Shown: one piece after another, positions 1 to 64,000 of the stretch
Numbering within the stretch: position 1 is the first letter of the stretch
Layout of the letters: each line of letters begins with the position of its first letter
Assembly (NCBI GenBank): GCA_030272155.1
Contig: CP126198.1
Span: 5,084,001-5,148,000 of the forward strand
DNA: 64,000 bases
Direction of reading: 5' to 3'
From: Tetradesmus obliquus
Lineage: Eukaryota > Chlorophyta > Chlorophyceae > Sphaeropleales > Scenedesmaceae
Notes under the pieces: model-generated
Databases searched by the model: none
Seen by the model: only the letters and a program-made list of their open reading frames with translations
What the model was told of the DNA's origin: nothing
Position numbers and translations under genes: made by a program

Positions 1-984
1 ACCCTATACGTCAATAAACATCAATCAATTAGCATGTTCTTCTTCCAAAACACAGTAACATACTCAGCGGAGGGGTTGAGGTGGAAGATGGTCTGCTCGT
101 CCAGGTACTTCTCCGGCACCACGGGCTTCATCACATCCCACATATGTCGCATCATGTCACATACCAGCCACAATAACAACAAAGTAACAACAAGTGATAC
201 TCACCGGAGGGGTTGAGGTGGAAGATGGTCTGCTCGTCCAGGTACTTCTCCGGCACCACAGGCTTGATCACGTGCTCCATCAGCTCCTTGTGGATGGTCT
301 CGTTGCTCACGTCAGGGTTGTGCTGCGTGGAGATGAGGATGGTGTGCACGCGCACAGGCACCACGGCGCCGCCCTCCTTCTTGTACTCCACAGTCACCTG
401 GAGAAGCAGAAAAAGCAGCAGCAGCAGCAGCAGCAGCAGCGTTACACAGTGCACAGGCACCACGGCGCCGCCCTCCCTCTTGTACTCCACAGTCACCTGG
501 CGCAAAGGCAGCAGCAGCAGCATAACATCAAAACAAAACCAGTTACACCTGCATCAGCCGTCGAAGCGCAGCCAGGGGCAGGTGCTTTTCTTGCGCCTCT
601 TCCATGAGCCAAAAACCACCAGAACAGGACATTTGACAACAAAGCACCAACCACCTGCTGCTTGGCGTCAGCGCACAGCAGCACGCAACGGCATGTCTAC
701 AGCTTCAACTTCATACCAAAGAACATAGCATACATCTGGGTCCTGCCGTCTGGGCACAGCCAGCCGCATGCACCGTTGTTGCGGACCTCGGTCAGCCGAC
801 AACCCACACAACAGAACATTGACAACAACGCACACACACACCCGCTTCAAGACGTCTGCACGAGGCCAGGGGCGCATCCCTGGCTACATTTTTGAGCCCA
901 GGCACAGCGCTGACAAGGCACACCACGTGCTGTTGCCAAACAAGCGCTAAGCACACAAGATATTGCACACACAGCACAATTGGC

Positions 985-1015
<31 letters not shown>

Positions 1016-3147
1016 CCCATGTGCCATTCTTGCGGACCTCCGTCAGCCGACAACCAGCACAACATAACATTGGCAACAAAGCACACACCACCCGCTTCAT
1101 GGCGTCTGCACGAGGCCAGGGGCGCATCCCTGGCTACATTTTTGAGCCCAGGCACAGCGCTGACAAGGCACACCACGTGCTGTTGCTGTTGCCAAACAAG
1201 CGCTAAGCACACAAGATACTGCACACACAGTACAATTGGCACCTGTCTTGCCGTCTGGGCGCAGCCAGCCGCATGTGCCGTTCTTGCGGACCTCCGTCAG
1301 CCGACAACCAACACAGCAGAGCATTGACAACAACGCACACACCACCCACTTCAAGACGTCTGCATGAGGCCAGGGGCACATTCCTGGCTACATTTTTGAG
1401 CCCAGGCACAGCGCTGACGAGGCACACACACCCGGGTGCTACCAAAAAGCCAGAACACTGCACAAATGCAATCCTCAACCACGCACCTGGGTCTTGCCGT
1501 CTGGGCGCAGCCAGCCGCATGTGCCGTTCTTGCGGACCTCCGTCAGCCTGTAGCCGATCTTGGTGGCCAGCACGTGAGTCAGCGGCATCAGCTCATCTGT
1601 CTCGTCGCAGGCGTAGCCAAACATGTGGCCCTGGTCACCTGCATGCATGCACAGTGATGCGTGGTGAGACTTTGTGTGAATGTGTGTTGCATTTGTGCGT
1701 GGGCGGCATCGGCTCATCTGTCTCATCGTAGGCATAGCCGAACATGTGGCCCTGGTCACCTGCGGCAAGATAGTGCGCAGTGGCACAGTGTGAGGATGCT
1801 TTGAGTTGCGTGCGTCAGCAGCATCAGCTCAGCGTCCCGTCGATTTCATGGCTCAACATGTGGCCCTGGCCGCATGTTGAGTACAGCATGCACGCACAGG
1901 CAAGGACATGCTGCGGGGTTGTGCATATGCTGTATACGCGAGGGGAGGCGGCAGCGACTTCCTGCTCATAAGCATCACACAAGCCGGCTGGCACAGAGCG
2001 TCACAGTATGTGTGCAGATCCACAGGTTTATGGCTGCACCTTGCTGCTTCGAAGGCTTTTGAGTGCAAATGAGCGGAACTGTGGCCTTTATAGCGGGCGT
2101 GATCTGGATGATTGCACTGCGAGATTGAAGGCGAGATGCAAGGAAACTACAGCTGTTTGTTCCTGGCGTCAAAGGGCCTTCATTGTCAAAGACGAAATGC
2201 AAATGCATGCAACTACTGCTGCACATAACAGCACGCGGGTGCTGCAGCTGCTGCGTTCATACCAGAATTCACGCTGCTGCGCCAGCAGCAACTTTTCAGC
2301 TCCTGCAAGGGCCATTGCCATGTGCTGTCCTGCACACTGTTGCTGTAGCTGCTGTCCTGCAAGCTGCTGCTGTCCTGCAAGCCCCACACACCTGCACCGG
2401 TCTCCTCCAGGGTCTTGGTGCCCATGCCGTGCACGCCCTGGCCAATGTCAGGGGACTGCTCCTCGATGTGCACCAGCACCTTGCAGGTGTCTGCATCCAG
2501 GCCCACGTCCTCGGAAGTGAAGCCGATGCCCTTGCAGGTCTTGCGCACAATCTCCTCGTAGTTGACCTTAGCCTTGGTGGTGATTTCACCGAAGACCATC
2601 ACCATGCCGGTCTTGGTGGCAGTCTCGCAGGCCACCTACGATTCCGAATGCAATATAGATTGATAAGAGGGCTGCGGGGCGCACGCTGCTGTGCTAGCGG
2701 TTCGAAGCTGCGACTGTTCTAGCGCAGCACACTCTGGGAGCTGGATTCCTGACAAAGGCTGCTGCGCACCTTGGAGAGGGGATCCTGCTCCAGGCATGCG
2801 TCCAGAATGGCATCGGACACCTGCGTTGGGGATCAGCAGGCAGGGGCGAGAAGCACCCGATCAGCTGCAGTGCGTGCCAGGCGCCCAAACAGGCGTAGGT
2901 AGCGGTTGAGCTGGCCAAGAAGCATAATGCATGTCGCAAAGGAACATTTGCAATCGGTGTGATGAAGGATTGCAACTGCTGCTGCTAGTGTGTGCTCTGG
3001 ACGAGGGCCACGCCCCTATGCTCAGCCCCACTGCTGCTGCTCTATGGGAATCTAGCGCGCCCGCACCTGATCGCACAGCTTATCAGGGTGTCCCTCATTC
3101 ACAGACTCTGAGGTAAACAGGAAGTTGTCGCCGTGCAGGTTGGCCAT
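1..3147 (-). CDS. SAMS: S-adenosylmethionine synthetase, N-terminal two thirds
   Basis: The enzyme makes S-adenosylmethionine from methionine and ATP in the cytosol. Exons on the minus strand are 3067-3147, 2770-2820, 2392-2635, 1487-1638 and 205-397; every junction keeps phase. The start ATG is at 3147 ([20 protein letters not shown]). The ATP-binding GHPDKLCDQ motif lies near residues 19-27 and the family signature [12 protein letters not shown] spans the exon 3/4 junction. Exon 5 carries [16 protein letters not shown]. About 240 residues lie in the window out of the roughly 390 usual for the family. The last exon ends in phase 1 at a GTGAGT donor, so the C-terminal third, including the second signature, is left of base 1. 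Four introns are swollen by partial copies of exon edges, annotated separately. Donors are GTGCGG, GTGCGC, GTGTGT, GTGCGT and GTGAGT. Family assignment is very secure. Confidence 0.96.
60..140 (-). repeat. Echo of the 3' edge of synthetase exon 5
   Basis: This stretch repeats the last 60 or so coding bases of exon 5 (residues around [18 protein letters not shown]). It lies downstream of exon 5 within the next intron. The true exon edge is at 205-270. The copy has lost the clean GT donor context (CGCTGAG follows), so it is probably not spliced. Confidence 0.8.
440..502 (-). repeat. Echo of the 5' edge of synthetase exon 5
   Basis: A second copy of the beginning of exon 5 ([15 protein letters not shown], with Lys changed to Arg) precedes the true exon start at 397. 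It is separated from it by a CAG tract. The AG acceptor context differs (TTGCGCCAG). Confidence 0.8.
735..1445 (-). repeat. Tandem array of the exon 4 donor edge, period about 245 bp
   Basis: Three further copies of the end of exon 4 ([19 protein letters not shown]) start near 735, 980 and 1225, downstream of the true edge at 1487. Each is joined to the same intron segment containing CACGAGGCCAGGGGC and TGAGCCCAGGCACAGCGC. The unit therefore spans exon end plus intron. Decay increases with distance. The nearest copy lacks two bases before its donor. The next has two amino-acid changes. The farthest has four and its donor GT has become AT. Confidence 0.88.
1680..1880 (-). repeat. Echoes of the 5' edge of synthetase exon 4
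   Basis: Two copies of the start of exon 4 ([10 protein letters not shown] and following residues) lie upstream of the true acceptor at 1638. One occupies about 1690-1757 and is well kept, including a CAG acceptor. The other, about 1800-1880, is degraded. Confidence 0.8.
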
Positions 3148-4507
3148 CTTGACTGACTGGTGAGAACGAAGAAGGAGAGGAGGGGCGGCTGTCTACAGAC
3201 TATGTCTGCACTTGCACGCCTAAATGACCCAGGGCTAAAAGGTGATCGTAGGATGACGGGCTGGAGCCTATGGGGGAGCAGGACGCACACACTGCACCAG
3301 GAACTCTGCGGGTTCTGCGTTTCAAACGTGTGATTCCACGGCCCTTGGACAAAGCTCATTTGCGTTCATGAGCGATGATTGTTTGTAATTTTTATCCCTG
3401 TGTTGGCTCCTTGTCAACCAGCAGCAAGCACGTACACAGTTACGCGCCCAAATGAGGGCCAAAGCAATGACAGACCCCAGACCACAGCACTGCTTCGTCG
3501 CTGCATTCTACGCGCCACCATGCATCACTTTCTCGTATGCATATACGCGTTATATATGCATGCACAGTTATTGTTGAGCTGAGGTGCAACCAATGCAAGG
3601 TGGCCTGCGCAAGAGTGAGAAAAGAATCAGGGATACCTGCTGCAATGCAAGGATACCTGAGGGTGCACCAACAGGCACATACGTTTCAAACATCTCGCTG
3701 TTGCATGTCCCGATATTAACCAGCCAATAATCATGTGCAGGCACGATCAGGACGGCTGAAGGTGCGACTGGGACTTGCGTCCCAGCTGCATGCAGGCAAC
3801 TAGCCTGCATGGTGGCAAGTTTGCTGCGTGGTGGTTGCACAGCGCTGGCGGTGACCGCCAGTGCAACCACCACGCAGAGTTGGGCCTGTTGCATCATCTC
3901 AGTAACAGAAAACCCAGCGATCCCAGCATGCACCTTTATACTAGTTTTTGCCACCCAGAAGTGGACAAGACCACCACCACCAATGGCACATTTCCTGCAA
4001 GCAGCCTACCAGACGATGATGGCCCAACAGCAGAATATCATGTCTCCCTGTTTGGAGTGCAAGCATCAAAAGAATGCATGCAAAGCTACGGCATTCAAGT
4101 TCAGACCATTTCACAGCATCACTCCATCCCTATCGTGCAGCAAAATCTTTGTCAGACTAGCCAGTCTGCCGTGCTCAGATAGTAATCAACACCCGTCTTC
4201 ACACACCTTTGTTGTTGCGGTTCAGCAGCAAATGCCAGCGGCCCTCAGCATTGGCTGCCAACGGCAGCTCACCACTGACACAGATTAGTTGCCCACATGT
4301 GATGCATCACAGCACAGAACATGTACAGCATTGATGTAGCTCATGACAGAGCTGTGGCTTCACAGCAAGTGCCAGACACCTACGGATTTGGGTTCAACGA
4401 TGCAAAAGCTGGGATATCCTATCCGTGTTAACGAAAACCGCCGCAGCCGCTGTTTGTTGGCGGCCCAACAAACATGCAGCTGCTTACCACGCAGTGTTAG
4501 CAGCGTG
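3148..4507. promoter_or_regulatory. Intergenic region: synthetase promoter and downstream flank of the next gene
   Basis: No coding exon is supported here. The right part should hold the 3' untranslated region of the gene ending at 4508 and the left part the promoter and leader of the synthetase. Base composition is less triplet-rich than in the genes. Two strong hairpins lie at 3789-3811 and 3824-3877 and are annotated separately. I could not identify a TATA box or start site. Confidence 0.5.
3789..3877. repeat. Two adjacent inverted repeats
   Basis: The first is a perfect 9-bp inverted repeat (CATGCAGGC / GCCTGCATG) with a 5-nt loop at 3789-3811. The second has perfect 17-bp arms, 3824-3840 and 3861-3877 (CTGCGTGGTGGTTGCAC and its complement). 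Its 20-nt loop contains a second stem, TGGCGGT / ACCGCCA. Together they would fold into one long bulged hairpin. They lie about 640-730 bp upstream of the synthetase start codon. Confidence 0.85.
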
Positions 4508-5840
4508 TCAACAGCGTGCAGACCTTGGCGTGCCCAGGTGCTGCCTAGGTGAGCATGAACCTGCCCTGCTGCTGCACACACCACCACCACCATGTGCATT
4601 AACACCACCTCCACTGCTTGTGGCAGCAGCGGCACCAGCAGCTGAGCGAGGCGTCAATGTGTACGCAATGTTGCAGCAGACTGGCGCCAGCAGGCTGTTA
4701 GCATAAGGGCTCAAGCGTCCACTGGCAGCAGCTGCAGCAGCAGCAGCAGCTGCTCCCCCTGCACTGCTGCTGAGCCTCGTCGGCTGATTTTGATGCCTAG
4801 ATGACGCAGGCACTGCACCTGCTGCCAGCCAGCCACCTTGACTGCTGCTGCAGGTTTCAGCAGGGCTGTTAGCAGCGGCTGCGTGTTCAAGCCTAGGGGA
4901 AATTAGCCTGCCGCAGTCACTGGCACCGCGCTGCTGCTGCTGTTGCTGCTGCTGCATTTGGAAGTGGGGATGGCCCAGCAGGGGCAGCAGCGCCTGCTGC
5001 TGATGCTGCTGCTGCTGCAGCTGTCCTGCTGCTCTTTTGGCTTCACTTATGCTGCCGCCGCAACCAGCACGGCCAGGAGCCCCACTACCACAAGCAACCC
5101 TGCTGCGCATGCAAGCAACAGCAACAGTGGCCGGCCGCAGCTGTAACGGCTGCCACGGTGAGGCCCTGTCAGCCGCACTGCTGCTACCAGCAACCGTCGC
5201 TGCCCTGGCACTCTTGCTGCCACTGCGATGGACGAAGCTGCGTGTGCTGCTGCTGCTGCCACCAGCAGCAGCTACCGCAGACGCCCTGGGCGTCCCGTGC
5301 AACACTGCTGGCCTGCTGCCGCTGCTGCTGCCGCTGCGGCTGCTGTTCCATCCAGGACTGCCCAACCTCTGCTGCTGCTGCTGCTGCTGGGCAGGGCTGC
5401 TGCTCCTGCAGCTACCTAAGCCCCCTTCCCGCCCCGCAACGCCAGCCGCAACCGCTGCAACACCACCCCTGCTGCTGCTACTACTATTGCTAGCCGCGGA
5501 CTGCAGCGCTCCCCTGCCACCTGTCAGCAGCGCCTGCAGCAGCCGGAAGTCCTCGCTGCCTAGCCCGCAGTCGGGGTGGCAGGAGGCCTGCAGCTCATGC
5601 AGCTGCCTGCTGACCCGGTGCACCTCCGCAAGGTTCAGTTTGGGCACTGCTGCTGCTGCTGCTGCTGCTGGGGCTGCTGCTGGGTTTGTGGTTGTGGTTG
5701 TACCTGCACAAGGCTCTGCAGCAGGAGCTCCACTTGCAGGCATGCTTCTGCAAGCAGGGGCAGTGGCGTCACAAGGAGCAGCAGAAGCCGTAGCGTCGCA
5801 GGTACTGGTAGCAGCACCAGCAGCTGCTGGGTGTTGTTGG

Positions 5841-5885
<45 letters not shown>

Positions 5886-6123
5886 AGTGGCGGCTGGGGC
5901 GTGTGCGGCAGCATTTGCTCTGTGTCTTGCTGCTGCTGCTGCTGCTGCTGCTGCCTGTCAAGGCCTGCCTGCTCTTTACTGTCGCTTGCACAGCTGCTGC
6001 TACTGCTGCTGCTTGGGCTGCTGCTGCTGCTACTGATGCTGCAGTCGCCACCAAGTTGCTGCTCGGCAGGATCTCCCTGACGGTGCTGCTGCTCCGGCCG
6101 CATGCTTTGCCGGCTGTGCATCA

Positions 6124-6163
<40 letters not shown>

Positions 6164-8793
6164 CATCTCCTGATGCCGCTTAGCCGCGAGCTTGATGTCT
6201 GCGTTTGTTGGCATTGGCAGCTTCTGAAGCGACACAGACTCACGGTAGCCGTGTGCACGCATGAACTCTGCGCAGCAAACAGCAAGCAGCATGCAGCAAC
6301 ACAAACTTGGATGCCTCAAGGCAGCTGGATGCAAACCGTGCGCGCTTTGTTATGCTGGTGTTTTGATTGCAAGAGCTGCTGTGTACAGGTGCACGAAGGT
6401 TCCAATGTTTGTCATGGTTCAGCCACATCATGCAGATGCCATGGGTGTCATGGCTGAGCCACATCATGAGGCTCAGACACCTGCTGTGCTGTGTGTGGCA
6501 TATATCGAATTTCAAGCCTGTTGCTGCTTGCTGCGCTGCTCAAAGCTCAACACTGTGCGCCACACTGCAACAATACTGCACGCGCCAGCATCACTATACG
6601 CGCATTGGTGCACCTCAGGCACGTGCTTCTCTACCACCAGCAGCACAGCACAGCGCAGCGCAGCAGCACAGCAGCCGCTGCTGAATTTTCTTCATGCTGG
6701 CCGCACCTTTGTATGCCTTCAGCCCGTAGGTGCCCTTCACCTGCGCATTCAGCGCTGCCTGCTGCCGAGCCGTCTCATGCAGCTGCCTGTAGTACTGCTG
6801 CACTGCTGCTGCAGCAGCTGCCTCAGCTCTTTCAGCCTCGCTCACTGCGGCTTCACTGCTCACTCCTGCACTACCACTACCAGCAATAGCAGCAGCGCCT
6901 ACGCCACCAGAGCCCGCATCTGCGCCTGCAGCTGCGCTTGCTGTATCACTGCTCAGTTGCCACCGGACAGCCAAGCCTATGAAACTTGCAGATTCCGATT
7001 CTTCAGCGATGCCATCCAGGGCCCACGTGTTTGCGATCAGCAGCGCAGGATTGGCAGCAGCTGCTGCTGCCAGCTTGGCTGCCGAGCCAGCCCCTGAGCC
7101 CAGCCCTTCTACAATAGCTGCCAGCGCCTCTGCATCAACTGCTGCTGCTGCGGAGGCGCCGGGCGCAGCAGCTGTGGGGTCCGCAAGCTGCTGCAGCTGC
7201 TGCGCAAAGCGCTGCTGCTCCTCAAGCTGCTGCAAGTGCTTGGACTCGCGCGACCTGGCGGAGGTGGCAGGGTTAAAACACCAACATGTAACACAAATCA
7301 TAATACCCATTGAAGTGCTTTGATGCACGCGTGTGTGATTCTCATCGTATCATCACAAGCAAACAGCAGTCCACTGCCCAGAGCATCCAGCTAGCAGCTG
7401 CTGTACCACGGGCCCCTCACACAGCGTACAGATGTGCGCCCAGCTGCTGATGCCATTGCTCACCATCATCACAAGCACACAGTGTTCTTTTCCACATTCT
7501 ATAGCATCCAGGTACCTGCTGCCCTACCACAAACACCTCACACAGCATACATGTGCGCTTCAGCAGATTTCAACATTGTTTTCACTGCTCACCAGGTGCT
7601 GCCACGCTGCAGCGAGCTGTTGACATAGTCCCAGTCCCTCGTCTTCAGGTACCATGCTCCGTAGTGCTTTGCGCCGCTGCCGCTGCCGCTGCCACTGCTG
7701 CTGCTGGCACCTCCCCCGCAGCTCTGGCTCCTTGGGCTGTCCATGCAGCAGCTGCTCCTGGCTCCAGGTGCACTCACACTGCTGCTGCTGCTGCTGCTGC
7801 CGCACACCAGGTCCATCCAGCTTCTGGAGTTGTTATCTGCTGGTCCGAGCGTGCTGCTGCGCCTGCTGACGCCACCACAGCTGCCGCCGGCAACTGAAGC
7901 GCGTACGGCACCCCAAGCACATGCCCCGTTGGCACTGTGCTGCTCGCTGCCGCCGCCGCTGCTGCTGCTCCTGCAGCTGCTGGTGTAGGCATCGTCAAAA
8001 CATGACTCACGCTGCAGCACAGGCGATGCTGCGCTCCCATGCAACAGCCTGGACACCTGATATGCCCTGCTGGTCTGGCTGCCGCTTGCAGGAAAGCACA
8101 TATCGCCAGCAGCAGCACTGCTGGGGGTCATCTGGCTGTCAGGGCCATACATTGTGCAGGTGTTGAGGGTGCTGTTGCCAGCTGCAGGTTGTTGCCATAC
8201 AGGGTCGATGAACAGTGCCCGCTTTTTGCGATGTGACGGGCTGCTGTTGCCGCTGCCTGCTGCTGCAGGCTCTGCACTGCCACCATCGCTGAAGGACACG
8301 CCCCGGGCTTCATGCCTATGGGCCGTGCTGCTGCTGTTGGTGCCGTCGCCATCAACTGCAATGAAGAAGCTGCTTGCTTGAGATGAGCAGCCAGCTGCTG
8401 CTGCACCGGAGCTGCTACTGCTGCTGATTAGCTGAGCAGCAGATGCCGCAGCAGTGCCGGTTGACCCTCTTGGTGACCGTAGGATGCTGACAACCCCCTT
8501 GGTGCTTGCAGGAGAGTTGCTGCTGCTGCCTCCTCTGCCTGCTTGCACTGCACAGCAGTAGTCGGGTAAGGTTAGCTGAGGTTAGAGGCACAGTTGTTCG
8601 ATGCGTAGGCATGATTAGGAGTATAGCATGGACGTATGCTGGGCTGCGGAAGTGCTGTGCTTTATGACTTCAATCCAGTTGGTGCTTACCACAGAGCTTC
8701 TGTCCATGCTGCGACATCAGGTGTCGCCCCAAGCTGCTAGCTGCCCTGCTGAGTGTGACACGCTGCCATGCTCTTGCTGCTCCAGTTTAGCAT
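4508..8793 (-). CDS. Unknown Gln/Ser/Ala-rich protein with a YGAWYL motif
   Basis: I do not recognise the protein. Well-supported exons are 7593-8504 (possibly beginning up to 8547), about 6638-7254 and 4508-6267, in consistent phase and ending with TGA at 4508. A plausible first exon is 8762-8793, starting MLNWSSKSMAA, which would give about 1106 residues; this 5' end is tentative. Recognisable stretches are SILRSPRG near the start, then KHYGAWYLKTRDWDY, then a helical segment (ESKHLQQLEEQQRFAQQL), QQYYRQLHETARQQAAL, and EFMRAHGYRESVSLQKLPMP at the start of the last exon. The last 600 residues are dominated by Gln, Ser and Ala runs from CAG triplets. The YGAWYL core resembles the motif of the FAM47 family, but I would not name it on that alone. 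Unlike its neighbours, it shows no exon echoes. Confidence 0.72.
5841..5885 (-). repeat. (CTG)15 tract, poly-Gln in the unknown protein
   Basis: Fifteen uninterrupted TGC units on the plus strand read as CAG on the coding strand. They give a glutamine run in the last exon of the 4508-8793 gene. Other long runs in the same exon lie at about 5929-5951 and 6121-6162. Confidence 0.95.
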
Positions 8794-8795
8794 GG

Positions 8796-8887
8796 ATTGA
8801 CTCCTGCAAGACAGTCAGCCTGGTTTGGTAAGACCCCATGCATTGACTCCTGCAAGACAGTCAGCCTGGTTTGGTAAGACCCCATGC
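8796..8887. repeat. Two-copy tandem repeat, 46-bp period
   Basis: ATTGACTCCTGCAAGACAGT and the following 26 bases occur twice in a row, starting at 8796 and 8842. The unit contains a TGCAG acceptor-like site on the minus strand. It sits directly upstream of the tentative first exon of the 4508-8793 gene. Confidence 0.9.
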
Positions 8888-10119
8888 ATGAGGGGAGACA
8901 CAAGCAAGAAAGGTGCAACAGCAGTGGCACAGCAGTAGCAGCAGAGCTGAGCATGCCAGGCGCCGCGCCAGGTCATGTATGCGTGTTAGGACACAGATAC
9001 TCACTGCAAGTGTCATGAGCTGGATATTCAGGGGTATGAAGGCAGGTGTCCAGCTTTGTACTCGCCTAGTAGGCAGGAGCTGCAGCGTGGTCCTTGCAGA
9101 GTGGTGCCATCGTACGCAGCATAGTTAAACAAAAAACTAACGCTCAGCATTAATCAGATATCGAAGTCTATACAGAGTAGCGTCTGTTGCTGTGCTTCTG
9201 TCAACTCGGGCACGAGTTATGCCATTAGCTCAACTTCATACGTTAGCTGCCATACCGCCAAATTATGAGCGCAAGTGCTGTTTCTTCGCTGTGTGAATCA
9301 TGAGTAGCACATGTTGCGTGCTTCAGCCACATAGCTTCGACGCTATCCCTCGTTCCCTAACCCTACCTTCCCCCACACAAAGAAGCTGCACAGGGTTTCA
9401 ACTTGAAACAACAGCTGGCCTGTCGTGGTGTCGTCCAAGTCTGAAATAATTGCACTAGGAGAAGAGCACGAACTGATCAAACAGTTGCTGTGCTGTATTA
9501 CGACCCTGGTGCTGCACATTCAGCACATGCACCTGCAAACACCAAGCCTACCAGGAACATCAACCCATGCATCAACATCAACATCAACAGGAGCTGCTTC
9601 ATCCGAGCTGCTGTGACAGCAAGGCAGCGTCAATTGCAACGTACGCAGCATACAGCCAGTGCCACCCATATCGGGCTTGGGTGCAACCAAATTCCATGCA
9701 TACACGATAGGTATTTATACGGGGCAGTCTATGCTGCAGCAACTCAGACGCTGCACAACCACCCTCACTGCGCTTGCACTGATTGCATGCAATGTCCGCT
9801 GCGCCAACAAGCTGCCCTCGGTGCAACTTAAATGCGCGTCTGAAACAGGGACCGTCAGAGACACATGCAGTTGGGATCCCACACGACAAAAGTACTCAAT
9901 GAATACAACCCCAGGCACTCAAACCTGCCCAGAACGTGCCGGGCTCTACGTAACGCAACAGTACAAAACAAATGACATCGCCTATAAGCCCCGCACGCAT
10001 AATAAAAAGGAATAACCAACAGCCACCACAGCACAACACTGTGCCGTGCGCACTCCGGTGCTGCACAGTCACTGCTGCTGCCTGATAGGACGCGACAGCA
10101 GCACTTCCTGCAAGCATCA
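8888..10119. other. Intergenic, no supported gene
   Basis: No exon with credible splice sites or family resemblance was found. The stretch around 9130-9420 is relatively AT-rich and free of CAG triplets. It may be promoter or leader sequence of the minus-strand gene to the left. Open frames near 9600-10010 on both strands show no codon or family signal. Confidence 0.4.
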
Positions 10120-10280
10120 TCAACACGCCCTTGCCAGGCCCCCCTGCCAGAAATCAAACATGTCAGTGAGCCTGCGCATGCTGATGTGCTGAGTGGCATA
10201 GCCGGCAGCGTACTGGCACAGCTGCTTATTCATTTGCACAAACAGTGCCACTCGGCGGGCTGCCGTACGCGCTGCCTGCA
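10120..10280 (-). CDS. Orphan terminal exon of an unidentified gene
   Basis: A clean acceptor (CCTGCAG at about 10281) is followed by an open segment ending in TGA at 10120. It encodes roughly 53 residues including RRVALFVQMNKQLCQYAAGY and MRRLTDMFDFWQGG. The amphipathic, low-repeat composition looks like real protein rather than background. I could not find upstream exons in the 10.3-13.7 kb stretch that join in phase, and I do not recognise the family. It may be the last exon of a small gene, or a pseudogene fragment. Confidence 0.4.
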
Positions 10281-10974
10281 GGACAACACAAGGCAGCCCT
10301 GTAGCCCAATAACAACTGATACTGCAACCGTGCTGCAACATACACAAGGCGTCAACACACTGCATAATATCATGCACATCAGGCGTCTGCAGTGTCTGCA
10401 GGACACAACTGTGGTAGCCTCTTTTGAGACAAGGCAGGCAGTAAGACTGACACACACACTGAAATGTTGGCAACACACACACGCAGGCGGGTCGTGATAA
10501 ATTGCAGCACTTCCACATGCAAGGCAGCTGATCAATGCAATGTGATACAACTGCAGCAACTCCATTGAAGCCCCAAGCAGCCCCTAAGCAATGCTGACAG
10601 CGTCGATTTTCAGCCAGCACAGACACGTGACATGGTTGCAATGCGCGCGGTTAAGCGTGTTTTGATAGAGATACATAGCCAAAACTGCTATATTTCCAGG
10701 TGCTCTGCATGCTGCTGCACATACATGCGCTGTCAGTCACCCCTGCCCCCATGCCTGACGAGTGGCAAAACCAGTGCTGCACATGCTGCGAAACGTGCAC
10801 CGCAGCAGTTGGCAAGCACTGGCAGTCACGACGGCACTGCCCCGACAATGCACCACCCTTGTTTGTGAGTCAATACACTAGTTATTATGTGCATGCCAGC
10901 AGCACACACCATCACACTGTGGCTTGCCACATCTTAGCACAGTGAGATGCCAGCCATCTGAGTAGCGTGGAGGG

Positions 10975-11155
10975 TAAATGTGCAATGCATGCAGTGCGCA
11001 TTCATGCAGTGTGCAAGCCGGCATGCTGAAACCAGCACAGCGAGGCGAGACAAGGGTTGGTGTTGCAGCTTAAACATGCCTGTTTCTGGCCACCTGAGGT
11101 CATCTGTACAATGCATGCAGTGCACATTGATGCAGTGTGCAAGGTGGCGAGGTTG
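10975..11155. repeat. Direct duplication, about 130-bp offset
   Basis: A stretch of about 45 bases reading TGCAATGCATGCAGTGCGCA and onward at about 10979-11022 recurs with few changes at about 11108-11150. Confidence 0.75.
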
Positions 11156-11198
11156 TAGGCCAGTGTGCAAGCAGGCAAGGGTTCAAACCCCTACAACC
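11151..11198 (+). other. tRNA-like minihelix with B-box motif
   Basis: An 8-bp stem, GGTTGTAG (11151-11158) with CTACAACC (11191-11198), encloses AGGGTTCAAACCCCT. This matches the T-loop consensus TTCRANY and the Pol III B box. No anticodon arm exists in between, so it is not a functional tRNA. It may be a relic of a tRNA-derived short interspersed element. Confidence 0.3.
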
Positions 11199-11792
11199 CC
11201 TAGAATGGCAGCTGCACATTGCAAAGACACACATCCTGTTGCTGAGGTAAGGTTTGGTGTTGCAGCACAACCAAGCCGTTCAACTACACATGAGATCAGC
11301 AACAGCCGGTTAGTGATTGGTGGTTTGGTGTGCAAGATCTTGAGCTGCGCTGCTCACTTGCAACATGCAACCTCATACTAGTAGATCCACCCACCCACAT
11401 GCAAGCATGGTCTTGCATACAACTACGCCTGCCACAGCCACACACCCATTCAGTTGCTTTCTCTACATGGGCTGCAGCTGCAGCTGCTGCTACTGCTGCT
11501 GCTGCTGCTGCTTTTTTCAACCACCAACACCAGTCTGCATCTCCCAGTGCCACGAATGCCTGAGAAGCAGTACTGCAAACCCAGCCAAGCCCAACCCCAA
11601 AAAGAGTGCCCACCCAACACAAACATACACGCACCTGGCGCAAGGCCAGCATGCAAACACAACAGAAGCATCACCCGCATACTACGGGGTTCTAACCCTG
11701 CTGCCAAACCGCCCATGCCCGATCCAGCCCCCTGATATCCCGAGTTTCTGGCCCTTTGCCTGCATTGCAGCTCGCAGGAAACCCTGCACAGC

Positions 11793-12130
11793 ATTGCACA
11801 GTCAGCATGGTTCTGCTGCCAGTCAAAGGCACAAACAAGAGCTGCTATAGGTGCCCATGCCCGAGCCAGACCACTGTGTCCCGGAGTCACTGGCCATATT
11901 ATTTGCACTGCATTGCGCAGTCAGCATGTTGTTGCCGCCAGTCAAAGGCACAAACAAGAGCTGCTATGGCACCTGCATGGCACAGTCAGTATGTTGCTGC
12001 CGCCCATGCCCCAGCCAGACCACTGTGCCCCGGAGTCACTGGCCATATTCCTTTGCACTGCATTGCACAGTCAGCATGTTGCTGCCGCCAGTCAAAGGCA
12101 CAAACAAGAGCTGCTATGGCACCTGCAGTG
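11793..12130. repeat. Three-copy tandem repeat
   Basis: Copies begin at about 11793, 11914 and 12064, with periods of about 121 and 150 bp. They share CACAGTCAGCATG, CAGTCAAAGGCACAAACAAG and CCGGAGTCACTGGCCATATT. The middle copy carries an extra internal duplication. The minus strand of each copy ends in a CAG acceptor-like site, as in the exon echoes elsewhere, but no parent exon was identified. Confidence 0.85.
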
Positions 12131-13457
12131 GCTGTTGCTGCCCGGCCCCGGCTCCAAAATGCCGAGGAGTCAAGCCCCTTCCATTCCAAGCTGCATCCAA
12201 AAGGCCAAAAGCTGCTGTACATGCATGCACTACAAAATACGTGCAGCAGTCATCTGCTGCATATTGCGTTTAGTGATTTTCTTAGTGATTTGACAGGCGT
12301 GACCTTATGAGTTCCAGGCTGCCCGCCTGTTCTGAAGCAGGCAGTCAAATGCACACAAACGGCGCCAACAACCAAGGCAACCGCGGCAGTAGTGATACAG
12401 TACACCTGCGCTATAACAAGCACAGTACACATGCTGCAAACAGCCATGGTCCAACACACTGTTGGCCGGGCTCTGACCCAGACACAGCACGTGCACAGCA
12501 AAGCCGTAGTAACTGACCAACAGTAACTGACCAACACTCAAAGCCTAACAGGCAGCATGCGCACATTTCTCAAGCTGTGCGCTGCGTGCTGTGTTTCTTT
12601 AGTGCTTCCCCAAAGTCTCAACATTGCAGACCACCTGACGGGTGTGCAGTTGTTGGTACCTGACAGATTCATGTCGCAGTCTCAGCATATGCACTCGTGG
12701 CGCCTGGGGCGCTCTTTTCAACAGCACTTCCCAAAACAACTTCAATCGATGGAAGTGCAGCCACTTCCTACACATGCTTGCAGTTGGCGGCAGGGAAAGA
12801 GAGAGATCCCATCCGTCCCAATCAATCGCATGGCATGGCGCCAACCCAGTCCACATGCACATGCACAATCCATCCCACCCTGAACGAGTAGCACAAAGCT
12901 GCAAACATACTCATACAAACACAGTCAGCGATGACACGCAGCGTAGCCACCACCAGTGCTTTGGGCGAGCGCCCGTCTGGGTACCGTTTGCTTCAAGATG
13001 CGTCCCTGCTGCTACTGCTGCTGTGATAGCTTGCAACAGAGCCGCTGCAGCAGCACACAGCGATACCCTACTACAGCCGTGCGCGCAGCACATCGCACAG
13101 CAGCAGCAGCATGGTCTTGCTGCCCTACATCAGCGTCAGTCATCCCACCTTAGACAGCAGTCGGAGCATCAATGCCAGTGCAGCGGCTTTGCCACCTTGC
13201 TGCTGTGCCGCATCACCTGCCTACTGCCCACTCTGCAGACGGACCAGGCATATGAGCGGCCTGACAATGTCCACACCATCTGGCTAGCACATGTGGACTG
13301 CTGGAATAGTTTACCGCTGCAGCTCCATTTCTGAGGAGCGCAGTGGCAGGGGAACATCATCAAGCAGCAGCCAGCCGCCATGCTGACACCCACGTGAGCG
13401 CTGCTGCTGCAGGAGTGCTGCTGTGGGTGATGCATCCGTGCTCAGCGCACATGTGAG

Positions 13458-13488
<31 letters not shown>

Positions 13489-13639
13489 ATCGGTGATGCA
13501 GCCGTACTCAGCGCACATACAGGTGTTGCTGTCAGGGCCGCTGCTTACTTCAGCAGCCATGACCGCTTCCTTGTAACAGCTGCACGCAACTCCTTTGGCA
13601 TCGCTGCTGCTGCTGCTGCTGCTGCCAGGGCTGCTACTT

Positions 13640-13760
13640 CATTAGCCAAGAAGGCTTCCTCACAACAGCAGCATGCGGCTCCTTCAGCATTGCTGCTGCT
13701 GCTGCCAGGGCTGCTACTTCATTAGCCAAGAAGGCTTCCTCACAACAGCTGCAGGTGGCT
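13640..13760 (-). repeat. Tandem duplication spanning the kinase stop codon
   Basis: A unit of about 77 bp containing the last codons of the receptor kinase (KEPPAAVVRKPSWLMK and TAG) is repeated downstream at 13640-13700 as LKEPHAAVVRKPSWLMK and TAG. The true stop is the 5'-most one, at 13714-13716. Confidence 0.85.
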
Positions 13761-16700
13761 CCTTGGGCATCGCTGCTGCTGCTGCTGCTGCTGCCACATC
13801 TGCATCTACCAAGCCGCTGCAACCGCCGGCAGACACACTCGTCGCACCCGCGCCAGCGCTGCTGTTGCTGCTGCCGCCAGCACCGTCGCAATCCGCAGCG
13901 CATATCTCGCCGCTGCTGCAGCTGGTGTCCGGGCTTCCAGCAGCAGCAGCAGCAGCAGCAGCGCCCTTTTCATCCCCTGCCTTAAACACCCGCCGCCACG
14001 ACAAGCTCCACTTGCCATACAGCCCCTCAAGCTTCTTCGATTCCCATTTGCGCACATCGCTGCTGCTGCTGCTGCTGTCAGAGCCGCCGGCTGCTGCTGC
14101 TGCAGCTTCCTGGGACTCTACTGCTCGCTCCGCAATCGCGCGCTGCAGCCGTTCCGCAAGGGCTGCGCTCGGCGGCTCGCTGCGCGCGAGGCGCTGCAGC
14201 TCGGAGACAATCTCTGTGAAGGTGGGCCTGCGGAACGGAACGTTCCCAAGCGTTCCGAAGCGTTCCAAGACGTTCCAAACAGGTGAGCAGCAGCAGCAGG
14301 GCATGCCAAGGTCAGAGCACTGCCTCATCCCATACCGAGGTTGTGTGGGTGTCATGCTCTACAGCAATGCGTGCCCCTGCTGCTGTTGCTGTGCAATCCA
14401 GGCGCTGCTTTGAGCTCTGGTACTATATGACTGGCACTCGCATTCATCACCGTGCTGTTGCAAGGGCCCTGTGCTCCATCTGACGCGCTTCCCTAGGCCA
14501 AACAGACCACGCACATGCACAGCTCCCAATCGCATCCCCTCACTTGTCCTTTCAGCCATCACGAGCAACAACAACATAGCACAAGCAACAGCGCATCTGA
14601 GGCAAACAAAACCCAACTAAACACAACTGAATCAACTTCAGGACAGCGCACCGCATGTGTGGGTCGTGGCACCAGCACAGATCAGCCAGCTGCAGCAGGC
14701 CCTGCCAGTCCGGGCTGGCCTTCAGCTGCGGCGGCCAGGCTGGCCGCAGCTGCTTGTTGATCACGCAGTGGCCCAGCAGCGGCTGCGGCACGTCTGCAGA
14801 AAGAAGCGCGTTTTGTTTGTGTTGTGAGCACCAGCATACGTGCCGAGCAAGGAGGGGCAGCGCAGCTGCTTGTTAGATGGAAGGAAGCCACGCGGCTCCC
14901 TTCTATCTTTGTTGATCACACAGTGGCCAAGCAGCGGCTGCGGCACGTCTGCAGTGGGCAAAATGAGGGAAACAAGAAAAAAGCTGTAATGTTGATCTAT
15001 CTTTGTTTGTGACGTCGACAATGCGGCAGGCGGGCCGCAGCTGCTTGTTGATCACATAGTGGCCAAGCAGCGGCTGCGGCACGTCTGCAGAAAGAAGCGG
15101 GTTTTGTTTGTGTTGTGAGTGCCAGCATATGTGCCGAGCAGAGAGGGGAAGAGCAGTATTGGTTGAATACGCAGTGGCCAAGCAGCGGCTGCGGCACGTC
15201 TGCAGAAAGATGCGTGTTTTGTGTGTGTTGTGAGTACCAGCATATGTGCCGAGCAAGGAGGGGCAGCGCAGCTGCTTGTTGATCACACAGTGGCCAAGCA
15301 GCGGCTGCGGCACGTCTGCAGTGCGCACAATGAGGGAAACAAGAAAAAGCTGTAATGTTGATCTATCTTTGTTTGTGACGTCGACAATGCAGCAGGCGGG
15401 CCGCAGCTGCTTGTTGATCACGCAGTGGCCGAGCAGCGGCTGCGGCACATTTGCAGGAAGGCAGCAGACCTGGTCTAATAGCTGACCAAGGTGATATACA
15501 TATATATAATCCATTCAACAAAACCCAGGATTCTGGAAACTTTTGTGAAAAACAACCAATGTTCTAGTTAGTTATGCCTCTAGTGAAACTCTCATCAAAG
15601 GAGGTCTTTGGCGAGTTCACTAGAGGCACAACTTAAGTAGAACATTAGCTTTCTTCACAAAAGTACCCGTGATCCTAGTTTTGTGCAAGGGTCTCGAGAG
15701 GCATAGGCAAAACCAACATCACAGTACCAAATCAGCGACAAACTTAACCATCATGTACCAACCTGCAAAACGCTTGCTGTTTGTGGCCATATCCCACAAA
15801 AGCACGCTCACAAAACAAGAACAGCAACGCCATGCAGCAAAGAAGCAATGTATGGTCTCAGACCTTGTGTTCAACCTGTTGTGGCTCATGGTGCCCGGAC
15901 CCACATGTAACTATCCTCTCTCAAATGTGCCAACCTGCGACGCGCTTGTTTTGGTTGCCAGCTCCCACCGCAGCATAACCCTAGAACAAGCTCGGCATTG
16001 CAATGCAATCAAAAAGCAGCACAACAACCTGCGAAGTGCTTGCTGTTGGTGGCCAGCTCCCACAGCAGCACACTCGTAATACAAGAACAGCAACGCACTG
16101 CAACAGCAGAGACTACAACCCTCCAGCAAAGTTTATAGTCAAAGGCAAACAACACATTACAAACCGAATAATTGGTAAACCCCAACCGCAAAAACTTCAA
16201 CCAACCTGCAAAGGGCTTGCTGTTGGTGGCCAGCTCCCACAGCAGAACGCTCACGAAACAAGAGCAGCAACGCCATGCAGCAACAAAGCAGTGCACCAAC
16301 CTGCAAAGACGGCTTGTTTTTGTCGCCAGCTCCCACAGAAGCACAACCCTAGAACACGCTCGGCATTGCATTGCAACAACATAGTAGCACACCAACCTGC
16401 AAAAGGCTTGCTGTTGGTGGCCAGCTCCCACAGCAGCACACTTGCAACACAAGAACAGCAACGCACTGCAACATCACCCCCAGCAAAGTCCACAATCCAC
16501 AGGCAAAGCCAATGTTACAACACCACACAATTGATGAACCATACCGCAAATAACAACCCCAACCCACCTGCGAAGGGCTTGCTGTTGGTGGCCAGCTCCC
16601 ACAGCAGCAACCTCACAAAACCAGAACAGCAACGCACTGCAACAGCACAGACTACAAGCCTCCAGCAAAGTTGAGAGTCAAAGGCAGAGCCAACATTACA

Positions 16701-19700
16701 ACACCAACATATTGATAAACCCAACCATAAATGACAACCCCCACCAACCTGCAAAAGGCTTGCTGTTGGTGGCCAGCTCCCACAGCAGGATGCCGTATGC
16801 GTACACGTCACTGGCCCTGCTGCAGCGCCCATGCATCAGCAGCTCCGGCGCCTGCAGCAGCAGCGGCAGCAGAAGCAGCAGAAGCAGCAGCAGAAGCAGC
16901 AGCAGAAGCAGCACACGCAGCAGAAGCAGCAGCATAAATGTATGAACAGATACTATACAACACGCATGTGCAAATCGGGCAGGTAGCACAGCACATAACA
17001 TGTCACTTGACGTGTTGCGTTGGCTGGACCGTGTTGTACTGCCACTAGTCGGCTGGCCCCATCCAGACAGGTTGTGCGTGGGGGCGGCGCATGCTGTGTT
17101 GTTGTTGGCTGCTGCGAGTGCTTTATGTTACCACATTGTGCACACAGCGCCATGCTCAAGCTGCCACAACTCAAGCATCCCAGCCCAGCACGATCCATGC
17201 CTATGCGGCAAGCTGTTACGTAGGTGTGTGCAGGGTTGACAGGCAGAAGCTGGCTGAGCGCCTACCATGTGTGTGGGTGTGCCGCAGGCTTTGGTCATGT
17301 GTGTTGCGCCTGGGTCTAGCACAGTGCTAAGGCCAAAGTCAGACACCTGCGGCAGTATGCACAATTGGGCCAACTCAGCGTCCTTGATTGTGCCTGTTAC
17401 TTCAAAAGCGCTGATCGTCGACCCAGGAAAGCGTCGAAACGCACATCATGCGCTCGTTGATGGTGCGTGCATAACAGCAGGATTCAGCTCGCAACTGTTT
17501 GTGTGGCGCTGGTCAGGCAGCCGCAAAGGATGATACTGCTGCCGTGCAGGACATCCATCAATAGCAGGAGCCAGCAGAGGTCATCATCATGCAACAGTGA
17601 CACCAGGCATTCTGAAAAGAATGCAGTGACGGCAGCTGCAAATGCCAAACCATCAGACAAACCGAGTTGAACCCACCTTGCCCACCAGCTGCCCATGCTG
17701 TATAAGGCTCAGCCTGCTGACCCTGCTCCGTGCGCTGCCGCTGCCGCTGCTCTGCTGCACGCCCCTGCTGTCATCGGCATCGCCGCTGCCGCCGCTGCCG
17801 CCGCTGCCGCCGCTGCCGCCGCTGCTGCCTGCGTTGCTGCTGCTGTCGTAGTTGGTGCGCCTGCCGCTGCTGCTGGTGGCCGACATGTTAAGCTTTAACA
17901 AGACATTAGAGGCCTTCAGGTCGCTGTGCAGCACCTTGTTCTGCGGCAGGGAAAAATAGTAAAGCAGCAAGAACAATGGCAGCACGATCCTGTTGGTTCA
18001 TAGCCGGCAGCAGAGCAGCACATTTGAGGCGTTGAGGTCGCAGCACCTTGTTCTGTAGTGCAAGACAAACAACACATGACATAACAATTAAGAAGTGTCA
18101 GCGCAGGATATTTGTTTTTGTGCACACTACAGAAGACGTTTGCGGCTGCTGAGCACATCAGTCACAACAATGTCTCCCGTAACATGCAGCAAGCAAGCAT
18201 ACAAAACACTCGACCTACAACCAGCTGCAGCGCACACTGTGAGCAGCCAGCTGCAGAGCAAGAGGCAGCAACACGCGCACTGTTTGATATATCATGTGCT
18301 GCGCAGCTATAATCACAGCCAGATACCTAGAACAGGGCGCACGCTGCCACACGCACCTTTTGAAGGTACTGCATTGCACAGGCCACGTGCACTGTTCATG
18401 TGATGTGCTGCACAGCAGCCAACTCAGCCACATGGGTGCATGCTGTGCTGCCACACGCACCTTATGAAGGTACTGCATTGCACAGGCCACGTGCAGTGCC
18501 AGGGCCAGCAGGGTGGGCTTGTGATTGAGCCCGGTGCTGCGGTCCACCAGCAGGTGCGCGTTGAGCGTGTCACGCAGCGTGCCCTGCAAACACAACACAA
18601 TCAGGCAACTCAGTACCGCAAGGCAACTCAGTACCGCATATGACTGCTCAGGCGGTCTACCAGCAGGTGCTCGTTGAGCGCGTCGCGCACAGTGTCCTGC
18701 ACGCAGAGAGACAGCAAGGCAACTCAGTACTGCATATGACTGCTCAGGCGGTCCACCAGCAGGTGCGCGTTGAGCGCGTCACGCAGCGTGCCCTGCACAG
18801 GCACACAATCAGGCAACTCAGTACTGCATACAACTGCTCAGGCGGTCTACCAGCAGGTGCGCGTTAAGCGCGTCACGCAGCGTGCCCTGCACATACATAC
18901 ACAATAAGGAAACTCAGCAGCCCACATCGCTGCACAGCAACATGGTGGAGCTTGCACTACAACCAAAGACGGCTGCATGCATGCAGGAGAGCTGCCCATG
19001 CAGTCTACCAGCAGGTGCGCGTTGAGCGCGTCACGCAGCGTGCCCTGCACATACACACACCAATAACAATGATGGCAACTCCTTGCGTACCGCATACCAT
19101 TGCTCAGATATGGACAGAGTGTGAGACACAGCTGCCTGTCCTTGCAGGGCTCGCAGCCTTGCATATCATTTGAACATTATAATACCAAAGTGACGCATGG
19201 AGAGACACCATGACAAAGCAACGCCTACTCCAGCCCTTGCACCAGACTAAGCCTGCTGATGCACCTTGTCGGGTGTCATGTCACAAATGTTACATAAACA
19301 ATAAAAATATAACGCACCTGGTCGCAATACTCCTGGATGATCTGCATCTCCCAGGGCACCAGGTCAGGGTTGCTGCTGGCCACGCCTGCCTGCCTGTGGG
19401 CCTTAAAGGCAGGGTGCAGCGAGATGCTGTACACTGCCACCAGGTTGGGGTGGCACATGCTGCTGCCGATGGCGGCTTCCTGCATGATCACAAGTGACGT
19501 TGCGGGTAGGAAGCACTGGGTCAAAGCAAGTTGTCAAAAGAGTGTCAGGGTTGCACAGTGCCGTAACGGCTTGCTGCGGCTTGCAACAGGCATGCAACAA
19601 GGTAGCCAGTGATGCTCCAGCTTCTCCCTCAACCAGCATCTGCAGACAGATTGCAAGTGCGGGGTGCAGCGAGATGCTGTACACTGCCACCAGGTTGGGG

Positions 19701-22700
19701 TGGCACATGCTGCTGCCAATCGCGGCTTCCTGCATAACACAGCATGTATGAGAGGCGCAAAAAAAGTACGTAACGTTGGGTCAGGGCGAGTGAGTGAGTG
19801 AGCGGCAGGGTTGCGCAGTGCAGGGACGGCCTGCTGTGGCTTGCAACAGGCATGCAAAAAAGTAGCAAGTGATGCTCCAGCATCTGCAGACAGATTGCAA
19901 GTGCGGGCTGCAGCGAGATGCTGTACACTGCAACAAGGTTGGGGTGGCACATGCTGCTGCCGATGGCAGCTTCCTGCATAACACAGCATGTATGAGAGGC
20001 AGTTAACACCAGGTTGAAACGAGTGTGGGCCTTGAAGGCAGGGTGCAGCGAGATGCTGTACACTGCCACCAGGTTGGGGTGGCACATGCTGCTGCCGATG
20101 GCGGCTTCCTGCATAACACAGCATGTAATGAGAGGCAGTTAACACCAGGTTGAAACGAGTGTGGGCCTTGAAGGCAGGGTGCAGCGAGATGCTGTACACT
20201 GCCACCAGGTTGGGGTGGCACATGCTGCTGCCGATGGCGGCTTCCTGCATAACACAGCATGTATGAGAGGCAGTTAACACCAGGTTGAAACGAGTGTGGG
20301 CCTTGAAGGCAGGGTGCAGCGAGATGCTGTACACTGCCACCAGGTTGGGGTGGCACATGCTGCTGCCGATGGCGGCTTCCTGTGCAATTAAACATGCATG
20401 ACAGGCACAGAAAACGTAGGTAACGTTGGGTCAGGGCGAGTGAGTGAGTGAGCGGCAGGGTTGCACAGTGCGGCGACGGCTTGCTGCGGCATACATAGAA
20501 TACATTGCCAGCCGCTTCGCTTGAACGCTTGCATGCGATATGCATTTTGTCGAAAAGTTCCATGCAGCCTCTTCCTTTCCGGCTTCATTATGCACGCCGC
20601 ACCTGCACAGCCATCTCCTCTGCAGGATTTATGTGTGCCTGCTTGCGCTGTCGCACGCAGCTCGCTGAGGCAGGTCCTCCCACAGCACATTCACCAACCA
20701 CCAGCTCAACAACCTCCAACTGCCACACCAGCCACTTCGCTGGCATGTTTACATGCATGCAAACTGCAATATCTCCGTCAACACGATGCATTCACAGCTG
20801 CATGTAGCCTGATTCTGTCAAGCTTCATGATGCACGCCGCACCTGCACAGCCATCTCCTCTGCAGGGTTGCTCAGCGCCTGCTTGCGCTGCCGCACGCAG
20901 CTCGCTGACGCGGGGTCCTCCCACAGAACAGCGCCCTGCATGCTGCCGCTCCGCCGCTCCGCAACAGCAGCCAGCTTACTGCCGGGTGGGAGCTTGATGG
21001 CTTTGACCGCAACATCAGCCCCGTGCCAGGTGCCCCTGCAGCAACATGCCAATGTGGCAGTTGTTAACAAAGAGGTTGCTATTTGCATGTACGCGTGAGT
21101 TTTTAGTAGCGGCTTGCTGCCGGGTGGAAGCTTGATGGCTTTCACTGCCACATCAGCCCCGTGCCAGGTGCCCCTGCAATGCAGGTTGAGCAGTAAAGTG
21201 ATGTCCAAATGTCTCTCAAATCGCATGTAGAGGTTGAGCATTCGATGTGGTTCAACAGCAACGTCAGCGCCATGCCAGGTGCCCCTGCAATGCATGAAGT
21301 GTTCAGCCTGTTGATGTCGTGGCTGGCTTGTATAGGTCCCTGGTGTGGCTTGGATTGCTTTGGAGAGCGATTGAAGTGCTGCCAAAGATAACAGATGGAC
21401 CCACCTGTAAACCACGCCAAAACCGCCTTGTCCAATGACCTCATGCAGCACCAGGTCAGTGCTGACGTCATCATCCACATCAGCCTCATCACCAGCAGCA
21501 CTGCCGGCCTCAACAGCAGCAGCAGCAGCAGCAGCAGCAGTGTCGACGCCCGCTGAGCTGCTGCCAGCGCCCAAGCTAGCACTGCCTGTGCCGCTGCCAG
21601 CACCATTCAACTGCCTGCTGGATCCCCTCCTGCTGCTGCCACTCCCTGCCTCTTGCTGCTTCACCTGCATGCTGCTAGTGATGCGCGAATGGTGGATGCT
21701 GCGCACTTGATCACTGATCGCTGCAGTGAGCCGCTGGCCGCGATTGCTTTGCTGCAGGCCTTGATCGCTCCCCGAGCCTGTCCTGCCATGTAGGGCCTCA
21801 AACATGCCATACACAGGCTCGTAAACCGGCTCAACAGCACAGCCGCCATTTGCAGGACTAGTATTGCCTGCTGCGCAGCCCCAATCTGGCACAATGTTGA
21901 AAGTTGAGCCGCCGTGTATGCCGGCGCCCTGGCAGCTAAGAGAGGCTTGATCTGAGATCAGCAGCAGCTGCTCCGGAGTTGGCAGCAGCAGCTGCGAGCT
22001 TGCGCGCTGCGAGCTGCTGCCGCCAGAGCCCACACTGCCTCCCACCACACCAGCAGCAGCAGCAGCATTCTGATCTGTTGCTCCGCTGCTGCCATGGTCG
22101 CTGTGTTCGCTATCTGCAGCTCCCTTGGACAATGAGTTGTAGCCGTTCGAATGCTTCGCTGCATTGTGCAGCGACGCGCCGGCCCGTGCGTGCCTGCGTG
22201 CCCGGATGTTCCAAGCCACAAACAATCCCGCTACCAGCAGCAGCACGCACGCCGCGACAGCGCTGAGTACAATGCCAGCAGCTGCACCTGGCGAGAGGTT
22301 GCCGCTGCCTTGCTGGCTACCGCTGGGCCCCACTTGCAGGATGCTGCCTTGGGCGGGGAAGAGGTAGGATTGAGGCATTGCTGCGCGCTGGTCAGGGTTT
22401 GGCAGCAGCAGTATGTCACTGCCGACGATGCCTGGCCCCTCGAATCTGCCGACATGGATGCAGCAGCTGCCGAGTGTGTGCGCGGCTGTCAGGTGCATCT
22501 CAGTGCCTGCAAGCAGAGGAAAGAACACTTGGTGATGACATAGTTGTGTGTCTGCAAAGGGCAGCAGCTGACACACAGCTGACGCCGCAAACAAGGCAGC
22601 GCAGCTGCTGGGAGTTGCACGCAACACGAAAGGCTCTGCCATTGTTCCGCTCCATGAAGTTGTGCAGTGCTGCCAACATCAATTGCCGCATATTCTGCAG

Positions 22701-25700
22701 ACTCCAGACAAGCACCATTGATGGCGTACGGAAAAGCATGCGGACGCAGCGTGCCAGAGCAATACCACCAAAACACTGCTACGCCTACGCACCGTCGTCC
22801 AGCTCTATGTGCACGTCCACGGGCTTGACCATGCGGCGCCAAAGCTGGCAGACATGACACAACCCGCAAGCCTCTGCTATCTTTGCGCTCCACAGGACAT
22901 TGCAGCACTGCCGACATCCTTTGCAACGCGCAGATGCCGCACAACGCTGCAATTTGAACCAGCACCGCCATTTGGTTCAAACAAACATGCAAAAAAACGC
23001 AGACGAAGCACCAAAACAACATACAAGGCGCTACGCACCGTCGTCCAGCTCTATATATGCATATCCACGGGCTTGCCCTGCTGGGGCCCCACAGCCGCCA
23101 GCAGCACATCATACTCCGGCTGCAGTCCTCATGCTCCGTTGGATCAGCAGCGCTGCTGACAACATTTGCAATGCAGGGATGCCAAACGACTCGGCACACT
23201 TGACCAAGCTTCAGCGTCGCTTCAGTTTCATGTGCAGACATGGAAATATTAGTAAAGGAATTGCAAAACAGCAGTCCTTGAGCGAGTTGCCGCTCACCGT
23301 CGTCCAGCTCTATGTGCACGTCCACGGGCTTGCCCTGCTGCGGTGCCACAGCCGCCAGCAGCACATCATACTCCGGCTGCGGCAGCAGCAACTGCACGCC
23401 TGTCATGTTCACGTAATTGGAGCGGTCCCTGCAGCAGCCACGCACACAGGGCAGGGCACTTAGTTTGGGCCAGCAGCAGCTGCACGCCTGTCATGTTCAC
23501 ATAGTTAGAGCGGTCCCTGCAAGATCGGCGCACACAGGGCAGGGCACTTAATTAGTTTGGGCCAGCAGTTGCACGCCTGTCATGTTCACGTATTTGGAGC
23601 GGTCCCTGCAACACGATTCACATACACAGGGCAGGGCTGTTCAATTTTCGGGGCCAGCAGCAAGATCACGGTGTGTCCGGCAAGACCTTCAAGTGGTGGG
23701 CTGAGTCACAGTGCTGCGGGTCACGTCACGAGTCACGATTTGGGGCCAGCAGCAGCATAATGGTGGGCTGAGCCAAGATGCTGCGCCTGCAGCCCTGTAG
23801 AGCAGCAGCCCTTCACACGCTGTGCAGTGCTGTAGATGCGCATGCACTGTGCCTCTCCTGCTTTTTCCAGCAACAAGGCTGTACACATGACAAGGATGAG
23901 AAACGCACTCTCGAGTCTCGAACAGCTCGACCACCTGCTTCACTTAATCATGCACTCCTCTAAACCCCTGCAAGCCCTAAACCTCACCTGGTGACGCTCC
24001 ACATGAGGATCGTCAACACATCAGGCGTGGGTTTACCATGGGTTCACCCTTTTTAAAGAACTGCAAGCCCTAAACCTCACCTGGTGACGCTCCACATGAG
24101 GACCGTCCACACATCAGGCGTGGCCTGCGTAAGCGTGCCCTTGGACGCCAGCAGCTGCCGGCTCTGTTGCTGCAACCGCCTGCCCAGCCCTCCGCTAGCC
24201 GCCGCACCCGCCGCACCCGCTGCTGCTGCTGCTGTGTGGGGGCCCAGCAGCCGCCCGCCAAACCCTCCACTAGCCGCACCCGCTGCTGCTGCTGCTGCTG
24301 CTGTTGTGTGGGGCGCCAGCAGCCGCCTGCCAAAGCCATGAGTAGGGTGCCATTGAAGGCTGGTGTTGCGGCCCCTTGCAGCCCCCGGCACGCCCCTGCC
24401 CTGCGGCAATCCCCTCAGCGTGAGGTCCCTGAAACTCGCGCAGGACCTCTCGCTGTCTAGACCCTCGCTTTCCAGGTGGATGTAGTCTACAACGAGTTGA
24501 AAATCGAGGATGGGGGCGTGGCCGAGCTTCAAGATGCGCAGCTCGACTGCATCTGCCATTGCTGATGTCATGTCGTCGCAGGGGGAGCCGCCCGGCAGCA
24601 TGGTTTGATCGCTGCCGATAACCTTGGACAGCAGATCGGCCTGCAGCTGCAGATCGCCGGTGCTGCTGTTCAGATAGGTGCTGCAGCGCTTGTCGGTAAA
24701 AGGGCTGGCCATGCAACGGTCTGCTGCGCTGCGGCAGAGGTCTGAACCAAGGTAGGTGATGTTGTTCAGGATGAAGAAGGCCTTATTGCGCTCTGTAACA
24801 ACGTTAGTAACGCCCTCGTGCTGCACGCTGAGCTGCGGTGCTGCGATGATCAGCAGGCTTCTTCGGACAACGCGGTCCAGTGTATTCATTGCGAGCTGCA
24901 GGGCACAAAAATAGGCGCAGGCGCGCAATCGCCGCAGCAAGTTGGAGCAGCGGTAAGGCGTCGCTGCATATGAGACATGCACACGCAGCCACTTGCAATA
25001 GCAGCCACTGTTTGCCATGCAAGGTCTCCGCAGCAGCTGCTGCCGCGCCTGCGTGCAGCGCAGTAGTGCGCTGCAGACACAATGCGGTGGCTAATTACGT
25101 GCGCTGGTTGCGCATAATGTGCTTTGATGCTGGCGGGGAAGCAATGCGCGCTGAGATTGTTGACAGTGAGAGTGCATATTGCATGTAAGCAGTCGAACGG
25201 AGTGATCGCTGGGTGATTCAAAAGGAAATGGAGTAAGTAAGAGTACAGCGTTACTTTGCAGCTCACCTGCAGGGACATGTTAGTGTTACACATGCTGACA
25301 AGCGGCGAGCCCGCCTGCACCTCCAGCGCCGCCCCAAACACGGATGGGTCCAGCGCGTTGGTTGCAGGAATGTTCGGAAAAACCTGCGGACACCATAAGT
25401 GAATTCGATTCAGCAACTGATCATCATACGGTTTCCTATACGATCAAGCCACCATGGGTGCAGCGCAAGAGGAGCATGTATGCATGTAGAACGCTTTCTG
25501 CAAGAAAGAAGCAGGGTGTGCTGGCAGCTTGGGGCACTGCTTCTCTGATACACCGCAGCACCCACACATCCTGCTTGCAGAGCAATTAGACAAGGGCAGC
25601 AGCAAGCCACGTCTGCGCGCTGCAAGAGCAGCATGTGTGGCATTGCAGCAAGTGCTACATCGGGAGTGCCCACAGGCGATGAGTATCTGGCCATGGGAAG

Positions 25701-28573
25701 AAATCCATGCGGTGAATGGGCAGCCAGTATATTCGAAATCCAAATTCATGTGGCGAGATGTGCTGCTGCGGCTTGCAGGAAACTACTTTCAAGCCGCACC
25801 AAGTGCTTGGAGGTGACCAGTGAGTCAGAGTTGATGACGACTCGGTTGACCACTTTTTGTGCCAGGGTGTTGTTGCCTATTACGTCAGCCTGCAATGCAG
25901 GCAGCAGGCAGGCAGAGCAGGGTGTTTGCAGGACCAACCAAGGGATTTGCAGGAGCAGCAGGGTGTTTGCAAGAAAAAACAGCGGAGTTTTTGCAGGAAC
26001 AGCAGGGTGTTTGCAAGTACCCTATGAGCGGGACGCGGGGCTTCTGCTACGCTCGCAGTGTGTGTTGCTAGTGTACTTGCATGCTTTCGCATGCAATTTT
26101 CCTCTGCCAACACACCTCCCAGACAGTTGTGCCCACGCCCGAGGCAAGCCAGCCTGCCTGGCTCTTGATGTCTTTGTCCTGAGCACTGAAGGCAAAACCT
26201 GCACAGCAGCAGCAGAAGCAGCATCCATTTGGTCACAGATTGCAGCTGGTACTGCACAGGAGACTGCAGCTCCATAGTTACGGTGTAGTGTGCGCTGTGC
26301 TGCAGCTGCTGTGAACTGCTGACCAGCACCCATGCATGTGTGGTTGAATGCTGCGCTTGCAGGAGCCACAAGCAGGAGCTGGTTGCAAGCCAACTGCCAA
26401 ACCGCCTTGCAATATGCAAAAAACATAAACATCAGCCACACCTGCACAACATGTTCTTCACTTCAGCCCATGCCTGACTAACTATTTGCTGGCTTGTGCC
26501 CGCCAGTTTGTCGCAGCAAACATCGACAGACCAGCCACATCTGCACACATCCGCCGCACCCGCTCTCACCCCAGTACTGCAGGAATTCCACCTCCCGCTG
26601 GGAGGCCACTACCAGGGTGCAGTTGTTGGTGCTGATGCGTGGCGAGTTCCTGCAAGGCAGCAGGCACACAGCACCTGAGTTCCTGCAAGCCTCAGCTGCC
26701 GTCTGTTGTGTGAGCCCAAGGGAGGCGTAATTCACTGGCTGATCACACAGCGACAGTTGTGCCACATGTTTACATGTTAGTCTCCTACAAGACGTTACAG
26801 ACTCCCCAGGCCTTGCAGCAGAGGCCGCTTGAGCAGCAGCAAGCCTGCGCTGTGCTGCCATGCCACATAGCACAGCAGCTGTAGTTGGCTGTGAGCAACG
26901 ATTGACTGCATGTGACAGCAGCAGTACGTGCAGAGAGCAAGGACCCACCTGTCCCAAAAGAAGAACCACATGTTGATGCTTGCAACCAAGCTGAGGCCAG
27001 GCGTGCCGCTCTGATCAGATAAGCTGCAACATGGCATCGTGCAGGCAGAACAGGGTCAAGCACAGAAAGGCAAGATGCAGCAGAAAGGCAAGATGCAGCA
27101 GAACCGGAATAGTTTGCGTTGGCGCAAAGGATGATGTGCTGCTCAAGAGCCAGTTGAGTGTGCAGCACAACTGCTGCAGGAGCTGTCTCAGACGCTGCTC
27201 GAGTGTGCAGTAACAATGCTGCAGCAGCTGTTCCACGCGCTGCTCGAGTGTGCAGTTCAACTGCTGCAGCAGCTGTCGCACTTGCTGCTTGAGTGTGCAG
27301 TGCAACTGCTGCAACAGCTGTCCCAGCAAGTTCCATCTGGTAAGCTTGCTGATGAAACTTCTGCAGCCCCACTAATGAACACAACCTGCGCACAGCTGCT
27401 GCTTCTCATAGCCCACCTGTTGCCTAGCCCCATGTTTTCAAGCACCAGCTCGTCAAACGTTACGTTTGACCACTGCCCGGTCAACGCCACCTGGTTGACC
27501 CTGCTGCCAAAGTCAACGCCGGTCAACGCCCCTGCTTGACCGGCCATGAACAGGGGGCGGTTGATGCTCATCATCTCGCCTCCCTCTGGCAGCAGTTGCC
27601 CCCAGGAGATGTTGGTTGCTAGCAGCATATAAAAAGGCACAGGTGTGTCCAGCACCATGTAGGTTTCAAGCACTGCAACGAAGCTGCTGTTGGTTACGCC
27701 AAGGAGGTAGTTCACACCCCCCACCGCTGCTGCTGCTGCTGTTCTGGCTGGCGTTGGTGCAGCTGTTGCTGCTGCAGGCTTCAAAAAGATGCCCACACCG
27801 GCCATCTGAGCACCGCCAAGCTCCCCGGAAACAACTGCGAATGATGAGTTGTCCTGCAAGCACATTTGCAGAGTCAGCTTTCAGCAATACAGTGTGCCTG
27901 CCATGCAGTGTTGTGAGGGGATTGAGTGGAACAAGGATCTGTGCAGCTGCACAGCGAAGTGCTGCAGGCAGAACTGCTGCGTGGTAACCAAGATGAAAGC
28001 CCTACGGCCCCTGTGCAGCCATTACAGTTGCTGCTGCAAGCATACACAACCGACATGCTGCCATAGCTACAACACTGTTCAGGAGCAGCAGGTACAGCAG
28101 GCAGCATGCATCAATCAATTGCCGTATCAGCCTATGCTACTCCAGCTGCCGCACCGTGAACACGTCCAGGGACCAGTCTGCCACACGCTGCTGTATGCTG
28201 CTTTCACTGACAGCAGCGTCCAGCACAGCTGCGGCTTGCTGCATGTCCGCTGTTTCAAACAGGAAAATGACGTTAGTCATGCGCACGCCCCGGGGTACTG
28301 CCTGGCCAAACAGCGGCCGCAGCAGCAGCTGCTGAAGCGAGGCTCCCGGCTGCAGCCATGCTGAAGCAGGCACTAGCAGCTGCACGTCCCTCACTACTGC
28401 TTCAACAAGCGATCCTGCAAGCTCTGCGGCAGCAAGGCAGCAAGTAACGTGTTACTGTCTAAACAGCCCATGCAAATCAATGCGAAGGCGAACTTTTGGT
28501 GTAGGAATGGTACAGTTTGTGCATGCAGTGACAGTGTGGTGTGATGCAGGAGCAACAAGGTGTATGTTGTTGC

Positions 28574-28606
<33 letters not shown>

Positions 28607-28952
28607 TGCCACAGCTGCTGCTGTGCCATGCCACGCTTGTTCATGAGCAATACTGACAGCTATGCCTACCTTCGAACGCGGGTGCAGTCTTTTGTTGGAT
28701 GATCGCGCTGCTGGCGCCCTGTGAAGCTGAGAAGGGTGTCCCTCTCAGCAGAAGCCTGCTGTCTGGTTCAGTAGTCCCTGGCAAGGCGTCCCACGGCTGA
28801 ATAACGCAGCCGTTGACCGAGCCCACATCAATAATAATGTCGTCCCTGGCTACTGTCTGGCCGGGGCAGGGCAGGAGAGCTGAGGCATGCAGGACCGGCA
28901 GCAGCAACAACAAGAGGACCGCCAGCTGCCGCGATCCCCCCAGCTTCCACAT
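13714..28952 (-). CDS. Receptor-like protein kinase (TKL type), single-pass membrane protein
   Basis: Nineteen exons encode 1678 residues: 28670-28952, 28155-28396, 27417-27853, 26949-27023, 26570-26649, 26116-26198, 25800-25889, 25267-25383, 24081-24895, 23298-23428, 21405-22506, 20843-21035, 19318-19479, 18461-18583, 17677-17940, 17266-17346, 16749-16851, 14652-14793 and 13714-14227. The N-terminus has a signal peptide (MWKLGGSRQLAVLLLLLLPV). An ectodomain of about 830 residues of unknown family follows. A membrane helix lies at about 859-883 (GIVLSAVAACVLLLVAGLFV), then a low-complexity juxtamembrane region. The kinase domain has the glycine loop GQGGFG at about 1143, VAVK Lys1163, helix-C Glu1217, catalytic HSDLKASN at 1316-1323, DFG at 1402, APE at 1427 and RPTFTEIVSEL near 1508. 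HSD replaces HRD, so it is a non-RD kinase. A Gly/Ser-rich insert separates the catalytic loop from DFG. Ligand and substrate are unknown. At least eight introns contain exon echoes. Confidence 0.93.
14890..15465 (-). repeat. Five echoes of the 5' edge of kinase exon 18
   Basis: The acceptor and first codons of exon 18 (DVPQPLLGHCVINKQLRP; true start 14793) recur near 14915-14960, 15035-15090, 15165-15208, 15275-15328 and 15400-15462. Each has a CTGCAG-type acceptor. They diverge into different sequence after 30 to 60 bases. Two alternating intron flanks are visible, one containing TTGTTTGTGTTGTGAG and one containing ATGAGGGAAACAAGAAAAA. Confidence 0.88.
15516..15686. repeat. 171-nt imperfect foldback inside a kinase intron
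   Basis: Arms at about 15516-15599 and 15600-15686 are near-complementary along about 80 nt, including TGCCTCTAGTGAA-CTC with GAG-TTCACTAGAGGCA, AATGTTCTA with TAGAACATT, and ACTTTTGTGAA with TTCACAAAAGT. The loop is only a few bases. The stretch is poorer in CAG triplets than its surroundings. It could be a miniature inverted-repeat element or a small-RNA precursor. Confidence 0.85.
15755..16615 (-). repeat. Seven echoes of the 3' edge of kinase exon 17
   Basis: The donor edge of exon 17 (LLWELATNSKPFAG; true edge 16749) recurs near 15759, 15938, 16028, 16203, 16298, 16396 and 16567. Spacing alternates between about 175 and about 90 bp. Most copies keep the GT donor. The copies near 15759 and 16298 carry frameshifts or several substitutions. 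The intervening sequence includes repeated ACAAGAACAGCAACGC and CCAGCAAAGT segments. Confidence 0.9.
16852..16937 (-). repeat. CTG-rich tract before the kinase exon 17 acceptor
   Basis: On the coding strand the intron ends with about 85 bases of TGC units, interrupted by TTC, running directly into the CAG acceptor at 16852. It apparently serves as, or has replaced, the polypyrimidine tract. Confidence 0.8.
18015..18395 (-). repeat. Echoes of exon 15 acceptor edge and exon 14 donor edge
   Basis: At 18018-18056 there is a short degraded copy of the start of exon 15 (NKVLHSDLKASN region; true start 17940). At 18345-18390 there is a copy of the end of exon 14 (CAMQYLHK edge; true end 18461) with a GTGCGTGTGGC donor. 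Confidence 0.75.
18645..19055 (-). repeat. Four echoes of the 5' edge of kinase exon 14
   Basis: The start of exon 14 (GTLRDTLNAHLLVD; true start 18583) recurs near 18650-18700, 18740-18800, 18845-18895 and 19000-19055. Acceptor CAG sites are mostly kept. Differences from the parent are few, for example Thr to Ala in GTLRDALNAHLLVD. Confidence 0.88.
19650..20390 (-). repeat. Five echoes of the 5' edge of kinase exon 13
   Basis: The start of exon 13, the helix-C region (EAAIGSSMCHPNLVAVYSIS; true start 19479), recurs near 19660-19733, 19905-19977, 20035-20113, 20170-20250 and 20305-20383. The last three share a 135-bp period. Most differences from the parent are synonymous. Each copy keeps a TGCAG-like acceptor, and the three right-hand copies stay open into CACACTCGTTTCAACCTG. 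Confidence 0.9.
20585..20690 (-). repeat. Echo of the 3' edge of kinase exon 12
   Basis: The last coding bases of exon 12 (NPAEEMAVQ and GTGCGG donor; true edge 20843) recur at about 20590-20680 with small changes. The downstream TGCATCATGAAGC is also shared. Confidence 0.85.
21110..21300 (-). repeat. Two echoes of the 5' edge of kinase exon 12
   Basis: The start of exon 12 (GTWHGADVAVKAIKLPPGSK; true start 21035) recurs at about 21112-21176, almost unchanged, and at about 21245-21286, changed after DVAV. The first copy includes the catalytic-lysine codon and a CAG acceptor. Confidence 0.88.
22795..23112 (-). repeat. Two echoes of the 3' edge of kinase exon 10
   Basis: The donor edge of exon 10 (GKPVDVHIELDDG; true edge 23298) recurs at about 22795-22845 and 23035-23112. 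The longer copy contains a frame-breaking TATATA insertion and substitutions. Both keep a GT donor. Confidence 0.85.
23465..23760 (-). repeat. Echoes of the 5' edge of kinase exon 10
   Basis: The start of exon 10 (DRSNYVNMTGVQLL; true start 23428) recurs at about 23468-23522 and 23560-23614. Further degraded pieces containing GGGGCCAGCAGCA lie at about 23650 and 23740. Confidence 0.82.
23960..24032 (-). repeat. Echo of the 3' edge of kinase exon 9
   Basis: About 67 bases covering the end of exon 9 (TPDVWTVLMWSVTR edge; true end 24081) and the following GTGAGG donor are repeated at about 23963-24030. Confidence 0.88.
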
Positions 28953-30276
28953 ACTACCCGGTTACTACGAGCATCGTTGCTGATATGCTGCTGTCGGGCC
29001 CGTGCGATACAGTCACCGCCCGGGATGAGCTGCAAGTATGTCGACACTAGCAACGCTTGTTTCTCATGATCGTGGTTTCCAGAACAAGCAGAACAAGCAT
29101 GATTGCTTCCATGGGCAAGGTCTTCACATGTTTGTGCTGTCTGTTCGTACACTGCCAGTGCTTGAACCGCTGTCACCCTCAGCAATGCTGACACACTTCT
29201 GCTTGATTTCCGGGTCTGCAGCATTGCGCTGCAGGCGGGTATGCCATCACAAACAACGCTTGACAGGTGTCCAGTGCAATTCTACGTGGCACAGACAGGC
29301 ACACGCAGCTTGTCCTGGGTGCATCTGCCCTGTACAGTACGTATTGCCAACAACATGAGGTGCACATGCCATGACGGAGAAGCGCACATGGTCTGCCAAC
29401 CTGTCCAGCCTTAAATTGCATGCTCCGGACCTCTCTCGGACAGTGAATGATACAATGAAACTGCATCTTATTTGCACTTCATTTGCTGCCAAATGCCTAG
29501 CAGACGCACCTGTGGAATAAGCCACTGAAGGCATGCAGGCTGCCGGGATGCATGCAAGTTCTGCATCTATGCAGACATTGTTTTAGAGGATAAATCTTGC
29601 CAACCTGTAGCGGAGTGCCCTGAGTATGATCTAATTACCGCCTCCCGCCCAGGCATTGTCAACCTGCAGGTCACTTCAAGTCCGTCACCGTCAAGTTGAC
29701 AGCTGTCACCAGGTGGCGCACGTACTGCGGGACTCAAGGTGCAACGGACAACAGAGTGTGTAAAATCTTTTGAGTTACGAAACGACGTTGCACTTTCACT
29801 GTTATTCGCGCTCATGATGCGCAGCTGCAGCAGGAACTGTTGCTAGCTGCACAGCGCCGCCTGGCGCCGCTGGTCTGCTCAGGCTCAGCACGGATCGCAC
29901 AGTCCCCAAGGTGCATCGGATACGAGTGTAACCGCACTTCAGCGTATCACGTGCTTGGATAAGTGTTTGGCGTTCGGATCTCAAACAGCTTGGGGTTGTC
30001 ACCTGGTGATGTGTGTTCTGAGTGGGTCGCACCAGCAAGTGGGTTTAGGTACACATACAGTGACGATAGTTGGTGCGAGCTTGATTTCCAATACTTAGTC
30101 TAACGTATGTCGGCGAACATTGCTTGTTCGCTTGCTGCATATTGGAAACCGAAGGCGGTCCTGCACTACATTGACACGCAAGAAAGGAAGCTCCTCCACC
30201 TGCCATAAAAGTCCGATTATAGTTTAGTCGTAAAACAAGTGGATGGAACTAACGACGACGACATGAGCCGCTAGGA
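28953..30276. promoter_or_regulatory. Divergent intergenic region between kinase and 1917-residue protein gene
   Basis: The kinase start (28952, minus) and the next gene (30277, plus) diverge from this 1.3-kb region, which should hold both promoters. A minus-strand open segment at 29567-29815 beginning MSANNSESATSF could be an unrecognised exon or small ORF but has no family signal. CAG triplets are nearly absent from 29550-30270, consistent with regulatory sequence. Confidence 0.5.
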
Positions 30277-33200
30277 ATGCAGAAGAGCAGTAGCTATGGA
30301 GAGAAGTGCATGCCAGGTGAGAATGGACTCGACGAAGCGCTTTTAGGTTTATTACAAGAACATGTAAAACCACCACTCATAAGGGAGCTTGTTTCCTTGC
30401 CAGGGTGCCTAAAAGGGGTTTTCCCGGGTTGTCCCGCCAAGAACATTGCCCTGCCAACATCCAGCCCAAACAGCTCATGCACAAGTCAAACGGCCGTGCA
30501 TTGTATCTTCTTCAGCGCAGGCGAGCTGCAGACTAACTCCAGGCAGGACGTCTTTCAGGCTGCAGCAGCATCCAGGCTGCAGCCAGGCAGCAGCACCCAA
30601 CAGCAGGCACCCATAGCAGCACCCTGGGCAGGCTTCAGCGCTTCCGGGCGATTCTCACCAGATTCTGCGGCACCCAGCAGCAACACAGGCACACTCAGCA
30701 GCACTAACAGCAGAATCAGCAACAGCAGCAGGTCGCTCCACCCGCCAAGCAGCAGCAGCGCTGCATCCATGGTCCAAATTCCTGCAAGCCGCAGCAGCCC
30801 AATGCTGGCGGACTGCAATCATCAGCCTGTTATTGACACACGGGAGGTGCTTGGCCTGGCCCCTCCCAGCCCCCGCATGGTCTCACCACGCTCTGACACA
30901 GCAAGCAGAGTGGGCCTTGCAGGACAGAGCCTGGCCAGGGGCATGGCAGCTGCTCGCATCCTGGAGGCACGGACCCCAGGCAGCAGGAGCTTTGCAACGC
31001 AGCGCAGCAACAGGTCACCCACCAACAGTGCCAGGGAGGGCTCAAGGTCTCCGCGAGAACGTAAGCGCACAGCCCCCCTTGCGCATCAGCATCACTAATC
31101 GTGCTGTGGCTAGCAGCAGCAGGCTTCGCCCAGGCACAACCACTGCGTCACAAATCGTATTGTCGCTGCACGAGCATCCACTGCTCAATCGGCACAGCAT
31201 GGTGGTGTTACACATTGAACTAGCATCTGACCATCAGCGTTCCTGCAAACTTTGCCTGGTGCAGGGAGCCCGCCTAAGAGCCCCAGAGGTGCACATTTGG
31301 CGGACGGCTCGGCCAGCAGCAGCAGTTCATCACGCAACCTGCAGCTGCAGCCGTGGCAGATCAATGCAGAGCTCATCACCAGCAGTGTGGAGGAGTCAAG
31401 GAACAGCAAGCTGCGCACTGCGCCAGCAGGTGGCAAGGTGGGTAGAAGCAGCAGCAGTGTCAGCAGTGGGGCTACCACCATCGGCATACATGGCCTCACT
31501 CCACATATGTGCTCATAGACAACACATGGTGTGGTTGCTGCATGTGTTGCGCATGTTTGCAACGAATGTGCATCCATGCAATGTTACTTCTGCCTGTTTG
31601 TTGAAATTGCTGCCCATGATTTGTTGTGCTGCAACACAGTCCACCAAGGGTGAGGGGCTGCTCAGGGCGCCTGCAAAGGAGGCCACCGCAGTGACAACAC
31701 CACATACAGCTGTGGCAGCTGACTGCAGTGTCAACAGCAGTACACCAGCCATCTCTACCAGCGGCGCAGCTGACATAGCTGCTGCAGAGCAAGCAGCAGC
31801 AGCAGCTGTTGGAGTCGACAGTGCAGCTGCGTCAGCCAGCAGAGACGGCAGCAACAACCTGCAGCAACAGCAGGATGGACTTGCTAGGCTGAGCAAAGGC
31901 AGTGCTGCTGCAGCAGCAGCAGTTGGTGATCTGCAGGTCAATCAGCAGCAGCAGCAGCAGCCACAGCAGGGCGCAACCGGCGCAGCTCCAGACAGCTCCC
32001 CAGGCACCGCAGTCGACAGCTCATGTCAGCTGAGGGCAGCAGGGCTGCAGCAGTTGCCTGCAGGGGGCAGACAACCTCGCAAGGCAGCAAAGAAGAAGGG
32101 TGTGTTTGCGTGCTGCTTTGGGGGCGGAGCGCAGTCAGATGAGGAGAAAGAGCACAAGCCAGCAGCAGCGTCAGTCCCCAGGAGCGCAACGCCACCAGCA
32201 GCAGCACCAGCAGGGGCGGCAGCGCCTGCAGCGGCTGTGGCGCCACCTGTTGATGTTGCAACTGAGTTTGCGGTGGCAGCTGACGGGGCGCCAGGACTGC
32301 AGGAGCTGCCTCAGCAGCCATCAGCAGGTCCGCAAGTCAACGGCGCAGTAGCCGCAGCAGCTGCAGCAGGCCCAGCCCTCAGCATCAATAGCGGCAGCCG
32401 CAGCAGCGAGGTGTGGGGCCTAGCAGGGCAGCAGGAGGCCCAAGCACAGGAGTCAGCGGGTGCACCTGCTGCTGCTGCTGCTGCTGCACATGGTAGTGCG
32501 GTACACCCAGACGAGCTCCAGCTTGCAGGAAAGGGGGTTAAGGCTGACAAGATGGAAGCCTGCAACGCTGTTGGAGCAGAGGACGCATTCAGCATCAAGG
32601 CACACCACTATGTGGTGAGTAGCAGGATTTCATGCCAAGCACTTCTTGGCTGTTGGTTGTCCGACATGTTGCTATTTTGGCGTTGCTTCTTACAGCATTT
32701 GCGGATGGTCATGTGCAGTGCTTGACTACTGCAGGCACAGCGGTGCACTCTATGCCATGCACAGCGCAAGTGGGCCTGCATGCGCTGACGCCCACATGGC
32801 ACAGGTGCTGTGCCGCACTATCACGCTGCTAGTAATCATATCACATTGTCCTGTTGCTGCAGGGTGTGCCTGGCGACACCAGTGCCATCTCAGCGTTTGT
32901 GTTTGGGCCTGCCGGGATCCATGGCACGTATGCGCACAACCAGCGCCCAAGCGACAGCTGCGGCTCCTCAGCGGGCGACTCCTCTTCCTATGCAGTGTCA
33001 TGCAGCTCACTGGGTCCCTCGTACGGGGGCACCAATAGGGCTGGTGCTGCTGTGTCATCTGAAGCTGGGCAGCTACAGCAGTATGGAGCTGCAGGGGGCG
33101 CTGGGGCGCTGACCCATCGCATGTCATCTGGGCGGCGGTTCAGCCGGCAGGGCTCGAGGATGCGGCAGACATCAAGTGAGTCCCTGAGCAGCTGCTTGGC

Positions 33201-35477
33201 TGACTTTTTTGGCATGGAGGAGGCAACGCGCAGACATGTTGCAGGGCGGCCACAGCCAACTGCTTGTGAATATCCTACTTATCACTGGTTTTGCAGCAAC
33301 TCCATCATACTGATTATAAGGCACTAAATATTGGCAATTTGGTCTTTCTGCTGCTGCAGAGAGCACCCGGGAGTCGCTTGATGGTGATGCGGGCAGTGCC
33401 ACCAAGTACCCTGTGCTCTTTGCGCCGCCGCCAGCCACAGCTGGCACACTGGGCTCCACATCCGCAGCACATGCAGCGCCTGGCGGCAGCAGCAGCACGG
33501 CAGACTGGAGGCAGCCACAGCTGCGCAGCGGCAGGCCAGGTGCCACCTTGGCCGGGCGCAGCACCGCTGCCAGCAACAGCTCCCACAGAAGTGGCAAGAA
33601 GGGCCAGCGCACATCCCTGCCTGCTGCTGCTGCTGCGCCGAAGGTCACGCCCTGGGCCAACCTGGAGCAGCAGATCAGCGAGCGGCAGAGCCTGCAGCAG
33701 CAGCAGCTGGAGAAGCAGCTGGCGGTGGAGCGGCGGCTGGCAGAGCAGCAGGCGCTGCTCAAGCAGCAGCTGGAGGCGCTGCGGCAGATGCGCTCGCGCA
33801 GCCCGTCACCGATGCGCGGCACAACTCACAGCTCTGTTGCAACATCCGGTGGCTGCTCATCGGTGTATGGGCTGAACAGTAATAGTACATGTGGTGGCCG
33901 CAGTGCTGGATCCCGCAGCGGGTCGCCGAGCCACCACCGGCCTGGTGCCGGCAGCAGGGCTGGGCGCAGCCGCAGCCCGGCGCCAGGCGGCTGCAGCAGC
34001 GCTGCTGCTGTCGGCAGCTCCGCGGTGAATGTGGGGGACCTGCTGGGCTCTGCTGGCGCTGTGCAGCACCGCAGCAGGCATGTGACGCCACAGAGGAGCA
34101 GGAGGGATGATATGATGCCCAACCAGCAGCAGCAGCAGCAGCAGGATATGTTCTGCATGCAGCAGCAGGGGCAGCCCATGGAGGGTGTTGCGTCCCTGGC
34201 AGGAAGCAAGAAGCAGCTGCGAGCTGCAGCAGAGAGTCTGCTGACTAGCCTGGAGCATGGGACGCCAATGTGCCCTGATGCTTTGGCAAGCCTGCTGGGC
34301 GCCTGCAATGACCCGGCTGCAGCCTCAGCAGCTGCTGCACTGGCAGCAAGCACAACAGCAGCGCAGGAAGTGGCAGCAATGCAGGGGCAGCCAGGGAGGA
34401 CAGCAGCTGGGGTTGCAGCAGTGCTTGGGTATGGTGGCTCTGCAAGTGGTATGCCGATTGGAACGCAGCTTGCAAGCCCGGCACAGGATGCCCGCATGCA
34501 GCAGCAGGTAGCTGCCAACAGCAGCAACAGCAGCAGCAGCAGCAGCAGTACACAGCCCAAGAAGAAGCCATTTGTGTTGGTGCTTCCAGGGCATGACACA
34601 GCCACACCCAACCAGCAGCAGCAGCAGCAGCAAGTCATTGCGAGGAGCAGCAGCAGGAGCACCGCCGGCGGCAGCGCTGGCAGTAGCACCTTCAAGATCC
34701 CCAAAGGCCTGCTCTCCCTGAGCTTCAAGAAGAAGAGCCCTAAACCGCCCAGCCAGCAGCGCCCTAAGACCTACCGCGCCTTCTACCGCCAGCCGGGCAT
34801 GTCGCCTAAAGCTCCAGCTGTCAAGTACTCCAGCTTCAAGCTGTCTGCAAAGCTGCTGCACCCTAAGCTGCCTAACAGCCCGCGGCTGATGCTGATCAGC
34901 CCATCGAGCCGCTTCAACAGCCGCCGCATTTTGGCGGGCCTCAACAGCACGGCAGCGCAGCAGGCGGCTGCAGATGCAGACCCGGCACTGCCAGGTGTGG
35001 AGGGGTTTGGGGTTGAGGCGCTGGCAGCGATGAAGGATGCTTGCAGGGTCAATGCACTGGCGGCAGCCGGCATGTTCAGGGGCACCAGCAGCAGCAGCGC
35101 GGGGTGGAGCTTGCGGACGCAGCAGAGCTTTGCAGTGAGTGGCGAGGTGAATGCAGACGCAGCAGATGAGGAGACGGCAGGGACGTCGGCGCCCAACCCG
35201 GCGGTGCTCTGCACGACAGATTCGACTGCGCAGCTGCACTGCGGCTTGGGTAGCGTGCACGGCTCTGCTGCCGGCAGCGCGTTGGCTGGCTTGGGCAGCG
35301 CTGCGGGAGCGGCAGCAGCGGCTGTTGCTGCTGCTGTGGCGCAGGCGCAAGCTGCTGCCATGTCAAATAATACTGCAAGCCCAGCAGCAGGCAGAACTGG
35401 TGGTTCTCCAGCATCCTCCTCGCCACATACATCAGCCCTGGCGAGTCCCAAGCAGCCAGCCTCACCAGCAAGTCGTT

Positions 35478-35512
<35 letters not shown>

Positions 35513-36944
35513 AGGCGCCCCGGCAGTGCAAGCCCCAGCAAGCCACCTGCATATGTGCCTGTGAGACGTGCCACTGCAGATGTTGCCGGCCTGCAGCGCA
35601 GCAGCCCAGTGCAAGGCAGGACTGCAGGCAGCCAGGCGGCAGGCGCAGGCGGGGGCTATGGCAAGGGAGCAGCAGCAGCAGCCGGCAGCAGCAGCAGCAG
35701 CAGCGTGGCAGGGCCGAGGCGTGCAACTGTGGATGCTGGGTCAAAGGGCTCACTGCACATGATGAGCCGCAACAGCTACTTGCAGGTGAGAGCCACACAT
35801 GGCATTGGACACTTGGAACATGTGCAACCCCAGATATGCACAATGTGCATTACTGTTGTTTCAACTGTAAACTTTATATGGTCCTTATCTGACCTTGCTG
35901 CACTGTTGTTGTCCGCTTTGCAGTTCCTGAAGCACGGCCCCCCTGACGCGGCAGGCGGCAAGGCTAGCGCAGCCAAGGGCGCCGCAAGCTCACCGCCTGC
36001 AGCAACAGGCAAGGTTGCAGCAGATACAGCTGCGCTACAGCCCCAGCAGCAGCAGCAGGGGGCAGCCGCTGCTGAAGGGCTGCCGTCTCCGGCTTCTCCA
36101 GGGGCGCTGGCAGCAGCCAGCGGCAGCAACAGCTTCAGCCAGAGCCCAGCAGGAGGCTCCAACGCTGCTGCTGCTGCTGCTGCTGAGGTGGCAGCAAGGC
36201 AGGCTGCCTCACAGATTGCATCACTAGCGCTCAGCTCTATGCTTGGCAGGAGCAGCGGCAGAGACAGTTACGTCAGTGAGGGCGTGAGTGAGCTGGGAGG
36301 CACCCTGAGTGAGCTCGGCAGTGCAGGGGGCCAGGGTCTGTATGAGGGGCCATCCAGTGTTTGGAGTGCAGGGGGTGTAGGCAGTGAGGGTGGGACGCCG
36401 TCCGAGTATGCGGCGCGCTCGGCGGCAGCAGCAGCAGTGGCAGCGGTGTCTGCTGCTGCAGATGCCAGGGCTGCGGAGGCGCGTGCTGCGGCGGAAGCGG
36501 CACTGCTGGCGGCGGGTGTGCAGATGTCTGTGAGCATTGCGCCGCAGGCACATACGGTGACGCCTGTGTTTGCTGACCGGGCTCCTGCCAACGGGCAGCA
36601 GGCGGCAACCGCAGGGCTGGGAGGTGTGGCGGTTCGTATGCCTGCTGTCAGCAGCAATGTGATGGGGGAGAGGGGCTTGCAGCAGGGGCAGCTTGGCACT
36701 CAGCTGGAGCAGCTGCGCTGGGAGAAGGCCCTGCAGGAGGAGCAGCAGCGCCAGCAGGAGCGCCATCTGCTGCAGCAGCTGCAGCAGCAGCAGCTCCAGC
36801 AACAGCAGCAACAGCAGCAGCTCCAGCAGCAGCTGCAGCAGCAGCAGCTGGACAGCCAGCAGCAGCAGCAGGCACTGATTCAGCAGCTGCAGCAGCTAGT
36901 GTTGCTCCAGCAGCAGCAGTCTGGCGCAGTGCCGCTGCAGGCAC

Positions 36945-36980
<36 letters not shown>

Positions 36981-37210
36981 TGCTGTCAGCTCCATCACTG
37001 GCATGGCAGCTGCAGCCTCACCAGGTGCAGCAAATGCTGCCAGTGCAGCAACAGCAGCAGCCAGGATGGCAGGCGGCATTCCTGCAGCAGCAGCAGCAGC
37101 AGTCAACCCCTCCTCTGAGCCCCAGCCAGCACCAGGGATCTTGGGGCAGGGCTGCTGCTGTGTCTCCATGCCAGCTTGGTAGCCCAGGTGCACCAGGGTT
37201 TGGGTGTTAA
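30277..37210 (+). CDS. Unknown 1917-residue Ala/Ser/Gln-rich protein
   Basis: I do not recognise the family. Seven exons keep phase throughout: 30277-30316, 30521-31060, 31265-31437, 31640-32614, 32863-33175, 33360-35785 and 35924-37210, ending TAA. The start is MQKSSSYGEKCMP. Non-repetitive islands include VFACCFGGGAQSDEEKEHKP near the middle, FSIKAHHYV followed by GVPGDTSAISAFVFGPAG across exons 4/5, SCLADFFGMEE-like sequence lost at the exon 5 donor, and a basic stretch FKIPKGLLSLSFKKKSPKPP continuing to KTYRAFYRQPG. Helical Gln/Glu-rich segments (EQQISERQSLQQQQLEKQLA) suggest coiled coils. The C-terminal 200 residues are mostly Gln. Many SP motifs imply phosphorylation. A scaffold or regulatory role is possible but is inference. 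No exon echoes occur in this gene. Confidence 0.85.
36765..36985 (+). repeat. CAG repeat region, poly-Gln
   Basis: Interrupted CAG runs encode long Gln stretches near the C-terminus of the 1917-residue protein. The longest pure block is at about 36950-36979. Confidence 0.9.
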
Positions 37211-38503
37211 GCAGCGCGGTACTGCAGCAGTGGTAGTGGTTTAAAGCTGCACATGGTGTGACGTGATGGCATGCAGCAATTGTTTGGGTCGCTGGCAGAG
37301 CAGCAGCGTACATGTGTGTTCATGTGTTGCCACAGGCCTGAGGCCTGCAGGTGCTGCGGTGACAAGGTATGCAGCAGTCGCATGTTTTGAAAGGCAAGTG
37401 AAAATGCTTGACTGTGCGTATTGGCCAGAGGAATTAAGCCCAAATGTGGAGGCTTTGAACACGTGTGCTCAGTGTTGGGGTGTCAGTTTGTTGAAGCAGT
37501 TCGGGCACAGTCCGACTGAGTCTGTTTGACATGTGAGCTTCACCCACTGACAGGTCTTGCGTCAGTGCAACCGGTTGGTCGTGCAACAGGAGAACCGTCG
37601 TGGACAGATTTGAGATCTTACAAGCAGGTCACTTGGGATCCCCTGCAATTGGCTTTGTTTGGTAGAACACATGGTGTAAATTCGTTCTTACACATAGCCG
37701 GTCCATGCCTGAAGCAGATGAACAATCTGCACCAAAATTGCAACAACACGTTGCATTGACACTGCCCAGCTTGGCTGCACCTGCAACGCCTTTTATGCCC
37801 ACATATAACTTTGAATGGCGTCCATGTGAGGACGGCAGCTGCACAGCAGGCAAGCTGAGCACCGCCACAACCGCCAGGTCCTCTGCTTCACGCCCTCGCT
37901 TACAAGCTCTGCCTCCTGCAAGACTACTCACCACAACATTCTACCTACATCTAGGTACAGTGCTGCAACACTGATGCTGCTGTCGATGCCCAGTACCGTA
38001 ATGGGCAGTGGCACTGCCAGGCAAAAGCAAAGTGCTCTCTGAGCCGGCACCTCAAAAATCGACGCAGGAGCCCGGATGCAGCTGATGCCAAGACACCTTC
38101 CCCATCATCATCAACTGCATCGGCGTACAAGCGGTTGTTAGGCGTGTGTAAGGGCTTTCCTGTCATGTCTGCCCACCCCTCTTGATTTGATGCCGTCCAA
38201 TGTAAGTGCCAGATGCAGCGGCTCGTTGAGCCAGCTCCAGGCTAACAACAAATTTGCTTAGGGGACGTTTCTCATTTTCCAGGAACACCCTGTGTGTATG
38301 TTATCCAGAGCCCCACACAAAAGCCTGTTGGTTGTCTCGACTTCCTTTCCTATCGCTTCGTCCCTCCTGCTGTCGCAGGGCTATACTGATTGGATGCGGA
38401 TATCGTTGTTCTGATTGGAAAAGAAGCTCTTAAATAGTTTGTATGCTGGATGGTCTGCAGCTGGCTGAGGCAGCTAGTTCAAGCATCGCTCTGAACCGAG
38501 GCA
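37211..38503. other. Intergenic, 3' flank plus unresolved small ORF
   Basis: Downstream of the TAA at 37210, a TGTAA at 37675 could be the algal-type polyadenylation signal. An open plus-strand segment around 37967-38184 encodes a basic stretch (CSLSRHLKNRRRSP) ending in TGA. It has no clear start or splice partner. A short AT-richer segment with TTAAATAG near 38430 precedes the next gene and may be its core promoter. Confidence 0.4.
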
Positions 38504-40968
38504 GATGGTGCCTTGGGGTCGCCAGGTGAGACTAATGATGCCTCGCACGCAGCGGTGCATTGCCTTGCAGTTGGAGCTGGCAAAACCGATCGAAAATGGA
38601 CTCTGCCAGCGAGCCTATGCTTCTTTCTATCTGGTGTGGCCGGCAGCACTGCTGCATGCATTATCATTGAGATAAGAACTGCAATTGTGAAACAAGGTGC
38701 TGTTTGCTGCGCTCCTGATGCTGTGCCATCACTGTCCTGTGTGAGGAAACTGCTGCTGTGTAGGCAAACACCCCAATTCACTCGCGGTGCCTGCTGCGTG
38801 TCAACCACAGGGAATCAAGCGTCAATCAAGCAAAGTTGGACCCGTTAACGTGCTGCAGACGTATGCCCAGGGCCCTGCAGACATTGAGTTGTTCACTGAC
38901 AGCTGCGCACCACTCAGCTACCTGTCATACAGTGAGCTGCTGCTAGCTTTCCCCAGCGGCAGCGTGCCCCAGCAGCCCTTTGACCTCAAGTCCGTGCAGT
39001 GGCAGCTCCAGTCAGCCACTGCTCCAGGCAGCAAGCGGCTGGTGCATCTTGCAGTGTTAGTGCCTGCAAGCAGCAGCGATCTCCTGCAGCCACCTGTGTG
39101 TGCTGCTTTGACGTCTGGCCATTTTGACCTGCAGCAGGACGCCAGCAAGGCTTTCCTGCCAGGCTACGAGCAGCAGCACAGCAACGCAGCTAACAGCCAC
39201 TTCAACAGCATCAGCAAGCAGCAGCGCCCTCCGCGCAACGGCAGCATGGCAAGCAGCGGCGACGGCTCTGGCAACCGCCACAAGCGGCAGCAGCTGCTCA
39301 CGCAGAGCGACTACGAGCACTCTGGCGACGAGGGCGCTCTTCAGCAGTATCAGCACGGCAGCAGCGGCAGCCCTGGCAATGGCTTCTATGCCAACGGCAA
39401 GAGCAGCCAGCACTCGCCGCAGAAGCAGCATCAGCAGCGCTCGCACGATGGTGCCAGGGAGCACGAGAGCCGCAAGTTCACACGCAACATTTTGAACGCA
39501 AGCAGCAAGAAGGAGTCCCTTGAGCGCTACAAGGCAATCATCAGCCTCATAGAGTCCTGCAAGCGGCGCCTGGCAGCGCTGCCGCAGCTGCAGCAGCCCG
39601 GAGCCTCTCCTGCAAGCATCTCCTGGGGCTGCGAGCCGGCCTGCTCGCTGCTGCAGGCCGTGCTCGATGTGGGCGAGGCGCTGGCGAGCTTTGGCAACAG
39701 CCACTTCCCGGAGCACAGCAACGAGGGGCGTGCAATTTTGGCGGGCGACTACCGCGCGCTGCTGCGGCAGTACCTCTCGCAGTTTGGGTTCATGTTTGCA
39801 GCGGCCACCAAGGAGCAGCTGCCGCATGACCTGCAGGTGTGTGTAGGTGCTGCTGAGCAGCTCCGTTATCGCTTGCTTGTTTGTTTGTAAAGGCGGCCGT
39901 CAGAAGCAGTGTCGTGCAGAGTTGGCTGCTGCTTAGGCCTCTGCACTGTGGTATCCTTGCACATGCAGCAGCAGCAGCAGCAGCACAGCATCTACTAGCG
40001 CACAGCACGAGGTCACTGATCCTCGCTCAAACCGTTACCGTGCTGCTTCTTTGCTCTCGCCGTGCATGCCAACTGTTGTTGCTACTTCGCGCATTCAACC
40101 TGCAGGAGGAGGTGCAGTCAGTTGGCAGCCTGCTGGCCACGCGCTGCGAGGCATACGACCTGCTGTACGATCAGCTGGTGCGGCATGTGGGGCTGGAGGG
40201 ACGCGGCGGGCCTTCTACACTTGTGCTCAACCACAACAGCGCAGCTGCGAGCCCGCACACTACTATTACAGCTAATCCCACCAACACCACCACAGCCAGC
40301 TCCAGCAGCAAGGCCAAGGCGGTGAACAAGGGCCTGGGCGGCGCAGCGATTGCAGCAGCGGGGCTTGCAGGTGGGTGGGCTTTGCAGGGTGTTGGAAGGT
40401 GTTGGTTGACGGATGCGCAGCTGCCGTTGAGTTTGACATGGGTGTGCCTAGTACTGTGCCCCCAGTATCATGAGGTTCAGCATTTGCTCCTGCTACTCTG
40501 CCACGCTCACAGCAGCGCAACCAGTACGCACACAGATGTCAGGTATCCAATTTGGCTGTGCTGACTGTTCCACCTGCCTTCTTGTGCTCCTTCTGATCTG
40601 CAGGGCTGCTGCTGGTGCGCATGATGCGCGGGGGCAGCGGCGGCGGCGGCCGCGGCGGCAGCCGCAGCAAGCGCGGCAGCAGCAGCAGCGCCGCAGCTGG
40701 CTCGTCCTCGCTCTCAGGCCAGCAGCAGCGGCTGCGCATCCCCAAGGGCAAGAACGGCCGCGAGCTGCTGCTGGTGAGCCAGCTGAGCGCCTGCGGGGAC
40801 GAGATGCGGCGTGCGAGGGCTAATGAGGAGCTGCTGAAGGACGATTGGCGGCTGGGCAGGCAGGTGCGGCTGGCGTGGCCGCCCGGGCCGCCGCTGCCGC
40901 CTGGGTATGCTGAGCTGGCGCCTGATGCGTGCAATGTGAGCCAGCTGCTGCAGGAGATGTATGGCTGA
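38504..40968 (+). CDS. Unknown protein with C-terminal membrane segment
   Basis: Four exons keep phase: 38504-38524, 38811-39836, 40106-40370 and 40604-40968, giving 558 residues. The first exon is only seven codons (MVPWGRQ) before a GTGAGA donor, so the 5' end is slightly less certain than the rest. The body has a conserved-looking N-terminal part (GPADIELFTDSCAPLSYLSY), a Ser/His/Gln-rich middle, then a helical region (KKESLERYKAIISLIESC to QYLSQFGFMFAAATKEQ). A glycine-rich hydrophobic segment, GLGGAAIAAAGLAGLLLV, is formed across the exon 3/4 junction. It is followed by a basic Gly/Arg/Ser stretch and RIPKGKNGRELLLVSQLSAC. The membrane segment suggests an organelle or endomembrane protein. 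I do not recognise the family. Confidence 0.82.
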
Positions 40969-43094
40969 GTGGCTGGGGGTGAGGCGGTGTGGGGCTGAGT
41001 GAGGCGGCTGTGTGTTTTGGGGTGGTGTGCAGAGTGTGACGCTCTTCTTGCAGGACAGCTGTGTCGCGCACCTTGCCTGCATGCGGAGCTCTGGTTAGTG
41101 GCGAGTTGTGTACGCAAGGTGGGCTGGCGTTGTGTCGTGATGGGTACTGCAGTGCTGGGCGGTGGGTGTGTTGGGTGGCGCAGCTGCGCTGCGCATGGGG
41201 CGCAGTCATGTGGCTTTCTTGACGGTGCTTTGAGTGTGCCAGGTGGAGCCTGTGAGCTGTACTAGAGGTGGTGTTGCGTGTTGAGGAGCACCTGTTGCGG
41301 GTAGTTGCTGGCTTGGGTTTTGGCAAGCCTGCAACACACACGCACGCATGCGGCTTATGCAGCTGGTGGTGGTCAGCGGCGATGGATATGCGCTGGGAGC
41401 TTTTGCTGTCTCGAGGCGTGGTGTGTGTTGACCGCTGCATTTGATGCTGCTTCGTGGTAATAGATCAGTGGGCAGCACATGGCACGGCGTCACGCAAGCA
41501 AATGTGTGGGCAAGGGTGGTCGAGATGGTGCTATGTTTGGTGGGTGTGTACATGTGTGTTGGGCAGGCTAGCGGGCAGAGACGTCAGCAATTCACATCAG
41601 TGTTGGAGGGGTGCGGGGTAGGTCAGGACACATTCCTGCAACGTGTCTGCTGCTTGCGGGTGCAGCTCCTTTTATGGGCTGTGCTTTGCGTTCATCAGCG
41701 TCAGGCACTGCTGTTAAGGAACGTTTACAATTGCTGCACCGATTGTTGCTTGCCTCATTGTTGGTGCTCATCCACAGTGTTTCAGCTGTCAGTAGGGTAG
41801 CTGGATAGTAGCACTGGGCACATCGAGTGCATGTGCTGCTGCTGACTGGGAAAGGTTGCAGTGTGTGTATGCTCAGCATATGCAGAAGCTCTGCATGCCT
41901 TCACTGCTTGACTGATGGCGCGCCTCAGCCAGGATGACAGTAGGCAGGGCAGGCGTAGATGACTGTTGTCAAGCTGCTTGTTTGGCTGCGTGATGCTCAT
42001 TTTGCGCGCGCACGATTTTGGTAGGCGCAACAGGGTGGGGTATGTCAGGATGGAGCACTGTCTCGCGTGGGGCCACTAGTTTCCGGTCTGCTTTGATGTC
42101 GTGCTTGCCTCCAGTGAATGTGACGGCAGGCTGCATGCGCACACCTAATCATTAAAACCAGCTCATATGGTCAGGAAGTTGTTGAGTGCGTCTTGAGAGT
42201 CACAGGGTTGCAAGTCGCACAGCCGCCGTGGATGTGCCTGGACGGCAATGCAATTACCTGCTTCAGGCTTGCTTGTGGCTGTTCTGAGGTGTATGTGTTT
42301 TATTCTTGGCTATGCAAATCTGCTGTTGGTGCACCAATACGTGATGTAAGATTGGACTCCAAGTTGAGATGGCATCTCCGCATACCTGCACTCAGCCTCA
42401 AAAATACCGCCATGGACGCTGCAGTGTGTTTGTACGATCTGGTACAGCAGAGCATGCGTCACCGTCCTGCATGCAGTGTGCGCACACGTGCTCGCCATTG
42501 GCAGCCACACTGTGGCATGGCATGCCTTCCGAAGGCTGCGGCAGTATAACCTAGCCGTTGCTGCGGCCAATCGCAATCCAACTGCCAGCTGACAATGATG
42601 AGGGTAACGTTACAGTGGTGTGTCTGAGCAGCTACACCGCCACAGACACCGGATGAAATTGAAGCTGACGGCCACACAGCCCAAACTGTCACTCACAGAC
42701 AAGTATTAACATGGAGTTTTCAGAGTTTTTTTAGCATGCGACGCAGATGCTGGGCCATGTCAACCACGCTACTGCATGTCACAGGGGACGAATGCAAAGA
42801 AGGTCAACAAGCCAGTAGCGCTACAACAGAGCTCACAACGCTCACACTTGAAGCAAGTGCCATCCGTGTCACCTGAAATTAGCAATGGGTGAACATTGAT
42901 ATCCAGCCACAGTCAAAGCCACAGTCAAACCAAGCTATTGCTTGGATAGTGGCAATCCTATCGAGCATGCCGCGCAGCAGGTGCCCTGCACAGCAGCAGG
43001 CCGGCTGGTGCATGGCACTGCCACACTCTGCAGGACAGCAAACCCCTTAATCATGCAATCCACGGATCCTGACCGTCACTGACAGAAGCACAAC
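40969..43094. other. Intergenic, no supported gene
   Basis: This is downstream flank of the 38504-40968 gene. It is GT-rich on the plus strand for the first 700 bases, then has mixed composition. No exon with credible splice sites or family resemblance was seen on either strand. Confidence 0.4.
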
Positions 43095-43598
43095 ATGGGC
43101 AGCAGCAGCAGCAGCAGTGGCTTCATTGCACTGTCGACAGCAGCTATACAGATGCCCAACCATGCCGTATTGTGCCACACACTTTTCAAGGGGGTAGTGA
43201 TATACAAGGCACAGGGCATACCAAACGACTATGGGACGCACGCACAGCTGCACAGGCAAGCAATATCTGATCCTGCACAGCTCTACGTGTATGTGTACAA
43301 TGCCGCCGCAATCATTGCTAGTGCTGTAAACACACTGCAGCATGCTGATGTCCAAAGATACCAGATCCTTCACCTCCGACATGTGCTGAGTCAGCAGCAC
43401 ATGCAGCTGGACCTACTGCAACAGCACCTGGCAATGGACAGCGGCTATAAGCAGGTGACCAGTCAAGCACGTGCATCCATGCCTCCACCTCCAAAAAGAA
43501 GGTCGGACACCTTTGGGATACCGCTGGTGGTCTGGCCACCGTGCTCGGCACCGCGACCTTTTTGGCAAGTTTGCAAACCCCAAGAAAACCCTACCTAG
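43095..43598 (+). CDS. Isolated 167-codon open frame, unknown
   Basis: An ATG-initiated frame (MGSSSSSSGFIALSTAAIQM) runs 167 codons to TAG. It contains a helical stretch (QRYQILHLRHVLSQQHMQLD) and ends with a basic Pro-rich tail. The frame is then open in another register to about 43695, which could indicate a frameshift. It has little CAG repeat. It could be a small intronless gene or a mobile-element fragment; I found no terminal repeats and no recognisable domain. Confidence 0.3.
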   Translation: MGSSSSSSGFIALSTAAIQMPNHAVLCHTLFKGVVIYKAQGIPNDYGTHAQLHRQAISDPAQLYVYVYNAAAIIASAVNTLQHADVQRYQILHLRHVLSQQHMQLDLLQQHLAMDSGYKQVTSQARASMPPPPKRRSDTFGIPLVVWPPCSAPRPFWQVCKPQENPT

Positions 43599-44935
43599 GC
43601 TGTCACAAATGACAGCGTTGTCAACTCCTATGCCGCTGAAAGACCCCTACGTGCTGCCTTACAGCCAGCCGCAACTCCGGCTGCGGGCAGCTTAAACGCC
43701 AAAATAATAGCCGTGTAACAGGCTTGTAACAAGCGAGCCAGATCAGGCGAGTCACCGGCAATCCCTGCTGACCCGGTCAGGAGGGTGTGGCATGCTGCAG
43801 GAAGCAGCGCGTGAAGGCGCAGGCTTGTCAGTCTGGAGCTGTCATGTAACAACGTAACATAACAACTGCAATGGGGTCAGAGCATTAGCGAGACAGTTAT
43901 GTCTGTCTGTCAAGGTGCGGCCATCAAAGCCATGCCAACACATCCAGAACTGCACTCAGAACTGACGCAATACATACACACACAAAAGCACACCAACCCA
44001 GCAGGGAGTTGAACACAATACCATAATACGTGCTCTTGCTGAAGCAAGCACAGTTGTGTACAACCTGCTGCAGGGTAGCTAAATCATAGGCAGCCGCCCC
44101 CAGCAATGCAAGCAGCACCAATTGGCATGCATTTCTTCAGCTGCGAGAACACACCGCGCAAGCTGCAACATGCATCAGCCGCCGCCGCCGCATGCCTTAT
44201 CTCACTACATATAACGCACAGCACAGCAGAAGCAGCACCGTTGAAGTTGGCTGAATCACACACGCCACACACACATGTGTTTAAACGAAACCAACACAAC
44301 ACCTCTGCGCAAGCCTGCTTCATGATGATATCAGCGAGACTGCAGAGGTACAATGTTGCTGAATGTCATCACACCACCTCAGCAGCACCTGTTCAACCTC
44401 AGCTGCCTCTCATATTGCCGCAACAACACAAGCAGCTGCGCCACACCCGCAAGCCGCTAAGCAGGCCTCCAAACTTTGCAACCGGCTGCCTAGCTGCTGC
44501 CACCACTGCTGCTGCTGCTGCCGCCGCCATCGTCTCAACCCCTCAAGGGTTTGGGCCACTGTTCCGTCACCACACACCAGCCTGCTTGCGCCCCTAGCAA
44601 CGCCAACTGTCAACAGCACAGCAGTGCTGACAACATGATGATAGAAATTGCCCCCGGACCCCTCTTCTGACACACCTCATCCCCTGTGCTGCCATCTGCT
44701 GCCAGCAGCACTGCGCAACAACACTTCAAACGGCACCAGCCACCTACGGCTGCTGCTGCTGCTGGTGCACAGTTCCTTTTGGCTGTGCAGACCTGCCTGA
44801 TCCACTCTGCAGCAGAACCGACTACACCACCAGTCCTGCAGGATAGCTTGCTGCTGCTGCTGCTGCGCTGCACAGTCTCGTGTGGCTGTGCCTGTGGCGG
44901 CCTGCCTAATCCACTCTGCAGCAAAACTGACTGCA
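43599..44935. other. Downstream flank of the retinoblastoma-related gene
   Basis: No gene is supported. This should contain the 3' untranslated region of the minus-strand gene ending at 44936. A few CTG tracts occur. Confidence 0.4.
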
Positions 44936-44965
44936 CTATGAGTCCTGCAGGATCGCTTGCTGCTG
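44820..44965 (-). repeat. Tandem duplication of the retinoblastoma-related gene's 3' end
   Basis: The last codons and flank (ATCCTGCAGGACT and TCTGCTGCAGAGTGGAT) around the stop at 44936 are repeated about 100 bp downstream near 44800-44860. The repeat is diverged and its stop codon is not preserved. Confidence 0.75.
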
Positions 44966-44989
44966 CCTGCCAAACCTGCCCGCCTCACC

Positions 44990-45025
<36 letters not shown>

Positions 45026-48000
45026 CTGGGCCTGCACAGCAGCATCACCTGCTGCTGCTGCTGCTGCTGCTGTTTCTTCAGGCCCTGCCGGCGCTGCTGC
45101 ACGTGCAGCAGCAGCAGCAGCTGCGGTTTGGCCACTGGTGTCCAGAGCCTGCATGAGGCTAGTCAAACCAGCAGGCGAGCCGAGCCCAGCAGACTGCTGC
45201 TGCTGCTGCAGATCTTGCAGCGGCTGCAGCGTGCCTTGCTTGCCAGCAGTGGCAGCAGGCCGAGGTGCAGCAGCAGCAGCAGCAGCAGGGCTGCCAGTGC
45301 CTGAGCTGCTGCTGCTGCCGTTTGCTGCATACTGCTGGCCCATCACAGCAGCAGCAGCAGATGCAGGAACAGGCACATCATCCAGTTCCATAACCTCAGC
45401 AGCAGCAGCAGCAGCGCCTGCTTGCTGCATGCGCTGCATACCGTTGCTGCTAGCAGCAGCAGCAACAGGCAATCCCTGATCCTGCTGCTGTCTTGCATCT
45501 GTCTGCCTGGCAGCTGCCACATCGCTCTCATACAACTGCTGCTGCTGCTGCTGCCGCTGGCCGTTTGCTGCTGCGGCAGCTGCACCAATGTGAGCAAGCT
45601 GAGCATCCCTCAGCTTGGGGTTGAGGTGGCCTGCTAAGCCCTGCTGATGCACGCCCACTATACCCTGCTGCTGAACCGCAGCTGTGCCTGATGGCCGGCT
45701 CAGTCTGCTAAGCCTGCTGGGGGCACCGCCAGCAGCAGTAGCAAGCATTGGCATCCCCGCTGCTGCCATAGCAGCAGCCTTACCGGCTGCGGGCCTTGGT
45801 CCATAGCCATACCCTGCTGCTGCTGCTGCCACGCCGCCGGCAGCATCATCACTGCTGCCCCTGAACCCGAAGCCCTGAGGTCCCTCCGGCCCAACCGAAG
45901 CAGCAAAACCGCCAGCAGGCAATCCCTCAAAACCCTGCATCGCTGGCATGCCATTGCCGGCTGAACCGCCAAACCCGGCATGCTCTGTACCGCCTATACC
46001 TGCGGATCCTCCAAACCCTGACAGGCTGCTTAAACCGCTGCCGCCGGCACCGTTAAACCCCAGCCCCTCGACGCCGCCGCCGCCACCCACAAGACTCAGC
46101 GCCCTGTATGTGCTGGAGGTCCCACCGCCAGCAGCAACAGCAGGCGCGCCGCCGCCGCTGCCTCCACCCCATCCTTGCTGCTGCTGCTGCTGCTGCTGCT
46201 GTGCGGCATGCATTAGAGCAGTGAAGATCGGGGACTGTGACCCTGCCGGCTGTGCTGCTGCTGCATCGCTGGCTGCGGGCAGTTCGCCGCTGTTTTGCCG
46301 TCCAGATCGTGTGCCGTTGCTGCCGTTGCCTGATATTGCTGGCTGCTGCACGGTGGTTAGCAGGAAGCCCTTCATGACTGGCACAAACACCTGACAGCAG
46401 CAGCAGCGGCAGCAGCAGCATGACATAGCACATGATGAGATGGCACATCAGGAAATCGCACATGATGAGATGGCGCATGATCAGATGGCACATTTAAGAT
46501 GACACAGAGGACGATGACATAAGATGAGATGGCACATCATGGTGCTGCCGCATAAGTCAGCGCTTGCTCACTGATATTAAACCAATACCACCAATGCCCC
46601 CTCCATAAAAGCATGAGATGGAGGTGAGATGCACACAAAGAGCACAGCGCTGCTCACCGCGTTGTAGAAGGCGATGATGTCGCCCGTGGCCTGTGTGACC
46701 AGGCCCGGGTCGGTGCGCTGCAGCGCCACGCTGCGGAACGCCTCCTGGCGCGCGTGCGCCTGGCGCTTGTAGTGGCTGATGATCTCGCGGAACGTTATCT
46801 GCGGGCGTTACATAACAATGTGATAACATTGTCAGACCCAGAACCTGTCGCTGGTGATCAGATGTGCGGCAGATGCCATGATTGACAAGATGGCAATACG
46901 AAGCCATAGATCAGACCAGCAACACACCAGGTATTTCAGAGCCTTCAGCACACATCCCTAAAACCGCACCTGGTGCAGCCAGTTGACCTTGCAGTAGCCG
47001 TACAGGCTGGCCAGCAGCAGCGTGTCAAAACTGCATTTGCACTGTAAACCACAACCCCCAGAACCCCAAACACCCAGCCTAAACCGCACCTGGTGCAGCC
47101 GGTTGACCTTGCAGTAGCCGTACAGGCTGGCCAGCAGCAGCGTGTCCAGGTGGCGGCCGTAGAAGAGGTGCGTGTGGCAGTACAGCGCGTGGCCCAACAC
47201 CTCGTGCACTGCTGCCAGCACCTCCTCTCCCTCCATAGGCGTAAAGTCCAGCCCGTGGCTGCAGATACACAACAGAAACAACAACAGCAGCAGGTCAGAT
47301 GGGCTTTGTGTTGTTATGATGTGGTTTGGTGTGCGGCAGCAGGTGTGGCCCAGCACCTCGTGTACTGCTGCCAGCACCTCTTCACCCTCCATTGGGGAGA
47401 AGTGCAGCCCATGGTTGCAGGTAAAACACAAGATACACAACAGAATCAACGACAGCAGCAGGTCAGATGGGTTTCGTGTTGTTATGATGTGGTTTGGGGT
47501 GCGGCAGCAGGTGTCCCAGCACCTCATGTACTGCTGCCAGCACTTCTTCTCCTTCCATGGGTGAGAAGTCAAGGCCGTGGCTGCAAGTGGGGAGCGAATT
47601 AAACAAGGGCAGAAATGGGCGTGAAACAGACAGACAGGGTGCACGCAGTGGCGGCGCAGGCAGAAAAACACAGCAGAAGTCAGATGGGTGCTTGTTTTCC
47701 TTCAAGGTGTTTGTGGCCCAGCACCTCATGTACTGCTGCCAGCACCTCCTCACCCTCCATTGGGGAAAAGTCAAGCCCGTGGCTGAAAAATCAGCACAAG
47801 ATACAAGACACAAACGACAGAAGCAGCAGGTCAGATGGGTTTCGTGTTGTTTTTGGTGTGTTGTGGTGCGTGACGGCTTATCCCAGCACCTCCTGCACTG
47901 CTGCCAGCACCAGGGTGCTCACCCTCCCAGCTGAGAGTCCAGACCGCGGCTGCAAAACAATGCACAAACAGAATGCAAGGGGCAGAGCTTACAGCACATG

Positions 48001-49230
48001 AGACAACTGTCCTCACCTGACAGCCACCAGCCTGAACGCCGCCAGCTTCAGCAGCTTGCGGCAGTGGTCGTGCAGCACCGCACTGGCTGCACAAACATAT
48101 TCCACACTGTAATAAACACTGTCAAAACACTCACCTGACAGCCACCAGCCTGAACGCAGCCAGCTTGAGCAGCTTGCGGCAGTGGTCATGCAGCACCGCA
48201 CTGGCTGCACAAACATATTCCACACTGTAATAAACACTGTTAAAACACTCACCTCACAGCCACCAGCCTGAACGCCGCCAGCTTGAGCAGCTTGCGGCAG
48301 TGGTCGTGCAGCACCGCACTGGCTGCTCATACAACTTCTACACTGTTACAAACACTGTTATAACACTCACCTGACAGCCACCAGCCGGAACGCAGCCAGC
48401 TTCAGCAGCTTGCGGCAGTGGTCATGCAGCACTGCACGAGCCGATGCATCACCGCCAGGCGGCAGCGGCGAGCCAGGAGCACCGATCGCCCTCGGCAGAG
48501 GATGCTCGGGTTCAGCTGGAGCAAAGGCCTCTGCAGCATGCGGGTGTGACGCCACACCACCGTCTGCTGCTCGCTGCCGCTTGGGCACTAGGTCAATGTT
48601 TGTGGCGTCTGCTGCTGCTGCTGCTGAGGAGTCTTGCTCCATGGGTGCCGGTGAGCCACGAGAATCGGCAGCAGCAGCAGCAGCAGCCTCGCTGCCAGGT
48701 GTAGCACGCTTGCGCGAGCCTGCTGCTTGCTGCTGCTGCTTCTCATCCGTATCTTCTGCCTGCTGCTTGTCAGCAGCTGCCGCGGGTGCAGCTCCCTCTG
48801 CCATGTTTGCATCCTGCTGCTCGGCAGAGGCAGCGGCATCACCTCCTGCAGACCCGCCAGATGCTGCCGGCTCGGCCGCGCCCTGCTGCTGCTGCTGGCC
48901 TGCTGCTGCTCGTGCCAGCCTGTAGAAGCTGCTTCCAGGGGCCCAGCCCAGGCTCTCCAAGATCTTCTCCTCAACAGTGAACATGTGGCGCTTCAGCTCC
49001 CTGCAACAAACCGCAAGGAAACATCATAATTCACTATGTTTCATTCTCTGAAACGTCAGGCTCTCCAGGATCCTCTCCTCCACGTAAAGCATGTGGCGCT
49101 TGAGCTCCCTGCAGTAGACAAACATCAACAAGTTCCCGATCAGCAACAACACTTTACTTGAGGAGAACAGGCCAGGCTCTGCAGGATCTTCTCTTCCACG
49201 GTAAACATGTGGCACTTGAGCTTCCTGTTT

Positions 49231-49275
<45 letters not shown>

Positions 49276-52200
49276 AATGTCCAATGACAAAAGGCCCAAT
49301 GAATTGCTCAGGTCAGCGCCCAACTCAGACCATAGCTAATCAACTCAACCACAACCCTGCTCGACTCACCTGGGCAGGCTCGGCACCGCCTTCACAAACG
49401 GCCCGATCATCTTGCTCAGGTCAAACGGCTCAACCCCAACCATACTTGATTCAACTCAGCACAACTTTGCAACCTACTCAACTCACCTTGGCAGGCTGGG
49501 CACCGCCTTGACAAACGGTCCGATCATCTTGCTCAGGTCAAAGGGCTTCAGGCCCAGCTTTCCGGGAATAGCAGGGAAGGACAGCAGGCCCACGCGGTAG
49601 GCAGCCGCCACCAGCTCGAAGCAGCTGTAATAACAATGGCCCGATCACTTGCACAACTCAGCACAGCCTATTCAACTCTAAGCAAACCCCGCTCAACTCA
49701 AACCCTCACCTGGGCAGGCTCGGCACTGCTTTCACAAACGGCCCGATCATCTTGCTCAGGTCAAAGGGCTTCAGCCCCAGCTTGCCAGGAATGGCAGGGA
49801 AGGACAGCAGCCCCATGCGGTAGGCAGCCGCCACCAGCTCGAAGCAGCAGGCCAGCAGGCACTGGTGGAAGGGCCAGCGCGTGAGCAGCGAGCAGGCTGC
49901 GGGCAGGCCTGCACGAGCCTCCTCGGCGCGTAGCATGGTGTCCAGCACATGCCAGTAGATCTTGATGCCCTGCATATGGGTGTGTTGAGTGTGTGTGCAG
50001 AGAGAGATGGCGGGGATGTGAGGGCAAGCAATGACAGGAGGGTTGTGATACAGGGGCCAGATGGTATGCAGTGCGCTGCGTTACCTTCAGCAGTGAAACA
50101 GCACGTACCGCACACAATATGCATGCAACACACTGCACTCCCTGCAACAAACAGACAAGTAGCAGCAGCAGCAGCGCACCTCGTCCCGCCGCTCCTGCGC
50201 CACTCCCTGCTGCAGCTCAGGGAAGCCCAGCCGGCTCCCCGCGCCCGCAGCAGCGCCGACACCACCACCCAGAAACACCGCCGCAGCAGCCGCCGCCACC
50301 CTCTCGGACAAGATGCGGCCGGCATCTGCCCCTGCAGCATCCATGATGCGCTGCACTGTGCCAGGAGGCTGCAGGGCGAGCTCCTTCACTGTGTTTTTGA
50401 GCCAGGCCACTGACCCCATGGCTTGGCTGATAGGTGTGGCTGGCCCCGGATGGCCGAGTTGCATCAGCGGCAGCGGCGACTGCAGCCCAATCGACAGCGG
50501 CCGCCGCGCGGCAGCAGCAGCAGCAGCATTTGCGGCAGCAGGCGGCGCCAGCGGCGGCTTCGCAGGGTGCTGCTGCTGAGCGGGATGTGAATGTGAGGCG
50601 CTGCTGCTGCCAGCGCCTGCTGCTGCTGCTGCTGCGGCATGTGTGGCGGCTTGCGCGAGGCTGCTGAGGGTGCCGGGCCCACCGGCAGCAGCAGCAGCAG
50701 CAGCAGCAGCTTGGTGTGGCAGTGCTGCTGCTGCTGCATTGTCTGCGCCTGGCAGTGTGCGGGGGCTTGCGAGGCCTCCAAAGTCGTGCAGCAGGAAGTC
50801 TCGCTCGTCAATCTCGCCCTGGGTTGCAAGGAATTTGGAGTAGGCCTCATCCAGGCTCAGCACCAGCTCCGACAGCTGCTGCGGCTTGCTGGTCAGGCCC
50901 TCCACGTACAGCCTGCAGCAGCAGCGGCAGCAGCAGCAGCAGCGCAATGCAGTTGAGCAGGGCAACCATACAGCAAGCCGAGCAGACAGACCAATGCGGC
51001 TTGCTGGTCAGGCCCTCCACGTACAGCCTGCAGCAGCAGCGGCAGCAGCAGCAGCAGCAGCAGCGCAATGCAGTGAACTAGGGCAACCAAACAGCAAGCC
51101 GAGCAGACAGACCAATGTGGCTTGTAGGTCAGGCCCTCCAGGTACAGCATGCAGCAGCAGCAGATGAACATACCTCAAGCAGAGCTGACAGTGCAGTGCG
51201 GATTGTCATATCACAACAACAAGGCGCATGTTTGCATGTACACGTGAGTGCAAGCACACAAATCCTCTCGGCATTATAGCACAGCACGACACATGAATCA
51301 CAATGGAAGCACCGTGATTCGCACTCAGCCGCACTCCCACCTGCAGCAGGTCTCCAGCTTGTCGGCCTGTGGGTGTGGCCGCCTCATACATTTTTTCTCA
51401 ACCAGCAGAAACAACAGCTATCAACATCTAATGACCGCCCGCTCACCTGCAGCAGGTCTCCAGCTTGTCGGCCTGTGGGTGTGGCAGCGTTGCGGGCAGC
51501 GGCTGCGGCAGCCATCCCAGCTGCGCCTGGCCCAGGCTGCCCCAGAAGGCGTCCTCTATCTGCGGCATCAGCGCCTGCACACAACAGACAACAGAAGGCG
51601 GGGCAGCAGCAGCAACAGCAGCAGCAGCCAAGGTGAGGCAACAGCAGGGCAGGCAGCAGCCAGGCTGCCCCAGAAGCGTCCTCTATCTGCGGCATCAGCG
51701 CCTGCAGGGCAGCAGCAGCAGCAGCTGAGGCAGCAGGCGCAGCAGCAGCAGCAGCAGCAGCAGATGAGGCAGCCGCAGCAGGTGGCAGCAGGGTAGGTAA
51801 AAGCAACCGTAGCAGGTGACATGGCCGCTGGCCTCAACGCCGCTGTCAGCCGCATATCACAACAGAAATAACACGATTCGCTGCCACAATTATGGAAGAA
51901 GTTTGAATTACTTGGAATATGAATTCAAATTCAAACTCTGAAATGACAATCGCACCTATTTCTTGCCGTAGTCCACGCGTGCCTGAATGCACAGCGCCTT
52001 CAGCAGGCTGAACCTGCACTGGCCCTCTACATTTGTTACAAACCCCAAAATAACATAAAAACGACACCGCGTTTCAAATTCAGGCTTCAAAATGACAGCC
52101 GCACCTTTGCCTTGCCGTAGTCCACGCGCGCCTCAATGACAGCGCCTTTGAGCAGGCTGAAGCGCCCGCTCGCCCTGAACAATCGCCACAAACCCCACAA

Positions 52201-55140
52201 TAACAGAAGTAACAATGCATACAGTCATTCAAACTTCAAAATGACAGCCGCACCTTTGCCTTGCCGTAGTCAACGCGCGCCTCAATGCACAGCGCCTTGA
52301 GCAGGCTGAACCTGCCGCTGGCCTCGATGGCAGTGGGTGAGCCAGACTGCAGGGCAGCCAGCTGCTGCTTGCAGGCTGAAGCGCTCACTGGATGCAACAT
52401 GTGTCACAAAACCCCAAATCAACACAATCAAACCTGGTCTTTTCTATGTTCTAAATACCACTCATCACATATTCAATGTCGCACCTTGTCTTTGCTGTGG
52501 TCCAAGCGCGCCTCAATGCACAGCGCCTTGCGCAGGCTAAACCTGCTGCTGGCCCTCTACATTTGTTACAACCCCAAAGTAACAAAAAGTGACACTGCTT
52601 ACAAAATCAAATCCAAAATGACAGCCGCACCTTTGCCTTGCCGTAGTCAACGCGCGCCTCAATGCACAGCGCCTTGAGCAGGCTGAACCTGCCACTGGCC
52701 TCAATGGCAGTGGGTGAGCCAGACTGCAGGGCAGCCAGCTGCTGCTCGCTGTAATTGGTGCTGGCCAGCAGCAGCGCCAGCACACACACCAGCAGCTCCA
52801 GGCAGCTGCGGCACGGCAACGCAGAAGCAACACCAAACAGCAAGCAGGCAGCAAGGTGCAGCACGGTCAGAGGTCCGCTGTGCTGGGTTTGGAGGTGGGT
52901 GCTGGCCAGCAGCAGCGCCAGCACACACACCAGCAGCTCCAGGCAGCTGCGGCACGGCAACGCAGAAGCAACACCAAACAGCAAGCAGGCAGCAAGGTGC
53001 AGCATGGTCAGAGGTCAGCTGTGCTGGGTTTGGAGGTAGGTGCTTGCCAGCACACACACCAGCAGCTCCAGGCAGCTGCAGCACGGAAGCAAGTGGGACA
53101 GAGGCAGTGTTCAGAAAGTGATACTGGTAGTAAGGAGGCAGCAAGGGCGAGCATCGTGCTGGGTTTAGCTGTGCTGGGGTGTGAGCGCGTGTGTTTGGCT
53201 GTGGCGGTGGCGTTTGCTTGCACTGCAACTGCACGTGATCAGCCGTCAATGTTTGAAAGCTGCTGCAAGGTACCCAAAGCATTGCTGCAGCGAACGAGTG
53301 CATTGAGGCTGAAGCCGAAATCACTGCTGCGGCCTTGCCATTGCCGCGGCCTGACTCGCTGCCGCTGCTGCGGCTGCATGTTGTGTAGCCTGCACTGCAA
53401 CTGCATGCCCGCAACTCCCTCCCTGTGGCTGCTGCTGCTGCTGCTGGCCCCTGCTTCTGCGCTTGCTGCAGACCGCTGCTCAACCAATGCTGCTGCTCCT
53501 CCTACCACAACCGTGCCATAGTGCGACTGCTGCTGCTGCTGCTTCAAATGCTGCTACTGCCTTAGTTGCTGCGCCCGCTGCCACCGCTGCTGCCACCGCT
53601 GCTGCTGCTCCTGCTGCTGTTGCCGCTGCTGCTGGCCGCACCTGACAAGGTCTGGGAAGCCTGGCAGCAGCTGCGCCTTCACCACCAGGAAAGCCAGCCA
53701 GCCTGCGCGCAGCAGCGGCTGCTGCGGCTGGCTGCTGCTGCAGCTGCGCTGCACGTGCCAAAACAAGTCCTGCAAGCAATGCAAGCAGCACAGACACAAT
53801 ATCAGATGATCAGCCGCAGCAAGGACTCAAGTCAACCCACAAGTCAACCTATAGTTATGCATATGATGACGCATGAGATAGGGTGGGTCATATAGGGGCT
53901 GCGGTTTGGTGTCACGAGAGGATCAGGTGACAGGTGGTTGGCGTGGTTGGTGATATGATAGACAGTGCTGATCTGCGCAATGCCTCTGCTGCTGGTGCTG
54001 AAGGAGCTGCTACGCTGCTGCTGCTGCTGCCTCTACCGCACTGATCTGATATGCTGTCTCCTGTGCGTTGAGCCATTTGCTGCAGTGCTGGTTAGCTTTG
54101 AGCAGTGCTGATCCTGTTGCACGCTGTGCTGCTGGTGCTATACATAAGGTTGCATTGTTGCTGCTGCTGCACTGCCATGATGATGCAATTATCCTTTGGC
54201 ATCAAGCAACCCGTTGCAGTGCTGCCTGTAGCTTCACCCATCACGTCAGGTGTCGATTGATCGAAGGATTCAATACAGCGCATGTGCGATTATGTGCTAC
54301 TGCGGCTCGCGGGTCACCATACTTTACCCCCAATTACCACTGCTGCTGCATGCCACTGCTGCGTGCCCCTGCTGCAAGGCACGCACCTTGTACTTGTTGC
54401 TGATGTGCTGCAGCGAGACCAGCGTCTCCTGCCACTCCCGCAGCCGCAGCTGCTGCTCAATGTTGTCAGCTGCGCTGCCTGCTTGCTCCAGCAGCGTGGG
54501 CTTCAACTTGTTCAGCACCACAGGCAGTTCTTTGAAGAACGAAACCAGGCTGCAGACGGACAAACGGAAGCATTTGAAGAAAGTAACGTGATTGGCCAGG
54601 CGGACGGAGGGAATATGCAGGCATTTGCCGGGAACAGTCCACCGCTGGTGCTTTGCTGCTGCTGCAAATACATTTGCTGAGCTGCCGCTGGCCGGCTGGC
54701 TGCAGCATGTTCGAGGGCTTGAGATTCCGCTTGGCTCAACGCACTTGGTGTGGGATGTGCTGAGCAGCTCGCTCAGCGGCAGGCCTGCAGCAGGTGGCTC
54801 CCCCGCCCTGGCGCCATCAGCAGGCTGCTGCTCCGGCTCGCCCAGCAGGCCTGGAATGCTCTTAATCAGCCAGACAATGCATGGGCGCCAAACATCCTCG
54901 CCAGACTCCTGCGATCAGAGCCACAACGTTTGGCAGAGAGCGCGGGATGTGCTCGCACTAGTGCCACCGGCCAGCTCGCCGGCTGCTTACCACTGAAAGC
55001 GATGCCGAAGATGGTGACTCAGACTCCAGAACGCGACAGCAGGCTTCATACACCGCTGTGGCGCGAGCTGCCTGGCCATCTCCCCCTCTTAGGCGGTCTT
55101 TTAGCAGCGACAGCATATCAATCTGCTGCTGTGCAGCCAT
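44936..55140 (-). CDS. RBR: Retinoblastoma-related protein (RBR, MAT3-type)
   Basis: RBR proteins repress E2F/DP-driven genes and couple cell size to division in green algae. Twelve exons encode 1431 residues: 54991-55140, 54745-54908, 54387-54549, 53642-53769, 52631-52805, 51447-51574, 50180-50912, 49710-49969, 48371-49000, 47090-47258, 46658-46798 and 44936-46390. The N-terminal domain shows SFFKELPVVLNKLKP and GWLAFLVVKAQLLPG. Pocket A (about 460-670) includes TPISQAMGSVAWLKN, FHQCLLACCFELV and SLPRELKRHM. A Gln/Ala/Ser spacer separates pocket B (about 815-965), which includes RHLDTLLLASLYGYCKVN and FREIISHYKRQ. The residues matching human Tyr709, Lys713, Tyr756 and Asn757 of the LxCxE cleft are kept (about Y890, K894, Y945, N946). 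The C-terminal 480 residues are Ala/Gln/Gly-rich, making it longer than Arabidopsis RBR1. Several introns hold exon echoes. Confidence 0.95.
46968..47035 (-). repeat. Echo of the 3' edge of RBR exon 10
   Basis: The end of exon 10 (LLLASLYGYCKVN-LHQ with GTGCGG donor; true edge 47090) is repeated at about 46972-47030, with Arg changed to Trp in KVNWLHQ. Confidence 0.88.
47335..47965 (-). repeat. Four echoes of the 5' edge of RBR exon 10
   Basis: The start of exon 10 (HGLDFTPMEGEEVLAAVHEV; true start 47258) recurs ending near 47418, 47581, 47783 and 47952. The first three encode HGL-FSPMEGEEVLAAVHEV with almost only synonymous differences and a shared Thr to Ser change. The fourth is frameshifted. 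A single frame stays open from exon 10 back through the first two copies. Confidence 0.9.
48017..48318 (-). repeat. Three 66-nt cassette copies of the RBR exon 9 end
   Basis: Copies at 48253-48318, 48135-48200 and 48017-48082 encode AVLHDHCRKLLKLAAFRLVA, the first helix of pocket B, as does the end of exon 9 at 48371. Each is preceded by GCAGCCAG and followed by GTGAGT or GTGAGG. Each is phase 2 at both ends, so inclusion keeps the frame. All differences from exon 9 in the shared coding stretch are synonymous. Confidence 0.9.
49047..49228 (-). repeat. Two echoes of the 5' edge of RBR exon 9
   Basis: The start of exon 9 (ELKRHMFTVEEKILESL; true start 49000) recurs near 49050-49108 and 49168-49226. 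The coding content is little changed (ELKRHMLYVEERILESL; LKCHMFTVEEKILQSL). Confidence 0.87.
49231..49273. repeat. (GCA)14 microsatellite in RBR intron 8
   Basis: Fourteen GCA units lie immediately next to the farther exon 9 echo. On the coding strand they read TGC and would form a CTG-type acceptor tract. Confidence 0.95.
49363..49426 (-). repeat. Short echo of the 3' edge of RBR exon 8
   Basis: This copy covers FDLSKMIGPFVKAVPSLP with only synonymous differences and a GTGAGT donor. There is no good matching acceptor, so it looks like a partial copy. Confidence 0.85.
49487..49624 (-). CDS. Candidate alternative RBR exon (8b)
   Basis: This 138-nt segment copies the 3' half of exon 8, from CFELVAAAYRVGLLSF to AVPSLPR. 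It has its own acceptor (TTATTACAG) and donor (GTGAGT), both in phase 2 like exon 8, so it could be included or swapped without frameshift. Compared with exon 8 it has 12 substitutions; 11 are synonymous and one is Met to Val. That pattern implies protein-level constraint on this pocket A segment. Whether it is spliced into mRNA cannot be seen from DNA. Confidence 0.6.
50990..51168 (-). repeat. Two echoes of the 5' edge of RBR exon 7
   Basis: The start of exon 7 (LYVEGLTSKP; true start 50912) and its CTG-tract acceptor recur at about 50997-51065 and 51117-51165. The second copy encodes LYLEGLTYKP. Confidence 0.87.
51330..51385 (-). repeat. Echo of the 3' edge of RBR exon 6
   Basis: The end of exon 6 (PTGRQAGDLLQ-type reverse frame; coding HPQADKLETCC, true end 51447) is repeated at about 51337-51383 with a GTGGGA donor. 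Confidence 0.83.
51655..51710 (-). repeat. Echo of the 5' edge of RBR exon 6
   Basis: The start of exon 6 (ALMPQIEDA; true start 51574) is repeated at about 51658-51704, with a one-base deletion soon after the acceptor. Confidence 0.83.
51945..52560 (-). repeat. Four echoes of the 3' edge of RBR exon 5
   Basis: The end of exon 5 (FSLLKALCIEARVDYGKAK; true end 52631) recurs ending near 52487, 52254, 52106 and 51957. The copy 52254-52364 is 111 nt, has a CAAGCAG acceptor and GTGCGG donor, is phase 0 at both ends, and differs from exon 5 at two synonymous sites. The copy near 52106 has a compensating one-base insertion and deletion. The other two are degraded, one with a stop codon. Confidence 0.88.
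52890..53085 (-). repeat. Two echoes of the 5' edge of RBR exon 5
   Basis: The start of exon 5 (CLELLVCVLALLLAST; true start 52805) and about 60 bases of upstream intron recur at about 52898-53010. A shorter piece lies at 53040-53080. Confidence 0.87.
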
Positions 55141-55544
55141 ATTGAAAGAAATGTGTCTAGGCACACAGATCAGCCAACATGGCAGGTGTACAATGAGCAC
55201 CTCTGAGTACTTGACAAGAGAGGGGCAAATAAACAAGCAAGAGAAAGCGCAAATGCTTGATCATGAAAGCGCATATTTTGACAGGGATATTGCAAGCCGG
55301 ATCCTTGAACTTGAACTTTTTTTGCCAAGCGGGCTTTTGTCACTCCAGGTCATGAGGGCCTCGGCTGTCGTATTTGACGCCTGGAAACTAATTCTACATG
55401 TCAAACGTAACTGCATTTTGTTTATCGCCGAGTCTGTCAGCCGTCACGAAACGAAACACGTTCGGCACAAAGGCACCAGAAGGGGACAAACATGCAAACA
55501 CAGCTGTCGATGCTTAGTGGGAGCTATAAACCTTCATTACACTG

Positions 55545-55581
<37 letters not shown>

Positions 55582-55736
55582 GTTCGGCCATCTGTCCAGC
55601 GTGGCTGCATCGTAGTAAGGTACACGCAGCAGTCGCAGCTCGCTGTCGTTTGGATCCACAGAAAGAATGTAGATTGCTGGGCAGGCCGGCAGGGCTGCTA
55701 GCTGCTGCTGACGGTGCTGCCGTCATCTCTGCTGAA
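55141..55736. promoter_or_regulatory. Candidate bidirectional promoter, RBR / small plastid-protein gene
   Basis: Only 596 bp separate the RBR start codon (55140, minus) from the next start codon (55737, plus). The first 350 bases are the least triplet-rich and most AT-rich of the neighbourhood. A (GCA)11 tract lies at 55548-55580. A plus-strand ATG at 55194 opens a frame of over 100 codons, but I regard it as chance. Confidence 0.55.
55548..55580. repeat. (GCA)11 microsatellite
   Basis: Eleven GCA units lie in the shared upstream region of RBR and the 55737-56795 gene. Their length may vary between strains. Confidence 0.95.
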
Positions 55737-56153
55737 ATGGCTAGCGCTGTGCTGCCTGTCCACCGCACCTATATCAAACAGAGTAACATGAGCTGCAGGT
55801 GTGAGTTTGACCAAGTAACAGTCAATTATATGTTTGAAATGGGTGCACCGTAGGGCGCAGCAAGTATCAGAAGCAGGGCCACGGGTGCCACCCCCTCCTC
55901 CTCCCCCACCCCCACCCCCACCCCAGACAAAGGCGGTGAGTTTTTACTTTTCAGATCTCACCTAAGTAACGCAGCCGCCAGCACCTGCAAGACGCAGCAG
56001 GACGTTTGTGGTGCTCTTTCTCTGCTGGGCACAGCAGCTGCAGGGCAGATGCTGCCATGTGCCGGCTGCGTCCTCCAAATGCATGTTGCAAATGCTTGTG
56101 TCTACACCACTTGCTTCAAGACTCGCCTGTTTGGGACTAGCCTGCCTGATGAC

Positions 56154-56201
<48 letters not shown>

Positions 56202-56294
56202 AGGGCTGGCCCAAGCCCAACAGGCGTGACCTCATTGCAGCTGGCGTGGGCTCACTCATAGGAGGCGCAGCAATGTTCGTCTACGATACACGTG

Positions 56295-56326
<32 letters not shown>

Positions 56327-56795
56327 CTGATGGGTGCGGGCTAGCTGATGCAGAGTTGCCGTCTGGCTGGTGCAGGCAACAGCTGCTAGTGGTGTCATTT
56401 GCTTGAGCGTGGTGAGGGGGAGCGTTGCCACAGCATTTAACACATGTCGTGTAATTGCACAAAGCATTTCCAGGCAGCATGGGATATGTGATTAGGTAAG
56501 GCTACATGCTGACTCCAAGCACATGTAGCCTCACATGCTGCGTTGCCTGCCCGTTGCGCAGACAGCCTGCAGTTTGCTGACAGCTGCTCCGCATCCCTGC
56601 TGCCGCCGTTGCTGCTGCTGCTGTCACTTGTCCTGTTACAAAGTTGTCATTAACAACTTGTATGACGAGATCGATGATCTGGAAGATGAGCTGGAGCTGG
56701 CGGCTGAGGAAGCATATCTGACAGAGGCAGCGATCGAGGATGCTGACGCAGCAGATGCAGCAGGTGGCACCATGGAGGACCTGGAGAAAAAGTAA
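55737..56795 (+). CDS. Small acidic membrane protein, probably plastid-targeted
   Basis: Four exons keep phase: 55737-55798, 55854-55935, 56204-56291 and 56644-56795, giving 127 residues. The N-terminus MASAVLPVHRTYIKQSNMSC and following RAQQ resembles a chloroplast transit peptide. A run of about 12 prolines follows. Then comes WPKPNRRDLIAAGVGSLIGG, a twin-Arg followed by a hydrophobic glycine-rich segment continuing AAMFVYD, which looks like a membrane anchor or thylakoid-type signal. The C-terminus is highly acidic (NNLYDEIDDLEDELELAAEE, ending MEDLEKK). The last acceptor is TACAAAG rather than CAG and the first two exons are the least certain. I do not recognise the family; a thylakoid or envelope location is inference. 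Confidence 0.65.
56155..56203 (+). repeat. (GCT)16 acceptor tract
   Basis: About sixteen GCT units run directly into the CAG acceptor of exon 3 of the small plastid-protein gene. This is a clear case of a triplet repeat serving as the intron 3' tract. Confidence 0.9.
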
Positions 56796-59700
56796 CAGCA
56801 TAACATGTCAAAAATTATTATCAAAGGGTGACAGTGTGATGCGGTGGCTGAAAGTTACTGGACAGATCTCAGGTTGCGGTCAGCAGGCGAGGAATGTGCT
56901 GCGTGGTGCGGCAGCAAGTGCCACGTGTGCAAGCAAGACAATAAGGTAGCAGCGTGCGTGCTGTTTCTGGTATGCGCCACTGCTGACTAAGCGAATGCAG
57001 CCGGCTGCAAGAGGTTGCAGACTTTGAGGGTATGAAGCGTCACAAAGTGATCACAAAACTGGGCTGCGTTGGCAGCTGCAGGTGTGACAAGTGCAGCAGC
57101 TGTCGCGAGTGTGCATGCCAGGATGGGCTGGCAAGCACTGCAGAAGCAGTTGCTGCTGCTTTTGATGGTTGATAAAGACAGTTACAGCATGTGTGGCAAA
57201 TGCAGCAAGCGAGCCTTGGAGCGCCTGCAGCAGCAGCCGATGGCAGACAGGGTCCTGCCAGCAACAGTGGTAGGCAGTTACGCTCACCTGCAGGGTGGTG
57301 CTGGGCGCTGGCGCAGCAGGCATGGTTGAAGGGCTCGCTCGTGGCCATGCTGCATTCACCGATGGGGCTTGTCAGCGGGCTGATGTCGGGCTGATGTGTG
57401 TGAGATGTCAGGGGCAGCTGTCATGGTTCCTGGAGCTTGCGTGCTTTGCACGCTTGTGGCGCGCTGTTTGTGAACTGAAGGCACACTGAGCGTGCACTCG
57501 TGGCTGTGCGTTTCATGGCTGGGGTCTGCTTGGCGGTGTGCTGATGATACTGCAGCTCCTGGGCCAGGTCTACGCCTTGTGCACGCCTGCGCTGTGTTGC
57601 AACTTGTTGTTGATGCTGAACAAAACAGCCTTGGGAACAGGGATTGCATATGTATTTGTCAGTGACTGGTCAGAGCTTGGCACCGTGCAGCACCAGCCCT
57701 GAGCACATACTTATCATCCTCATGTTAGCAGTTCAGCCATACCAACAGCGCCGTACCAGCACAGAGCCTGTTTTGGCACGTTGAAGCTAAACATGGGAGA
57801 GTGCCAGCGCATGGCGTGCACATAATCCAGCATTCTCCGCGACCAATGCACAGCGACATGAGTTTGCACGTGTCAGGCTGTGGAGCCACTGAAGCGAATC
57901 ACCTGTCAGTGTGAGTTTCATGCGAGAGTCAAGCCGCAACCCAAGCTGTGGTGCAGGATGAACGGTTGCAGGAGACAGCAGTGCATGCCTTGGGACGCAG
58001 TGTGATGCGGTTTAAGCTGGCATTACATGCAATGCCCACTGATGCATCACACATGTGGCACATTGTTATGTCAGCTGCTGCCCACAGCATCTGCACGCTG
58101 CCTCCGCAATGGCACCGCCTCTGGTATTGTATAGCCCAAAATACAATTTACTAGGCTGAGAGTACCAGGACATTACGCGCATTTGCAATCTATGCCGCGG
58201 CGCTATCAACAACAACTTCACGTGGTGTCGAGGCATAACCAGACGGCCGGCTAAACAAGGAGTTACCCCTCAACCCTCACCCGCCAGCATGATGCACATC
58301 CTCCTTCCAGACAGGCCTCCTTCCACACAAGCCTTGGACTCCTCAGGCACAAATGCTATCGTCTCTATTGGCAGTACCCATGACACGAGTCAGCTGTTGC
58401 CATGAGAGACTGGTCGCTTATTATATCCAGGTCCCCTCCAAGACCTGCTGAACCACACGATGCTTGAAAAGGCCATCAACGCCCGGGGCACAGCCAGGGG
58501 CACAGCCAGCAAGGTCTGCTGCAGGCCCCACTGACCAGCCTGGTACCATGCGCAAAAAACAGGATTCCATGCTGTACCAGCTGCTGAGCATGAGTACGTT
58601 CAGTAGGCTGCGCTGTCCTGCTGCGAGCCGCTGCTGCCGCTGTTATGGCAGCACAACTGACAGCCAAATCCCATTGTGGTACTGAGCACCACGTCTACAG
58701 CAATACAAGAAGCTCATCAATCCAGAGCCCCAAAGGCAACCCATAATGGCATCATGCTGTCACCGATGAATGCAACACCCGTGGTGTGCCCCGTTGCATG
58801 CCGCCATATGCGATGTAGGCTGACCCATGGTCTGACGATAACTGCATGAAACCAAACAACGACGCCAACGCTATCCTGCTGCAGTACCTCATGTGGAAGC
58901 CCACTAAGGCGCCATGCAAGCTTGCTTGCTTATGCAGCAGCCGCCAGCTGCAGCTGCAGGCACATGTGCCCTTGTTGAAGCGTGCTTCATGTCTAACAGC
59001 AGTGTGCGGCTGACCCAAATTCATCATCATAACCTGATCAGGCACAGCGACAACACCGATGGCCCCACACTGTGCTGGAGCTGGTGTATTCATACTGCCC
59101 TGCACAGCATTGCTGTTACAGCTGGCAATCAGCTACTCACACACCTACAGCTGCATGCGCCTACAACCTAGAAAGGTGCCACAATTCCCTGCATCAACTT
59201 GATGCGCAATCGTTCACTGTGTGGTATGCTGCTGCCCATCAATCGGTTCTCAGCTTCATGTTTAGCTGATATTTAGCTGATGTGTTATAGATGATCCCAG
59301 GGAGCACCAACACACACTCAACTGCGAGGCTCAACACCAATAATACCATACAAGGGATATCCTTTGCACCAACATTGCGCCTGGCCAACTCAATTGCCAA
59401 GGCAAGCCTGGCGCTGGTGGGACGCGTGGACTACCTGCACTAGCGTTTGTAACTATAGACTCAACTATGAAGGCTGAAGGTTCACCAGCATGCACCAACA
59501 TGCCTCGAGTTCCTGATTGCCGCACCAACATGCACCAACATGCACCAACATGCACCAACATGCCACAGGTTCCATGTACATAAGCACCATGAGCCAGCTG
59601 AGTGCTGTTGTGTGATCACACTGAGAAGTTCGTGCTTGAGGACGCACACCGTGAACGGACATGGACACCCACAGCAATGTACGTGCATACTGGCACTACA

Positions 59701-60978
59701 TTGGTAATGCTGCAAGGTCAACTGGCTGCAGCTCAAGTTGTTGCACACGCTAATCAGCACGGCTGCACGAACACGCCTGCGGCTCGTGCCAAGGATGGCA
59801 TCACTACCACTGGTCTGGCCAGCTGGCCTGCCAAAAGCAGCCTCCACCACACATTGTGCGATTAGAACACAACGCAGGCGGCTTGAATCTCATACGTGCG
59901 GATTGCAATCCCTACATAGGCATGCGGTGTTGCGGAAGGTACATTAACTTGAAAGTGCGTGGCTTTCAAGTACATATGCTTGCTCAACTCGGCAGCTCAT
60001 ACACAAACCACACACGTCGCAGTGTTGCACCGCCAAAGCCATCCCCGCTGCCGCACGGTTTGGATGCATCATCTGCGCACGGCGTGTAACAACCTAAGGA
60101 CCCGTTGACTGTGATGTTCAGCAACGGCGCGGTGGTAGGCTCGGCACTGAAAGTGTAGCCGTAACCTGGTCAGCAGCAGGAGCGGTCAGGGCAGCAAGAA
60201 CAGTGTGAGGGCACTGCAACCGGCAGCGGCACACATGACATCTGGTGATAAGTGGCACACCCTGGGGCCGGGGGTGATGGCTGTGTTGCTGACCAGCACG
60301 CACACATTTTAATCCAAAAAAAATGAGAGAAGTGTGACACAACCACAGAGATGCAAGCAAAGCGCAGCTGAAAGCAGTGGTGGTTACGCGCAAGCATCTG
60401 CAGAGCTTAGAATATTCAGGCTCACAGGGACCGCTCAAAATTACCCTGTCGCACTCTCAGCTCACCGGTATCCCCAACGCGTGCAACCGCAAAGTACTTG
60501 GTTCCTTTCATGCGCGCAAAAGCTCCGGCTGTGGCGTAGTTTGCAGCAGTCTCATCTCCAAAGAACTCCTGCAGGTGCTCAAACAGTGCGGCTCGTCAAT
60601 GCACACATACAACATGGTGCTGCTGACAGTTGGCGAGCGAGGCAGTCGTTGCGCGGGCGCTGCCGATGACACTATCCACTAGTGCATGGCATACATGCAT
60701 ACATGCATGTGCATGCATTGCACGGTTCCTCATCCTTCCTCACAGTACCCTGGAAAGCTCTGTGCAAGAAACACCCAAGGTGAAGTGCACGCTGCAACGT
60801 GCACTGGCCCAGGTGATATTCTTGGTCCTTGCAGCCGTCACACGATTCAAATCTGTGGAGCAGCCATGGCCTCTGCTTGTGTCTCCTCACCAATACAACG
60901 TACAAGCTGCCGATGTATGGCAAACATCAGCAGCAGCAGCCCTAGCAGCAGGATAAGCACACCAGGGGCGCAGCTCAC
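56796..60978. other. Intergenic, repeats and unassigned ORFs
   Basis: After the TAA at 56793-56795, no complete gene is supported. Plus-strand open segments at 57948-58151, 58914-59168, 59856-60086 and 60377-60679 have fairly ordinary amino-acid composition and little CAG repeat. They could be remnants of one decayed gene or mobile element, but I could not join them or recognise a domain. A decamer repeat occurs at 59490-59565. The minus-strand gene from the right probably has further exons within 60.1-60.98 kb that I could not place. Confidence 0.35.
59490..59565. repeat. CACCAACATG decamer repeat
   Basis: CACCAACATG occurs four times in tandem at 59523-59562 and once more at about 59493. 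Confidence 0.92.
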
Positions 60979-63255
60979 CTCAGAAGGATGGCCTTGCAGG
61001 AAAGCCGCCTGATCCGTCACACAGCCCCTAGGAATGGGGCCACCAGGCGGCACCAGCTGGTACAATGCAAACACCTGTGCAGCACAGCATGACAGCATGA
61101 CAGCATGTACGCCATGCAGCACAGCATGACAGCACAGCACAGCACAGCACAGCATGACAGCATGACAGCATGTACGCCATGCAGCACAGCATGACAGCAT
61201 GACAGCATGGACGCCATGTGCTAGGCCCTGGCGGCAGGCTGATGCGCTGTGTTGCTTCAGCACAGTGGTGAAAGAGGCCTGCTGTTGGACTTCAAAGGCA
61301 GGAGCCACAGGCAGCGGCCTTGACTTGCAAGCAAGCAGCATGCAGAGCGTTGCCTTTCAGCTGACAAACAGTGCCTGAGCACTGCCGTGCGCTGCTGGCA
61401 GCCACAGTGAACTGACATGGGCTAGGCGACTCCTATGTACCAACTGAGTATTGACAGCGCTGTGCAGCATAAGTACATTTACAGCATCATGAGTGCACAG
61501 TGCAGCCAGGAACGTGGATAGGGATACATGGGACCACCATGGCAGGCAGACACAGTCCAACAAAGACGCCATTGAACGGCGTGAGCTGATCAGGTCGCAT
61601 GCCGCTCACGTCTGGCTTATCTGCAGCACATGCAGACTCTGTAACCGGCCCCTTTGCTGTGGATCGAGCAAGGTCGCCCAAAAGAACGCAAACTCCGCCA
61701 ATTCTGACTTGAAACAGCGGGAACATATAGTCTTCAGAACCTGCTGCTATCTGCCAGCACCAATCTGTCGTGTCAGAAATGCTGGCAATAGCTACAGGGT
61801 CTCTCCGGAAGCAGCCCAGGTATGCTGGGGCTGCGTGCAAAACAAACAACAAACAAACAAACAAACAAAAAAAAATGCGGTGCAGCAGCGTATATAAGTT
61901 CAAATACGAAAGGCTAAACAAACATGGTGGGGAAGGCCCAGTTGGTGCATGACATCTGGTTGGCGTCCCAACGCAGTCAGGGACCGGTGCTTGGCGCATT
62001 CAAGTTAGCGAGTGAAGCAGGATACCGTGACAGATGGGTTGCATGTGTGAGCATTGCAGAAGAAGGATTGCATTCAAGCTGGCGAGTGACGCAGGATATC
62101 GTGACAGATGGGTTGCATGTGTGAGCATTGCAGAAGAAGGGTTTCATACAGCAATGCACAACCCACCACCGCTAACCACACACCCATCAACACATCGTTT
62201 GATTCACCTGGTTGTTTTGAAATGAAGTCAGCCACAAACATCTGCGCCGCGCTTTTGTTGCATTTTCACAGCTGCACAGCAAACACACATGGCAGATGTG
62301 AGCCACATGTCAGTTACTACACTGTTGTGTACATGCCTTGGACATATGGTACCATATGGTGACCACGTTCACATCTCTTCAGGTGCTAGTGACATCACTG
62401 TGATGGGTAGGGGCTGTCTAGCACCTGAAGAGTTATGCTTTGAGCTTACATTCGCTTGCTGAATGGCCGTGCTGTGATGTGTCAGCCGTAGCTTTGGACC
62501 AGCCTGGCACAACTGCCCATGGCTACGCACAATACAGTTTGTGCGGTGTTACTTGTGCTTCTGCAAGCCTGCGCCACACAATGTTCCACAGTTGCCCGAG
62601 CACCCGCCAAACGGCCCCTGCTGCTCTCAGCATGTGCAATGGCTAGGCAAATCACGCAACTGGCAGCAGTAAGGGGCAGTACGTGCTGCAGATGCGGCAT
62701 AAGATGCTAGGAGCTGCAGCTTGCAGGACGCACCCCATGCCAGCCCTGAATGTGCACAGCTGCTGCAAGTGGCGTGTGCCATTGTTCACCTGCAGCTTTG
62801 TTCCGGGGTGAAGTCTTTATTTGGGACGTCCAGGCAGAGCTGCCGCTCTAAGGCGTAAGCGGGCTGCAGCGCACCACTCACATCCTTAAACCAGCGCTGG
62901 GTGTGCTTGCCATTGCACTCAACAATCTGCAGACAAGGGCCAAAGTAACAGCCGCATTGTTGCAGCTGCTGAGTGACATGGCACAATACAAGGATTGGTG
63001 TCGTGCTTAGTTATGCGCCCAGAACTACCATGCACGCATTGCAGAATGCTTAGCTGCTGTTCTCCCCTGACAATGCGTCCGGCGCATCAGTAGAGCTGCT
63101 GCACTTGCGACAAGATTCAAGATTCACTGAAGTGAAGGGATGACCTGTAAGCTGTGTGTAAGCTTTGTGTCAAATGCGCTGCATACATTTCAAATGCTAT
63201 GGTGTCTGCTGTAACAGGCAGGCTTGCTCAGCAATAAAGATGCTGACAGGTCAAT

Positions 63256-63309
<54 letters not shown>

Positions 63310-63987
63310 GAAGCAGCAGGAGCAGTTGGTTGCATCAGATGCACAGCATCTATGTTTAACGCTGGACAGCAACCACAAGTGCTCACGCATACTGCTCGTG
63401 AACACCTCAACCAAAATGACCCATTACAGCTACAGCCCTTACCCCAACTGCAGCAGGCCATTCTGTTGAGGCTTCGAACGCGTCAAGGCACCAATTGGTC
63501 TCTGCACAAAAAACAAATTGCTATCAGGAACCACCGGTGAGTGTGTTGGAGGGAAGCAGCGCAGTTGAACTTGACTAAATCACCGCCAGCTAACACCAGT
63601 CCAAGCATGCAACAGGCACACATAGACTCTAACATAGACCGAAATGGTATTCGCGCTGATCGCAGCACACTATCAGCAGCTCAGTGCCGCACACTCAGTG
63701 CCCAGGTAGTTTTGTGCTGATCACAACATGCTATCGGCAGCCTGATGCCGAATAGCAGCAGCTCATCACCTTACAGTGTAGGGTATGTGCAACATAAGCA
63801 GCGTGTACTGTGACACAGGTGACACCTTCAACCTGTGTGACACATGCCCGTGCAAACATGCACCCACAGACACCTCCCTGCATAAAGAAGCATGCACTTG
63901 TACATGCTCACCTTCCAGGCGCAGGCTTCCATCTGTTTGGTATATGAAACGCGAGCTGCTGCTGCTGCTGCAAGGCTGCAGTTCAAC
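60979..63987 (-). CDS. Lectin-like protein: ricin-type beta-trefoil plus WSC-like domain (partial)
   Basis: The gene enters from beyond 64000 and its end is not located. Exons in phase are 63912-63987, 63443-63501, 62790-62926, a tentative 29-nt microexon 62735-62763, 61610-61830 and 60979-61074. The first three give FIYQTDGSLRLE, ETNWCLDAFEA, VGIVECNGKHTQRWF and ERQLCLDVPNKDF, the CLD / CNG / QRW pattern of ricin-type beta-trefoil carbohydrate-binding domains. The fifth exon begins AYLGCFRRDPVAIAS and with the sixth (VFALYQLVPPGGP) resembles a WSC domain, a cysteine-rich sugar-binding module. Such pairs occur on secreted or surface proteins that bind glycans; no catalytic domain is visible here. 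The acceptor of the WSC exon follows a long T/G tract (61831-61870). Long introns 61831-62734, 62927-63442 and 63502-63911 contain repeats and no other exon I could support. Confidence 0.72.
61080..61215. repeat. ACAGCATG-rich tandem repeat
   Basis: Units of CAGCATGACAGCATGACAGC recur, with a larger duplicate of about 70 bp containing TGTACGCCATGCAGCACAGC. They lie just upstream of the last supported exon of the lectin-like gene. Confidence 0.88.
62000..62152. repeat. Two-copy tandem repeat, about 74-bp period
   Basis: CGTGACAGATGGGTTGCATG, AGCATTGCAGAAGAAGG and neighbouring GCGAGTGA-GCAGGATA occur twice, at about 62008-62073 and 62082-62147. They lie in an intron of the lectin-like gene. 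Confidence 0.9.
62343..62432. repeat. Palindrome and hairpin cluster
   Basis: A perfect 16-bp palindrome CATATGGTACCATATG lies at 62343-62358. A perfect 15-bp inverted repeat CTCTTCAGGTGCTAG / CTAGCACCTGAAGAG lies at 62375-62389 and 62418-62432. Its 28-nt loop contains a further short stem, CATCAC / GTGATG. Confidence 0.9.
63257..63332. repeat. CAG microsatellite, interrupted by AAG
   Basis: About 25 triplets, mostly CAG with occasional AAG or GAG, lie in an intron of the minus-strand lectin-like gene. They read CTG on its coding strand. Confidence 0.93.
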
Positions 63988-64000
63988 CTGCAAGATGGGG

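What the first reader, a model, noticed from the sequence alone, without database searches (positions are those of the whole stretch)
60..53085. Exon echoes: introns of three genes filled with tandem partial copies of adjacent exon edges
In the synthetase, receptor kinase and RBR genes, at least twenty exon edges recur one to seven times in the neighbouring intron. Each copy consists of an exon end or start, its splice site and some flanking intron. Donor-side copies lie downstream and acceptor-side copies upstream, so the outermost exon stays intact. I count roughly 50-60 copies. Neighbouring genes at 4508-8793, 30277-37210 and 38504-40968 show none. Inference: tandem duplications straddling exon-intron boundaries are tolerated because splicing can ignore the internal copies, giving a ratchet for intron growth and a supply of alternative splice sites. 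I know of no named process that matches this exactly.
Basis: seen in the sequence. Interest (0 to 1): 0.88.

Follow-up and report, generated by a model that had tools for sequence, protein, structure and literature searches.

The report
Exon edges echoed inside algal introns
In the green alga Tetradesmus obliquus many introns have grown by picking up extra partial copies of the neighbouring exon ends, complete with their splice signals, and these copies appear to keep swapping sequence with the real exon.

Summary
The genome is Tetradesmus obliquus. In 19 modelled housekeeping genes, 93 of 201 introns carry such an echo, and length fits 319 + 136 bp per echo (r 0.79). Their mean is 462 bp, the published value for this species, against 230-302 in four other algae. 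Annotated proteins use the outermost exons; two annotated isoforms use an echo. Echoes are not cassette exons and carry frameshifts. Yet they are not simply decaying: differences favour synonymous sites beyond what a neutral copy allows, and exon and echoes hold shuffled variants that simulations without recombination never matched. Best reading: partial tandem duplication across a splice site, tolerated by splicing, then continued sequence exchange with the exon. Genes differ greatly in echo number; other families seem poorer in echoes, and a chromosome-size trend failed an independent test.

The parts
205..3147 (-). SAM synthetase exons within the window: 3067-3147, 2770-2820, 2392-2635, 1487-1638, 205-397
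   Evidence: model equals annotated P0003
1695..1869 (-). two acceptor-side echoes of exon 1487-1638 (1695-1759, 1809-1869)
   Evidence: 88% and 80% identity
557..1302 (-). four donor-side echoes of exon 1487-1638 (1245-1302, 987-1048, 736-797, 557-610)
   Evidence: 100, 95, 90, 75%
445..496 (-). acceptor-side echo of exon 205-397; its acceptor gives annotated isoform P0002, 99 nt in frame
68..143 (-). donor-side echo of exon 205-397
   Evidence: 92%, donor lost
14652..28331 (-). receptor-like kinase gene (predicted exons; kinase match at 16750-16860)
14814..15448 (-). five acceptor-side echoes of exon 14652-14793
   Evidence: 79-96%
15763..16607 (-). seven donor-side echoes of exon 16749-16851
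   Evidence: 81-100%
18357..18394 (-). donor-side echo of exon 18461-18583
   Evidence: 95%
18652..19044 (-). four acceptor-side echoes of exon 18461-18583
   Evidence: 86-98%
19655..20379 (-). five acceptor-side echoes of exon 19318-19479
   Evidence: 93-99%
20603..20689 (-). donor-side echo of exon 20843-20978
   Evidence: 89%
22793..23123 (-). two donor-side echoes of exon 23298-23428
   Evidence: 93, 88%
23432..23605 (-). two acceptor-side echoes of exon 23298-23428
   Evidence: 84, 93%
23988..24030 (-). donor-side echo of exon 24081-24154
   Evidence: 95%
44980..52805 (-). retinoblastoma-related gene (modelled exons)
52806..53075 (-). two acceptor-side copies of the start of exon 52631-52805 (starting at 52946 and 53075)
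   Evidence: exact edge found by pattern
51962..52554 (-). four donor-side echoes of exon 52631-52805
   Evidence: 84-97%
51660..51703 (-). acceptor-side echo of exon 51447-51576
   Evidence: 100%
51341..51382 (-). donor-side echo of exon 51447-51576
   Evidence: 98%
50944..51148 (-). two acceptor-side echoes of exon 50180-50912
   Evidence: 84, 78%
49370..49625 (-). two donor-side echoes of exon 49710-49969
   Evidence: 91, 94%
49057..49222 (-). two acceptor-side echoes of exon 48371-49000
   Evidence: 81, 90%
48017..48330 (-). three donor-side echoes of exon 48371-49000
   Evidence: 87-96%
47331..47949 (-). four acceptor-side echoes of exon 47090-47258
   Evidence: 78-89%
46970..47026 (-). 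donor-side echo of exon 47090-47258
   Evidence: 98%

Best explanation
Exon echoes are partial tandem duplications with one breakpoint in an exon and the other in the adjoining intron. Shown here: copies carry the exon edge and its splice site, the inner breakpoint is not a splice site, and annotated proteins use the outermost copy. Inferred: such duplications survive because splicing can skip the inner copies, whereas duplications inside exons or over whole exons are mostly removed; introns lengthen by about 136 bp per echo. Shown statistically, with the mechanism inferred: after birth the intron flank drifts freely while exon edge and echoes keep exchanging sequence (gene conversion or unequal crossing-over, in cis or with other alleles). 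The exchange would multiply copies, keep echo edges and splice signals exon-like, and expose echo mutations to selection whenever they are copied into the exon. Some echo splice sites appear in annotated alternative isoforms.
For: 93 of 201 introns in 19 modelled genes (92 by BLAST, where 0 of the 109 others held a repeat of its own). 202 direct against 2 inverted repeats in 20 fetched loci. Splice dinucleotide kept in 189 of 210 echoes. Inner boundary splice-like in 17% against 22% in shifted controls; 8 of 32 putative lengths are multiples of 3. Length = 319 + 136 per echo, r 0.79; published mean intron 462 bp here against 230, 302, 284 and 270 in four other algae (PMC5966456, table passage). 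Base-standardised third to first/second position divergence 3.37 (95% 2.94-3.86) and 3.03 in the window genes; by my reasoning a neutral echo beside a constrained exon allows at most 2. Nonsynonymous rate 0.26 of the fourfold rate. Third-position divergence 0.148 in the 42 of 224 echoes without first/second-position change, dispersion 1.1-1.4. Four-gamete failure in 72 of 123 site pairs, 17 of 18 arrays; 960 simulations without recombination reached at most 44 and none of 600 earlier ones reached 72. Annotated proteins use outermost exons; isoforms using an echo in SAM synthetase and TCP1-alpha.
Against: Prevalence is uneven: four of the 19 genes have none in 48 introns, and beside 165 adjoining exon pairs of other families a cruder proxy found only 9 echo-like hits (10 beside 51 in the 19 genes). 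154 of 166 indels are not multiples of 3, so there is no lasting coding constraint. Exchange in cis and exchange with alleles were not separated. The distance effect in the four-gamete test is weak (P 0.034). The 12 window echoes without first/second-position change show only 0.073 third-position divergence, half of the main sample, which weakens the idea of a constant offset. Exon models are computational except where compared with annotated proteins. No reads, transcripts or second genome could be examined.
Confidence: 0.6

Rival explanations
1. Simple tandem duplication straddling a splice site, tolerated by splicing, after which the echo decays neutrally with no further contact with the exon.
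For: Whole-unit young copies exist (six pairs with flanks 97-99% identical); frame-breaking indels; edge preference is near the geometric expectation.
Against: Codon-position ratio 3.37 where at most 2 is expected, replicated at 3.03; first/second-position divergence stays near 0.075 while flanks become unalignable; four-gamete failures beyond simulations.
Confidence: 0.2
2. The synonymous bias is mainly population history: echoes sample old alleles of a very diverse, recombining population, with little direct exon-echo conversion.
For: Nearly constant third-position offset and star-like three-way patterns (234 exon-unique against 652 echo-unique third-position sites); flanks as diverged as neutral sites.
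Against: The diversity of this species was not measured here; the window genes show a smaller offset; sample flanks are often more diverged than fourfold sites.
Confidence: 0.15
3. Echoes are functional alternative exons kept by selection.
For: Two annotated isoforms use an echo; strong outer splice sites, donor median score 6.6 against 6.6 for true donors.
Against: Inner ends lack splice sites and no multiple-of-3 bias; 154 of 166 indels break the frame; echo retention of splice dinucleotides (189 of 210) is about what neutral decay gives.
Confidence: 0.03
4. Assembly artefact, for example false duplication at haplotype switches.
For: Haplotype switching would also give synonymous differences and diverged introns (inference).
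Against: Copies differ from each other, carry frameshifts, and occur up to seven per edge; the assembly has 17 contigs. Reads were not available.
Confidence: 0.02

Closest known systems
[quoted passage not shown] passages of PMC4974935 seen)
   Same: Tandem duplication inside a gene; splice signals inherited from the parent exon-intron structure; the protein can be kept by splicing.
   Different: Here existing introns are enlarged, copies are partial exon edges with one splice site, there are about 270 of them in 22 genes, and they appear to exchange sequence with the exon.
Novel intron positions in Drosophila by tandem duplication of coding sequence (PMC2891723; abstract seen)
   Same: Duplication of exonic sequence with one copy becoming intronic.
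   Different: Shifted intron positions in single genes rather than arrays of edge copies.
Human introns from tandem arrays (Zhuo and others 2007; recalled, not held)
   Same: Tandem arrays tied to introns and alternative splicing.
   Different: Recalled only; I could not compare details.
Concerted evolution of tandem copies by gene conversion (recalled)
   Same: Copies share a recombining pool of variants.
   Different: One member is a coding exon edge, the others lie in its own intron, and intron flanks are not homogenised.

Membership tests
Intron gain by tandem duplication (AGGT model) | the duplication creates a new intron bounded by the two copies | tested here: not met
   copies lie inside longer introns in the nine introns printed; inner ends lack splice sites
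Intron gain by tandem duplication (AGGT model) | intron absent at that position in relatives | not testable with these tools
   no DNA of relatives held; not attempted with proteins
Tandem or mutually exclusive exon duplication | copies bear both acceptor and donor and keep the frame | tested here: not met
   one-sided, 8 of 32 lengths multiples of 3; frame-breaking indels
Concerted evolution by gene conversion | copies exchange sequence | tested here: met
   72 of 123 site pairs incompatible; simulations without recombination stay below; exchange in cis not shown directly
Concerted evolution by gene conversion | neutral flanks homogenised as well | tested here: not met
   about half of 60-nt flanks do not exceed the random-pair threshold even at 95% exon identity
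Intronic minisatellite | repeats confined to the intron | tested here: not met
   92 of 201 introns have repeats that include an exon edge; none of the other 109 has a repeat
Introner elements | the same intron sequence dispersed among unrelated genes | not tested
   only copies within the same intron were searched

The most novel reading that the evidence does not exclude
Exon edges and their intronic echoes form recombining pools: the intron stores partial, allele-like spares of the coding exon's end that are written back and forth by gene conversion, so selection on the protein reaches into the intron, and the process itself enlarges introns across a lineage.
Probability: 0.4. Interest if true: 0.85.

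Novelty: new variant of a known kind. Interest (0 to 1): 0.7.

Why it matters
It gives a countable mechanism for intron lengthening (about 136 bp per echo in this sample) that could explain the longer mean intron of this alga, supplies ready-made alternative splice sites, and offers hundreds of natural experiments on splice-site choice between near-identical sites. If exon and echo really exchange sequence, selection on a protein constrains DNA inside its own introns.

Tried and rejected
Cassette-exon reading: rejected. A first gene finder over-spliced and was replaced. A model with a neutral echo beside a constrained exon was compared with the data and fails on codon positions. A trend seen after the fact, echoes commoner on smaller chromosomes (contigs 1-8: 13 of 90 introns, contigs 9-17: 80 of 111, summed; rho -0.85), was tested on other families and failed: median gap 276 against 284 bp, P 0.44, 165 pairs; the sizes of contigs 6 and 7 there were placeholders of mine. 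Adjacent introns of a gene are not significantly alike (P 0.16). Microhomology at inner junctions was not measured.

Rows dropped: L058 (one hit, no model). Only 3 of the 8 MCM gene clusters were fetched. Exons under 40 bp were merged into introns. Three of 61 window alignments were left out of the codon counts. One search needed 60 nt of intron beyond the echo, leaving 210 of 224. Overlapping repeat pairs were collapsed. Codon counts printed used wrong frames for two genes and are replaced.

Papers: ten searches listed nothing that, from title and start of abstract, describes this pattern. Passages were seen of PMC5966456, PMC4974935, PMC12899622 and PMC7590803, and the outline with abstract of PMC2891723.
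Full report
What was checked. The window lies in contig 8 of a 104.7-Mb, 17-contig genome. An annotated protein identical to my SAM synthetase model names the species Tetradesmus obliquus (P0003, locus tag OEZ86_014638; its contig length, 5,918,163, is that of contig 8). Self-BLAST gives 55 direct and 1 inverted repeat pairs within 5 kb. With exon models I aligned 61 exon-edge copies at 25 of 72 edges; 58 of 61 reach the splice site.

Is it general? The sample was taken by protein family, not by echoes: all multi-hit Cpn60/TCP1 genes (10) and all six class I aminoacyl-tRNA synthetase clusters, and 3 of 8 MCM clusters. Nineteen of the 20 loci gave models. Direct repeats within 2 kb outnumber inverted ones 202 to 2 in the 20 loci. 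Of 201 introns, 92 carry an echo by BLAST (31 donor, 35 acceptor, 26 both) and none of the other 109 holds a repeat of its own. With a second caller it is 93 of 201; intron length fits 319 + 136 bp per echo (r 0.79), with means of 316 bp without, 631 with and 462 overall. A published table seen (PMC5966456) gives a mean of 462 bp for T. obliquus and 230, 302, 284 and 270 for four other algae. Genes differ strongly, from 0 of 14 to 9 of 9 introns (heterogeneity P 2.7e-11). In other families (HSP70, kinesin, kinases, further MCM, aldehyde dehydrogenase, part of the rows) a cruder proxy gives 9 echo-like hits beside 165 adjoining exon pairs, against 10 beside 51 in the first sample. So 46% is not a genome-wide figure; the true share is probably lower.

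What the copies are. Of 224 echo alignments, 210 reach the splice site with 60 nt of intron beyond; the splice dinucleotide is kept in 189. Their inner ends show no splice-site enrichment (17% against 22% in shifted controls, n 190) and no multiple-of-3 bias (8 of 32), so they are one-sided. Repeats of at least 85% identity involve an exon edge in 33 cases and intron only in 4, where random placement predicts about 3 to 1: geometry plus selection against coding damage can explain the edge preference; a mild excess is possible.

How they evolve. The youngest pairs look like whole-unit duplicates: six pairs with flanks 97-99% identical and third-position divergence 0.03-0.10. Many others have lost recognisable flank similarity, about half even when the exon part is at least 95% identical, while first and second codon positions stay near 0.075 divergence. 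By my reasoning a neutral copy beside a constrained exon gives a third to first/second position ratio of at most 2 after correction for base composition; observed 3.37 (2.94-3.86), and 3.03 in the window genes. Nonsynonymous change runs at 0.26 of the fourfold rate and stops at 0.14, yet 154 of 166 indels break the frame. So echoes are not coding now but have spent much of their history as, or in exchange with, functional exon sequence. Third-position divergence is nearly constant across echoes: 0.148 even in the 42 without first/second-position change, dispersion 1.1-1.4, while first/second positions are overdispersed, 2.5; in the window genes the same class, 12 echoes, shows only 0.073. In arrays of at least four copies 72 of 123 informative site pairs fail the four-gamete test, in 17 of 18 arrays. 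Tree and star simulations without recombination, with rate variation and transition bias, gave at most 44 in 960 runs; none of 600 earlier runs reached 72. Exchange among copies is the simplest account. Whether it happens within one chromosome or with diverged alleles is open; the near-constant offset in the main sample points to alleles, but that is inference.

Consequences. Annotated proteins use the outermost exons (P0003 and P0241; the TCP1-alpha query, partly edited by me, is listed at 100% to P0121). Two annotated isoforms use an echo. SAM synthetase P0002 has a 33-residue insert produced by the acceptor of the echo at 445-496, 99 nt in frame. TCP1-alpha P0123 repeats nine residues, which I trace to a 27-nt piece of an echo beginning near L040:9191, from the sequence printed. 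What transcript evidence lies behind these annotations is unknown to me.

Verdict. Real, found in many genes though patchy, and biologically interesting. I file it as a new variant of tandem-duplication gene evolution, not as a member of the classical intron-gain model.

Noticed in passing
L039-L057: Echo frequency differs enormously between genes of one family: TCP1-alpha (L040) 9 of 9 introns, another TCP1-family gene (L045) 0 of 13. Chromosome size did not explain it on a second sample.
   Followed up: partly
window 14794-28154: Within the kinase gene the eight introns between 24155 and 28154 have no echo while several of the later introns are crowded with them.
   Followed up: no
window 48012-48437: Four copies of one RBR exon end differ in a mosaic way, while two of the roughly 50-bp intron pieces between them look nearly identical (read by eye; 2 of 3 informative site pairs incompatible).
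   Followed up: partly
[quoted passage not shown] this might be an exon echo.
   Followed up: no
window 44936-46447: Long CAG-type repeats coding for alanine and glutamine runs in the last RBR exon and elsewhere in the window.
   Followed up: no
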